Of a stretch of DNA of 64,000 bases, positions 1-64,000 are shown in pieces (the first letter of the stretch is position 1; each line of letters starts with the position of its first letter). The notes below the pieces were generated by a model that was given only the letters and a program-made list of their open reading frames with translations, was not told where the DNA came from and did no database searches. The stretch lies in NCBI GenBank assembly GCA_009746045.1, contig RPFO01000229.1, forward strand, positions 306,001-370,000, written 5' to 3'. A program made the position numbers and the translations under genes. The DNA comes from Mesostigma viride (Eukaryota; Streptophyta; Mesostigmatophyceae; Mesostigmatales; Mesostigmataceae).

Positions 1-591
1 GAGAGAGAGAGAGAGAGACATGTGTGACAGTGTGTCTGGCTGTCTGGGTGGGTGGGTGTGCGTGCTTGGGTGTGTGGGACAGTGTGGATGTGGGTGTGCT
101 TGCTTGCGTGGGTGCGTGAGGGAGGGAGTGGCTGGGTGAGCGAGTCAAGCATGCACGTGTCAAACAGCCAGGTAGAATTGTCATCCTTTCCCCCCATCAT
201 GACAAGTCATTGGCATGGATTGTTGTGGCACTGCCATCATGCACTACAGCGCTGAAGAAAACGACGATGGGCAAATATATGTGAAAGCGACACAACATAG
301 CCCATGGCGGTGGCTGCTATCAACATTCAACAAGCAGCTCTTGCCTCCATGCACAGTCAAACACCTGCATCTTCTTCAATGCAGATTATTGACATCTCTT
401 TTGTATATTATGTACAGATTATTTGCATTTGTAATATTATCTGTATACCAATGCAGTTTGCAACATGTAACCAGTGTTGCTAGTAATCTGGTAATGTGAG
501 CCGTGTTGATATCAAAGTGCTGCGATGCAAGTCATACATCAGAACTAAAGCGGCAACACTGGCTACGGACACAAAGAGTCAAACACACGCG

Positions 592-628
<37 letters not shown>

Positions 629-1396
629 CGTGCTTCGTGCATCGCGACCCTGGGCCTGACAAGCTGCGGCCGAGACCAATGCCGAACACACCCATGCTCA
701 GAGCACATTGCGGATGCCAGGCACACCGCGTTTGCCATGGAACACATGGGTAGACGTTTCGTAAACGTGACAACGAATGACCCGCTGAGATCCCCACACT
801 TGCGCACGGGAAAGGCGGCACACTTACGTTTCATAGATTAGCCGGGGCGAGATAGTAGCTCGTTTGCCTAGCCGTCATTAAGCCTATAGGCGTTCCAAGA
901 AACGCATGAAATTTCTCTACCAGTACCGGTGGCGCACTATCGGTCTATGATCGCAGAAACTTCTCTTGAAGGGGCCTTACACTGTCGTGCATGTAACCAC
1001 GGAGCTTGAATGGTGGCATGACAACGAAAGAAAGTTTTCCTTAAGCCCGACCTCCCCTCCCGCATTCCACTGGTGATATTACAGCTGTTATAACTCCTGG
1101 AGCTAAAAACATGCGGAAAACATGCTGGGCGAGTCCTGTCAAAATTAAAAACCAACAGACTTAATTGACAGCGCCGTTTAAACGACAGCAAGAGCTTCCA
1201 TGCCATCGAACACTGCCCAAGGTTGGTCTAATTTAAAGACTAATAAGCCTGCCGTCTCAGAAAAAAATGTTCTATGCTCGGAGTCCACGGAATCAGGAAG
1301 TCGGCCCGCAGGTGCCGTACAGATCCGGTAGTGACTCGTGAAGTGAAAGATTTGGGCAGATTTGGGCAGATCGGGTTTGGTCGATCCGGTCCTAGA
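1..1396. other. Intergenic DNA with simple repeats
   Basis: No gene recognised. The window opens in a GA dinucleotide run (1-18), followed by GT-rich low-complexity DNA to about 150. A CG/CA alternating tract lies at 586-628. Open frames here are short and low-complexity and are not called. The end of this stretch is the 3' flank of the minus-strand gene that stops at 1397. Confidence 0.6.
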
Positions 1397-2783
1397 TCAG
1401 TCCGTACGCTGAAATTTGCGCGCCGTCCGTTGTACTTGAATTTTCAAGGGAAACGAATGTTGCCTCTTTCGGTAATGCAATGTACCATTCGCCGCCGCGG
1501 CTCCCTTCCCGGTGGCCGCCGCTACCTCGGGCACGTCTTGGGTGCCATGGCTCGCGGATGCTGCCTGCCCCGAAGGTGGCGGTGATCCCGCAGCCGCACC
1601 ACCCGCTGCCTCAAGAGTAGGCGTAAAGCCCACAGTCTTGCGAGTACACACCTGAACCTGCAGCCTGGCCTGCTGCCCGAAATGGGTCTCATATGCGTCA
1701 AATATGCGCTCGCCTCCCATCACCTTAATGCACTCCGTCCGCAACTGATCTTGAGTCTTCCTGTCTTGCTCAGTGGCATCAGACCCCGTCGGTGGCTCTA
1801 CCTGCTGACAGTAGGACTTATACTGTTCCTGTATTTTCCGGAATTGGTCTTTAACGGTTTTCCCGGTTGTATCTTGAGGCAGCTTCCCGTAGCCCCGCTT
1901 GTCGGGCTCATTGCGCATTCGCTCGTTGATTGCGTCGGCGACCCAGTCCGCCTGTTTACCACCCGCAAGAGCGAACTTCATCGTGTTGCCGACGTCCAGG
2001 TGATGCCATACTCGTCGGTAGTAATCTGGGGGCTCGCCTTGGTCCTTTGCGGCTTGGGCGTCCTGCGTACAAGGCCCAAAGTCACAAGCAAGACACGCAG
2101 TTCGGTTATCTAATGTACAACTCAATTATTTATTCCAACAGCATGACCTTAGCTTGCACTTTTACGACAATTTACACGATGGTGCAACGCGGTATGCATA
2201 CCTGCCAGTTGGCCTTCCACATCTCCAGGTCAGCGAAGGTCTCGACAATTTCAGTCTTGAACCACTCAGGGTACCGAACGCCTTTGCCTCCCTTGTTGCT
2301 GGCCTTAGGCGGCTTGCCCATGGCCGCATCCTTAGTTAGGTCGACAATGGCATCTTTCCGGGTTGGATGATTCTCTCCTTGCTCCTCGTCGGCATGCTCC
2401 CTCTCGCCAACCCAACTCTCCGGCTCGTCCTGTTCATCGCCGGCATCGCCGAAGGCAAAATCCGCACCCAGGTCGCGGGCTAAGCTGAGCCCTTCTGTAG
2501 CCGTGGGGCTCTGCGCGTTTGCGGTATTAGCTTCAGAAACTGGGTTCGGGACACCCTTCGCGAGGGAGGCATGTTCCGCTTTCCATTGCTGGAAAAGCCT
2601 GAGCTGGTCAGCCATGGCTGGCGACCTCGAAGGCGCCCTACCTACCTCTCGTTCCGAATGTATGATGAGGGTCGACGGCTCCTTTATTATTGGTTCCCAC
2701 GCGTCGCCATGGCCGTGACCATTATTTTCAACTTTTTCATTATTGACTTGCGACTCCCGAGCACCTGCCACCTTCCCGCGCAT
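1397..2783 (-). CDS. Hypothetical protein, two exons
   Basis: Product not recognised. Exon 1 runs from the ATG at 2783 down to about 2203 and ends in a CAG|GTATGC donor. The acceptor ACGCAG|GAC lies near 2070, and exon 2 continues to the stop at 1397. Both splice ends are in phase 0, so the reading joins ...KANWQ to DAQAAKDQGE... without a shift. Exon 1 is acidic in its middle (GDAGDEQDEPESW) and ends in a charged, tryptophan-rich stretch (RYPEWFKTEIVETFADLEMW). Exon 2 begins with an aromatic and basic segment (DYYRRVWHHLD) and a mixed helical region (DWVADAINERMRNEP), then becomes Ala/Gly-rich. This could be a small helical DNA- or protein-binding domain, but no family motif is clear. Internal Met codons (for example MADQ) could be the true start. 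The upstream side carries repeated GTTCAC blocks. Confidence 0.5.
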
Positions 2784-2832
2784 GTTGCACGTCTGGCATT
2801 TTCATGGGCTTGTTTCGCGCCAACGCACGCTG

Positions 2833-3010
2833 TCCACCACAAGTTCACAAAGAGTTCACGAGGAGTTCACGGGGAGTTCACCGGGAGTTCACAACTTTGG
2901 ATTTCGGGGAGATTGTGAACTCGAGGAGTTCACTCGTGAACTCCTCGGGACCCAAAATTAGCTCGGCCCCGGTCGGCCCAGTTCACAAAAGAGTTCACAA
3001 GGAGTTCACC
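2833..3010. repeat. Short tandem GAGTTCAC blocks
   Basis: About ten copies of GAGTTCAC separated by 3-6 bases lie just upstream of the minus-strand gene at 1397-2783, including the inverted form GTGAACTC near 2915-2942. It could be a degenerate tandem repeat or an array of binding sites in the promoter of that gene. The sequence alone does not decide. Confidence 0.5.
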
Positions 3011-3878
3011 GCCTCATGTGAGTCGTGCCTAACACTCTTTCGAACGGCTTTCGGCTCCAGCCACTCAGCGGCGCGACTTACAGTCCGCTTGACGAATGAG
3101 CTGCGCGAAATTTCGTTGCGACCAATCACGAAAAGGTCAAACCACGGCGTCCATATTATGAGGGTTTTTGTGCGTTACATCCAGATGAGCCATTTGGCAG
3201 AGGTCCGTATGCCCAGATGGCTCCTACTAGAAAACTCTGCGATTTCCTGTGTTCGCGAGCTCCAGATATAACCGTCGCAAACTTTTGGGCTGTTGGACCA
3301 AACTTTCCATTAACGAAATCCCGTTACAAACGCGCGGGAAGCTCACACGTGGATTTTCCTCTGCTCCACCGCTTGTAAGCGATTTCCCCCTGCTGTCTGC
3401 GGGTTTGGCGAGGTCACTCATCCCCGCGCGCATCGCGCTCCCGTGCAGGGGTAGCAGTCAATCTGGAGCTTGAACTCCGCAAGTAGTTCGCGAGCTCCGT
3501 CCACTGCGCGGTTGCGCAGTTTGTCCCTTTTTAGCAATGTACATATTGTGCAACTTCTACCAGAATTGTTTACGAGACTTCAGGCGCCAAGGCACACCTC
3601 ACCATACGATTAGATGCGCATGACGTACCGGGTTCGAACCTTCATAGGCCTTCCATTGCATTTCGGATTTTTTTCCTTCACCCTTTTGCCAAACTCCATG
3701 AATCTTGTGGTCGAAACTCTAAAGCTAGCGCGCGCTCCTTGGCGGGACTAGTGCCACTTGGCACTCGACGGAGGTACGTGGTGACTCACATCTCCCTAGC
3801 CGGGGCTCCCTGGCCGGGGACCGGCCACAAAAAGTACAAGCTCTAATGTCGCGGGCGAAGCCCGCAAAACTTGTTTTC
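3011..3878. other. Intergenic, nothing recognised
   Basis: No convincing coding frame, RNA gene or repeat was seen. The last 100 bases run into the first arm of the fold-back region. Confidence 0.5.
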
Positions 3879-3972
3879 ATCCCCTATTCCTATGTTTTCT
3901 CACGTGTACGGCCTTATCTGGCGGAGCCAATTTTCGGAAGAACCGTTAGGTTCGCCAGAATTGGCGAAGCTT

Positions 3973-4394
3973 ATCAAGTAACGTGCGTGTTTGCAACTTG
4001 CCCGTTGAAACTCTACGGCGGAGCCAATTTTCGGAAGAACCTCACCCTTATGCTTGCAAATTCGGGACAAATTCGGTGGATGTATGTATGTATGGATGGA
4101 TGGATTGACGGATTTTCATCCCCTATTCCTATGTTTTCTCACGTGTACGGCCTTATAAGCTTCGCCAATTCTGGCGAACCTAACGGTTCTTCCGAAAATT
4201 GGCTCCGCCAGATAAGGCCGTACACGTGAGAAAACATAGGAATAGGGGATGAAAATCCGACAATCCATCCATCCATCCATGATCCATCCACCGAATTTGT
4301 CCCGAATTTGCAAGCACAAGGGTGAGGGTCTTCCGAAAATTGGCTCCGCCGTAGAGTTTCAACGGGCAAGTTGCAAACACGCACGTTACTTGAT
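3973..4394. mobile_element. Fold-back (long inverted repeat) element
   Basis: Two arms of about 110 bases, 3973-4082 and 4282-4394, are near-perfect inverted copies beginning ATCAAGTAACGTGCG at each outer end. Between them is a GGAT/ATCC tandem tract and a second inverted pair of about 45 bases (about 4107-4155 against 4213-4262) that flanks a 55-base centre. A partial direct copy of the inner part lies just outside at 3879-3972. It has no coding capacity. Related pieces occur at 47412-47544 and 63853-63973, so this is a dispersed family. The flanking target duplication is not clear. Confidence 0.75.
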
Positions 4395-4452
4395 TTAGAA
4401 GGATATGATTATTCCAACTGATTTATTTTAGAAGAATATGACTATTCCAACT

Positions 4453-7400
4453 AGGGCTTTTGACAGATCTGTAAAGTTAGGGCCCGAAAAATACAGATGG
4501 CTAGGCGTATATGCAGATCTGTTTTTTTATTCCAGATCTGTACGTAAACTCCGACGTAATGCCCTTACGTCTTCGGGGGTCGAGGTGCAGGCCGTGTTCA
4601 CTTGTTCAGTACCTGGAAGCAAAATTCAGCCATGGCTACTGTACGAAAGCTAGAGGAATGTCAGCCGTATGACCTGCACACGAGGGTAATTAAGAAATCA
4701 AGCCGAAGTTAATCCTGCATCTTAGCGAGCAGAATAATTGCAAACACAACAGCAATTGTGCGACAGACCAAACAATAATGCCGCGTGCACTAGGCTCTGT
4801 ATTCTGGTCACACCCATGTGCATTTGCTGCATTGGATTAGGCGCCATTACGAACTGAGTCGAGGGAAAACGCGAGGAGCGCCATCTAAGCAGTTGCTTGT
4901 CATGTCTATACGCCCGGGCATCTTATTATCTGTCTACCATGCACGCATTTTCCTTGGACGAATCAAACAGCTTTTGACATTTTAATGGCGACATTGAAGT
5001 CCGGCCACGACAATATAGCGCTGCTCAGAGCTTCGTTGCCGAGAAAGATGTGCTTTGTCCGGGCCGATAATGTAACTCTGCATAGACCCCGGTAGCTTTC
5101 AGCATGCGCATATTGCTTGAGGTAAGCGAGCCACGACGCCTGCAGGTGCTCCTGCCGAGGTGGAGACCTCCGAGAGCACGTGGATTAGGCTCATGCGTCA
5201 AAGCAGCATCGACCTTCATTCTCCTGGTGTGGAAGGTCACTTTTCAGGATTAACATATCTGAATGTTGATGGCCTGTGCATTTTCTGTCAATTGAGCAGC
5301 GATTGAAACCATGAGCCATGCAAGTGTAAGGTGCAGAATTCAGTTGATGAACCCAAGCCGGTAATGTGCAGAATTGATGAACCCAAGTTATATGTGCAGA
5401 TGTTTCGTCCCATTGGCTGTGTGCTAGTGCATGAACCGTCTAGGCCCTTGGCGTGTACTCACTTGCTGCAACCGTGCCCACAGCTGCTTGTCAATACACG
5501 CGGCAGGCACAATGACTTTTGCCGCGAGGTGAAACATTGAACTCCCCCACACCTTGCATTTTTCACTCTTTGTTTTCCCTATCCATCCTACCCCCCAGCA
5601 CACACACATGCACACACACACACGCCCACATACTGCACATGCACACAAATGTTCACACACACACGCCCACATACTACACATGCACACAAATGTTCACACA
5701 CACATGCACACACGCACACACATACACACATGCACACATGCACACATGCACACATGCACGCATGCACACACGCACACACACACACATGCACACACGCACG
5801 CATACACACATGCACACATACACACATGCACACACGCACACATGCACACATGCACACACGCACACACGCACACACGCACACACGCACACACGCACACACG
5901 CACACACGCACACACGCACACACGCACACACGCACACACGCACACACGCACACACGCACACACGCACACACGCACACACGCACACACGCACACACGCACA
6001 CACGCACACACGCACACACGCACACACGCACACACGCACACACGCACACACGCACACACGCACACACGCACACACGCACACACGCACACACGCACACACG
6101 CACACACGCACACACGCACACACGCACACACGCACACACGCACACATGCACACATGCACACACGCACACACGCACACATGCACACATGCACACATGCACA
6201 CACCCACGTGCGCACATGCACGCTAACACATGCGCACACACTAACACACACATCGTCGTCAGAACACACATGCACACAAATGTGCACACACCCACGAGCA
6301 CACGTGCACATGCATACAATCCCACACAAACACAGGCAGACTTGCACACATGCGCCACATACATTAATCCATCACCAATAAACTGGTTGCTTGGACCCAA
6401 CGACCTTCTTACTCGCCTGTCCACCCAACGTTCTGCCCATCCTCCCGCCTGCCCGCCTGCATGTCTGCCACCCGCCTACTGCCCACCCATCTGTCAGCCT
6501 GTCTGCCTGCTTGTGTGCATGCCTGCGGGCCTGCATGTGCACCTGCGCCCATGCACCTGTTATGCCCCCATGGCACGTATATGCAGCCTAGCTAGTTGAG
6601 TGTCTCTTTGCACGCGCACATGGGTGGCTACATGGGCATTTGCCTGTGTCTTGGGCTGGGGGGTTGGGCTGATTAGTTCAAGAGTGGGCGGGAAGACGGT
6701 GGTATAATTGGGTGGGTAGGGACGGAGTGGATGGATGATTGGGGGGGCTGGATGCGGGTGGGACTCAAGTTCGTGTAAAGTCCAAAGTTGCCTGTAGCAT
6801 CAGCAAAAATAAGCGAGAAAGCAGCCTAAATTCAAGGAGCCTACTTGTTGTAACATGTGCCAAACTGCAATTAATGGTTGCAGGCTCACAAGCTGCCAGC
6901 TTCATAACGCAAATGGAATGAATTGCATGGTTACAGGACAAGCGTGTGGTTGGAAATCTTACAATGCCTGGCAACGTCTCTTTCATGTGCCCACTGAGAA
7001 CCGCTGTTCAACACAGGAAGGCTTTGGCAAGCAACGAGCTTCGGCCAGGGCCTTCATTGCAAGGAAGCGTGTGTGAAGCAATAACGTCAGGATTTACAAG
7101 CAGAAACTATACCTAACTTTGCGACCTTCATGCAGTATGTCATGTGCATGGCTATGTAGTATGTGCCAACAATCACAACGAAAAAGTGCGAAATTGCAAA
7201 CATTGCCATGGAAGGGCAGGAGCCACGCACGCAGCAAATTAAAACGGTTCGTGAACCAATCTGTCGGGCATAAAGGCAGCAAAGTCTGGCCAGCAATAAT
7301 GCAGTGCGATGCGAGAAAAACTCGGTAACTATGGGCAGGCAGGCGCAGCTCGTCCTCAGCAGTGCTATCTAACGTGACGGCGCCTTATTTCCGCGTGCAC

Positions 7401-7841
7401 GGTGCCGAACATGGCACTGGCCTGATTCCAGTTGCAGCAACGCCAGATGCCTTCCCGTCATAGAGCAGAGGCTTCACGTACGTCGACATCGTTGCCTACC
7501 AATCGTAATGCTTCCCGTGATAATGCACTCGCGTCCGAACAAAATGTCGAGAAAGCAAACAGTCTACACGCGATAAAACTGGGCTGCTAGCTTTTCAGGA
7601 CTGGTTTTACCATGCCTTAAAATTCCATTAGCTTACTTTTAAAACCATGGCTGACTAATTTTGGCTAATTTTCAGGTATTTGTGCCGCACCGCCCGCATG
7701 CATGGCCCGGGACGAGTCTCGAAGACGTAAGGGCATTACGTCGGAGTTTACGTACAGATCTGGAATAAAAAAACAGATCTGCATATACGCCTAGCCATCT
7801 GTATTTTTCGGGCCCTAACTTTTCAGATCTGTCAAAAGCTC
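4453..7841. mobile_element. hAT-like non-autonomous DNA transposon
   Basis: Terminal inverted repeats of about 130 bases (about 4453-4580 and 7722-7841) contain several AGATCTG motifs. They are flanked by the 8-bp direct repeat TTCCAACT at 4445-4452 and 7842-7849. An 8-bp duplication and ends close to AGGGCTTTTGAC fit the hAT superfamily (known: hAT elements make 8-bp TSDs). The roughly 3.4-kb interior has no long transposase frame and is dominated by a CA-rich satellite, so a partner in trans would be needed. Assignment to hAT rests on TSD length and ends only. Confidence 0.65.
5596..6350. repeat. (CACACACG)n satellite
   Basis: An 8-base unit CACACACG is repeated almost perfectly from about 5840 to 6145, flanked on both sides by degenerate CACATG/CACACA versions. 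All long open frames here (Thr-His-Ala or Cys-Val runs) are by-products of the repeat, not genes. Alternating purine-pyrimidine sequence of this length can form Z-DNA. Confidence 0.9.
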
Positions 7842-7849
7842 TTCCAACT

Positions 7850-9256
7850 AATCATAGTGAATATCCTTTCCCTTTTAATTTAGAAGACCGTGTAACTTGA
7901 GGCCGCGAAACGGCGTCGCGACGCGTCGGTGCAGTGCATGCTGAATTCCACTGCACGAGCTAAGCCACTTTAAAAGGCAGTGCGGAATCGGAGCAAGCGT
8001 TTCCTGCCACGCGGAGAAATCGTCACCAAGCTCCGTGGCGTAATAAACCGCATTCACGCCCTGTCATGACAGCCGGGTACAGCTGGACGGCCCCAAATCC
8101 TGCACTGCGGAAGTTGCGCACAGCCGTTGTGCGTGCACTCAACTGCACTGGGCAGCCTCGCTCTATACAAACGTTCCGTCTTAAATGTTGACATGGGGGC
8201 AGAACCGCAGGAATTCTGTGGACATATCGAATCTGCTCAGTCGGAGAGAATCTTTGGTATCACGGTTTGCGCGGTGGCAGGGCAGAAACGGTCGAGGTCG
8301 TGGCATACACTTGTACTCTTGACTTTCGGCAGTCAACCATCTGCAACGTGCAATAGATTGAACTACGCAGATTTGGGCATTAGCGAATAATGGTTTGCGC
8401 TTCACGTGGTGTCTAATATGACGACAAGTGCCCAATTCGTTTTCAAAACTTGGTCAAGGTATCCAGTGATTCACATCATGACGAATATTCGCTCTGCGTG
8501 TGCTGGGCCCGGGTTCACGCGCACGCGACCGAGTCACCGAGATTCATCATTCATGCATTCGCGGTGCTGACCACGACCAGGCCTTGTCCGCGCAGCGCCA
8601 GGCCGGCACATGCTGATCGTAACGAAATCTGTTCAAAATGTCGTCATCCAGGTGGTTGGTCACGGACACCCTCTGAAGCGCGTTGGAATCCAACGTCCGA
8701 CGGTTTCTGCGAGCAAGAATCTGTGTCAGGATACCTGCGCCCACAAGGAGAACCCAAAGTGCCTTTAAAAACGATTCCGAGCACGAGCATTCGCCCCAAG
8801 TGTCAGCTCTGCGTTTCGATGTCAGCGGGGACGATTGTATCAGATAACAAGTTTCACCAATCAGATTAGATACTTGTGCGGCGGGGAATCTTACTGAGAC
8901 CGGATTCGGTGGCAGCAAACAGTCAGTTCGTGAACAGCTCCGCCGGACCACGAATCATCAGAATGATGGAAGCGACGAAACCTTGATGCCGACGGGGATG
9001 GTGTTCGGCGGTTAGGCTTCGCATTCCCACAAGATCCTCCACCCGTACCGCCTCGTAATTTCGAAACTGGCTCTCGATCACGAGCGGAGGGCGACATGAT
9101 TGCTTTACTGGTCGGGTATATCCCCACGTTGGGAAACACTTCGCGTGAGAATCTGTAGGTAAAGGCACGACTACCGAGGCATCCAGGCGCGTTGGGTGCC
9201 GTTGACTTCTTCGTTTGCTCCCATGCCGACACCCGAATGTAATCCCTGAGTTTGGC
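7850..9256. other. Intergenic / upstream of GARP gene
   Basis: No coding frame with recognisable domains. It probably contains the promoter and 5' UTR of the GARP gene that follows. No clear TATA box or motif could be assigned. Confidence 0.4.
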
Positions 9257-13968
<4,712 letters not shown>

Positions 13969-14969
13969 TGAATGGGAGACATGAGATAAAGCGAGGGTGG
14001 AGGGGAGACATGAGGGCGAGGCCAAAGCATTGCGTTGGTCTCGCACGGGCTGGGGTACGTTATAATTTTCTCAGTGATGTAATCGGGGGGCTATGTTACA
14101 TTCGGAATTCAGGAGCGGTGCGTTGGGAAGAGGAGGGATCTCCGGGGTGGGGGGTGGGGTGGGGGGGCGCTTTCGCCGTGCGATTTGCAGCTGGCAAAAG
14201 GGTGGGGAATCCCAGCCTTGGTTGAGGCGAGGCAAGCAGCGGTGATGTTCACTTCTCTCAAGACCGTGGGCAGGGTCTCGTGATCTGCACCCTGTGGGGA
14301 ATCGCAGGATTGACCAGTGAGAAGTCTCGTGGTCAGTCGCAGATGTTTGTGGGGTGAGAATCTGCTTTTCCATTTTCTCGGATCATGCAGCAATGGGCTG
14401 TCGTTGGTGCGCAGCGGGCGAGAACAGGCACGGCATTTTGAAATTTTGACAAATTTTGAGATCGAACAGGGGACTTGCCAGCTGGAGGGTCTGTGCTTCT
14501 ATGTTGGGCAGGTCACCGGCTTGTTTTGGTGATGTGAGTTGGGAAAGGGAGCAGACATGTCCCTACCTTGTACACTTTCTATATTTGTCCATGATGGGTG
14601 TGATAGAGTTGTTTGGCTTGAAATATAAATTTAGGTACGAGCTTGTTTACTAGGAGAGCCAGCCCGCGTCTGGTAGCTTGCATCGCATGTGGTGACAGCG
14701 CAAAGACCGGGGGACACTCGCATTTATTTAAAAATTTCCATGGGTGCTCATGGCGCCTCTGGAAACCTAATTCTTTTCTCTCCAGGCATGGGCTTGCTTG
14801 GGGGATTGTGTGCAACTTCCGGTGCTGCAAAGGGTGTTACAATAATAGGTGAGACAACCAATACTGGATTACGGCACGTCAACAGATATTGGCCTATCAT
14901 GCAGCCTATGGCTAGCAGTTGCTGGCCTGCAGCTTCTATCTATTTTGCGTGTATTTGTGCGATGACTTT
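13969..14969. other. GARP 3' region and intergenic DNA
   Basis: Sequence after the GARP stop, probably its 3' UTR, then about 700 bases with no recognisable gene. A G-rich patch lies at 14140-14170. Confidence 0.45.
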
Positions 14970-15141
14970 GTATGTTTTTTTTTTTTAATATATAGAACGC
15001 GATATACTGCGTTGTAAGCTATTTATAGAACACGTCATAACATCTAGGGATTTTTTTTTCAAAGTCATGCGTATACTTCCCATAAATCAAAGGATTTTTT
15101 GAGCTACTCAGACCTACAAAATGCTTATTCATTAGAGAGAT
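14970..15141. mobile_element. Left remnant of a TTAA/piggyBac-like element copy
   Basis: A diverged match to the left end of the TTAA-flanked element at 24669-26405: a T-run, then AGAACGCGATATA, a C-rich gap, then the segment ending ATTAGAGAGAT at 15131-15141. The matching continuation is at 43212-43300, about 28 kb away, with the same 11-base ATTAGAGAGAT at its left edge. The remnant is therefore the outer layer of the nest. Confidence 0.6.
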
Positions 15142-15369
15142 TAATTAATTTTATTAGGAACATAACTCCGTTGGGAGTATGTGTAGCACATAGCCCAGAA
15201 GCCTTATAAGTCTTAGAGGCCATATAAAATTCCGGCCACGAGGTAGCCATGGCTGTCGGAGCTCATAACTTTCACGTTTGAGCACCGAATTTAGCCGTGA
15301 ATATCACTATCGCTTCGTCTTTCTAAGACGCACATGCTGATATAATTTTCCGAATCTAAAACGCAATAT

Positions 15370-16715
15370 ATGGCGCACAAACGCGCCTCGACGCAACGCA
15401 GCCTGGCGGCTGCGCTCGGCAATGAAAATTCTGCAGCTCAGGCTGCAGCTTCGCCTTCAGGTCCGGCAGGCGGCGATGACACTAGTCGTGCACTGGTGGT
15501 CGTCCAGCAACCCCCCGGGCTTAACGCCTCGCCATCTGCATCGCCTGACCCCAAGCGCACCCGCCCAGCCGACGACACAGGAGGGTCTTCACGCCCAGAA
15601 CCGAGCTTTCGGCCCCGGCCTTTCAAGGTCGCAGATTACGACTGGGCCACCATTTCTCCGACCGATGCTCTGCGCTGCATCTTCTTCGGGGATTACGCTT
15701 CGCTTTACGACCTGTGCCTCCATTTCCACTCCATCAATCGCCTCCTCGCCCCGGACGGCAGCCGCTGGGCCAACATCTACGGGCTGTCCGGCTGCGTCCG
15801 CCCCCATCTCCAGCACGCCATCCTCAACTCCCTTCTCCAGCGCTCTGACGGCGAGATCTGGGCTCCACCCCTTTCCGTCCCCACCCTCCGCTCCATCCTC
15901 ACGGAAGCCTTTCAGCAGCACGTGACCCCCCTTGCTGCCGACATAGCAGCAATCGGCGGCACGCTGACTGCTGAACTTCCTCACATTTCCACCGCCGCCG
16001 CCTCCACCTCCACGGCCATTTCCGCCTCCACTGCCGACATCAAAGCCCAGCTCCTCGACCTCGACCAACGCCTTCAAGCCACCGCCAACGCCCTTGAGAG
16101 CTTGCATGACACCGCCGGCCTCACCGCCCAGGCGGTGAAGGACATCGCCGCCCAGCCGGCGCCTGCTGGCTCGGCCGGCGATGCTCCCTCCACCTGGGCG
16201 GACTTGCTTAAGCAGCACACCACCTCCACCACCTCCACCATCTCGGCACAACTCAAGCAACAAGCCCTCGACCTTCGCGAGGAAGCCGACATCGCCCGGC
16301 GCAGCCACAATGTCATCGTCAAGCACTTCGACCAGCAGGCAGGTGAGACCTCCACGAGCCTTCTTGAGGCATTTAAGCGCGCCATTCTTGCCCCCATGTT
16401 ACTCACTGGTGAGCTGGACATGTCGGCTGTCCGCCTCCCCGCGCGCGGGGGAAGGCTGGCCCGGCCCCCGTGCTCCTCACCTTTAAGTACATGGCGGACA
16501 AGCTGGCGTTCCTTAAATGCCGCAAGAAGCTCTCGGAGACTCGCTTCACGCTGGACGACGACTTGACCCTGGCCCAGCAACAACGGCGACGCGAGCTATG
16601 GCCGGCCTACCTTCAGCTCCGGCAGAGCGCAAGGGGGAAGCCGGTATACTGGAGGGGGGCGGTCATCCACGTTGACCACAAGCCCTGGCAGCCCCCTCCT
16701 GCCACCTCAGACTAG
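15370..16715 (+). pseudogene. ORF1-like protein of ORF1-only retroelement (one frameshift)
   Basis: Encodes about 445 residues: a Ser/Thr/Ala-rich N-terminus (MAHKRASTQRSLAAALG), a conserved central region (LQHAILNSLLQRSDGEIWAP), a heptad-like helical stretch (AQLLDLDQRLQATANALESL), then an RNA-recognition-like start (HNVIVKHF) and a basic C-terminal domain (FTLDDDLTLAQQQRRRELWP). This layout resembles LINE ORF1 nucleic-acid chaperones, and weakly the ORF1 of the LINE nested in this element. One C is missing from the run at 16437-16440 compared with the copy at 23275, which shifts the frame before the last 95 codons. Function as an RNA-binding particle protein is inferred. Confidence 0.75.
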
Positions 16716-16825
16716 GAATATATATACCAGTAGTGTAGATTAGTAAGGCTTAGCCTAGCATGTGGCCCACGCGCATGTGCGCCCATAATGGCCCCCATTA
16801 AAAAATTAAATTAAATTATAACATG

Positions 16826-16839
16826 CCTCCGTGGGGAGG
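16826..16839 (-). promoter_or_regulatory. LINE-A 3' terminal stem-loop
   Basis: In element sense CCTCC-CCAC-GGAGG: a 5-bp stem and 4-base loop, 15-20 bases before the TTTAA tail. The same hairpin with compensatory changes ends many elements in the window. Probably the signal by which the reverse transcriptase recognises its template; this is inferred from known 3'-end recognition in stringent LINE/SINE pairs. Confidence 0.65.
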
Positions 16840-16926
16840 TCATGTAGCACATATTTCATGATGGATGGGGTGGAGGAAGCCGCGTGATCGAACTATCCTA
16901 ACTCTATCTAGAAAAGCCTAACTACA

Positions 16927-19900
16927 CTACTCATCAAAACGCCTCCTCCGCTTGGGGGGAGGTGGCTTGCCCACAGGGTCGGGCGTGTGTGCCTTGACAA
17001 TCTTCTTCCACCGCTCCTTGTCCTGCATGGCAGTCCAAAGACGGGAGAGAGAGTGGATGCGGTACTCAAACTGGGCTGGGACCACTAGGTCGTCCAGCAA
17101 CATCTGGGTATAGGTCATGGCATGTTTCCCTACCTTTTTAGGAATGTTCTTGGGGCCAGGCCAGGTCAAAATGTGCCGCCCCGGTTGGCCGAGCCGCTGG
17201 GGACCGGCCAGACCAAGGGCGGTGTCGACCTGGCTGGTGCGAGCAAGATGTCCTACAAATGCTATCCTACGCTGTCTAATCTCGTCCGAAATACGCGGCA
17301 TACCGTGATACAAAGACTCTAAGGACCTACGCTGAGAAAACCCGACATTCAGGACCTGTCGGAGCATCCGGGTTACCGTGCCGTCTAGCTTGGCTGCCAG
17401 TGTTGCCGTGAGTGTCCATGCCTCGGCGCCATACGTGAGCACCGTGAGGACGAGGACCTTGAAGAGCATGCGCTTGCGGTGCTCGTCCAGGCCCTTGGAG
17501 CGCCAGTAGGTGTTGAGCGAACGGAGCTTGGCCCAGGAAAGGCCGATGCGGGTGTCCACATCGTCGGCAGTGTCCGGAAGCCAACTCCCCAACAGCTTGA
17601 AGCGGTCGCGGAGTGGGACCTCCGTCCCGTCTAGCAGGCGCGGCAGCGGTGGGCGACTGGAGGCCCCAATCACCATCGCCTCAGTTTTGACACTAATCTC
17701 CAACCCCACCGCCCTCGCCTCCAGGCCCAGACAGTCCAGCCAGGTCTGAATGTGCTCGGGGCGCGCGATGAGGGTGGTGTCGTCCGCGTAAATCAGGTCA
17801 GCCAGGCGGTAACCCGTGCTAACCCCGCCGTGCCCACGCTCGTTAAGGATGTCCAAGCCTGGCTCGAACCCCTTAAGAGCAGTAAAGCGCGCACGTGCCT
17901 GGCGCATGACGTGGTCCACGACAATAATGAACAGGTATGGAGACAGGACACAACCTTGCCACACCCCGTGGTGAAGGGGGAATGGTGGGGTGGTGCCTTC
18001 CGCAGTCCGCACTACTGCCTGTGAGCCCTCATACAGTCGGCGAATGGCAGCAATAAACGCTGGTGGCACGCGGTCCAGAGCTAGGATGGCCCAAAGAGCC
18101 TCCCAGAGGACCGTGTCAAAGGCCTTGATATAGTCAACAAAAATGAGGACCAGCGGCAAACTGTCAGGGGGAAGGCGACGCACCTCCTCCATCAACCGGC
18201 GCGCGACAAACACAGCCATGACAGTGTTACGACCACTACGGAAACCCATCTGAGACTCACCCAGGTGTGGGTCCAGCGCGGCGCGGAGCCTGTGCAGCAT
18301 CATGCGCATGAAGACCTTCAGCGCGGCGCTCTGGAGGCAGACACCCCGGTAGTTACCGGGGTCAGCAGCAGAGCCCTTCTTGTACAGCATGACGCGGATG
18401 GCCGTCTGCCACTCAGCAGGCGGAGGCTCGTCAGAGAGCAGGACACGGTTGCAGAACGCCAGCAGAAGATCCCTAACCGCCAGATCAGGGGTCTTCAGCA
18501 GCTCAGCAGAAAGGTGGTCGGCCCCGACCGCCGCATCGTACCGCAGGCGAGCAAGGGCGCCGTCCAATTCCTCCAAAGTGAAGGGGTGGACGACGTCGTT
18601 GGTGGCAAGGCAGCCCTCCTTCAAGGCGGGGACTTGGTAGTCCGCGGCCGAGGAGGGGGGCGCTGGCGGCGGCGGGGGTCCGGCGACCCCGAGGCGGGCG
18701 GCCGTCTCGGGGTGAAGCGGCGGGGGGGGGCGCGAGCCCCACCGGTCAAGGAAACATTGTGGGCCAACCAGCGGTCAAGGCTTACCGGCGCCGTGCCGTC
18801 CCCCGTGTGCTCCACCGGGGTGCGCTGCCGCCGGCCGCCGAGCCGGTCGAGGTGGTACCACATGTCCTTGCCCTGGTTGCGAGCCTGGCAGGCCTTGGCA
18901 TCCGCGATGCACTGGGCCGCCTCCGCGTCCTGAGCATGCTCGTAGGCCTCCACAAGGGCGGCCTTGAGCAATGGTTTCTGCAGCGGGTCCCGGTTACGCT
19001 TGAGGCGGTGCCGGGCGGCCAAGACCTTGGGGTCCTGGCGGTAGAGCGGGCCGGGGCGGCGGCGGGGCATGACCGGCAGGTGCCGGGCCGCCAGCAACGG
19101 GGCACGGGCCGCAAAGCCCGCAAAAATGGCTGCGTTGGGGGCACCCTTGTCCAGCTCGTCGACGTCCGCCCGGGCGTCCAGTGCCGACAGGTACTTCCGT
19201 CGGCACCAGTTCCGCTCGTGCTCGGCGTCCGTCCAGTCCTCAGGATCTCCCTTGACCGGACGTAGAGCAGACCAGTCAGGGCGGACCACTGGGGCGCGGC
19301 GCGCGGGGACGTGGAACCGGAGCCGAAGGGTCGCGCGCACCAACCGGTGGTCAGAGCACACCGTGGGCGTGTCAAACACTCGGGTGTCCAGAACCGAGGT
19401 ACACCTGGGCTGCCGTACCACCACGTAGTCCAGACAGGCCTGACGGCCGTTAGGGCCACGAAAAGTGACCAAGTCCTGGGAGGGACGTTGGAAGTGGCAG
19501 TTGACAGCAACCATCCCGCTATCCCGCAAAAAGGCAGAAAACAGGGGAGTGTTGTCATTAGCAGCAGTGTCAGCAGGCGCAAAGCGACTGCCAGCAGTAC
19601 CCACGGGGAGCGTGGCATTGGCGTCTAGCAGCATAACCAAAAAGTGGCGGGCCGGGGTGGCCCCCTCAAGGCTATGCAAGTCCTCGAAGAACTTCTGGCG
19701 TTCCAACGCAGGTAGACCACTATGGGGTGCGTAGCCCACCCCCACCGTGAGGTGGTGTTTAGACCGCCCCTCGACGGAGGTGAAGTGTGCTACCATAAGG
19801 CGTGGCGTTAGAAACTTAAGCGTGCTGAGGCTAGCAACTGCCAGCGGCGAACACAAAAGACCAACACCACCTTGGCCAGACGTACCGCTGCCAGCGAAGA

Positions 19901-20396
19901 AAAACCGCCAGCCACCCGCCAAGCGATCAGTGCTCACCATGCCAAGTGGCACCGTGCGGCGGTGTTCCTGGACGCCTAATATAGACACACGATGCTCAAT
20001 GCAGAATGCGACTAGCTCCTCTACCCGGCAGCTATGGTCGTCATCTAGCAATGTGCGGGTGTTAAAAGTGGCAAGGGCCAAGGATGCCTGCTGGCCCACC
20101 AGGGGAGGACGACGATGGGTGATGGGGGTGGATGCGGCGGGGGGTGGAGGTGGGGGTGAAACGGAGGGGGGAAGGGAAGCGGTAGAAATAGTGCTTTTCA
20201 TCGCATTTATTTTGTCCTGCAAGCGTAGGATGCGAGCCTGCCGCCTGCTCTGGGTATTCGGGGATGCTTGCGCAACGCAGAGGCGTAGGAAATCTAGCAT
20301 GCGTTGGGTGTTGCTAATCTTGCTGCTGAGAGCTGTCGTTCTGGCCCGAGATACCGGCACCACCATGTGTCTCAGTCGACTGTTAGGTCGATGCAT
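16927..20396 (-). pseudogene. LINE-A ORF2: APE endonuclease and reverse transcriptase (one frameshift)
   Basis: Starts at ATG 20396 (MHRPNSRLRHMV), 70 bases after ORF1. The N-terminal half is an exonuclease-endonuclease-phosphatase (APE) domain with LATFNTRTLL, ILGVQEHR, LLDANA and CSDHRLV in order, marking Asn, Glu, Asp/Asn and the SDH catalytic blocks. The frame breaks near 18640-18730, a G/C-homopolymer region before 18621. The second frame (from 18624) carries the reverse transcriptase: FVDYIKAFDTV (motif A), GVWQGCVLSPYLFIIVVD (B), YADDTTL (C), then a thumb region (LLGSWLPDTADDVDTRIG). Its C-terminus has the motif RRIAFVGHLART and ends at 16927. Total about 1,155 codons, normal for such proteins. 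Nicks target DNA and copies element RNA in the nucleus (family knowledge). The frameshift could also be a base-call error in the homopolymer. Confidence 0.88.
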
Positions 20397-20468
20397 GGGT
20401 GGAACGGGACTGTTTAGAGGCTGTCCCCGAAGCCTGTTAGCCGCGAGCCGACGAGGAAGGTTGTCTAC

Positions 20469-21652
20469 CTACTGTCTACCAACAGAGGCAGCACCCTTCT
20501 GGCTAGACACCTGACGAGACTCCGCTCCGGGGGTGTTAATCTGAACACCTTTAATCTGCTTTCCATCAAAGAATGCGGCAAAGCAGCCATCCGGAAGCAG
20601 ACGCATCTTAACGCGCTTACCCGGTGCCTGGTGCTTCCGAGCCTCCAGGACTGCAGGGCTGTCCACACCGCGCTCCTCGCCTTCAGTTGGGCCGGCGTGT
20701 AGTCCTCGTCGATGCTGAAGTCGTTAGGCTGGAGGAGACGACGTGCTCCCAGCACGAGGCGTTTGTCATGCATGGAGGCCATGGTGACGACGACCAGGCC
20801 CAGTGGGCCGGGCAGCCGAATGGCTCGTTCAATGCTAACACGGTTCTGGAGCTGCAGCTTCCCCAGAAACGCCGGGCCTCGCAGCGCCTCGGTAAGTGAG
20901 TGGGCTGTCTCCTGGGCCTCGCCTTTCTGGAATTTCTTGATTACCATATTGCGTTGGCGTTGCTGCATTGCATTCTGGGTGACCGCAGCGGTAGCGGCAG
21001 ACTTGGCCGCCTGTTGAACAATGGTGGTCAGCTGCTTGCCGGTAACGTCGGCAAACGTGGTTGTTTTGGCGGGGGCTGCCAGGGCTTTCTTCAGCTCCAG
21101 CAATTGTGCTGTTGCAGCTGCAGACGCCTCCGTCAGGACCTTGATTTCGCCCTGCACGGTCGTAAAAGACTGTGCGAGGTCCTGCAGTTGCCCGGTAATA
21201 TCGGGCGCGGGGGCTGTCCCGGCGATGGCTGTCGCCGGCAGCTCGACAAGCGTAGGGCAGCACGAAATAAGACAGGCAAGCTGGCGCTGGTCCGCCTCCC
21301 AATCACGCCACTCATCCGAAAAAGCTTCCAATATCATGCCTGTGTAAGGGTGGCGAATCGGGGCTTCGTGGTCGCTGCGGAGCTTCAGCACGTTGAATAC
21401 GGCGGCGTCGTTGTAGGCGAGAAGGGTAGCGAGGTTGGCCAGGCTCAAACGCTGTTCGGGAATGTAGAATGCTGAGGGGATGGCTTCCGGCAAGGAGGTT
21501 TCAGTATCTATCGGAGTTGCTTCCGAAGTCTTGGGCCGCTTTTGAGCGGCGTTCTCGGCGGCGACATGGCTGTCGTTGGCGATTTTGTTTGCAGCAAGCT
21601 GGGCATCAGTAGACTCGGCGACAGAAGCTGAAGGCGATGCGGGGGCCTCCAT
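20469..21652 (-). pseudogene. LINE-A ORF1 protein (one frameshift)
   Basis: Begins MEAPASPSASVAEST at ATG 21652. The first 330 codons are in one frame; the last 65 codons (...KMRLLPDGCFAAFFDGKQIKG..., ending 20469) are in another, with the break near 20640. A helical stretch at residues 150-230 (QLQDLAQSFTTVQGEIKVL) may form a coiled coil. It is followed by RNMVIKKF, equivalent in place to HNVIVKHF of the ORF1-only proteins, and a DEDYTPAQLKARSAVW segment equivalent to their LDDDLTLAQQQRRRELW. It therefore shares architecture with the ORF1-only families but is clearly diverged. Expected to bind element RNA. Confidence 0.78.
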
Positions 21653-22545
21653 ATCTACGTTTAATCACTCCTAGACGATGGCAGGGGGCGCAGGTACACG
21701 GCTCACGGGCGTGGTGCCGCCATAACGTGCAGAAAAATAGCGATATCTGCTGGGCAGGCCGCTGGCGATAACTTGCGAAATCCTGGGCGATGGCGGCCAA
21801 AAATTAGATCAGCGTGTTCGTCATCAAAAAGCGAGTCTGTTGGAATTTACCCGACCAAATTTCATGCCCGGAGTCAAAAGTTATGAGCATTCTCGGCAGC
21901 CATAGCTCGGCACACCGTAAACGACATGGCATCGATTGAGATTAGCATAGTACTGGCCCCCATGGATGATGCCTTCAACATTTAGCCATGCTTTGTCTAT
22001 AATGGGACCCCCATGGATGTTGCATTAAGAACTTAGCCATGCTATGCCATGCAGAGAGATGCTCTCTGTCGAGAAGCCATGCCCTAGCCCTTGCATAGCC
22101 ATGATGATCTTCCTCCCCCGTGCCAGGATCCCCTTAGCTGGGTTGAACCTGAGACAGCATGGTGGTGCCGGTGCCCTTGCGGCACCTAGAGCAAGTGTTG
22201 CTTACATTCCCACCCTTGCATGAAGTAGCCTAGGATGTATTTAAAGCCATATGCCCCTTCTCAGGGATATGTGCTACATTGACTCCCAACGGAGTGATGT
22301 TGATAATTAATTAATTAATAGCCCAGAGAAGGGGCATATGAGCCTACAGGAGGAAAAAATGGTTTCGACTTAGGACTTAGGTTTTTTGCAAAACTTAGCC
22401 ATGACCGGGAGAAGACAAGTCTGCGGCCTGCGGGGGCTGAGATTAAATAAGAGGTACCTTGAAATTAAATAAGAGGCGTGCATCTATGAATATATAGTTT
22501 TGGAGGCGAGTTTCTGTTGGCGTTAAGTCGTAGTATTGTACGATT

Positions 22546-23551
22546 CATCTATCATCGATCTTTACGACCAAGGTCGCCTCATCGGCAGCAACGGCTGCCG
22601 CTGGCAAACCCACGGCGCCCTGCTTGGCTGCCCCCGCCCCCAGCTCCAGCACACCATCCTCAACTCCCTTCTCGAGCGCTCTGACGACGAGATCTGGGCT
22701 CCATCCATCTCCGCCCCCACCCTCCGTTCCATCCTCACGGAAGCCTTTCAGCAGCACGTGACCCCCCTTGCTGCTGACGTCGCAGCAATGGGTGGCACGC
22801 TGGCTGCTGAACTTCCTCACATTTCCGCCGCTGCCGCCTCCACCTCCACTGCCATTTCCGCCTCCACTGCCGACATCAAAGCCCAGCTCCTCGACCTCGA
22901 CCAACGCCTTCAAGCCACCGCCAACGCCCTTGAGAGCTTGCATGACACCGCCGGCCTCACCGCCCAGGCGGTGAAGGACATCGCCGCCCAGCCGGCGTCT
23001 GCTGGCCCGGCCGGCGATGCTCCCTCCACCTGGGCGGACTTGCTTAAGCAGCACACCACCTCCACCACCTCCACCATCTCGGCACAACTCAAGCAACAAG
23101 CCCTCGACCTTCGCGAGGAAACCGACATCGCCCGGCGCAGCCACAATGTCATCGTCAAGCACTTCGACCAGCCGGCAGGTGAGACCTCCACGACCCTTCT
23201 TGAGGCATTTAAGCGCGACATTCTTGCCCCCATGCTACTCACTGGTGAGCTGGACATGTCGGCTGTCCGCCTCCCCCGCGCGCGGGGGAAGGCTGGCCCG
23301 GCACCCGTGCTCCTCACCTTTAAGTACATGGCGGACAAGCTGTCGTTCCTTAAATGCCGCAAGAAGCTCTCGAGGACTCGCTTCACGCTGGACGACGACT
23401 TGACCCTGGCCCAGCAACAGCGGCGACGCGAGCTATGGCCGGCCTACCTTCAGCTCCGGCACAGCGCAGGGGGGAAGCCGGTATACTGGAGGGGGCGGTC
23501 ATCCACGTTGACCACAAGCCCTGGCAGCCCCCTCCTGCCACCCCAGACTAG
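22546..23551 (+). pseudogene. ORF1-like protein, 5'-truncated
   Basis: Matches copy 1 from the DLCLHF region onward, including LQHTILNSLLERSDDEIWAP, the helical stretch and the C-terminal LAQQQRRRELWPAYLQLR. The N-terminal 110 or so residues are missing because of truncation. One G is missing from the run near 23490, so the last 20 codons are shifted. It has the full C run that copy 1 lost, so the two copies repair each other's frames in comparison. Confidence 0.8.
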
Positions 23552-23992
23552 GGAATTCATACCAGTAGTGTAGATTAGTCAGGCTTAGCCTAGCATGTGG
23601 CCCACGCGCATGTGCGCCCATAATGGCCCCCATGGATGTTGTCTACAGGATTTAGCCAAGCCCTGCCTATAACGGGACCCCCATGGATGTTGCATTAAGA
23701 ATTTCGCCATGCTATGCCATGCAGAGAGATGCTCTCTGTAGAGAAGCCATGTCCTAGCTCTTGTATAGCCATGATGATCTTCCCCACCTATGACAGGCTC
23801 CCCTTCGCTGGGTGTTGCCTGAAACTCTGGGTGGTGCAGGTGCCCTAGTGCACCTAGAGCAAGTGTTGTTTACATTCCCACCCTTGCAGGAAGTAGCTTA
23901 GAATGTATGATAGGCCATATGCCCCTTCTCTGGGCTATGTGCTACATATACTCCCAACGGAGTTATGTTACAATTCAATTCAATTCAATTCA
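22546..23992 (+). mobile_element. ORF1-only retroelement, subfamily A, copy 2 (5'-truncated)
   Basis: Flanked by the 11-bp duplication ATTGTACGATT (22535-22545 and 23993-24003). It starts within the ORF1 gene and runs through the full 3' UTR to the stem-loop ACTCC-CAAC-GGAGT (23950-23963) and a (CAATT)n tail. 5' truncation is the usual outcome of target-primed reverse transcription. Confidence 0.88.
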
Positions 23993-24588
23993 ATTGTACG
24001 ATTGATAGATTGGTAGTGCACTGGTGGTACTGCACAACGGTATTGGACGGAGTTCCCGGAATCCCGGTCTGGCAAGCGGATTTTGCATCTCACGGGTACA
24101 TCTCAATGCACAAGGATACACATTTCCATCACCATTCATCTTCATCATCCTGAACGACTCGAAAACGCGGAAAAGATAACGGCAGGCTCGAGCTACCATG
24201 GTCCGGATTCTCCCGATTTCTGGCCTGCGCTGGTTGTCTCTTTGACATCTAGCACGGGTACATCTCACGGGTACACGACGCGGCACGAAAATGGCTCGCA
24301 GAAAAGCTAGGAACCTAGGCGACTACCTATTTGGCGCCGCGTCGGTCGTGACGTTGTTTACTCCGTTGGATCTGCATCTACGGCGTTCGTGGGTTGTTTC
24401 GAAACCCGGTCGATGAGATTTTGCGAAGAAGTCGGGTATAAAAATGATCCTTTTTGGACAACTTCGAGAAAATGTTAAAGTCGAAAGGAATTAAACGGCT
24501 TGACATGTTGTCGACTTGCCGTCCAACAGGCGGAAAAAATGGTTATAATACATTCTAAGCGACTTCCTGCAAGGGTGGGAATGTAAAC

Positions 24589-24611
24589 AACACTTGATCA
24601 GAAAACACTTG
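24589..24611. other. Possible transposon excision footprint (8-bp duplication with filler)
   Basis: The outer UTR reads AACACTTG-ATCAGAA-AACACTTG here; the related copy on the minus strand near 45290-45300 has a single AACACTTG. An 8-bp duplication with a 7-base filler is what an excised hAT-type element would leave. Confidence 0.45.
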
Positions 24612-24668
24612 CTCTAGGTGCACCAAGGCACCTGCACCCTCATGATGTATCGCGCTATGCCCAGTTAA

Positions 24669-26405
24669 CCCGTGTTTTTTTAATTAGAACGCGATATATC
24701 GCGTTGTAAGCTTTTTTTAGAACGCGTATAGCACCTAAGGAAAATTTTTTTTCATGGTCATGTATATACTTTCCTGAAAGCCCATAATTCAAAGGATTTT
24801 TTGAGCTACTCAGACCTACAAAATGCTAATTCATTAGAGAGATACACTGGTTTGAATACAGGGGGGTCTGACCATGACCGCGATTTCTTGACCCTAGGTC
24901 ACAAGTCATGTGCTTATTCACAAATGGTTCATGCAAAAAATCTGGCTTCTTGCACGAGCTATGGGCAACATATGCAGGCTCTGTGAAACAAAACTCAGGC
25001 CCATTGGGCCACTGGAGCTATTTTTCATTAGCATCACAATTACAACGCAGTACAACGCAGTGGGAAACATGAGAGCCCTTCACAACATTACGAAACGACA
25101 CGAGCCCCATAAACGGGGCCATAGTGAGCTTGGAGGGTCAAAACGTTGAAAATAGGTGTTGTATAAGTTATACAGCATCAAACATGCATCAAACATCATG
25201 ACTGGATGACCTAATATGACTGAATCAGGCAGCCATAGCCAAAGCATCATCCACTCTCACAACGTGTTGAGCACATGCCTCGTGGGAACGGAGGTGCTGG
25301 GTTTTCATTCCATAACGCGTGCAATACTGAAAGAAAGAGGCACGTGTAATGCAAGGCTTGGATAGGTTGAGTGATCCATGAGCTTACATGCAGGCAAAGA
25401 TGACGCTGGAATGCATGCTAGCAAATGGTGGCAAGATGCTAACAACACATGATTATACACCATGATTATGGGCACCTAGCTGGTCTTCTTGCACAATCAA
25501 CGCAGTATAAACCATCAACATCCAATCCTCACGATATATGCACGGCTTGACGACGTATACAGCACCTAAATACTGCACAACTGCAACCTGCTATGGCTGA
25601 CATGCAAGCAACGTCGAGTAGGATGGCGGTCTTAGAGAGGCTGGGCAGAGGTCGGTAGAAATAAGTGGAAAACTGGCAGAAACTAGGTAGAAACACGATA
25701 TACTTACGCCTGCAAGCACTATTGAGCCGGTGGCAGAGGCCATTTCCAGGAAAATACAGCATACCGTAGCAATAGCCACGGTCACGCCTTACGCTATTTG
25801 CAGGCACCATCATGCCCGGCGCTACCCAATAAAAGTCTGCACAATTCTCGGTTTAGCCGAGAGTCCGGACGTTCGGAATGAATAAACATGTGTTAAGAAG
25901 TCGAAACACCATGGAAATACCAAGCATGGTGCCGCAGCAGATCCGAGTCTTGACGTAATAATATGTATGCCGGTTTCCAGGGTTTCCGCATGAAAGTTGG
26001 GTGAGAAACTGGAAAAAACTACGTTTCCTTTGCCCCAGTACCTCAACAAACTCGTAGAAACCTAATTATCAACCTTTGAACGCATCATCATGGTCGTGCC
26101 ACCCAACAGCCACTGAAATTCGCGCGAAAACTGGCGAGATCTACCTGCCGCCATCGCCGTCGTCTTCACCTTCGTCCCGCGAAAATGCCTGATTTCAGTG
26201 GTACATATTTGTTTGCAGCTGTCACAAAAAAAATACCAAAAATACCAGGATTTTTTCTTGAATTCTATGAGATGTTTCTGACCTATCTTGAAAGTTTCAG
26301 ACCAAAAATCGCATGTTTAATAGGTTTGCCACGTGTCAGATTACAACGCGATACATCGCGTTCTAACCCTACAACGCGATGTATCGCGTTGTAAAAAAAC
26401 ACGGG
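24669..26405. mobile_element. TTAA-flanked piggyBac-like non-autonomous element, copy 1
   Basis: Ends CCCGTGTTTTTTTA and TAAAAAAACACGGG are inverted, each followed inside by an ACAACGCGAT/ATCGCGTTGT palindrome. TTAA stands on both sides (24665-24668 and 26406-26409). The target is a retroelement 3' UTR whose empty version is present on the other strand at 45170-45290 with a single TTAA (45230-45233), which proves the boundaries and duplication. TTAA targets and CCC termini are hallmarks of piggyBac (known). No transposase frame is present in the 1.74 kb, so it depends on a partner elsewhere. A second copy spans 27806-39728. Confidence 0.82.
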
Positions 26406-26455
26406 TTAAGGGGGAGCGTGGCATGTGGGGGAAGATCATCATGGCTATCAATTAA

Positions 26456-27797
26456 CCCATAGTCCGCTGACCCATTTTTGGCACTTTCATACCCCTGAAA
26501 ATGAAAAAAATCATAACTCACAGGCCACAACTCCAAATACCCCCAACCAAGATGCTAGGAGTATCTACACTTCAAGGGCTTTCAGAATATGCAATAATAC
26601 CTTGGCTTTATCAAAGCATTTGGATGATAGCTCCAGTCAAAGTTGGCCAAAAGACGATCTTTTTTCCCCAAGGAAAAGTCTACCCCACCCTAACTTCCCA
26701 GGGAGGGCAGGGAATCTCAATACCAACATTGGACAACTTAGTTGGATAGTCCAATGGTGGTTTCCTTGGGTCAGACCACCCGGATAACCCATTACCCCTA
26801 TATAACGTGCTCATACATGTGTGTGGGTTACGCGCGTGTAAACAGCTATCTATGACATGCAACACAATAATGCATTATAACAAGCTATCAAAGGCTGCCA
26901 AAAGTGCTGGAATACAAACACGTTGCCTACCGGCACTGACGGAGTGGTATACTCCAAAGAAATGCCAAAAACTGGGCACTTTCAGGGCTAATACCACTCT
27001 TTACAACAGGCATGGAACTTGCTGAAATATGCATGGATAAAATCGTCATTTATAATGCATGGGATACGTATTCCGCTGCAAACAACACGCAAATACGTTG
27101 TCGTACCTGGCTCGTTCATGCCCTACCCGGATTCCGCTGGCCGGGACCCTCATATCTCACACATACTGATGCTCTACATGCAAAGGCCGCCATAGCCGCA
27201 TACTTCATGATCCGCCATGACTACCAGGTCGATGTTCCGTGCAAAGATGGCTACTAAACTAGTCCGCATTCTCAGCAAACGCTGCAGCTGACGTCCCATA
27301 CCCAAACTGGATGCCCGGGCTGGCGCAGATTGCCCGGCCATAGGGAGGAAATCGACCTATGATAAGCTATGACTCATCTGGAACTGACGACCAGGAAAGT
27401 TATATTTTCCTACCTGTATTTTCCCAACCCTATAAATCTGGCCGTGCCTGACCTACGAAAATCATGCATCGTCATTCTGAGCAACATTCTGAACCGTTTC
27501 AAGCCGTGAGACGCAAACATTTCGTAACAGCGGCACGTTGGCAGCCATATCTCATTACGCGCGCGCGCGAGCGAAAATTTCCCGCCAAAGTCACGTGATA
27601 CATTCTCAATGCACGTTGTAATTACCAGGCTATGGCGAATATTACCCCCAAACCTATGCATCACCTTCGTCCCTAAGTGTTCCCGGACCCACCGGACCAC
27701 TGACATCCGTCACAAGTGGCGCGGCGCTCTCGGCGCGGCGCGAAATTCGACCGTTAGTCAAACCCCCCGACAGGTCGGGGGGTTAACGGACTAAGGG
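26456..27797. mobile_element. TTAA-flanked element 2 (piggyBac-like, non-coding)
   Basis: Bounded by TTAA at 26452-26455 and 27798-27801, with imperfect inverted ends CCC(A/T)TAGTCCG(C/T)T(G/A)ACC. About 1.34 kb without a transposase frame; the longest frames are short and featureless. It sits in the TTAA-repeat tail of a minus-strand 3'-UTR unit, directly beside another TTAA element. Confidence 0.6.
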
Positions 27798-28346
27798 TTA
27801 ATTAACCCGTGTTTTTTTAATTAGAACGCGCTATATCGCGTTGTAAGCTTTTTTTAGAACGCGTATAGCACCTAAGGAAAATTTTTTTTCATGGTCATGT
27901 ATATTAATTAATTAATTAAAATCATAGCTCCGTTGGGAGCATATGTAACACATAGCCCTGAGAAAGGGGCATCTATGGGTTTGTAATACAATCAGGGCTA
28001 CAACCTGCAGGTGGAGGATGTACAACTATCACCTGCTCTGGGTGCACAAGGTGCACCTGCACCGCCATGAGGGTTCATGCCTCCTTACCAAGCACAGGCA
28101 CCCAGGGGGGGCTTGAGGAGAGGGCCTAGAAGGCCTGCATGACATATGGGGTGGAAGGTATATGTGGCTAGGCTATAGCTGGTGTACACATGGCATCTCA
28201 GCAGAGAGTAACTCCCTGCATAGGCATGGCGTGGCTAAATTCTTAATGCATCATCCATGGGAGGTCCCGTTGTAGGCTGGGCGCGGCTAAATAGTGAAAG
28301 CATCATCCATGGGGGCCATTATGGGTGCACATCATGCGCGTGGGCC

Positions 28347-28678
28347 TTACTGGTGAGATCGAGCTGGCCGCCCACCGCCTTCCCCGCGCGCGGGGTAAGG
28401 CAGGGCCGCCCCCGCTCCTTCTCACCTTTAAGACCCCGGCGGACAAGATTTCTTTTCTCAGACGCCGCAAGCGGCTCGAGAAGACTCTCTTCACCCTTGA
28501 TGACGACCTGACCCTGGCGCAGCAACAACGGCGACGGGAGCTATGGCCGACCTACCTCAAGCTCCGGCAGACCAAGGCGGGGCAGCCGGTGTACTGGAAG
28601 GGGGCGGCCATCTACGTCGGCCACAAGCCCTGGCAGGCGACCCCCGCGGCCCCAGCGACTCCAGGCGCCCCAGCTTAG
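28347..28678 (+). pseudogene. ORF1-like protein C-terminal fragment (subfamily B)
   Basis: Open from the truncation point to the stop: GEIELAAHRLPRARGK, then TPADKISFLRRRKRL, TLFTLDDDLTLAQQQRRREL and an Ala/Pro/Thr tail ending at TAG 28678. No start of its own; not expected to be expressed except by chance. Confidence 0.8.
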
Positions 28679-29116
28679 GGGAATACAGCAGTAGTGTAGA
28701 TTAGATAGACCGTGGCCATGTACATGTACGCCTCCTAGAGGCCCTATCCCAGCTAAGCCACGCGCTTTATTTAATCATGTACATGTGTGCCTATGATGAG
28801 CCACACTCCAGATGATGCCTAGCTTTATTTAGTTATGTTGTGCCCACGCAGGGAGTAACTCTCTGCTGAGACGCCATGCCCTAGCTTTTTGTATAGCTAT
28901 GCTGATCTTCCCCCCCATGACAGGCTCCCCCTTCGCTGGGCATAGCTTGAAGATCATGGGGATGCACGTGCCCTGGTGCACCTAGAGCAAGGGTCCTTTA
29001 CATCCCCACCCTTGCAGGAAGTAGCTTAGGATGTATGATAGGCCATATGCCCCCTCTCAAGGGCTATGTGCTACATATACTCCCAACGGAGTTATGTTAC
29101 AATTCAATTCAATTCA
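28347..29116 (+). mobile_element. ORF1-only retroelement, subfamily B, 5'-truncated copy
   Basis: Flanked by the 13-bp duplication ATGCGCGTGGGCC (28334-28346 and 29117-29129), inserted into the minus-strand 3' UTR of copy 3. It holds the last 110 codons of ORF1, the 3' UTR, the stem-loop and a (CAATT)n tail. Confidence 0.88.
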
Positions 29117-29176
29117 ATGCGCGTGGGCCACATGCTAGGCTAGGCCTGACTAATCTACACTACTGGTATAGGTTCC

Positions 29177-29609
29177 CTAGTCTGGGGTGGCAGGGGGGGC
29201 CTGCCATGGCTTGTGGTCAACGTGGATGACCGCCCCCCTCCAGTACACCGGCTTCCCCCCTGCGCGCTGCCGGAGCTGAAGGTAGGTCGGCCATAGCTCG
29301 CGTCGCCGCTGTTGCTGGGCCAGGGTCAAGTCGTCGTCCAGCGTGAAGCGAGTCTCCGAGAGCTTCTTGCGGCATTTAAGGAACGCCAGCTTGTCCCCCA
29401 TGGACTTAAAGGTGAGAAGCACGGGTGCCGGGCCAGCCTTACCCCGCGCGCGGGGGAGGCGGACAGCCGACATGTCCGGCAGCTCACCAGTGAGTTGCAT
29501 GGGGGCAAGAATGTCGCGCTTAAGTGCCGTGAGAAGGCTCATCGGGGTCTCACCTGCCGGCTGGTCGAGGTGCTTGACGATGACGTTGTGGCTGCGCTTG
29601 TCGATCTCG
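29177..29609 (-). pseudogene. ORF1-like protein, C-terminal part (subfamily A, copy 3)
   Basis: Reads KRSHNVIVKHLDQPAGETP through LAQQQRRRELWPTYLQLRQ to the stop near 29177. It is the 3' half of the gene whose 5' half lies at 35271-36183; the two meet at the TSD TTGTCGATCTCG (29598-29609 and 35259-35270). Confidence 0.8.
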
Positions 29610-31113
29610 AAAAACAAAGGTTCCCCTGACGACCCCGCCAACTACAGAGGAGTCTGCATCCAGAGCGCCGCACTTAAGTTGTTCATGCGCATGATCCTCA
29701 ACCGCCTTCGTTCTGCTCTCGACTGTCACCTTGGGGAAAGTCAAATGGGCTTCCGTCCTGGGCGCAACACCGTCATGGCCATCTTCGTCGCGCGTCGCCT
29801 CTTCGAGGAAATCGCTCTCCTGCAACCTGGTGAGTTTCCCGCAATCCTGATCTTCGTCGACTTCATCAAGGCTTTTGATTCTGTCCTCTGGGACGCTCTA
29901 TGGGCTGTACTTGCTCGCGCTCGCGTCCCCACTCCCCTGATTACCGTCATCCGCACGCTGTATGAGGGGTCCACCACTTCGGTGCGCACTCAACACGGCA
30001 TTACCCCGCCATGCCCACTGCAGACCGGCGTCTGGCAGGGTTGCGTCCTGCATGTCGCCGTACCTGTTTATTATTGTAGTGGATTATGTTATGCGCCAGG
30101 CACGTGCTCGCTTTGCTAGCATTGCAGGCCGTGCCCCTGGCCTAGCGATCACGAACGAGCTTGGGGAAGGGGGGCCGACTAACAAGCAGAATTTACTAGC
30201 TGACCTCATTTATGCCGACGACATCACGCTCATCGAGAAGCCGGAGTCTGCCCAACTTTGGCTGGACTGCCTGGCGCTCGAGGCTCGGGCGGTTGGTCCA
30301 GAAATCAGCCCCAAAACGGAGGCCCTGGCCCTCGGCATGGCAGGGCCCCCACCCACACTCCGCCTCTTAGACGATGCCGAGGTCAACTACCCTCCTTCAG
30401 GCCGCTTCAAGCTGCTCGGCAGTTGGCTTCCCGACTGCGAGGACGACATGACGACACGGATCGGCATGGCGTGGGCGCACCTCCATGACCACCGCCGCTG
30501 GTGGAGCAACCCCGCCCTACCCCGGATCGTCAAGCGTGACCTCTTCAAGGTCGTCATTCTGACGATCCTGACCTACGGCGCCGAGACGTGGACACTGATG
30601 CAGGAGCTGGAGCAACGACTCGACGGCGCCGTCACCAAGATGCTGCGCAAGGCCCTTAACATCCCCTTTGGTTTGCACATTAGTAATGAGGATTTGTACG
30701 CTGATTTGCCCTATGTTTCCCACATTATTAGGCACAGGTGCCTGGGCCTAGCCGGGCACCTGGCCCGCACAGATCAGGTAGATACCTCAGATAGACTAGC
30801 TGGCACCAAGCCCGCCCAGCCTGGGCGATATGTCCTCACCTGGCGTGCCCCCGGCCGCGCGCGGCAGGGCCGCCACCCGTGGACTTTTCGTGATAGACTC
30901 GGCATGGACATGTGCTACACTAGACGTGACGGGCTCACCCCCGGGCAGCCTCCTGGTTTGTCTGTAATATGGAGGCAGATGGTGCGCAAGGATAGATGGC
31001 AAGTAGTGATGAAGGAGACCACCCCCAAGCCTGTGGGGGCTCCGCGTGTGACCAAGTATGGCATTCATAGCGATTCGGGCCGCGGTGCCCACACCCCTGT
31101 AACTAGGACCTAG
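29610..31113 (+). pseudogene. LINE-B ORF2, reverse transcriptase part (4-base insertion frameshift)
   Basis: Begins inside the RT domain (DPANYRGVCIQSAALK). Motif A is FVDFIKAFDSV, motif B TGVWQGCVL, motif C YADDITL. The C-terminal part includes CLGLAGHLART and ends at the stop 31113. About two thirds identical by eye to LINE-A ORF2, so it is a distinct family. Removing CATG at 30051-30054 would restore the frame through GCVL-SPYLFIIVV; with it, motif B and C are in different frames. The endonuclease half is missing. Confidence 0.8.
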
Positions 31114-31142
31114 ATAGCTTATACCATCCATTCCATGCTTAA

Positions 31143-32858
31143 CCCTTCAATTGTGTCAACTGGAACCACCAGAACGGACTGAGTATGGGCATCTTAGTAA
31201 GTATGAGAGTATCTAGCCAAATAACATTTTCTGGCCCACCCTTGGAACCAAGGATGCTTTTATATCAAATAACTTTGGGGTCATGTCATTGGTCACATAT
31301 CTATGCCCCACAGCTGCTATAAATAGCACCCCCCCCAAGGGGGTACGGTGCAGATGGGGTTCAAGAGATATATAATGCAATATGGACCATTTCTCAAAAT
31401 CTGCCGACCCTGGCCCTTTGAGGGGAGTTTAAGATAATCACAGGCATGCCATAGATGCATTCATAACATGACATGCCATAGAACTGCACAGGCTAGCTAG
31501 CATACAGCCCAAAATAGCTCAGACCGTTATAACGGGTGCAGTTATTTTGGGGTGTTTTGCTAGCACTACCGTATGGGCATTCAATTCCAACGTGGCACAA
31601 AACATCATAGATGGCCACACATGGATTCCCAAACACATTTCCAGCTTAAAAATCACAACAGCATGCTATACAACAAGTATAAAGCTTGTGCCAAGGCCCA
31701 AACCAAGCGTATAACGGGTTCACAAGGAGCTACATTATCAATGCATCCAACACACTATAAAGCAATTCCAATGATTGGCAATGATAGAAAAAACAAAAGA
31801 ACTAACCTGGTTATGCTTCCATGCAAGCAGGCCCTGGCCATTCATGTTTCTTGCATGCATTATGGACGCACAAGCAGAAGGATAACTTGGGCCAGCAAAC
31901 CAAGAAGCAATGCCTAGAGCTGGCCAGAAAACCACTTGTCTCGCTATGTCTGTGCAGGGAAAAGCATCCCGTTATCAAGCCCACCATGTTTAGAGACAAT
32001 ACCAAACGCTACTTCACTGGTTTCGTTGAAGCCTCAGCTAATAGCAATCAAATCTGGTCCAAAATCTGCGTGACATAGTGGTATTCCCCAACCATCACAA
32101 GCGAACGCGTACAAGCACTAAAGCAACAAAACGACAAGCAAAAACCATCGATTACATGTCTACAACTAGTTTATAAACGATAGGACGACTTGGTACTGTA
32201 ATGTATAAACGCTAACATGTTAATACGTACCAGGTCGAAACCGCAGATTACCTGCTGTGCGGGAGCCATCACTCCCACCTCACGGACATAGCCTCGAACC
32301 TTTCCTGGCCGTCATCGCTAATAAAACATGTCAAGAATAACGTAACAAGTCTATCCACGCGCAAATATATGGACGTTTGCTGCCGAACAACAGGTAGCAT
32401 ACGCACTGTCACCGCCTGACCGCTGACAGGATCTGCCGCACCGATTAGAACCTAGAGACATACTTGCGCACATCCAGACGCTTCACGGCCAGAGATATAA
32501 CCTTTATAACACTCAAGGATAATTACTACAAGATTTGAGTTCAAAATTCCAAGCCATGCTCTCGTACCAGTCATTTGCCTGCACCGCCATAGCCGCGGAA
32601 GTCAATTATTTTCATTCACGTCGGTCCCGTTTGACCATGGTACCCCCCCAACTTTGATTGAGTATATCTCCCTGGCCAGTTGTCCAAAGTACGGTCTGAA
32701 TAGTGCCAGGCATAGCTTACGTCTAGATCTTTCGATCCCCCCAGGTTTGACCGTTGAATTATTTTTGGCGCGGCGCCTGGTTCTGCCACAAACTCAGTCC
32801 GTTAGAGTGGCGCGAGTTCAACTGGCGCCACGAAAACGGACTCAGTACAAATTAAGGG
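31143..32858. mobile_element. TTAA-flanked element 3 (piggyBac-like, non-coding)
   Basis: TTAA at 31139-31142 and 32859-32862, ends CCCTTCAATT and AATTAAGGG. About 1.7 kb with no transposase frame. The target TTAA lies in the GCTTAAGCAGCA sequence of an ORF1 gene, a site still whole in other copies. Inverted-repeat similarity is short, so the family call is weaker than for copy 1. Confidence 0.55.
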
Positions 32859-32862
32859 TTAA

Positions 32863-33874
32863 GCAGCACGCCACCTCCACCACCTCCGCCGTCGCCGCCC
32901 AGCTTTAGCAGCAGACGCTGGACCTCCGCGAGGATCGAGGCCGAGCTCGCCAAGCGCAGCCTTAACGTCATAGTCAAGCACTTCGACCCGCTGCAGGACG
33001 AGACCTCCGAGACCCTTGCCCTGGCGTTTGAGAACAAAATCCTTGTCCCCATGGCTATCACTGGTAAGGGCACACTACAATACGGTTCGTAGGAGACGCG
33101 AAATGAGTGAGAATGTTACCCGAGCGGTAACGAGGATTCGCACCGTCGATTTTAACATATGTTTCTTTTTTTGCGCCATTTGGCGAGCATCGACTGGAGC
33201 CTGAACCTAGCGGGGGGAATCGTGCGGGGGAATCTTGCGGGGGAATCTTGCGGGGAAAAATTCCGAACGTGAATTTAGCGAAGTCCTACTACATTTTGCT
33301 TGGGTTCACGGTACTACAGTTTCGTCACTGAAAATTTTCTGTAGTTGCGTTGGTGTTTCGTACGTTTCGCTGAAATTTTCGTGTTCAGTGCCCAGATCAC
33401 AATTTGATCCGGGCGCAAAATGATTGGCTGTACGGTACGAACCAAAAACGAAATTTTAGTATCTAAGTTCCGCAGCGCTTGCTGAATTTGCCCCGGAAGC
33501 CCGGGGGCACTTTCCCCGCTGAAAAAGGTGTCCGCGGAAGCGTATTGTAGTGCAAGCCGCGGGGGGTGACCCGCCTTCCCCGCTCGCGGGGTAAGGCCGG
33601 CCCCTCCCCCTTGCTCCTCACCTTTGACACCATGGCGGATAAGATGGAGTTCCTCAAGTGTCGCAAGCGGCTTGGGGGGACCGCCTACACGCTGGACGAC
33701 GACTTGACCTTGACGCAGCAACAACGGCGACGGGAGCTATGGCCGACCTACCTCCAGCTTCGGCAGAAGGCGGGGCAGAAGCCGGTCTACTGGAAGGGGG
33801 CGGACATCTACGTCGCCCACAAGCCCTGGCAGGCGACCCCTGCCGCCCCAGCCACCCCAGCCACCCCAGCCTAG
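32863..33874 (+). pseudogene. ORF1-like protein remnants (subfamily C)
   Basis: Two pieces: 32863-33070 (STTSAVAAQL, in-frame stop, then a degraded HNVIVKHFD equivalent) and about 33556-33874 (TRLPRSRGKAGPSPLL, LDDDLTLTQQQRRRELW, ending in an Ala/Pro/Thr repeat). The gap is a CACTA-like insertion. It differs from A and B at many residues, so a third subfamily. Confidence 0.7.
33073..33552. mobile_element. CACTA-like miniature element
   Basis: 480 bp with ends CACTACAATACG and CGTATTGTAGTG in inverted orientation, interrupting the subfamily-C ORF1 gene. CACTACAA ends are typical of the CACTA/EnSpm superfamily (known). A clean 3-bp duplication is not visible (GCA left, CAA right). Non-coding. 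Confidence 0.5.
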
Positions 33875-34685
33875 GGAATATATAGCAGTTTGGTGCCATG
33901 GGGCCCCTGACCTCCGCCTTCTTCAAGGAGTGTTGCCGGCTCCGGGAGGACCGGCTGGACCTGGAGGGCCAGCGGGCCCCATGGTCGGCGCGGACCTGGA
34001 CGTCATATTGGCGTCAGCGCTTGTCGGTGGCGCTGACTCGGGCCATGGCTGACATCATGCTCCGCCGTACGCGGGCTGATTTTGCGGTGCAGCAGGGCTA
34101 TTAGGTTCCTCCCGTTAGGCGTTTCCATTGGTCTTATCGTAGTATAGAGCTTTGACATGGCTCTGTATATAGGTTTATAGCTGGGCGTTTGCTTTGGTTT
34201 GAGTGATTTCACTCTGCTGTAAGTAATTATATTTTTAAAATATATAGCAGTAGTGTAGCCTAGAAAGCTTAGTGACGTGGCCATGTATGCCTACGTGACG
34301 AGCCCACACCCGCCCTTGCAATAGCCGTAGCAATTTCGAGTCATGCTTTGCCCAAGCAGGGAGTTACTCTCTGCTGAGAGGCCATGTGTACCCCAGCTAT
34401 AGCCTAGCCCAATACCTTCCACCCCATATGTCATGCAGGCCTTCTAGGCCCTCTCCTCAAGCCCCCCCTGGGTGCCTGTGCTTGTTTAGGAGGCATGAAC
34501 CACCATGGAGGTGCAGGTGCACCTAGTGCACCCAGAGCAGGTGATAGTTGTACATCCTACACCTGCAGGTTGTCGCCCTGATTGTATTACAAACCCATAG
34601 ATGCCCCTTTCTCAGGGCTATGTGTTACATATGCTCCCCACGGAGCTATGATTTTAATTAATTAATTAATTAATCCATTCCATCC

Positions 34686-35180
34686 GGACTAGGGAACCTA
34701 TACCAGTAGTGTAGATTAGTCAGGCCTAGCCTAGCATGTGGCCCACGCGCATGTGCGCCCATAATGGCCCCCATGGATGATGCTTTCACTATTTAGCCGC
34801 GCCCAGCCTACAACGGGACCTCCCATGGATGATGCATTAAGAATTTAGCCACGCCATGCCTATGCAGGGAGTTACTCTCTGCTGAGATGCCATGTGTACA
34901 CCAGCTATAGCCTAGCCACATATACCTTCCACCCCATATGTCATGCAGGCCTTCTAGGCCCTCTCCTCAAGCCCCCCCTGGGTGCCTGTGCTTGGTAAGG
35001 AGGCATGAACCCGGTCATGGCGGTGCAGGTGCACCTAGTGCACCCAGAGCAGGCGATAGTTGTACATCCTACACCTGCAGGTTGTAGCCCTGATTGTATT
35101 ACAAACCCATAGATGCCCCTTTCTCAGGGCTATGTGTTACATATGCTCCCAACGGAGCTATGATTTTAATTAATTAATTA
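34686..35180 (+). mobile_element. 3'-UTR-only retroelement unit
   Basis: A 495-bp unit starting at the stop-codon end of an ORF1-A gene and running to the stem-loop and TTAA tail, flanked by ATCCATTCCATCC (34673-34685 and 35181-35193). It used the same target bases as the subfamily-C element immediately to its left. Confidence 0.85.
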
Positions 35181-35223
35181 ATCCATTCCATCCCATGTTC
35201 CCCTCCCACTGAGGACTTATGCT

Positions 35224-35242
35224 CACGTGACGCAGTCACGTG
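35224..35242 (+). promoter_or_regulatory. LINE-B 3' terminal hairpin
   Basis: CACGTGAC-GCA-GTCACGTG: an 8-bp perfect stem with a 3-base loop, just before the TTAA tail of LINE-B. It differs from the LINE-A hairpin, which suggests separate recognition. Confidence 0.6.
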
Positions 35243-35270
35243 TCTATTAATTAATTAATTGTCGATCTCG

Positions 35271-36183
35271 GCCTCCTCGCGAAGGTCGAGGGCTTGTTGC
35301 TTGAGTTGTGCCGCGATGGTGGAGGTGGTGGAGGTGGTATGATGCTTAAGCAAGTCCGCCCAGGTGGAGGGAACATCACTGGCCGGGCCAGCAGGTGCCG
35401 GCTGGGCAGCGATTTCCTGCACCGCTTGGGCGGTGAGGCCGGCGGTGTCATGCAAGCTCTCAAGGGCGGTGGCGGTGGCTTGAAGGCGTTGGTCGAGGTC
35501 GAGGAGCTGGGCTTTGATGTCGGCAGTGAAGGCGGAAACGGCGGTGGAAGTGGAGGCGGCGGCGGTGGAAATGTGAGGAAGTTCAGCAGTCAGCGTGCCG
35601 CCGATTGCTGATATGTCGGCAGCAAGGGGGGTCACGTGCTGCTGGAAGGCTTCCGTCAGGATGGAACGGAGTGTGGGGGCGGAGATGGATGGAGCCCAGA
35701 TCTCGCCATCGGAGCGCTTGAGGAGGGAATTGAGAAGGGTATGCTGGAGTTGGGGGCGGGTGGTCCCGAAAAGCAGGTGGATGTTAACCCAGCGGATGCC
35801 GTTCGGGGTGAGGAGGCGATCGGTGTCGTGGAGATGGAGGCACAGGCCGTAAAGCGAAGCGTAGTCCCCGTAGAAGATGCATGTCATAGCATCGGACGGA
35901 GGCATGTTGTCCTGCAGTCGTAATCATCGACCTGGAAAGGCCGGGGCCGAAAGCGCGGTTCTGAGGGGCGTGAAGACCCTCCTGTTTGTCGGGCGCGTTT
36001 AGGGTCAGGCGATGCTGAGGGCGAGGCGTTGAGCCCGGGAGGTTGCTGGGCGACCACCAGTGCACGACTAGGGTCACTGCTGCCTGCCGGACCTGGCGAA
36101 GCTGCAGCCTGAGCTGCAGACGGATTTTCATGGCCGAGCGCATCCGCCAAACTGCGTTGCGTCGGGGGGCGTTTGCTCGTCAT
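35271..36183 (-). pseudogene. ORF1-like protein, N-terminal part (subfamily A, copy 3)
   Basis: From ATG 36183 (MTSKRPPTQRSLADALG) through LQHTLLNSLLKRSDGEIWAP and the helical region to LDLREEAE, where LINE-B interrupts it. One frame change lies near 35900. Joins conceptually to 29177-29609. Confidence 0.78.
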
Positions 36184-36222
36184 ATATTGCGTTTTAGATT
36201 CGGAAAATTATATATGCAGCAT

Positions 36223-36832
36223 TAAATTAAATTAAATTAAATTATAACATGCCTCCGTGGGGAGGTCATGTAGCACATATTTCATGATGGATGGGGTGGA
36301 GGAAGCCGCGTGATCGAACTATCCTAACTCTATCTAGAAAATCCTAACTGCACTACTCATCAAAACGCCTCCTCCGCTTGGGGGGAGGTGGCTTGCCCAC
36401 AGGGTCGGGCGTGTGCGCCTTGACAATCTTCTTCCACCGCGTCTTGTCCTGCATGGCAGTCCAAAGACGGGAGAGAGAGTGGATGCGGTGCTCAAACTGG
36501 GCTGGGACCACGAGGTCGTCCAGCAGCATCTGAACGTAGTTGGTGACAGGTTTCCCTACCCTTTTGGGAATGTCCTTGGGGCCAGGCCAGGTCAGAATGT
36601 GCCGCCCTGGCTGTCCAAGCCGCTGGGGGCCGGCCAGACCAAGGGTGGTGTCGACCTGGCTGGTGCGGGCAAGGTGTCCTACAAATGCTATCCTACGCTG
36701 TCTAATCTCGTCCGAAACACGAGGCATGCCATGATACAGAGACTCTGATGACGGACGCTCGGAAAAACCTACATTAAGGACCTAGCTGCCGGAGCATCCT
36801 GTAAACTGTGCCGTCGAGCCGAGCTGCCAGTT
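36223..36832 (-). pseudogene. LINE-A ORF2 C-terminal fragment with 3' end
   Basis: 5'-truncated LINE-A insertion in the 5' UTR of copy 3. The duplication is TATATCAGCAT on the right (36833-36843) and TATATGCAGCAT on the left (36211-36222; one extra base). The frame from about 36727 to the stop at 36353 encodes RQRRIAFVGHLART and the conserved C-terminus. Contains the CT-AG-CT insertion at 36782-36787. It is the inverted counterpart of 37029-38151. Confidence 0.8.
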
Positions 36833-37028
36833 TATATCAGCATGTGCGTCTTAGAAAGACGAAGCGATAGTGATATTCACGGCTAAATTCGGTGCTCAAA
36901 CGTGAAAGTTATGAGCTCCGACAGCCATGGCTACCTCGTCATGTATATATACTTTCCTGAAAGCCCATAAATCAAAGGATTTTTTGAGCTACTCAGACCT
37001 ACAAAATGCTCCGATTCATTAGAGAGAT

Positions 37029-38151
37029 GTTGGGGAGCTGGCTTCCTGACACCGCCGACGATGTGGACACCCGCATCGGCCTTGCCTGCATGGGCCAAGC
37101 TCCGTTCGCTCACACCCTACTGGCGCTCGAAGGGCCTGGACGGGCACCGCAAGCGCATGCTCTTCAAGGTCCTCGTCCTCACGGTGCTCACGTATGGCGC
37201 CGAGGCGTGGACCCTCCCACCCAAACTGGCAGCTCGGCTCGACGGCACAGTTTACAGGATGCTCCGGCAGGTCCTTAATGTAGGTTTTTCCGAGCGTCCG
37301 TCATCAGAGTCTTTGTATCATGGCATGCCTCGTGTTTCGGACGAGATTAGGCAGCGTAGGATAGCATTTGTAGGACACCTTGCCCGCACCAGCCAGGTCG
37401 ACACCACCCTAGGTCTGGCCGGCCCCCAGCGGCTTGGACAGCCAGGGCGGCACATTCTGACCTGGCCTGGCCCCAAGGACATTCCCAAAAGGGTAGGGAA
37501 ACCTGTCACCAACTACGTTCAGATGTTGCTGGACGACCTAGTGGTCCCAGCCCAGTTTGAGCACCGCATCCACTCTCTTGTTGCATTAAGAATTTAGCCA
37601 TGCTATGCCATGCAGAGAGATGCTCTGTGTCGAGAAGCCATGTCCTAGCTCTTGTATAGCCATGATGATCTTCCTCCCTCACAGGCATGCTCCCCCCTTA
37701 CCCGGGCATAGCGTGATAGACCATGAGGGTGCAGGTGCCTTGGTGCACCTAGAGCAGGGGTAGCTTACATTCCCACCCTTGCATGAAGTAGCCTAGAATG
37801 TATTAAAAGCCATATGCCCCTTCTCAGGGCTATGTGCTACTACATCTACTCCCAACGGAGTGATGTTGATAATTAATTAATTAATTAATCCACTCTCTCT
37901 CCCGTCTTTGGACTGCCATGCAGGACAAGACGCGGTGGAAGAAGATTGTCAAGGCGCACACGCCCGACCCTGTGGGCAAGCCACCTCCCCCCAAGCGGAG
38001 GAGGCGTTTTGATGAGTAGTGTAGTTAGGATTTTCTAGATAGAGTTAGGATAGTTCGATCACGCGGCTTCCTCCACCCCATCCATCATGAAATATGTGCT
38101 ACATGACCTCCCCACGGAGGCATGTTATAATTTAATTTTATTTAATTTTTA
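37029..38151 (+). pseudogene. LINE-A ORF2 C-terminal fragment with 3' end
   Basis: 5'-truncated LINE-A insertion, TSD ATTAGAGAGAT (37018-37028 and 38152-38162), in TTAA element copy 2. Coding sequence LGSWLPDTADDVDTRIG... to the terminal KRRRRFDE, split by a UTR-only unit at 37579-37887. Carries the TG-CA-TG insertion at 37087-37092, which shifts the frame. Confidence 0.83.
37579..37887 (+). mobile_element. 3'-UTR-only retroelement unit
   Basis: 309 bp flanked by ATCCACTCTCT (37568-37578 and 37888-37898), inserted in the ORF2 fragment. It consists of the distal ORF1-only 3' UTR, the stem-loop and a TTAA tail: effectively a SINE-sized passenger. Confidence 0.87.
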
Positions 38152-39732
38152 ATTAGAGAGATACACTGGTTTGAATACAGGGGGGTCTGACCATGACCGC
38201 GATTTCTTGACCCTAGGTCACAAGTCATGTGCTTATTCACAAATGGTTCATGCAAAAAATCTGGCTTCTTGCACGAGCTATGGGCAACATATGCAGGCTC
38301 TGTGAAACAAAACTCAGGCCCATTGGGCCACTGGAGCTATTTTTCATTAGCATCACAATTACAACGCAGTACAACGCAGTGGGAAACATGAGAGCCCTTC
38401 ACAACATTACGAAACGACACGAGCCCCATAAACGGGGCCATAGTGAGCTTGGAGGGTCAAAACGTTGAAAATAGGTGTTGTATAAGTTATACAGCATCAA
38501 ACATGCATCAAACATCATGACTGGATGACCTACATAATATGACTGAATCAGGCAGCCATAGCCAAAGCATCATCCACTCTCACAACGTGTTGAGCACATG
38601 CCTCGTGGGAACGGAGGTGGTGGGTTGTCATTCCATAACTCATGCAATACTGAAAGAAAGAGGCACGTGTAATGCAAGGCTTGGATAGGTTGAGTGATCC
38701 ATGAGCTTACATGCAGGCAAAGATGACGCTGGAATGCATGCTAGCAAATGGTGGCAAGATGCTAACAACACATGATTATACACCAGGATTATGGGCACCT
38801 AGCTGATCTTCTTGCACAATCAACGCAGTATAAACCATCAACATCCAATCCTCACGATATATGCACGGCTTGACGACGTATACAGCACCTAAATACTGCA
38901 CAACTGCAACCTGCTATGGCTGACATGCAAGCAACGTCGAGTAGGATGGCGGTCTTAGAGAGGCTGGGCAGAGGTCGGTAGAAATAAGTGGAAAACTGGC
39001 AGAAACTAGGTAGAAACACGATATACTTACGCCTGCAAGCACTATTGAGCCGGTGGCAGAGGCCATTTCCAGGAAAATACAGCATACCGTAGCAATAGCC
39101 ACGGTCACGCCTTACGCTATTTGCAGGCACCATCATGCCCGGAGCTACCCAATAAAAGTCTGCACAAATCTCGGTTTAGCCGAGAGTCCGGGCGTTCGGA
39201 ATGAATAAACATGTGTTAAGAAGTCGAAACACCATGGAAATACCAAGCATGGTGCCGCAGCAGACCCGAGTCTTGACGTAATAATATGTATGCCGGTTTC
39301 CAGGGTTTCCGCATGAAAGTTGGGTGAGAAACTGGAAAAAACTACGTTTCCTTTGCCCCAGTACCTCAACAAACTCGTAGAAACCTAATTATCAACCTTT
39401 GAACGCATCATCATGGTCGTGCCACCCAACAGCCACTGAAATTCGCGCGAAAACTGGCGAGATCTACCTGCCGCCATCGCCGTCGTCTTCACCTTCGTCC
39501 CGCGAAAATGCCTGATTTCAGTGGTACATATTTGTTTGCAGCTGTCACAAAAAAAATACCAAAAATACCAGGATTTTTTCTTGAATTCTATGAGATGTTT
39601 CTGACCTATGTTGAAAGTTTCAGACCAAAAATCGCATGTTTAATAGGTTTGCCACGTGTCAGATTACAACGCGATACATCGCGTTCTAACCCTACAACGC
39701 GATGAATCGCGTTGTAAAAAAACACGGGTTAA

Positions 39733-39977
39733 AATCATAGCTCCGTGGGGAGCATATGTAACACATAGCCCTGAGAAAGGGGCATCTATTATGGGTTTGC
39801 CGGTAATACAATTAAGGCGACAACCTGCAGGTGTAGGATGTACGACTATCACCTGCTCTGGGTGCACTAGGTGCACCTGCACCTCCATGATGGTTCATGC
39901 CTCCTAAACAAGCACAGGCACCCAGGGGGGGCTTGAGGAGAGGGCCTAGAAGGCCTGCATGACATGTGGGGCATGAC
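39733..39977 (-). mobile_element. 3'-UTR-only unit whose tail hosts two TTAA elements
   Basis: Distal 3' UTR and stem-loop in minus orientation. Its TSD is ATCATGGCTATACAA at 39978-39992, matched (one base missing) at 26438-26451. The two TTAA-flanked elements between 26456 and 39728 therefore sit in its TTAA-repeat tail. Confidence 0.72.
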
Positions 39978-40144
39978 ATCATGGCTATACAAGAGCTATG
40001 GCATGGCTTCTCAGCAGAGAGTGACTCCCTGCATGGGCACAGCATAACTAAATAGAGCTAGGCATCATCTGGAGTGTGGCACATCATAGGAAAACATGTA
40101 CATGGCTAAAGGAGACTCGTGAGTCAGCTGGTATGGAGCCTGTA

Positions 40145-40515
40145 ATTAATTAATTAATTAAACTCGTGCTCCCGTTGGGGAGTCACGGAGCACCGAAGTG
40201 CTTTTAATCCCTGTGTGTGCACTACAGGAGAAAGGGCAGAGACCCCCAGTCTCCTTCATGCCAAAGGCATGCCACAGCTGCAATCGGGCGCGGCTAGCTA
40301 AAAGGACAGGCTAACGATCCGGCAAACTGTGGGTGCAATAAGACCCATGTGAGCATATCATAGCAAGGAGCGTGGGCAAGTAATCTGAACATAGCCAGGG
40401 CGTAGCATGGCTGTACTAGGACTAGGCTATGGCTGGTTGTGTACCGTGCGTTGGCGGCACGTGACTAGGTGTGTTGGCACAGCTAGGCAACATTCTAGGC
40501 ATGGCTGCCTTAGCG
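40145..40515 (-). mobile_element. Short retroelement unit, family D
   Basis: Bounded by GCCTGTA (40138-40144 and 40516-40522), with a TTAA tail on the left. Its 3' hairpin is CTCCC-CAAC-GGGAG in element sense (40169-40182), a lengthened relative of the common one. The body does not match the other UTRs. Non-coding. A second, truncated tail of this family is at 40650-40685. Confidence 0.6.
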
Positions 40516-40540
40516 GCCTGTAGGAGGCTTACATGTACAT

Positions 40541-41139
40541 TAATTAATTAATTAATTAGTTAATTAATTAATTAATTAATAAATTAATTAATTAATTAAT
40601 TAATTAATTAGGAACATAACTCCGTTGGGAGTATTAATTAATTAATGAATTAGACTCGTGCTCCCATTGGGGAGTCACGGAGCATTAACCCCGATGGATG
40701 GATGGATGGGTGCAAACATTCCTACCGGTCTAATCTATCTACATTGGCTACATCTACGTTGGCTATATCTACGTTGGGAGTATATGTAGCACATAGCCCA
40801 GAGAAGGGGCATATGGCCTATCATACGTACATTCTAAGCTACTTCCTGCAAGGGTGGGAATGTAAAGGACCCTTGCTCTAGGTGCACCAGGGCACTTGCA
40901 TCCCCATGATCTTCAAGCTATGCCCAGCGAAGGGGGAGCCTGTCATGGGGGGGAAGATCAGCATAGCTATACAAAAAGCTAGGGCATGGCGTCTCAGCAG
41001 AGAGTGACTCCCTGCATGGGCACAACATAACTAAATAAAGCTAGGCATCATCTGGAGGGTGGCTCATCATAGGCACACATGTACATGATTAAATAAAAGC
41101 GCGTGGCTTAGCTGACCAGTATAGTGCCTCTAGGAGGCG
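40541..41139 (-). mobile_element. 3'-UTR-only unit with compound TTAA tails
   Basis: TSD TACATGTACAT (40530-40540 and 41140-41150). 40541-40790 is a pile-up of TTAA tails, a truncated LINE stem-loop (around 40620), a family-D tail and short CTACRTTGGCTAC repeats. 40790-41139 is a 3' UTR like those of subfamily B. Confidence 0.6.
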
Positions 41140-41189
41140 TACATGTACATGGCCACGGTCTATCTATTCTACACTACTGCTGTATTCCC

Positions 41190-42584
41190 CTAAGCTGGGG
41201 CGTCTGGAGTCGTTGGGGCCGCGGGGGTCGCCTGCCAGGGCTTGTGGCCGACGTAGATGGCCGCCCCCTTCCAGTACACCGGCTGCCCCGCCTTGGTCTG
41301 CCGGAGCTGGAGGTAGGTCGGCCATAGCTCCCGTCGCCGTTGTTGCTGCGCCAGGGTCAAGTCGTCGTCAAGGGTGAAGAGAGTCTTCGCGAGCCGCTTG
41401 CGGCGTCTGAGAAACGAAAGCTTGTCCGCTGGGGTCTGAAAGGTGAGAAGGAGCGGGGGCGCCCCTGCCTTACCCCGCGCGCGGGGAAGGCGGTGGGCGA
41501 CCAGCTCGATCTCACCGTTAAGGCCCATGCGACCAAGGATTTCTCTCTCAAACGCACGCGTAAGCTTCTCGGAATTCTCACCTTCCTCCATGGTGAAGTT
41601 CTTGACAATGACGTTGAGGCTGCGCTTGGCAAGCTCGGCCTCCTCGCGGAGGTCAAGCGTCTGCCGTTGGAGTTTGGCTGCGACGGCGGAGGTGGTGGAG
41701 GTGGTATGTTGCTTCAGCATGTCCGCCCAGGTGGTGATGGGGGGAGCATCGCCGGCCAGGCCAGCCGGGGCTGGCTTGGCGGCAATGTCCTTCACTGCCT
41801 GGGCGGCGAGGCCTGCGGTGTTCTGCAGAACCTCGATAGCGATGGCGTTGTCCTTAAGACGCTGGTCGATGTCGCGGAGCTGGGCGGTGATGGCGTCGGA
41901 GGTGGAGGTGGTGGCGGTGGAGGAGGCGAGGAGGGTGGAGGTGGCGGTGGAGATGGTGGAGGTGGCGGTGGAGAGGAGGGGACGCTCGGCAGTCAGCGTG
42001 CCGCCTATGGCCGCCACATCTGCAGCAATGGGGGCCACGTGCTGCTCGAGGGCCTCCTTAAGGAGTGAGCGGATGGAGGATTCGGTTAAGGTGGTGGTGA
42101 GGGGCTTGGGGGGCCAAAGCTCCCCGATGGAGCGTCCAAGGAGGGAAAAGAGAGCGAATTGCTGGAGGTGGGGGCGGTGGAGGCTGGGGAAGGGGTCGAA
42201 AGAGGGGATACGATTCCGGCGAGGGTCAAAGAGGCGACCTTGGGTGAAGAGCTGCTTGCATAGTGCAAGAAGCGAGGCGTGCGTTCCATAAAACACGCAG
42301 ACCAGGATGCGTTCCTCGGTAAGCGCGTCAAGGAAGCCGGGCTGGCTGGCTTCGGCGACAAAGTAGAGCTCTACCCAACTTGGCTCGGCAGAGCGGCTAC
42401 GCTTGGCTTCAGGCGACGCTGCTGGCGAGGCGGGCGCAGCAGGGGGCTGGACGACCGCTAGAGCTTGGCTAGTGGCGCCGTTGCCTTCTGGGCCGGTGGG
42501 CGAAGCTGCAGCCGGAGCTGCAGACGTATTTTCATTGCTGAGCGCAGCCGCCAGGCTGCGTTGCGTCGAGAGGCGTTTGCTCAT
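41190..42584 (-). CDS. Intact ORF1-like protein of ORF1-only retroelement (subfamily B)
   Basis: A single uninterrupted frame of 464 codons from ATG 42584 (MSKRLSTQRSLAAALSNENTS). Order: a Pro/Ala/Ser-rich N-terminus with a basic patch (AKRSRS); a hydrophobic segment (ILVCVFYGTHASLLALCKQL); a Thr/Ser-rich linker; a likely coiled coil at about residues 215-260 (QLRDIDQRLKDNAIAIEVL); an RRM-like start (SLNVIVKNF); HRLPRARGKAG; a basic C-terminal domain (TLFTLDDDLTLAQQQRRREL); and an Ala/Pro/Thr tail. It resembles LINE ORF1 proteins, which coat element RNA as multimers. No reverse transcriptase is linked to it. Keeping a frame open while all other copies are broken suggests recent activity or selection. 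Whether it helps its own RNA to use the LINE-A ORF2 is inference. Confidence 0.8.
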   Translation of the reverse strand: MSKRLSTQRSLAAALSNENTSAAPAAASPTGPEGNGATSQALAVVQPPAAPASPAASPEAKRSRSAEPSWVELYFVAEASQPGFLDALTEERILVCVFYGTHASLLALCKQLFTQGRLFDPRRNRIPSFDPFPSLHRPHLQQFALFSLLGRSIGELWPPKPLTTTLTESSIRSLLKEALEQHVAPIAADVAAIGGTLTAERPLLSTATSTISTATSTLLASSTATTSTSDAITAQLRDIDQRLKDNAIAIEVLQNTAGLAAQAVKDIAAKPAPAGLAGDAPPITTWADMLKQHTTSTTSAVAAKLQRQTLDLREEAELAKRSLNVIVKNFTMEEGENSEKLTRAFEREILGRMGLNGEIELVAHRLPRARGKAGAPPLLLTFQTPADKLSFLRRRKRLAKTLFTLDDDLTLAQQQRRRELWPTYLQLRQTKAGQPVYWKGAAIYVGHKPWQATPAAPTTPDAPA

Positions 42585-42796
42585 CGTATATTGCGTAATA
42601 GCTTCGGAAAATTATATCAGCATGTGATATTGCGTAATAGCTTCGGAAAATTATATCAGCATGTGCGTCGCAAAAAGACGCGTTGATTGTGATATTCACG
42701 GCTAAATTCGGTGCTCAAACGTGAAAGTTATGAGCTCCGCCGTCAGCCATGGCTACCTCGTGGCTCGTTTTTCCTGATATATAAGTGATAATCTCA

Positions 42797-43211
42797 TGGT
42801 AGGTCGGCCATAGCTCCCGTCGCCGTTGTTGCTGCGCCAGGGTCAAGTCGTCGTCAAGGGTGAAGAGAGTCTTCGCGAGCCGCTTGCGGCGTCGGAGAAA
42901 AGAAAGCTTGTCCGCCGGGGTCTTAAAGGTGAGAAGGAGCGGGGGCGCCCCTGCCTTACCCCGCGCGCGGGGAAGGCGGTGGGCGACCAGCTCGATCTCA
43001 CCAGTAAGGCCCATGCGACTAAGAATTTCTCTCTCAAACGCACGTGCAAGCTTCTCGGAATTCTCACCTTCCTCCATGTCGAGGTTCTTGACAAATTATG
43101 ACGTTAAGGCTGCGCTTGGCGAGCTCGGCCTCCTCGCGGAGGTCAAGCGTCTGCGGCCGCTGCATGGAGCTGGGCTGCGACGGCGGAGGTGGTGGAGGTG
43201 GTATGCTGCTT
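42797..43211 (-). pseudogene. ORF1-like protein fragment (subfamily B)
   Basis: Partial ORF1 in the same orientation as the intact gene and directly 5' of that element's 5' UTR. It begins at the outer TSD (43212) and ends at the GGTAGGTCGG site. Contains a CATG insertion (43163-43166), a 3-base CGG-type insertion near 43154 and an AATT-type insertion near 43095, so no frame persists. The 5' UTR between it and 42584 has a 46-base duplication (about 42590-42667). Confidence 0.7.
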
Positions 43212-43364
43212 ATTAGAGAGATACACTGGTTTGAATACAGGGGGGTCTGCATGACCATGACCGCGATTTGTTGACCCTAGGTCACAAGTCATGTGCTGAA
43301 ACGACTAAAAATGATCATCCATAGTCCAAATATGAAAGATCTTTTACCTGGGTTGCCTTCTTAA
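43212..43364. mobile_element. Right remnant of TTAA-element copy and unassigned flank
   Basis: 43212-43300 continues the element whose left part ends at 15141: ATTAGAGAGATACACTGG and onward, with an extra CATG at 43250-43253 relative to 24870. After 43300 the match stops, and the next 65 bases are unassigned. Confidence 0.55.
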
Positions 43365-43400
43365 TTAATAAATTAATTAATTAATTAAAATCATAGCTCC

Positions 43401-45420
43401 CTGTCTGTAGTTATCAAAAAACGCTACGAGCCACGAGGTAGCCATGGCTGACGGCGGAGCTCATAACTTTCACGTTTGAGCACCGAATTTAGTCGTGAAT
43501 ATCACAATCGCTTCGTCTACGCACATGCTGATATAATTTTCCGACGCTATTACGCAATATACGATGAGCAAACGCCCATCGACGCAACGCAGCCTGACGG
43601 CTGCGCTCTGCAATGAAAATTCTGCAGCTCCGGCTGCAGCTTCGCCATCAGGGCCGGAAGGCAATGGTGACACTAGTCGCGCACTGGTGGTCGCCCAGAA
43701 CCCTCCCGGGCTTTCCTCGCCCTCTGCATCGCCCGACCCAAAGCGCAGTCGCCCAGGCGAACCTGGCTGGTCTGAGCGTGATTTTGACGTTGATAGGCTC
43801 TTTACCACCTTCGACGTCAACAGGCCTGCCTTTTTCGACATGCCACCCATCAAGATACTGGAGCTCGTATTTTACGGGTCACACGCCTCACTGCTGGCCC
43901 TGTGCCAGCAACTCCATCTCAACACCCAGTCTTTCCGCAACGGAGCTGACGGCCGGTATTCCCATCGCGTCTCAGACTCGTCGACCAACCTGGCCGGCTG
44001 GTCTCGCCCCCGCCTTCAGCTCGCGGCTCTCTTTACCCTCACTAAGCGCTCGGCCGATGACCTTCTGCACCCCGCCCCCATTACCGAATCCACCTTCGTC
44101 CACCACCTCCACGCCGCCCTCTCACAGCACGTGACGCCCATTGCTGCAGATGTGGCAGCTGTGGGTCGCACGCTGGCTGCTGAGCTCCCCACCATCCCCA
44201 CGGCCGCCACCGCCACCCTCCTCGCCTCCACCCCCCCCCCCCTTCGCCTCCACCGATTCCATCACCGCCCAGCTCCGCGACATCGACCAGCGTCTTAAGG
44301 ACAATGCCATCGCTATCGAGGTCCTGCAGAACACCGCAGGCCTCACCGCCCAGGCGGTGAAGGACATTGCCGCCAAGCCAGCCCCTGCTGGCCTGGCCGG
44401 CGATGCTCCTCCCATCACGACCTGGGCGGATCGACATGCGCTTAAGCAGCATACCACCTCCACCACCTCCGCCGTCGCAGCCCAGCTCCAGCGGCAGACG
44501 CTTGACCTCCGCGAGGAGGCCGAGCTTGCCAAGCGCAGCCTTAACGTCATTGTCAAGAACTTCACCATGGAGGAAGGTGAGAATTCCGAGCTTGCACGTG
44601 CGTTTGAGAGAGAAATTCTTAGTCGCATGGGCCTTACTGGTGAGATCGAGCTGGTCGCCCACCGCCTTCCCCGCGCGCGGGGTAAGGCAGGGGCGCCCCC
44701 GCTCCTTCTCACCTTTAAGACCCCGGCGGACAAGCTTTCTTTTCTCCGACGCCGCAAGCGGCTCGCGAAGACTCTCTTCACCCTTGACGACGACTTGACC
44801 CGGCTGGCGCAGCAACAACGGCGACGGGAGCTATGGCCGACCTACCTCCAGCTCCGGCAGACCAAGGCGGGGCAGCGCGCGCCGGGGTACTGGAAGGGGG
44901 CGGCCATCTACGTCGGCCACAAGCCCTGGCAGGCGACCCCCGCGGCCCCAACGACTCCAGACGCCCCAGCTTAGGGGAATACAGCAGTAGTAGTGCAGAA
45001 TAGATAGACCGTGGCCATGTACATGTAAGCCTCCTACAGGCTCTATACCAGCTGACTCACGAGTCTCCTCTAGCCATGTACATGTGTGCCTATGATGTGC
45101 CACACTCCAGATGATGCCTAGCTCTATTTAGTTATGCTGTGCCCATGCAGGGAGTCACTCTCTGCTGAGAAGTCATGCCATAGCTCTTCTATAGCCATGA
45201 TGATCTTCCCCCACATGCCACGCTCCCCCTTAACTGGGCATAGCGCGATACATCATGAGGGTGCAGGTGCCTTGGTGCACCTAGAGCAAGTGTTGTTTAC
45301 ATTCCCACCCTTGCAGGAAGTCGCTTAGAATGTATTATAGGCTCATATGCCCCGGCTTCTCTGGGCTATGTGCTACATATACTCCCAACGGAGTTATGTT
45401 CCTAATTAATTAATTAATTA
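43401..45420 (+). mobile_element. ORF1-only retroelement, subfamily B, full-length copy
   Basis: TSD ATAGCT(C/T)C at 43393-43400 and 45421-45428, in the stem-loop region of a minus-strand element. It contains a 5' UTR with the conserved GCCACGAGGTAGCCATGG block, ORF1 (43564-44974), a full 3' UTR, the ACTCC-CAAC-GGAGT hairpin (45380-45393) and a TTAA tail. Net about 2.0 kb, the full size of the family. Confidence 0.82.
43564..44974 (+). pseudogene. ORF1-like protein (subfamily B), broken by short insertions
   Basis: Starts MSKRPSTQRSLTAALCNENS at ATG 43564 and ends in the usual Ala/Pro tail at 44974. The frame changes near 44225-44240 (C run). Extra bases include GA-TC-GA at 44429-44434, a GC pair at 44437-44440, a 3-base CGG at about 44800 and a 6-base GC run at about 44875; some of these compensate one another. 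The intact copy at 41190-42584 lacks all of them. Confidence 0.78.
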
Positions 45421-45662
45421 ATAGCTTCGTGGGGAGCATATGTAACACATAGCCCTGAGAAAGGGGCATCTACTATGGGTTTGTAATACAATCAGGGCGA
45501 CAACCTGCAGGTGTAGGATGTACAACTATCACCTGCTCTGGGTGCACAAGGTGCACCTGCACCGCCATGATGGTTCATGCCTCCTATAAAAAAGCACAAG
45601 CACACAGGGCGGCTTGAGGAGAGGGCCTAGAAGGCCTGCATGACCTATGGGGTGGAAGGTAT

Positions 45663-46003
45663 TAGATGAAATAAAATTAAATTATACTGACATGCCTCCG
45701 TTGCCGGGAGATCATGTAGTAGCACATATTCCATGATGGACTGTGGGTGGGGTGGAGGAAGCCGCGTAATCGAACTATTCTAACTCTAAGCATATAGTCT
45801 AGAAAATCCTAACTACACTACTCATCAAAACGCCTCCTCCTCTTGGGGGGAGCCGGGGAGGGGGCTTGCCCACAGGGTCGGGCGTGTGCGCCTTGACAAT
45901 CTTCTGCCACCGCGTCTTGTCCTGCATGGCAGTCCAAAGACGGGAGAGAGAGTGGATGCGGTGCTCAAACTGGGCTGGGACCACTAGGTCGTCCAGCAAC
46001 ATC
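45663..46003 (-). pseudogene. LINE-A ORF2 3'-end fragment
   Basis: 341-bp insertion with TSD TGGAAGGTAT (45653-45662 and 46004-46013) in a 3' UTR. Encodes the last 67 codons of ORF2 (MLLDDLVVPAQFEHRIHSLS...) followed by the LINE-A 3' UTR and tail. Shows AG-T-AG at 45718-45722. Confidence 0.85.
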
Positions 46004-46272
46004 TGGAAGGTATGTGGCTAGGCTATAGCTGGTGTACACATGGCATCTCAGCAGAGAGTAACTCCCTGCATAGGCATAGCATGGCTAAATTCTTAATGCA
46101 ACATCCATGGGAGGTCCCATTATTATAGGCATGGCGTAGCTAAATACTGAAGGCATCATCCATGGGGGCCATGCGCGTGGCGGCCACATGCTAGGCTAAG
46201 CCTGACTAATCTACACTACTGGTATATGTTCCCTAGTCTGAGGTGGCAGGAGGTGCCTGCCAGGGCTTGTGG

Positions 46273-46605
46273 TCAACGTGGATGACCGCCCCCCTCCAGT
46301 ATACCGGCTTCCCCCCTAGCTGCTTTCTGCCGGAGCTGAAGGTAGCTCGGCCATAGCTCGCGTCGCCGCTGTTGCTGGGCCAGGGTCAAGTCGTCGTCCA
46401 GCGTGAAGCGAGTCTCCGAGAGCTTCTTGCGGCATTTAAGGAACGCCAGCTTGTCCGCCATGGACTTAAAGGTGAGAAGCACGGGTGCCGGGCCAGCCTT
46501 ACCCCGCGCGCGGGGGAGGCGGACAGCCGACATCCGCAGCTCACCAGTGACTTGCATGGGGGCAAGAATGTCGCGCTTAAATGCCGTGAGAAGGCTCGTC
46601 GCCTT
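46273..46605 (-). pseudogene. ORF1-like protein C-terminal fragment (subfamily A)
   Basis: Covers ALKRDILAPM, RLPRARGKAGPAPVLLTFK and TRFTLDDDLTLAQQQRRREL. A CT-AG-CT insertion at 46316-46321 disrupts the end. Confidence 0.75.
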
Positions 46606-46772
46606 CTTGGGTCACAGAACTTCAAGTATCCAGGCAACGTTGAGATGGAGATTCCACAGTGACGTGATTGAAGGAACCACAACCCCTTGTAGACGCAAAG
46701 ACAAGCTCGTGCCCTAGACGTCTTCTGTGGAACTGCAAGTAGTCTAGTACCAAAGGGTTTTACGAATGGAAA

Positions 46773-47060
46773 ACAATTAATTCATTTGAACATTAATTAA
46801 TTGATTAATTGATTAATTAATTGATTGATTAATTAATTGATTAATCAATTAATTAATTAATTATAGGAACATAACTCCGAACTGGGAGTACCGTAGTTTT
46901 CTGATTTGGCACGCCGCAAAGGTGAAAACCATTTGCGTTCAGTGCCGGTCCGCGGAAAACGCGGAAAAACGCGATCTGCAAATGAATCCATACCGGAATC
47001 GAACTGGGGACCTCTCGCACCCACTTTTGCTGACTATAGGACGGACGTCTCCTGATCCTA
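46773..47060 (-). mobile_element. SINE-like unit: tRNA-Pro-like half with LINE 3' tail
   Basis: On the minus strand, GGGTGCGAGAGGTCCC followed by CAGTTCGATTCCGG (46993-47024) matches the 3' half of eukaryotic tRNA-Pro, including a B-box. About 100 bases further on come the stem-loop ACTCC-GAACTG-GGAGT (46874-46889), ATGTTCCTATAATT and a long TTAA/TTGATT tail (46773-46864). A Pol III promoter half joined to a LINE-type 3' end is the build of a SINE. The tRNA 5' half is missing or unrecognisable, and the 5' boundary and TSD are not resolved. Confidence 0.5.
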
Positions 47061-47411
47061 AGGCATCGCCAGTCAACCGCAAAAGTTCTCCTTTCCGGGG
47101 AGTGATGCAAGCCATTCGGATTTGGTACTAGATAAATCATTCGAGATCTGTGTGTGTAGGAGTACTACACACGTGTCCACTCGAGACTTGTTCAGTCTCG
47201 ACACCGTAGTGGCTTTAATCAAATTGCGAATAATTGTTTTTTTGAGGGTTTTTTTGCATGGATTTGACACTTTACGGGGAACTTTAGTTCAGCCCGGGTT
47301 AGGTAAATTTCAAGCCCGGGAGCTTGTGTATATGGCAGTAGTCAGGGTGCCTAGTTCAGTGTGACAGTGTCTGACTTGAATTCTAACCTATCGAGTACAT
47401 TAATCAGGCCG
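47061..47411. other. No gene recognised
   Basis: 350 bases without supported features. It may include the 5' part of the SINE-like unit or flanking single-copy DNA. Confidence 0.4.
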
Positions 47412-47988
47412 GGAGCCAATTTTCGGAAGAACTGTTAGGTTCGTCAGAATTGGCGAAGCTTATTAGGCCGTACACGTGAGAAAACATAGGAAGAGGGGAT
47501 GAAAATCCGTCAATCCATCCATCCATCCATCGATCCATCCATCCGCGGCTAACAGGCTTCGGGGACAGCCTCTAAATAGTCCCCCGTTCCACTACCATGC
47601 ATCGACCTACCAGTCGACTGCATGAGACACATGGTGGTGCCGGTATCTCGGGCTAGAACGACAGCTCTCAGCAGCCAGATTAGCAACACCCAACGCATGC
47701 TAGATTTTCTACGCCTCTGCGTTGCACAAGCATCCCCGAATACCCAGAGCAGGCGGCAGGCTCGCATCCTACGCCTGCAGGACAAAATCAATGCGATGAA
47801 AAGCACTATTTCCTCCGCTTCCCTTCCCCCCTCCGTTCCACCCCCACCTCCACCCCCCGCCGCATCCACCCCCATCATCCATCGCCGTTCTCCCCTGGTG
47901 GGCCAGCAGGCATCCTTGGCCCTTGCCACTTTCAACACACGCACATTGCTAGCAGATGACGACCATAGCTGCCGGGTAGAGGAGCTTG

Positions 47989-48633
47989 CCACCGCCCTTG
48001 AGAGCTTGCATGACACCGCCGGCCTCACCGCCCAAGCGGTGCAGGAAATCGCTGCCCAGCCGGCACCTGCTGGCCCGGCCAGTGATGTTCCCTCCACCTG
48101 GGCGGACTTGCTTAAGCATCATACCACCTCCACCACCTCCACCATCGCGGCACAACTCAAGCAACAAGCCCTCGACCTTCGCGAGGAGGCCGAGATCAAC
48201 AAGCGCAGCCACAACGTCATCGTCAAGCACCTCGACCAGCCGGCAGGTGAGACCCCGACGAGCCTTCTCACGGCACTTAAGCGCGACATTCTTGCCCCCA
48301 TGCAACTCACTGGTGAGCTGCCGGACATGTCGGCTGTCCGCCTCCCCCGCGCGCGGGGTAAGGCTGGCCCGGCACCCGTGCTTAATTCTCACCTTTAAGT
48401 CCATGGGGGACAAGCTGGCGTTCCTTAAATGCCGCAAGAAGCTCTCGGAGACTCGCTTCACGCTGGACGACGACTTGACCCTGGCCCGGCCAGCAACAGC
48501 GGCGACGCGAGCCGACCTACCTTCAGCTCCGGCATGCAGCGCGCAGGAGGGAAGCCGGTGTACTGGAGGGGGGCGGTCATCCACGTTGACCACAAGCCAT
48601 GGCATGCAGGCCCCCCCTGCCACCCCAGACTAG
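47989..48633 (+). pseudogene. ORF1-like protein, C-terminal half (subfamily A)
   Basis: From TALESLHDTAGLTAQAV to the C-terminal tail. Broken by TT-AA-TT (48382-48387), CC-GG-CC (48486-48491), CA-TG-CA (48533-48538 and 48603-48608) and a 6-base deletion near 48510. Confidence 0.82.
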
Positions 48634-49109
48634 GGAACCTATACCAGTAGTGTAGATTAGTCAGGCCTAGCCTAGCATGTGGCCCACGCGCATGTGCGCC
48701 CATAATGGCCCCCATTGATGATGCTTTCACTATTTAGCCGCGCCCAGCCTACAACGGGACCTCCCATGGATGATTTAGCCACGCCATGCCTATGCAGGGA
48801 GTTACTCTCTGCTGAGATGCCATGTGTACACCAGCTATAGCCTAGCCACATATACCTTCCACCCCATGTGTCATGCAGGCCTTCTAGGCCCTCTCCTCAA
48901 GCCCCCCCTGGGTGCCTGTGCTTGGTAAGGAGGCATGAACCCTCATGGCGGTGCAGTTGCACCTTGTCGGCACCCAGAGCAGGTGATAGTTGTACATCCT
49001 CCACCTGCAGGTTGTAGCCCTGATTGTATTACAAACCCATAGATGCCCCTTTCTCAGGGCTATGTGTTACATATGCTCCCAACGGAGCTATGATTTTAAT
49101 TAATTAATT
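47989..49109 (+). mobile_element. ORF1-only retroelement, subfamily A, 5'-truncated, nested in LINE-A ORF2
   Basis: TSD AGAGGAGCTTG (47978-47988 and 49110-49120). It carries the ORF1 part 47989-48633, the complete 3' UTR, the stem-loop (49076-49089) and a TTAA tail. The long apparent fusion frame 47622-48398 (ORF2 start joined to the ORF1 helix) is produced by this insertion. Confidence 0.88.
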
Positions 49110-49530
49110 AGAGGAGCTTGTCGCATTTTGCATTGCACATCGTGTATCTATCCTAGGCGTGCAGGAGCACCGTCGCCAGGTGCCATTTGGCACGGTGAGC
49201 ACTATAACCGCCTTACAGGCGGTTGGCGTTTCTACTAATTCGCTGGAAGTGGGACGCCAGGCCAAGGTGGTGTTGGTCTTTTGTGTTCGCTGTTGGCAGT
49301 TGCTAGCCTCAGTACGCTTAAGTTTCTAACACCACGCCTTATGGTACCACATTTCACCTCCGTCGAGGGGCGGTCTAAACACCACCTCACGGTAGGGGTG
49401 GGAGTTGGTGGCCGTAAGTTTGCTCAGTTGGACAAGGATTCTAAGTGAGCAAACTTTCGGCGCGCAACGCGCGGCTTGTTCAGGAAGTACGGCAAATCGA
49501 AAAATGCCTAGGCACTTTTGGATTCGACTA

Positions 49531-49622
49531 GGCATTTTTTTTCCAGGACTAGATCTGACAGAAAAATGCCTAGGCAATGCCTAGGCATTTTTCTGTCAGA
49601 TCTAGTCCTGAAAAAAAAATGC
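49531..49622. repeat. Near-perfect palindrome
   Basis: Arms 49545-49576 and 49578-49609 are perfect 32-base inverted copies around one central A, built on AATGCCTAGGCA. With one mismatch the pairing extends through T-run/A-run flanks to about 49531-49622. It lies 190 bases upstream of the zinc-finger gene start. Confidence 0.92.
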
Positions 49623-49797
49623 CTAGGCATTTTTTTGTCAGATCTAGTCGGTCGCAACTACCGTAGTAGCGAGGCATTTTATGCGAGCTCGACTGCTCGG
49701 CATTTTGGGTTTAACGGACTGCACTGCACTTCGAATTTGAATGAAAGCAACGTTGAACACGTTTTAAGGTGAGCTCAGTGGGTGAGAACAAGCGGAA

Positions 49798-51999
<2,202 letters not shown>

Positions 52000-52132
52000 A
52001 TTATTACTTGTTTCACTGAAATTATTGCAAGGAGTTGTTACAACTGGCATGGCATTTGTTTACAATCAACGGCTGCCTCCCAAGCTCAGGCAGCCAGGAA
52101 TTCAGGCTTTTGTACTAGACCAGCGGGAATAA

Positions 52133-52159
52133 GGGGGGGGGGGGGGGGGGGGGGGGGGG
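52133..52159. repeat. 27-base G homopolymer
   Basis: Uninterrupted run of G downstream of the Met-Gly gene within the TIR element. Length should be treated with caution because homopolymers are error-prone in sequencing. Confidence 0.85.
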
Positions 52160-53675
52160 CGGGGTTTGACGGAATAATTGAATGGGCTAGGCCAAAAGGC
52201 TAATTGTATGCAGTTATTTCGTTGATTTTACGTTACTTTGTGAGTTTGGCACCCAAGTGAGCAAACTCTTGGCCAACTGAGCAAACTCTCGGCCAGAGTC
52301 CAGACGGCCACCGACTCTGGGCTATGCACCCCATAGTGGTCTACCTGAGTCGGAACGCAAGGAGTTCTTCGAGTCCTAATTGCATAGCCTTGAGGGGGTC
52401 ACTCCGGCCCGCCACTTTTTGGTTATGCTGCTCGACGCCAATGCCACGCTCCCCGTGGGCACTGCTGGCAGTCGCTTTGCGCCTGCTGACACTACTGCTA
52501 ACGACAACACTCCCCTGTTTTCTGCCTTTTTGCGGGATAGCGGGATGGTTGCTGTCAACTGCCACTTCCAACGTCCCTCACAGGACTTGGTCACTTTTCG
52601 TGGCCCTAACGGCCGTCAGGCCTGTTTGGACTACGTGGTGGTACGGCAGTCAAGGTGCACCTCGGTCCTGGACACCTGAGTGTTTGACACGCCCACGGTG
52701 TGCATGCTCTGCATGACCATGCACCGGTTGGTGCGCGCGACCATTCGGCTCCGGTTCCACGTCCCCGTGCGCCGCGCCCCATTGGTCCGCCCTGACTGGT
52801 CTGCTCTACGTCCGGTCAAGGGAGATCCTGAGGACATGGACGGACGCGCCGAACACGAGCGGAACCGGTGCCGACGGGAGTACCTGTCGGCCCTGGGCGC
52901 CCGGGCGGATGTCGACGAGCTGGACAAGGGTGCCCCCAACGCCGCCATTTTTGCGGGCTTTGCGGCCCGTGCCCCGTTGCTGGCGGCCCGGCACCTGCCG
53001 GCCATGCCCCGCCGCCGCCCCGGCCCGCTCTATGTACCGCCAGGACCCCAAGGTCTTGGCCGCCCGGCCGCACCGCGCGCCTCAAGCGTAACCGGGACCC
53101 GCTGCAGAAACCAGTGCTCAAGGCCGCCCTCGTGGAGGCCTACGAGCACGCTCAGGACGCGGAGGCGGCCCAGTGCATCGCGGATGCCAAGGCCTGCCAG
53201 GCTCGCAACCAGGGCAAGGACATGTGGTATACCACCTCGACCGGCTCGGCGGCCGGCGGCAGCGCACCCCGGTGGAGCACACGGGGGACGGCACGGCGCC
53301 GGTCAGCCTTGACCGCTGGTTGCATGGCCCACAATGTTTCCTTGACCGGTGGGGCTCGCGCCCCCCCCCCCGCCGCTTCACCCCGGCCCCGAGATCGACG
53401 GCCGCCCGCCTCGGGGTTGCCGGACCCCCGCCGCCGCCAGCGCCCCCCTCCTCGGCCGGCCGCGGACTACCATTGTCGGCAACTTGAAGTCCCCGCCTTG
53501 CAGGAGGGCTGCCTTGCCACTGACAACGTCGTCCCCCCCTTCACTTAATTTGAAGGAATTGGACGTCCGGCGCACTTGCTCGCCTGCGGTACGATGCGGC
53601 GGTCGGTGCATGCCGACCACCTTTCTGCTGAGCTGCTGAAGACCCCTGATCCGGCGGTTAGGGATCTTCTGCTGG

Positions 53676-54322
53676 AGTTAGCATTTTGGGCAACCAATAT
53701 GCTAAGTGGATGCAGTTTGGAAAGACCTTTCCAACGCCGTGCTGACCGCCTGAAACAGACAAGGGACGAGAAAGATATGAGGTCCCGAAGTCCTAGCCGT
53801 CCGTGGCCGACTAGGGTACAGTCCTCTGGTATAGTGGACAGGACACGTGGCAGGCCGTGCCTGCACAGGCTTAGCCTGACTATCACGTGACTGTGGTCCA
53901 CGTAGACCAGAGGAGCAGCAGCCTGTGGCTGGTGGAATACAGGACTGGCACAGGTCTGCAAGGATACTAGGCCTTGCAGGCTTGTGACAGGTCCTGTACT
54001 TCCTAGGTTGCAGAGTCTAGGCAAATCCAGTTCGTCCTGGCTCTGCACTGATGCCAGTGGACGTTGAGGATTTGCTTGCCTGCCTGCACGTGCCTCGTCA
54101 CGCCGATGGGAACGAGGAACAACGCAAAGGATATAGCTTGGTCATGGGGGATGACCAGCTATCTTGGCAAGCACGAACCGAGGCTCCCACATTGGACGTG
54201 GAACCGCTCACCGTGGTCGTGGCTTGGTGCACGGGTTAAAAGGTTGCTGCCTTGCAACTTTGGCTCATCCCGTTGTGTGGCGTGAGAGACCAGGAACTCA
54301 CAGTTCTGGCTGCTCGCTAACT
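53676..54322 (+). repeat. 5' LTR
   Basis: 647 bp, starting AGTTAGC and ending GCTAACT, which form a 7-bp inverted terminus. This differs from the usual TG...CA. No primer-binding site for a known tRNA was recognised immediately downstream (CGTACTATTGCATTTC). Confidence 0.92.
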
Positions 54323-54353
54323 CGTACTATTGCATTTCTGTTTGCAAGGTTTC

Positions 54354-55324
54354 ATGTCGGCCGAGGCTCGGGTTGAGACACCTGAGTCATCTCCCAGGCG
54401 CGAAGCAGCTCCAGAGTTGCCGGCGCGCGAAACGCATTCTACCCCTATAATCACCCATCCAACGCTTCTACATTTGTGCAAGCGGCCTACGTTGCGAGGG
54501 GCCTTGCGGAAGGAGGTTGGGTCGCTGTGTTCGGTAACGCAGCAGGGCCGTCGGCAAACGACCCTGTGGTGATGAGGATTCGGGCGACGACGTCGCCAGG
54601 GGAAACAGGGCGGGTCTGCACGGAGCGCCTCGTCGCCATTCGCGACGAAATTGCTTCGTTGATCTACAGTTTAGAAGTTGCGTACCAGGGCGGGCACGTA
54701 ACCATCCAGGCGCTGGACTTAGCGCGTGAGACGCTGGGCCAACTGGTGGCCATCTGTTTAGGTGGAACCAGATTGTATAATCACTGGGTGGCGACAAGCT
54801 CGCTGGGGGAGGGGACCGACGCGTCACATCATACGGGACGCGCAGACGCGCGAGGCCGATAGCCCGTGGGATTCGGCCGAGGTGGTGGCTCAAACGTGTG
54901 AGCACCTGGTCAACATTCTGATCCAAGAGGCGCGTGGTCACGCCGATCACTGGGTGATCACTACGCGTCCGCCGGGCATTTGGTCGACCTTGGACACTCC
55001 GAGGTTGCAGAGCAGGCCAGGGGCGACTGGGCCGACGGTGACAGTCATCACCGGTCGGGACGTCTCCGACGAGGAGTTCCACGAGCAGTTCGTGGACCGA
55101 CCAACGGGCATCATAGCCCGTCGTCACAACAGATTGACGAGGGTGACGGCACAAACGAGGGATACTCAGCTCGGCGTAGGGCAGAGTTAAACATACCCTT
55201 TGAGCCGGAACACGATTTTGCTGAGATTGGTCGGGGTCGCGGAACGACCGGCGAGGTGGTGGTAGTCGGTGGGTCAGAAATCTTCAGTGGTATCGCCGTG
55301 GCAGTGCGCCTAGACTGCCGGTAG
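54354..55324 (+). pseudogene. Extra ORF upstream of gag
   Basis: Unrecognised. Overlapping frames (from MSAEARVETPESSP, through LAEGGWVAVFGNAAG and AQTCEHLVNILIQEARGHADHW, to FEPEHDFAEIGRG) read as one about 310-residue product if three small shifts near 54480, 54785 and 55180 are allowed. Mid-region helices with His and Trp but no zinc knuckle. It could be a leader ORF or a duplicated or divergent capsid piece. Confidence 0.45.
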
Positions 55325-55549
55325 AGCAGACAGCAGCCGGGAGGCCGGTGAGCCGTGTGCTAGGTCCTTACAACGCGGAGGAGGTCCGCTCAGTTCCACG
55401 CGTGGGGACACCGGTGGCACGCACAGCGCAGGAGCGTGAGGAGGAGGCAGTAGCTGGAGAGCAGCCAGCGGCTTCTTCAGGCAGCACCAGCGCTTGAGCC
55501 TGTTTTCCTTGTCTATCGCCTGTTTTGTTTTGCCATCCCACTGTATATA

Positions 55550-56905
55550 ATGCCTCGTGGCAAACCGGGAGACGGCGACAAGGGCGAGATGGAGGCACCG
55601 GCTGGGCAAGCCAGGAGCCTCGGCAAGACAAGGAGCAGCTGGTGGGGGAGGCGATCCCAGCCAGCGACGGCGATGGGGGAAAGAGACCAGGCAGCAAGAG
55701 ACGGCACGAAGACTCGGTGGAGGAGGCGCGCAAGGCGCGGGCGCTAGGGCATCTGATGCAATAACGGTGGCGAATGGGCAACCTGCCGTGGAGAAGCGTA
55801 AGAGGGACACCTCCGCTGACGGCAATGGTAAGAGGCCTCACGTGGATGTGCTCTCCCCTGTGCTTGCTGGCCCAAGTGGCGTTGTTGCTGTGACACCCAC
55901 TGTGGTGGAGCCGGTGAAGCGCTGCCAGGGTCGAGACCTCACATGAGTGCAGTCACGCTTATGAATGGACAAAAGCCTCTTAACCCACCACTAGCACAGG
56001 AAGCTCTAGACAAGTGGCTAGAGGACATGGAGCTGGTTGTGCTCTCCGTGGACCCCACTGTCAACCTAGTGCAAGTGTTTCACTCGTCCACGTGCAACAG
56101 GGACTCGTCAGAGCGTGTCAGGGAAAAGGCTAGGACTGGTGTCAAGGATAAGCTAACCTGGGCACAGTTCCTGGATGGGTTGAGGGAGGAGTTCTCTGAC
56201 AAGGTTCTCAACCTCACCAACTACTATAAACATCAGTATGACACCTTTGAGATAGTGGGTCCTGTGGCAGAGGAATGGGCTAGGCTCAACCGTATCAGGG
56301 ACAAGGGGGCCAAGTATGGCTTCCTGGTCACAGATAGGGCCTTGGCAGACTATTTCCTGGACCGTATGGGTTTGAGTGTGGATGGGAGGAACAGTGCCCG
56401 CATGTTTCTTAACCAGACTGATGGCTCCTTGCGTGCTCTGGAGCTTGTAATCCTCAGCATAAGGAAGCCAGATCCTGCCTGCAAAGCTATCCAGTCCCAT
56501 GGCAGCAATGCCACCTCCGCTGTGCAGGGCCAAGGTGATGTCCCCGGGTACCCAGCCCGTGATGGGGCAAGGCCCAACAAGCGTAAGCGCTTCAGGCGCC
56601 AGAGGCAGGGGGCTCAGGGTGGCAAGGGTGCAGGTTCCCAAGGAGGGGTTGGGAGCCAGCAAGCTGGTGGTCAGCAGGGTAAGGGTGGCCAAGGGCAAGG
56701 CAAGGGCCAAGCTCAAGGCAACCAGGGCAAGCAGGGTGGACAGTCTCAGGGAGGCCAGGGAAGCCTGGCAAGGGTGGGGCTGGGTCTGGGAAGAAGGGTG
56801 GAGCATGCTTTGTGTGTGGCAAGGAAGGTCACTGGCGTCGTGAGTGTCCTGACAGGAAGGCCAAGCCTGCTGGGGCAGGGGGCCAGTCTGGGCAGCAGTG
56901 ACTAG
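55550..56905 (+). pseudogene. Gag with CCHC zinc knuckle
   Basis: The N-terminal part (MPRGKPGDGDKGEMEAP..., 55550) is charged and shifted more than once before 55960. The main frame from about 55943 encodes a capsid-like region (EALDKWLEDMELVVLSVDP, LTWAQFLDGLREEFSDK, YYKHQYDTFEIV), then a Gly/Gln/Lys-rich linker. The knuckle CFVCGKEGHWRREC (56806-56847, C-x2-C-x4-H-x4-C) is in another frame because one base is missing near 56760. It packages element RNA in virus-like particles (family knowledge). Confidence 0.75.
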
Positions 56906-57264
56906 CTACATCATCCCCTGTAAATAGTCAATCACCCCTTGGGGAAGGTGTGTTGGATGTACATAAGGATGGGGGTGTGCCCCTTGTGCAGCACCAAGGG
57001 TGTAAAGATGTTGTTCTTCCACTGGATTGCAATAACAATGCTGCAGCTGAATTCCCTATGCCTCATGCAGGTGGTGGGTCTCCAGCAGGTGCTGGCCTGG
57101 AGGGCCAAGGACCTTGCTGGAAGGGCCTGGAGCGGTCCAGGGTGCAGGACCTGGCTTGGGGCGTCAGGATGGCCTGCAGGGAAGCCCTGGAACCTCAGGA
57201 GTGGATCATGTGTCCCCACACACGGTTCAGACGTCTCGCCAGGTCAGTACTGACAGAGTGCTGA

Positions 57265-58843
57265 GCTATGCTGAGGCTGGCCATAGATTGCATCATATGT
57301 TTGGGCATTCTGGGCAGGCAGCAATGTTTGCTTGGAAGCTAGGTAGGGAGCCTTTGTGGGAGGCATGCCAGGCTGCTGCTGAGAACTGTGGTTGCCAGGA
57401 GAATGCTGTTCACCCACCTCAGTCCCATGCTAGGGAGCCTGCTAGGGAGCGTGGCGACATCCAGATGGATATCCAGCATATCAGGGGCTTGTATATATTG
57501 GTGGGGTGGACAGGTTCAGCAGATACAGGCTGATAGACGTTCTGCCTGGTATGCAGGAGCACCACTTGTTGTTGGGTATGAAGGCCCTGATCCCAGGCTT
57601 TGGGGTGTGCAAGAGTGTGCAGGCAGACTTGCAGTTTGACTGTTTGCTCAAGCATCAGGACCAGCTGCCTTGTAAGCTGGTAGTAGTCCCCAGGGAGAGT
57701 CATGGGCAGCAAGGGGCTGTAGAGAGATCCATACGTGAAGTGAAGACAGTGGTGCTAGCAGCAGAGTCAGTGCCACTTGTGGCATCTGCCTTAGAGAGGG
57801 CAGCCTGGTGTAAGGGGATAGAAGAGCAGCTGAACCACAGGGTTAACTATTACTTTGATGGTGTGGCTGTCTCTCCCCTGGCCCTGCAGTATAGCTTGTT
57901 GCCTGAGAACGTGGTGCAGGCCAGTCTTAGGAAGGCAGATAGGTTATTTGCCCAGCTGAGACGTAAGGACAAGAACTGGAATGTGCTGAGGCCTCAGGTG
58001 GGGCTGAAGGTCAGGATGTGGAAGGAACCATCTATTCCAGGCAAGCGGGGGAAGTGGCAGGATGGGGTTGTCACTCGTGTGGAAGAAGCTAACAGATCTT
58101 GCCTGGTGGCTTTGGAAAAGGATCCAAGGCACGTGTACAGGTTGTCCTGGGCTCATGTCAAGGAAAGAAGGCCACATGCAATCTGGCCTGCAGACGGGCC
58201 AGGCCCTCCCAGCTGGGTTGAGGAGCCAGGCCAGAGCCAGGCAGCAGCAGCTAACAATCCTCTGGTGGTGGATGATGGTCTGTCCCTGCTGGAAGATGAC
58301 GAGCAGGAGGAGGCTGCTGAAGCAACTGTCACAAGGCCAGAGGGGACGGGGCAGCCACCTAAGGCCCGGGGGCCTCTCATGGCGGACGTCATCCGAGCAC
58401 TCATGCGCAGCAAACATGATCCCAAGGTATCCAAGCTCACGGGGTGGGGGTCGTGCTGGGCAGCTACAATGGAGGTAGATACCAACTCACAGGTGTCTGT
58501 CATCAGGGAAGAGGATGCTGTAGGCTTACAGATGTCCCATCCCAGTTGCCTTGCTGTGTCTGATTTCTCAGGAAAGGTGTCCATGAAGATCCTTGGGGAA
58601 GTGAGTGTGCCTATCTTAGGGGTGCCCACCACGTTCTGTGTGGTAGAGGGCTATAAGGGGCCTGCCATTCTGGGACAGAACTTCTTGTGCATGCCAGGGG
58701 TTACTTTGACCTCTGATGAGTTGGCACTAGAAGGCAGGGGCAGCCTCCCCCTTGAAAGATATCACTATTCCCAGGGTCTTGCAGTGGCGGTGAAGGCTGT
58801 TAGGAGTCAGCCAGCTGAGGGTCCTCAGGTCAGGAGCCCATAG
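57265..58843 (+). pseudogene. Pol: integrase followed by protease-like domain
   Basis: The integrase zinc region HRLHHMFGHSGQ ... CGCQEN lies at about 57286-57400. The catalytic core starts DIQMDIQH, with VDRFSRYRLIDV in the frame from 57506, and reaches the acidic block SHGQQGAVERSIREVK (about 57700-57750). A chromatin/SH3-like C-terminal part (LKVRMWKEPS, GKRGKWQDGVVTRVE) follows. Downstream in the same frame is a retropepsin-like segment: MEVDTNSQVSVI (about 58470; DTN in place of the usual DTG) and AILGQNFL (about 58665). Protease downstream of integrase is not the standard copia order. The frame ends at 58843. Confidence 0.72.
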
Positions 58844-60469
58844 CTGAGGACTTGTTGATAATCCCAACCACCTTTGATCCAAGGCAGTTAGGGGTAAACA
58901 GGTACCAGATAGCTGCTCACAGTCCTATTCCCTGGCGCCAGCTAGTCGAGATGATGCAAGCCCCAAGATGGCTAAGGCATGGACTCTTGGCTTTGTTGCT
59001 TCTGGGCATGAGTGGATAGTTTCCAACTGTGCAGAACCTGTGGATGAGCTGCCAGAAGTTCACCAGCTGCTCAGATTGATGTTTGTCCTCAAGCTCAAGG
59101 AGGTTGATGGTGTCCAGGTGCCACATGTCAGACCAGTTGTAACCGAGTATCATGGCACTGGCCAGTTGTTAGATGAGGAGCTCTATACTCCAGGGATGCT
59201 GCATGACACGTGGAGGATTCTGCTGTGTATATTTCTGTCTTTTCTGGTTAAGGGTGTGCCCTATAGCTCTGTGCTGATTGATTTCAAGAGGGCTTTTCTC
59301 AAGGGTGACCAAGATCAGGCTAGGCAGACTTGGAGAGATATCCCTCCTTTCTTTGTGACTGTACCTGCTGTATGGAGAGCAGAGATAAAGGCCAGGTACC
59401 TGAGAATTCTGAAAGGGTTGGAAGGTCTCAGGTCCAGTCCCATTATCTGGAGAAAGAGCCTAGAGAAATTCTTGAAGAATACTTGTGGGTTTTCTGTGTC
59501 TCCAGTGGATCCCTGTTTGTTCCAAGGGTCCACAATGGCCTTCCTGTCTTTGCCTCACTGCATGGTGATGACCTGCATCTCATAGGTCCACCAGACTGGG
59601 TTGAGGCTGTCTTGGCTAAGATCCAGAAGCGGTTTGAGCTGGGTAAGATACAGCACATGGTGGAGAATGAGCCTATGGTCTTCTGTGGCATGCAGGCTAC
59701 GTTGTTCCAAGCCAAGGGCTCGTGGTTCATCAGGATGGAGGGTGGTAAGGACTACCCACAGCAGATTGTAGATGCATTGCAGGAGCCCATCACGCAGGCT
59801 AGGTGTGCTACCATCAGGGGCATGCTGGCATGGCTTGCAAGTATATGTGCCCCTGACTTGCTGGTTCTGAGTCGACTTACTGATTCCCAGCTGGTTGAGG
59901 TGGGTGCTGAGAGTGTGGTGCAGGCTGTCATGATGTCTCCCCCTCTCATACTGGGTCCTGTGGATTTGTACAAGCCCCTTGACATGGTTCTCTATGTAGA
60001 CAGTTCTATGGATAATAGGAAGGTCACAGAGGTCAGGGGCAGGGCAGCAGCATTAGTTACCCTGGAGCAAGATCACACCTCACTTGTTACCTGGTACAGT
60101 CGGTTGCAGAACAGGGTTACACCCAGCAGTGATATTGCTGAGTGCAGGGCAATCTGTGAAGGGCTGCATACTGCTCTTTACTTGAGGGAGCTCTTCTACC
60201 AGCTATGTCAAGTGGCTTCCTGTAGGTTGCAGCTGCACACACTGGTGAGGACTGATAGCATGGGCATGGTGCAATTTGTGCACAGGCAGCTGGCCAGGAG
60301 CAGGGACCTTGACTACTTGTTGCTCAAGGAGATGTCCTACCTAGCTCACATTGAACATGTGCCTGGTGTGGACAACCCTGCAGATGCCCTCACCAAGCTG
60401 GAGGAGAAGGCGGAGAGGCAGTACCCCCTGCTCCGTGGGCTCATGGACCCCTTACACGGGCGGCCATAG
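58844..60469 (+). pseudogene. Pol: copia-type reverse transcriptase and RNase H
   Basis: Three frames are needed. RT begins in the +1 frame after 58843 (PWRQLVEMMQAP), continues from 58968 (MAKAWTLGF...) with motif A LIDFKRAFLKGD (about 59277-59312), and shifts near 59520 into the frame holding motif C LHGDDLHLIG (about 59555-59585; the usual Tyr before the variable residue is His-Gly here). RNase H shows YVDSSMDNRKVTEVRGRAAA, TPSSDIAECRAI and the terminal HVPGVDNPADALTK. The stop at 60469 completes pol. Confidence 0.8.
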
Positions 60470-61480
60470 AGACCAGGCCTTGCTTCAGCTTGGGTGCCCC
60501 CAGTGGGCTGCTTGACCAAAGTACCAAGTGGTGACTGGTGCTTACTGGTTGACAGCCGGTCCTTCAGGGTTAGGTACACCCTCCTGGACAGGAGTTGGTG
60601 TGGAATGTCACTCCTACCAGCTGAGAATCATGCCTGGCCCTCCCCATGGGGTTCAGAAGAGTCGCCAGGACTTAAGTCGACGCCTTTGGCCTCAAACAGT
60701 TAGGCCATGCAAGGGCAACCCGAATGTTGGTTCTTACAGGTTGCTGTATATATGTTTTCTAGTGCTTGTTTCCAACCTGTTGCTAATAAAGAACCTGGTT
60801 GTGTGACCATGTGGAACATGGTTGCCAGGGGGCCACATTCTGGGTTATATAATGCTTGAATAAAACATAATCATGTCATGTCATTCTCATGTTGTTCTCA
60901 TGGTTGTAATGTTTCTCTTGTGTAAAGTTCCAGGTCACCTATAAACCTGGAGGTTGGGGTGGGGTTCAATTCCCCAGCAGAGCCACAGCCTGGCATGAGT
61001 GATTCCTGGGCTTAACACCCAGTGAAGACATGGGCTCCCCAATAAGGCAGTATTTGTATAGGTGCTACCTGAGTCTCTTTGAGCATAAAAGGGAAAGGCT
61101 GGCCAAGGCGGGCGCCATAAGAACGGGCGCCTGTGATAACTGTGAAAGATCAGGAACTCACAATAGTACGTTCTTGGCATCCTGTAATCCCAGCCATTGG
61201 ACTAGGTAATGTGCCTTGACTTTAATCTAGCACCAAGTTCCCAAGGAAAGGTTGGGAGCTGACCAAGGGGTCAGGGGATAACCTGGGGTGACCTCTGATT
61301 CACTGGCCAGTACACCTAGCCTGGTCCAAGGGCAGATATGTTGTTACCCAAAGGAGGCAGGAACCTGGGCCCTCAAAGGTCTGATCAACCTCAAGGGACC
61401 AAGCGGTCTGTGGCTGAGTGGGCACAAGCAAGGTTAGGCTTGTTTCAAGCTGGTCCAGCTCCAAAAGAAGAAAGGGTTGG
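60470..61480 (+). other. Non-coding 3' part of the LTR element
   Basis: About 1 kb between the pol stop and the 3' LTR with no coding signal. It ends in the polypurine tract AAAAGAAGAAAGGG (61463-61476), the presumed primer for plus-strand DNA. Confidence 0.65.
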
Positions 61481-62126
61481 AGTTAGCATTTTGGGCAACC
61501 AATATGCTAAGTGGATGCAGTTTGGAAAGACCTTTCCAACGCCGTGCTGACCGCCTGAAACAGACAAGGGACGAGAAAGATATGAGGTCCCGAAGTCCTA
61601 GCCGTCCGTGGCCGACTAGGGTACAGTCCTCTGGTATAGTGGACAGGACACGTGGCAGGCCGTGCCTGCACAGGCTTAGCCTGACTATCACGTGACTGTG
61701 GTCCACGTAGACCAGAGGAGCAGCAGCCTGTGGCTGGTGGAATACAGGACTGGCACAGGTCTGCAAGGATACTAGGCCTTGCAGGCTTGTGATAGGTCCT
61801 GTACTTCCTAGGTTGCAGAGTCTAGGCAAATCCAGTTCGTCCTGGCTCTGCACTGATGCCAGTAGACGTTGAGGATTTGCCTGCCTGCCTGCACGTGCCT
61901 CGTCACGCCGATGGGAACGAGGAACAACGCAAAGGATATAGCTTGGTCATGGGGGATGACCAGCTATCTTGGCAAGCACGAACCGAGGCTCCCACATTGG
62001 ACGTGGAACCGCTCACCGTGGTCGTGGCTTGGTGCACGGGTTAAAAGGTTGCTGCCTCGCAACTTTGGCTCATCCCGTTGTGTGCGTGAGAAACCAGGAA
62101 CTCACAGTTCTGGCTGCTCGCTAACT
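61481..62126 (+). repeat. 3' LTR
   Basis: 646 bp, about 99% identical to 53676-54322, starting AGTTAGC after TTGG and ending GCTAACT before the GCTGG duplication. Confidence 0.93.
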
Positions 62127-63973
62127 GCTGGCGTTCTGCAACCGTGTTCTGCTTTCTGACGAGCCTCCGCCTGCTGAGTGGCAGACGGCCATCCGCGTCA
62201 TGCTGTACAAAAAGGGCTCTGCTGCTGACCCCGGTAACTACAGGGGTGTCTGCCTCCAGAGCGCCGCGCTGAAGGTCTTCATGCGCATGATGCATGCTGC
62301 ACAGGCTCCGCGCCGCGCTGGACCCACACCTGGGTGAGTCTCATGCAGATGGGTTTCCGTCGTGGTCGTAAAACACTGTCATGGCTGTGTTTGTCGCGCG
62401 CCGGTTGATGGAGGAGGTGCGTCGCCTTCCCCCTGACAGTTTGCCGCTGGTCTTCATTTTTGTTGACTATATCAAGGCCTTTGACACGGTCCTATGGGAG
62501 GCTCTTTGGGCCATCCTAGCTCTGGATCGAGTGCCACCTGCGTTTATTGCTGCCATTCGCCGACTGTATGAGGGCTCACAGGCAGTAGTGCGGACTGCGG
62601 AAGGCACCACCCCACCATTCCCCCTTAATTCACCACGGGGTGTGGCAAGGTTGTGTCCTGTCCCCATACCTGTTCATTATTGTCGTGGATCACGTCATGC
62701 GCCGGGCACGTGCGCGCTTTACTGCTCTTAAGGGGTTCGAGCCAGGCTTGGACATCCTTAACGTGAAAGAGCACGGCGGGGTTAGACCTGGTTACCGCCT
62801 TGCCGACCTGATTTATGCGGATGACACCACCCTCATCGAGAGCCCCGAGCACATTCAGACCTGGCTGGACTGTCTGGGCCTGGAGGCGCGGGCGGTGGGG
62901 TTGGAGATTATAGTGTCAAAACTGAGGCGATGGTGATTGCATGGGGCCTCCAGTACACCACCGCTGCATGCCGCGCCTGCTCGACGGGAAGGAGGTCCCG
63001 TTCCGCGACCGCTTCAAGCTGTTGGGGAGTTGGCTTCCTGACACTGCCGACGATGTGGACACCCGCATCGGCCTTGCCTGGGCCAAGCTCCGTTCGCTCA
63101 ACACGGTCCTACTGGCGCTCGAAGGGCCTGGGCGAGCACCGCAAGCGCATGCTCTTCAAGGTCCTCGTCCTCACAGTGCTCACGTATATGGCACCGAGGC
63201 GTGGACCATCCCACCCAAACTGGCAGCTCGGCTACTAAGACGGCACGGTTTACAGTGTACAGGATGCTCCGACAGGTCCTTAACGTATAGGGTTTTCCGA
63301 GCGTCCGTCATCAGAGTCTTTGTATCATGGCCTGCCTCGTATTTCGGACGAGATTAGGCAGCGTAGGATAGCATTTGTAGGACACCTTGCTCGCACCAGC
63401 CAGGTCGACACCGCCCTTGGTCTGGCCGGCCCCCAGCGGCTTGGCCAGCCAGGGCGCCACATTCTGACCTGGCCTGGCCCCGAGGGCATTCCCAAAAGGG
63501 TAGGGAAACCTGTCACCAACTACATCCAGATGTTGCTGGACGACCTAGTGGTCCCAGCCCAGTTTGAGCACCGCGTCCACTCTCTCTTCCGTCTTTGGAC
63601 TGCCATGCAGGACAAGACGCGGTGGAAGAGGATATTCAAGGCGCACACGGGCAACCCTGTGGCCAAGCCCGGCCCCTCCCCCCAAGCGGAGGCGGCGTTT
63701 TGATGAGTAGTGTAGTTAGGATTTTCTAGACTAGATAGCTTAGAGTTAGGATGGTTCGATTACGCGGCTTCCTCCACCCCATCCATCATGGAATATGTGC
63801 TACAGTGATCTCCCAACGGAGGCATGTTATAAGTTAATTTAATTTAATTTTAATCCATCCATCCATCCACCGAATTTGTCCCGAATTTGCAAGCATAAGG
63901 GTGAGGCTCTTCCGAAAATTGGCTCCGCCGTAGAGTTTCAACGGGCAAGTTGCAAACACGCACGTTACTTGAT

Positions 63974-64000
63974 ATAAAACTACTAATGCGGACGGTGTAC
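63974..64000. other. Window end, unassigned
   Basis: 27 bases after the fold-back arm; nothing can be said. Confidence 0.4.

Follow-up and report, generated by a model that had tools for sequence, protein, structure and literature searches.

Why do paralogous repeat copies in this 64-kb stretch of the Mesostigma viride genome (the window hereafter) so often differ by four bases that turn a dinucleotide X into X, its reverse complement and X again (X-rc(X)-X)? An earlier note on this DNA named 22 such positions, and the hexamer is indeed present at 22 of 22. By itself, hexamer presence proves little: the window contains 56 instances of TGCATG and 74 of CATGCA, about 1.6-fold and 2.1-fold the first-order Markov expectation. 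Comparison with a sister copy supports a 4-base insertion at 21 of the 22, the doubtful 53075 included. When the window was aligned with itself (alignments of at least 80 bases with identity at 20 or more of the 24 flanking bases, and without long tandem arrays), 18 of the 22 listed hexamers came out as 4-base insertions relative to paralogs. The trio at 52701, 52710 and 52718 was removed by the flank filter; it displays three separate 4-base gaps against 19356-19373. The position that has to be given up is 51716, which is part of a GGCATG tandem repeat, the alignment showing a loss of GG. At 53075 the hexamer GCGCGC is in place, and its status as an insertion is doubtful, since X is self-complementary and a second gap adjoins. 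Seven further cases in the window were absent from the earlier list (32933, 40824, 53321, 53453, 53545, 53607 and 63669). Within the window, X-rc(X)-X accounts for 25 of 38 four-base insertions, whereas the analogous rule at six bases is obeyed by 0 of 14 six-base insertions in the self-alignment. In simulations the rule was obeyed by 1.3% of random 4-base insertions and by 11% of 4-base tandem duplications. The palindromic micro-insertions are real.

The individual sites, all read on the forward strand, are spread over several repeat copies. A LINE copy carries TG-CA-TG at 30049..30054, with a 4-base gap against two paralogs, and the newly added GA-TC-GA at 32933..32938 likewise corresponds to a 4-base gap in paralogs. 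CT-AG-CT at 36782..36787 is missing from a sister copy that is 97.5% identical. Paralog alignment also supports TG-CA-TG at 37087..37092, TACGTAC (that is, AC-GT-AC, also new) at 40824..40830, TG-CA-TG at 43161..43166, where a 3-base gap adjoins, CT-AG-CT at 46316..46321 and TG-CA-TG at 47619..47624. Two sister copies are plain at TG-CA-TG 43248..43253 and five at GA-TC-GA 44429..44434. Four insertions fall in a single LINE copy at 48382..48608 (TT-AA-TT at 48382, CC-GG-CC at 48486, CA-TG-CA at 48533 and 48603), and cleanly aligning sister copies are plain at each. Another LINE copy has the trio of TG/CA-type insertions within 23 bases (52701..52723) and, by paralog alignment, more rule insertions at 53321..53613: TG-CA-TG at 53321, CGGCCGGCCG at 53453, a weak case inside a CGGC repeat, TT-AA-TT at 53545 and TGCATGC at 53607. 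A further LINE copy holds five, also by paralog alignment, at 62290..62970 (62290, 62342, 62625, 62938 and 62965). At CC-GG-CC 63669..63674 the sister copies lack a clean CC, and most have CA. Self-complementary targets gave products two bases longer instead, as in TA to TATA at 53228..53231 and at 45585, 62909, 63185 and 63286.

The signature extends beyond the window. In 61 sequences of the same genome (355,497 bases, of which 24,668 are N), four-base insertions number 161, and 71 of them follow X-rc(X)-X with a non-palindromic X; 23 of the 71 lie in the window and 48 beyond it. What these 71 insert is flanking sequence in reverse complement, as in a hairpin footprint. Another 89 of the 161 fit neither form. 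Slightly different earlier filters gave 62 of 125, and 41 of those 125 insertions had zero or one base of flanking homology. The polarity is uniform: the plain form is the majority in 49 of 49 X-rc(X)-X events with multiple comparisons, the remaining 22 of 71 resting on a single comparison each. The rule has a second part. Where X is self-complementary (AT, TA, CG or GC), the product is X to XX, a gain of two bases, in 21 events, the plain form being the majority in 14 of the 16 with multiple comparisons. Ordinary dinucleotides yielded 71 X-rc(X)-X and 3 XX, self-complementary ones 1 and 21 (Fisher 5e-17); as background, only 32% of all XX tetramers present in the sequence are palindromic.

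These properties bear on two rival explanations. The insertions are known here from assembled sequence, and one of the published assemblies of the species is described as PacBio RSII plus Illumina and Pilon-polished in the part of PMC6947507 consulted; another represents strain CCAC 1140 (PMC7027972). An assembly or polishing artefact is nevertheless the least probable origin of all, given that the insertions obey a sequence rule that switches at self-complementary X, that the plain form prevails without exception in the multi-comparison X-rc(X)-X cases, and that the pattern recurs on many contigs. Polymerase errors with no break involved, by template switching or foldback at very short inverted repeats, have a precedent in the known class of locally inverted copies. 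We consider this highly improbable as well: the unit is two bases, the rule vanishes between four-base and six-base insertions, and XX from self-complementary X is not predicted.

What kind of break and repair would produce both products? We lean towards reading the insertions as footprints left on excision by cut-and-paste transposons with 2-bp target duplications, with CACTA/EnSpm-like elements as the likeliest source. On entry, such an element would convert target X into X-element-X. When it was excised, the two flanking ends would be closed as hairpins terminating in X, and a nick two nucleotides past each hairpin tip would leave 3′ overhangs; in terms of the top strand, the left one would read X-rc(X) and the right one rc(X)-X. 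With the same X on both ends, the outer two overhang nucleotides would be complementary; their annealing and gap filling would yield X-rc(X)-X, four bases longer. For a self-complementary X, the entire 4-nt overhang would anneal, giving XX and a gain of only two. V(D)J coding joints offer a parallel, in that palindromic bases form a 3′ overhang when a hairpin is opened beyond its tip; they differ in that they are not known to involve a 2-bp duplication or to give a uniform product. The earlier note had also arrived at hairpins, and its arithmetic and hairpin idea hold up well; its overall reading is partly supported. Its version with one palindromic (P) nucleotide per end predicts TATATA from TA, which is contradicted by the predominance of XX at self-complementary X; that product points to two P nucleotides per end, joined by annealing.

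An element with the appropriate duplication is abundant in the genome. At 33073..33552 on the forward strand, a TIR/TSD scan together with reading of the sequence revealed a 480-bp non-autonomous CACTA-type MITE inserted in a LINE copy. Its TIR is CACTACAATACG(G/C)TTC, beginning with CACT(A/G); CACTACAATACG stands at both ends of the window copy, which is flanked by the 2-bp target duplication CA (33071-33072 and 33553-33554). At least 40 copies are ~99-100% identical (40 scored among 756 first-look candidates); in 36 of 40 genome placements the left end reads CACTACAA, and a 16-mer of the TIR has 332 forward and 349 reverse matches in the genome against 0 in the control. The flanks of the 40 placements match over at least two bases in 27 cases (exactly two in 22, exactly three in 2), over one base in 8 and not at all in 5, a 2-base match being expected by chance in ~1/16. 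Among the matches listed, empty sites where the 2 bp stand only once were found for L017 and L004, compared with copies ~99% identical, and for L009, compared with LINE copies 76-90% identical. The window copy, the placements and the empty sites all indicate 2 bp rather than the 3 bp typical of plant CACTA elements, and we therefore call the MITE CACTA-like, not a member of the plant type. L007 and L014, compared as a potential filled/empty pair, are uninformative, as their shared stretch stops inside a MITE.

A potential source of transposase is also present. All 150 scored genome matches to Transposase_21 (PF02992) exceed the cut-off, a few with internal stops, and this number is a lower bound, 150 having been scored among 239 first-look candidates; the control gave 0 in 14 genomes. 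None of the scored matches was tied to the MITE TIR, and CACTA ends were not found in the transposase-bearing stretches L059 and L060. The earlier statement that the insertions fit no one known transposon is weakened by this high-copy CACTA-type MITE with mixed 2-bp duplications and by the at least 150 Transposase_21 matches.

The MITE family itself, however, does not use targets as the scars do. Of 92 scars, 42 are at pyrimidine-purine steps (CA/TG, TA and CG), compared with 4 of 27 MITE duplications (Fisher 0.004), whereas AT accounts for 5 of 92 and 6 of 27 (Fisher 0.016), so other or older families would be needed. This mismatch is what gives weight to a related possibility, namely that the same mechanism was driven by a different element, either another hairpin-forming superfamily or an unseen CACTA family with 2-bp duplications and a preference for TA and TG/CA. 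DNA elements with other duplications do occur, with TTAA, 3 bp (TGG), 5 bp and 6 bp, the last two recognized by eye. We regard such a source as rather unlikely, since the MITE is the only 2-bp-duplication TIR element confirmed by empty sites among the matches listed in the scanned stretches; scans of the window and other pieces for elements of this kind returned, among the matches listed, several chance pairs and the MITE.

The spacing of the scars bears on a broader alternative, in which a transposon-independent, genome-wide process makes 2-base-staggered breaks with hairpin ends through a nuclease or end-joining pathway, transposons being bystanders. The rate, a point against the excision reading, is high, with 80 rule events in 135.8 kb of aligned repeats. 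The tight spacing stressed earlier is not special, with 4 pairs at ≤30 bases against 3.3 expected (the 52701 trio lying outside this set); at ≤120 bases there are 22 pairs against 11.6, an excess that is expected if copies differ in age. Scars spread over the aligned repeats with no excess clustering at ≤30 bases, and a target preference unlike that of the resident MITE, are what such a process might leave, and the sequence compared contained no site at which one copy keeps an element and another has the scar, which also counts against excision. Against it, a new enzyme with an exact 2-base stagger would be required, while an abundant 2-bp-duplication family and CACTA transposase matches are already in the genome; overall, we judge it unlikely, though a serious contender. 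The nuclease or unusual end-joining pathway suggested earlier as a mutator of repeats is unneeded, because repeats are where insertions become visible, although the mismatch in target preference leaves room for it.

Young events count against the excision reading, as they frequently break the rule. Copies with an identity of 96.5% or more differ by six four-base insertions: CTAGCT and TACGTAC follow the rule cleanly, CTGGCT, TACATA and ATCTATC depart from it, and the sixth belongs to a TTAA microsatellite. Further LINE copies examined with one pattern gave a mixed picture: 27 of the 100 matches listed are longer than the plain form, net +4 is the commonest extra length (7 of the matches listed), and rule insertions can be read in several, alongside TGGG, CACT, ACCT, CTGA and TACT, which go against it.

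How does the proposed excision compare with known systems? Tc1/mariner elements make a 2-bp duplication, as here. TACATA and TATGTA in this genome resemble their footprints, and a few TA-CA-TA cases may be of Tc1/mariner origin. As far as the account in PMC4561436 goes, Mariner and Stowaway elements use TA targets and leave extra bases derived from the element and not from the flank, whereas here X is mixed and the extra bases follow rc(X). Mixed X likewise does not agree with the TTAA duplication of piggyBac. Ac/Ds (hAT) elements in plants and yeasts come close: the portions of PMC5873905 and PMC4561436 consulted describe palindromic P-nucleotide insertions, flank hairpins and microhomology joining, and the former attributes the Ac/Ds insertions to hairpins and places microhomology after hairpin opening. 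According to a table in PMC4423477, however, hAT elements make 8-bp duplications. Their footprints are heterogeneous; here X is two bases, with one main product per class of X. For mPing (PIF/Harbinger), the model outlined in PMC4561436 likewise has identical duplications providing complementary ends that guide repair, but there the duplications are cut with a stagger and repaired precisely, whereas here the added bases are inverted. Plant CACTA/EnSpm elements share with the MITE a TIR starting with CACTA, and the genome is rich in Transposase_21 matches; they differ in duplicating 3 bp in the relevant parts of PMC4423477, PMC8195511 and PMC2613891, compared with 2 bp for the MITE. Among the papers listed on footprints, hairpins and CACTA elements, no title or abstract opening describes the signature; it may nevertheless be in print.

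If the CACTA-like excision reading is correct, excisions could be counted in any assembled genome, with no need for living elements, by a rule of two lines: X becomes X-rc(X)-X, or XX where X is self-complementary. The pattern would also provide sequence evidence that CACTA-like elements with 2-bp duplications excise via flank hairpins whose opening lies two nucleotides beyond the tip, and that the target duplication itself steers repair. A large part of the four-base insertions in the old repeats of this alga would then stem from cut-and-paste transposons, and excision would be a ready source of +4 frameshifts.

Protein and RNA scans add minor observations. No Rfam match was obtained at the gathering threshold, and the LINE protein was not found in viral contigs. 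Ten frames from other pieces of the genome contained no Pfam transposase, one having AAA domains and one a sub-cut-off RVT_1, and four further window frames had no Pfam match. Among ten other window frames, RVT_1 was detected in two and Exo_endo_phos in one.

The observation of the earlier note, that paralogous copies in the window differ by four-base insertions turning a dinucleotide X into X, its reverse complement and X again (X-rc(X)-X), is sound, and the insertions obey more rules than were noticed there. All 22 hexamers that it listed occur in the window sequence. As four-base insertions relative to paralogs, 18 sites were recovered by self-alignment and those at 52701, 52710 and 52718 by a later alignment; the site at 51716 did not hold up and that at 53075 is doubtful. 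Among the four-base insertions in paralog alignments of the window, 25 of 38 have the form X-rc(X)-X, which was taken by 1.3% of simulated random insertions and 11% of simulated four-base tandem duplications. The rule held in 10 of 34 two-base insertions in the window (one-base X) and in none of 14 six-base insertions (three-base X).

A second regularity concerns dinucleotides that are their own complement. In a first pooled set, comprising the window and 58 loci (337,497 bases including 24,668 N), two-base tandem duplications outside homopolymers were palindromic in 23 cases (TA 10, AT 6, GC 4, CG 3) and non-palindromic in 3, although the palindromic share of XX tetramers standing in the sequence is only 32%. 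Eleven X-NN-X cases in which the homology spans exactly two bases carry an NN other than rc(X), and in nine of these X is self-complementary. The second pooled set adds two loci, with slightly different filters (window plus 60 loci; 355,497 bases). Here, 71 of 161 four-base insertions follow X-rc(X)-X, 48 of them outside the window, a single further one has a palindromic X, and 89 match neither form; two-base duplications are palindromic in 21 cases and non-palindromic in 3 (Fisher 5e-17 for the split of the two products between ordinary and palindromic X). Where more than one comparison was available, the plain form was in the majority for 49 of 49 X-rc(X)-X events (a single comparison in 22) and for 14 of 16 palindromic XX events (a single comparison in 5). 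These product counts, together with the plain-form majority, give a two-part rule: X becomes X-rc(X)-X, except that an X equal to its own complement becomes XX. Insertions obeying it are called scars below.

The window is eukaryotic DNA filled with nested LINE copies, which are the paralogs used for comparison. One LINE has a reverse-transcriptase frame (16927-18624, minus strand) of which 58% aligns, at 98% identity, with the protein jgi/Mesvir1. The genome containing the window comprises 439.9 Mb in 2,243 contigs; for a published assembly of M. viride NIES-296, passages of its report give 2,363 scaffolds built from PacBio, Illumina and optical-map data (PMC6947507). At the LINE 3′ ends that were inspected, including 36180-38150 and 46792-46863, the tails are (TTAA)n or (ATTA)n repeats, and these tails probably account for the excess of TTAATT/AATTAA within the window. 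Genome-wide, one LINE pattern, allowed to range from its plain 119 bases to a net gain of 8, gave 389 matches. Among the 100 listed, 27 were longer than plain (+4 in seven, +8 in five, +2 in four, +1 in three, and +3, +5, +6 and +7 in two each); rows were read over 80 letters, and several longer ones have their insertion beyond these. Rule-obeying insertions were CA-TG-CA at C2:5889847 (adjoining a CG that became CGCG), TG-CA-TG at C3:538994, TT-AA-TT at C191:180058, AG-CT-AG at C446:5775173, GT-AC-GT at C777:3228916 (whose row differs elsewhere too) and a partly readable one at C503:19638. Rule-breaking insertions were TGGG (C291), CACT (C313), ACCT (C335:1976346), TACT (C887:4603820) and CTGA, which is common to C503 and C557:442218 and probably inherited.

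How might a single process yield both products? A break would leave an identical X on both sides, as would a transposon that duplicates 2 bp of its target, and each end would form a hairpin nicked two nucleotides past its tip. The left 3′ overhang would then be X-rc(X) and the right end, in top-strand terms, rc(X)-X; the overhangs would overlap by two bases for an ordinary X, giving +4, and by four bases where X = rc(X), giving +2. The one P nucleotide per hairpin end proposed in the earlier note would give +4 for any X and thus predicts TATATA where XX is found instead, so this part of the proposal is disfavoured. For Ac/Ds, hairpins and P nucleotides have been reported, as has microhomology once the hairpins are opened (PMC5873905); for mPing, duplication-derived microhomology has been reported (PMC4561436). 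The likeliest cause of the scars is hairpin-mediated excision of CACTA-like transposons with 2-bp target duplications, which would make the scars a variation on known excision footprints.

A candidate source is a non-autonomous CACTA-type MITE at 33073-33552 (480 bp, ends CACTACAATACG), which lies within a LINE copy and is bordered on each side by CA. Of 756 candidates in the genome, 40 were scored, all about 99-100% identical. Flanks were read for 40 placements at 38 loci, not all of them independent, since three pairs have a flank in common; they matched over exactly two bases in 22, three bases in 2, within microsatellites in 3, one base in 8 and none in 5. The 27 duplications are mixed: AT 6, CT, GG and GA 3 each, TC, GT, CA and TT 2 each, and CG, AC, TG and GC 1 each. 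Among the matches listed, empty sites have the pair once: loci L017 and L004 were compared with copies of about 99% identity, and L009 with LINE copies of 76-90% identity. A 16-mer of the terminal inverted repeat (TIR) was counted 332 times in forward and 349 times in reverse orientation, its reversed control 0 times. TIR pairs of this family stand 5.4 and 7.2 kb apart at C280:76281-81674 and C298:7491-14712 of the genome (G000), and these are possible longer parents. Transposase_21 has at least 150 matches in the genome (150 scored of 239 candidates, all 150 over the cut-off), many with identical scores and a few with internal stops, and none in 14 control genomes.

Several observations stand against CACTA-like excision. 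Pyrimidine-purine steps (CA/TG, TA, CG) make up 42 of 92 scars vs 4 of 27 MITE duplications (Fisher 0.004), and AT 5 of 92 vs 6 of 27 (Fisher 0.016). Since target preferences differ, the MITE, as it stands, cannot be the main source, and a different element family may have made the scars. A process free of transposons may also have made them. No excised site was caught in the sequences compared. Among six four-base events in the closest copy pairs (at least 96.5% identity) CTAGCT and TACGTAC obey the rule, CTGGCT, TACATA and ATCTATC break it, and the sixth is a TTAA microsatellite. The 11 X-NN-X cases and the 89 four-base insertions of neither form, given above, also count against this reading. 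Aligned repeats totalling 135.8 kb contain 80 events, at 0.2-2.9 per kb in sequences having any; our guess for the genome, if this sample is representative, is on the order of 1e5 scars.

Other elements accompany the LINE copies. A 2.9-kb DNA element at 49402-52317 (TIR GAGT(T/C)GGTGGCCGT, 3-bp duplication TGG) lies within one; its long frame, which matched nothing in Pfam, includes a stretch of GGCATG repeats. A piggyBac-like element, judged by eye, lies at 24664-26409 (ends TTAACCCGTG, TTAA duplication), with a related copy at 38149-39732; they have 1,584 bp in common at 98.9% identity and differ by TACATA at 38531. An LTR-retrotransposon-like element at 53673-62126, also within a LINE copy, has direct repeats at both ends that are identical over the 300 bp compared; in locus L059 the match extends over about 650 bp. 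The TATGTA and TACATA insertions at 53031, 38531 and L058:1746 resemble Tc1/mariner footprints, and the five-base insertion TACTGTA at L058:8239, between copies 97% identical, resembles a 3-nt mariner footprint. Two further TIR elements lie in LINE copies of L004 (about 2190-3165) and L053 (1184-2485), with target duplications, by eye, of 5 bp and 6 bp.
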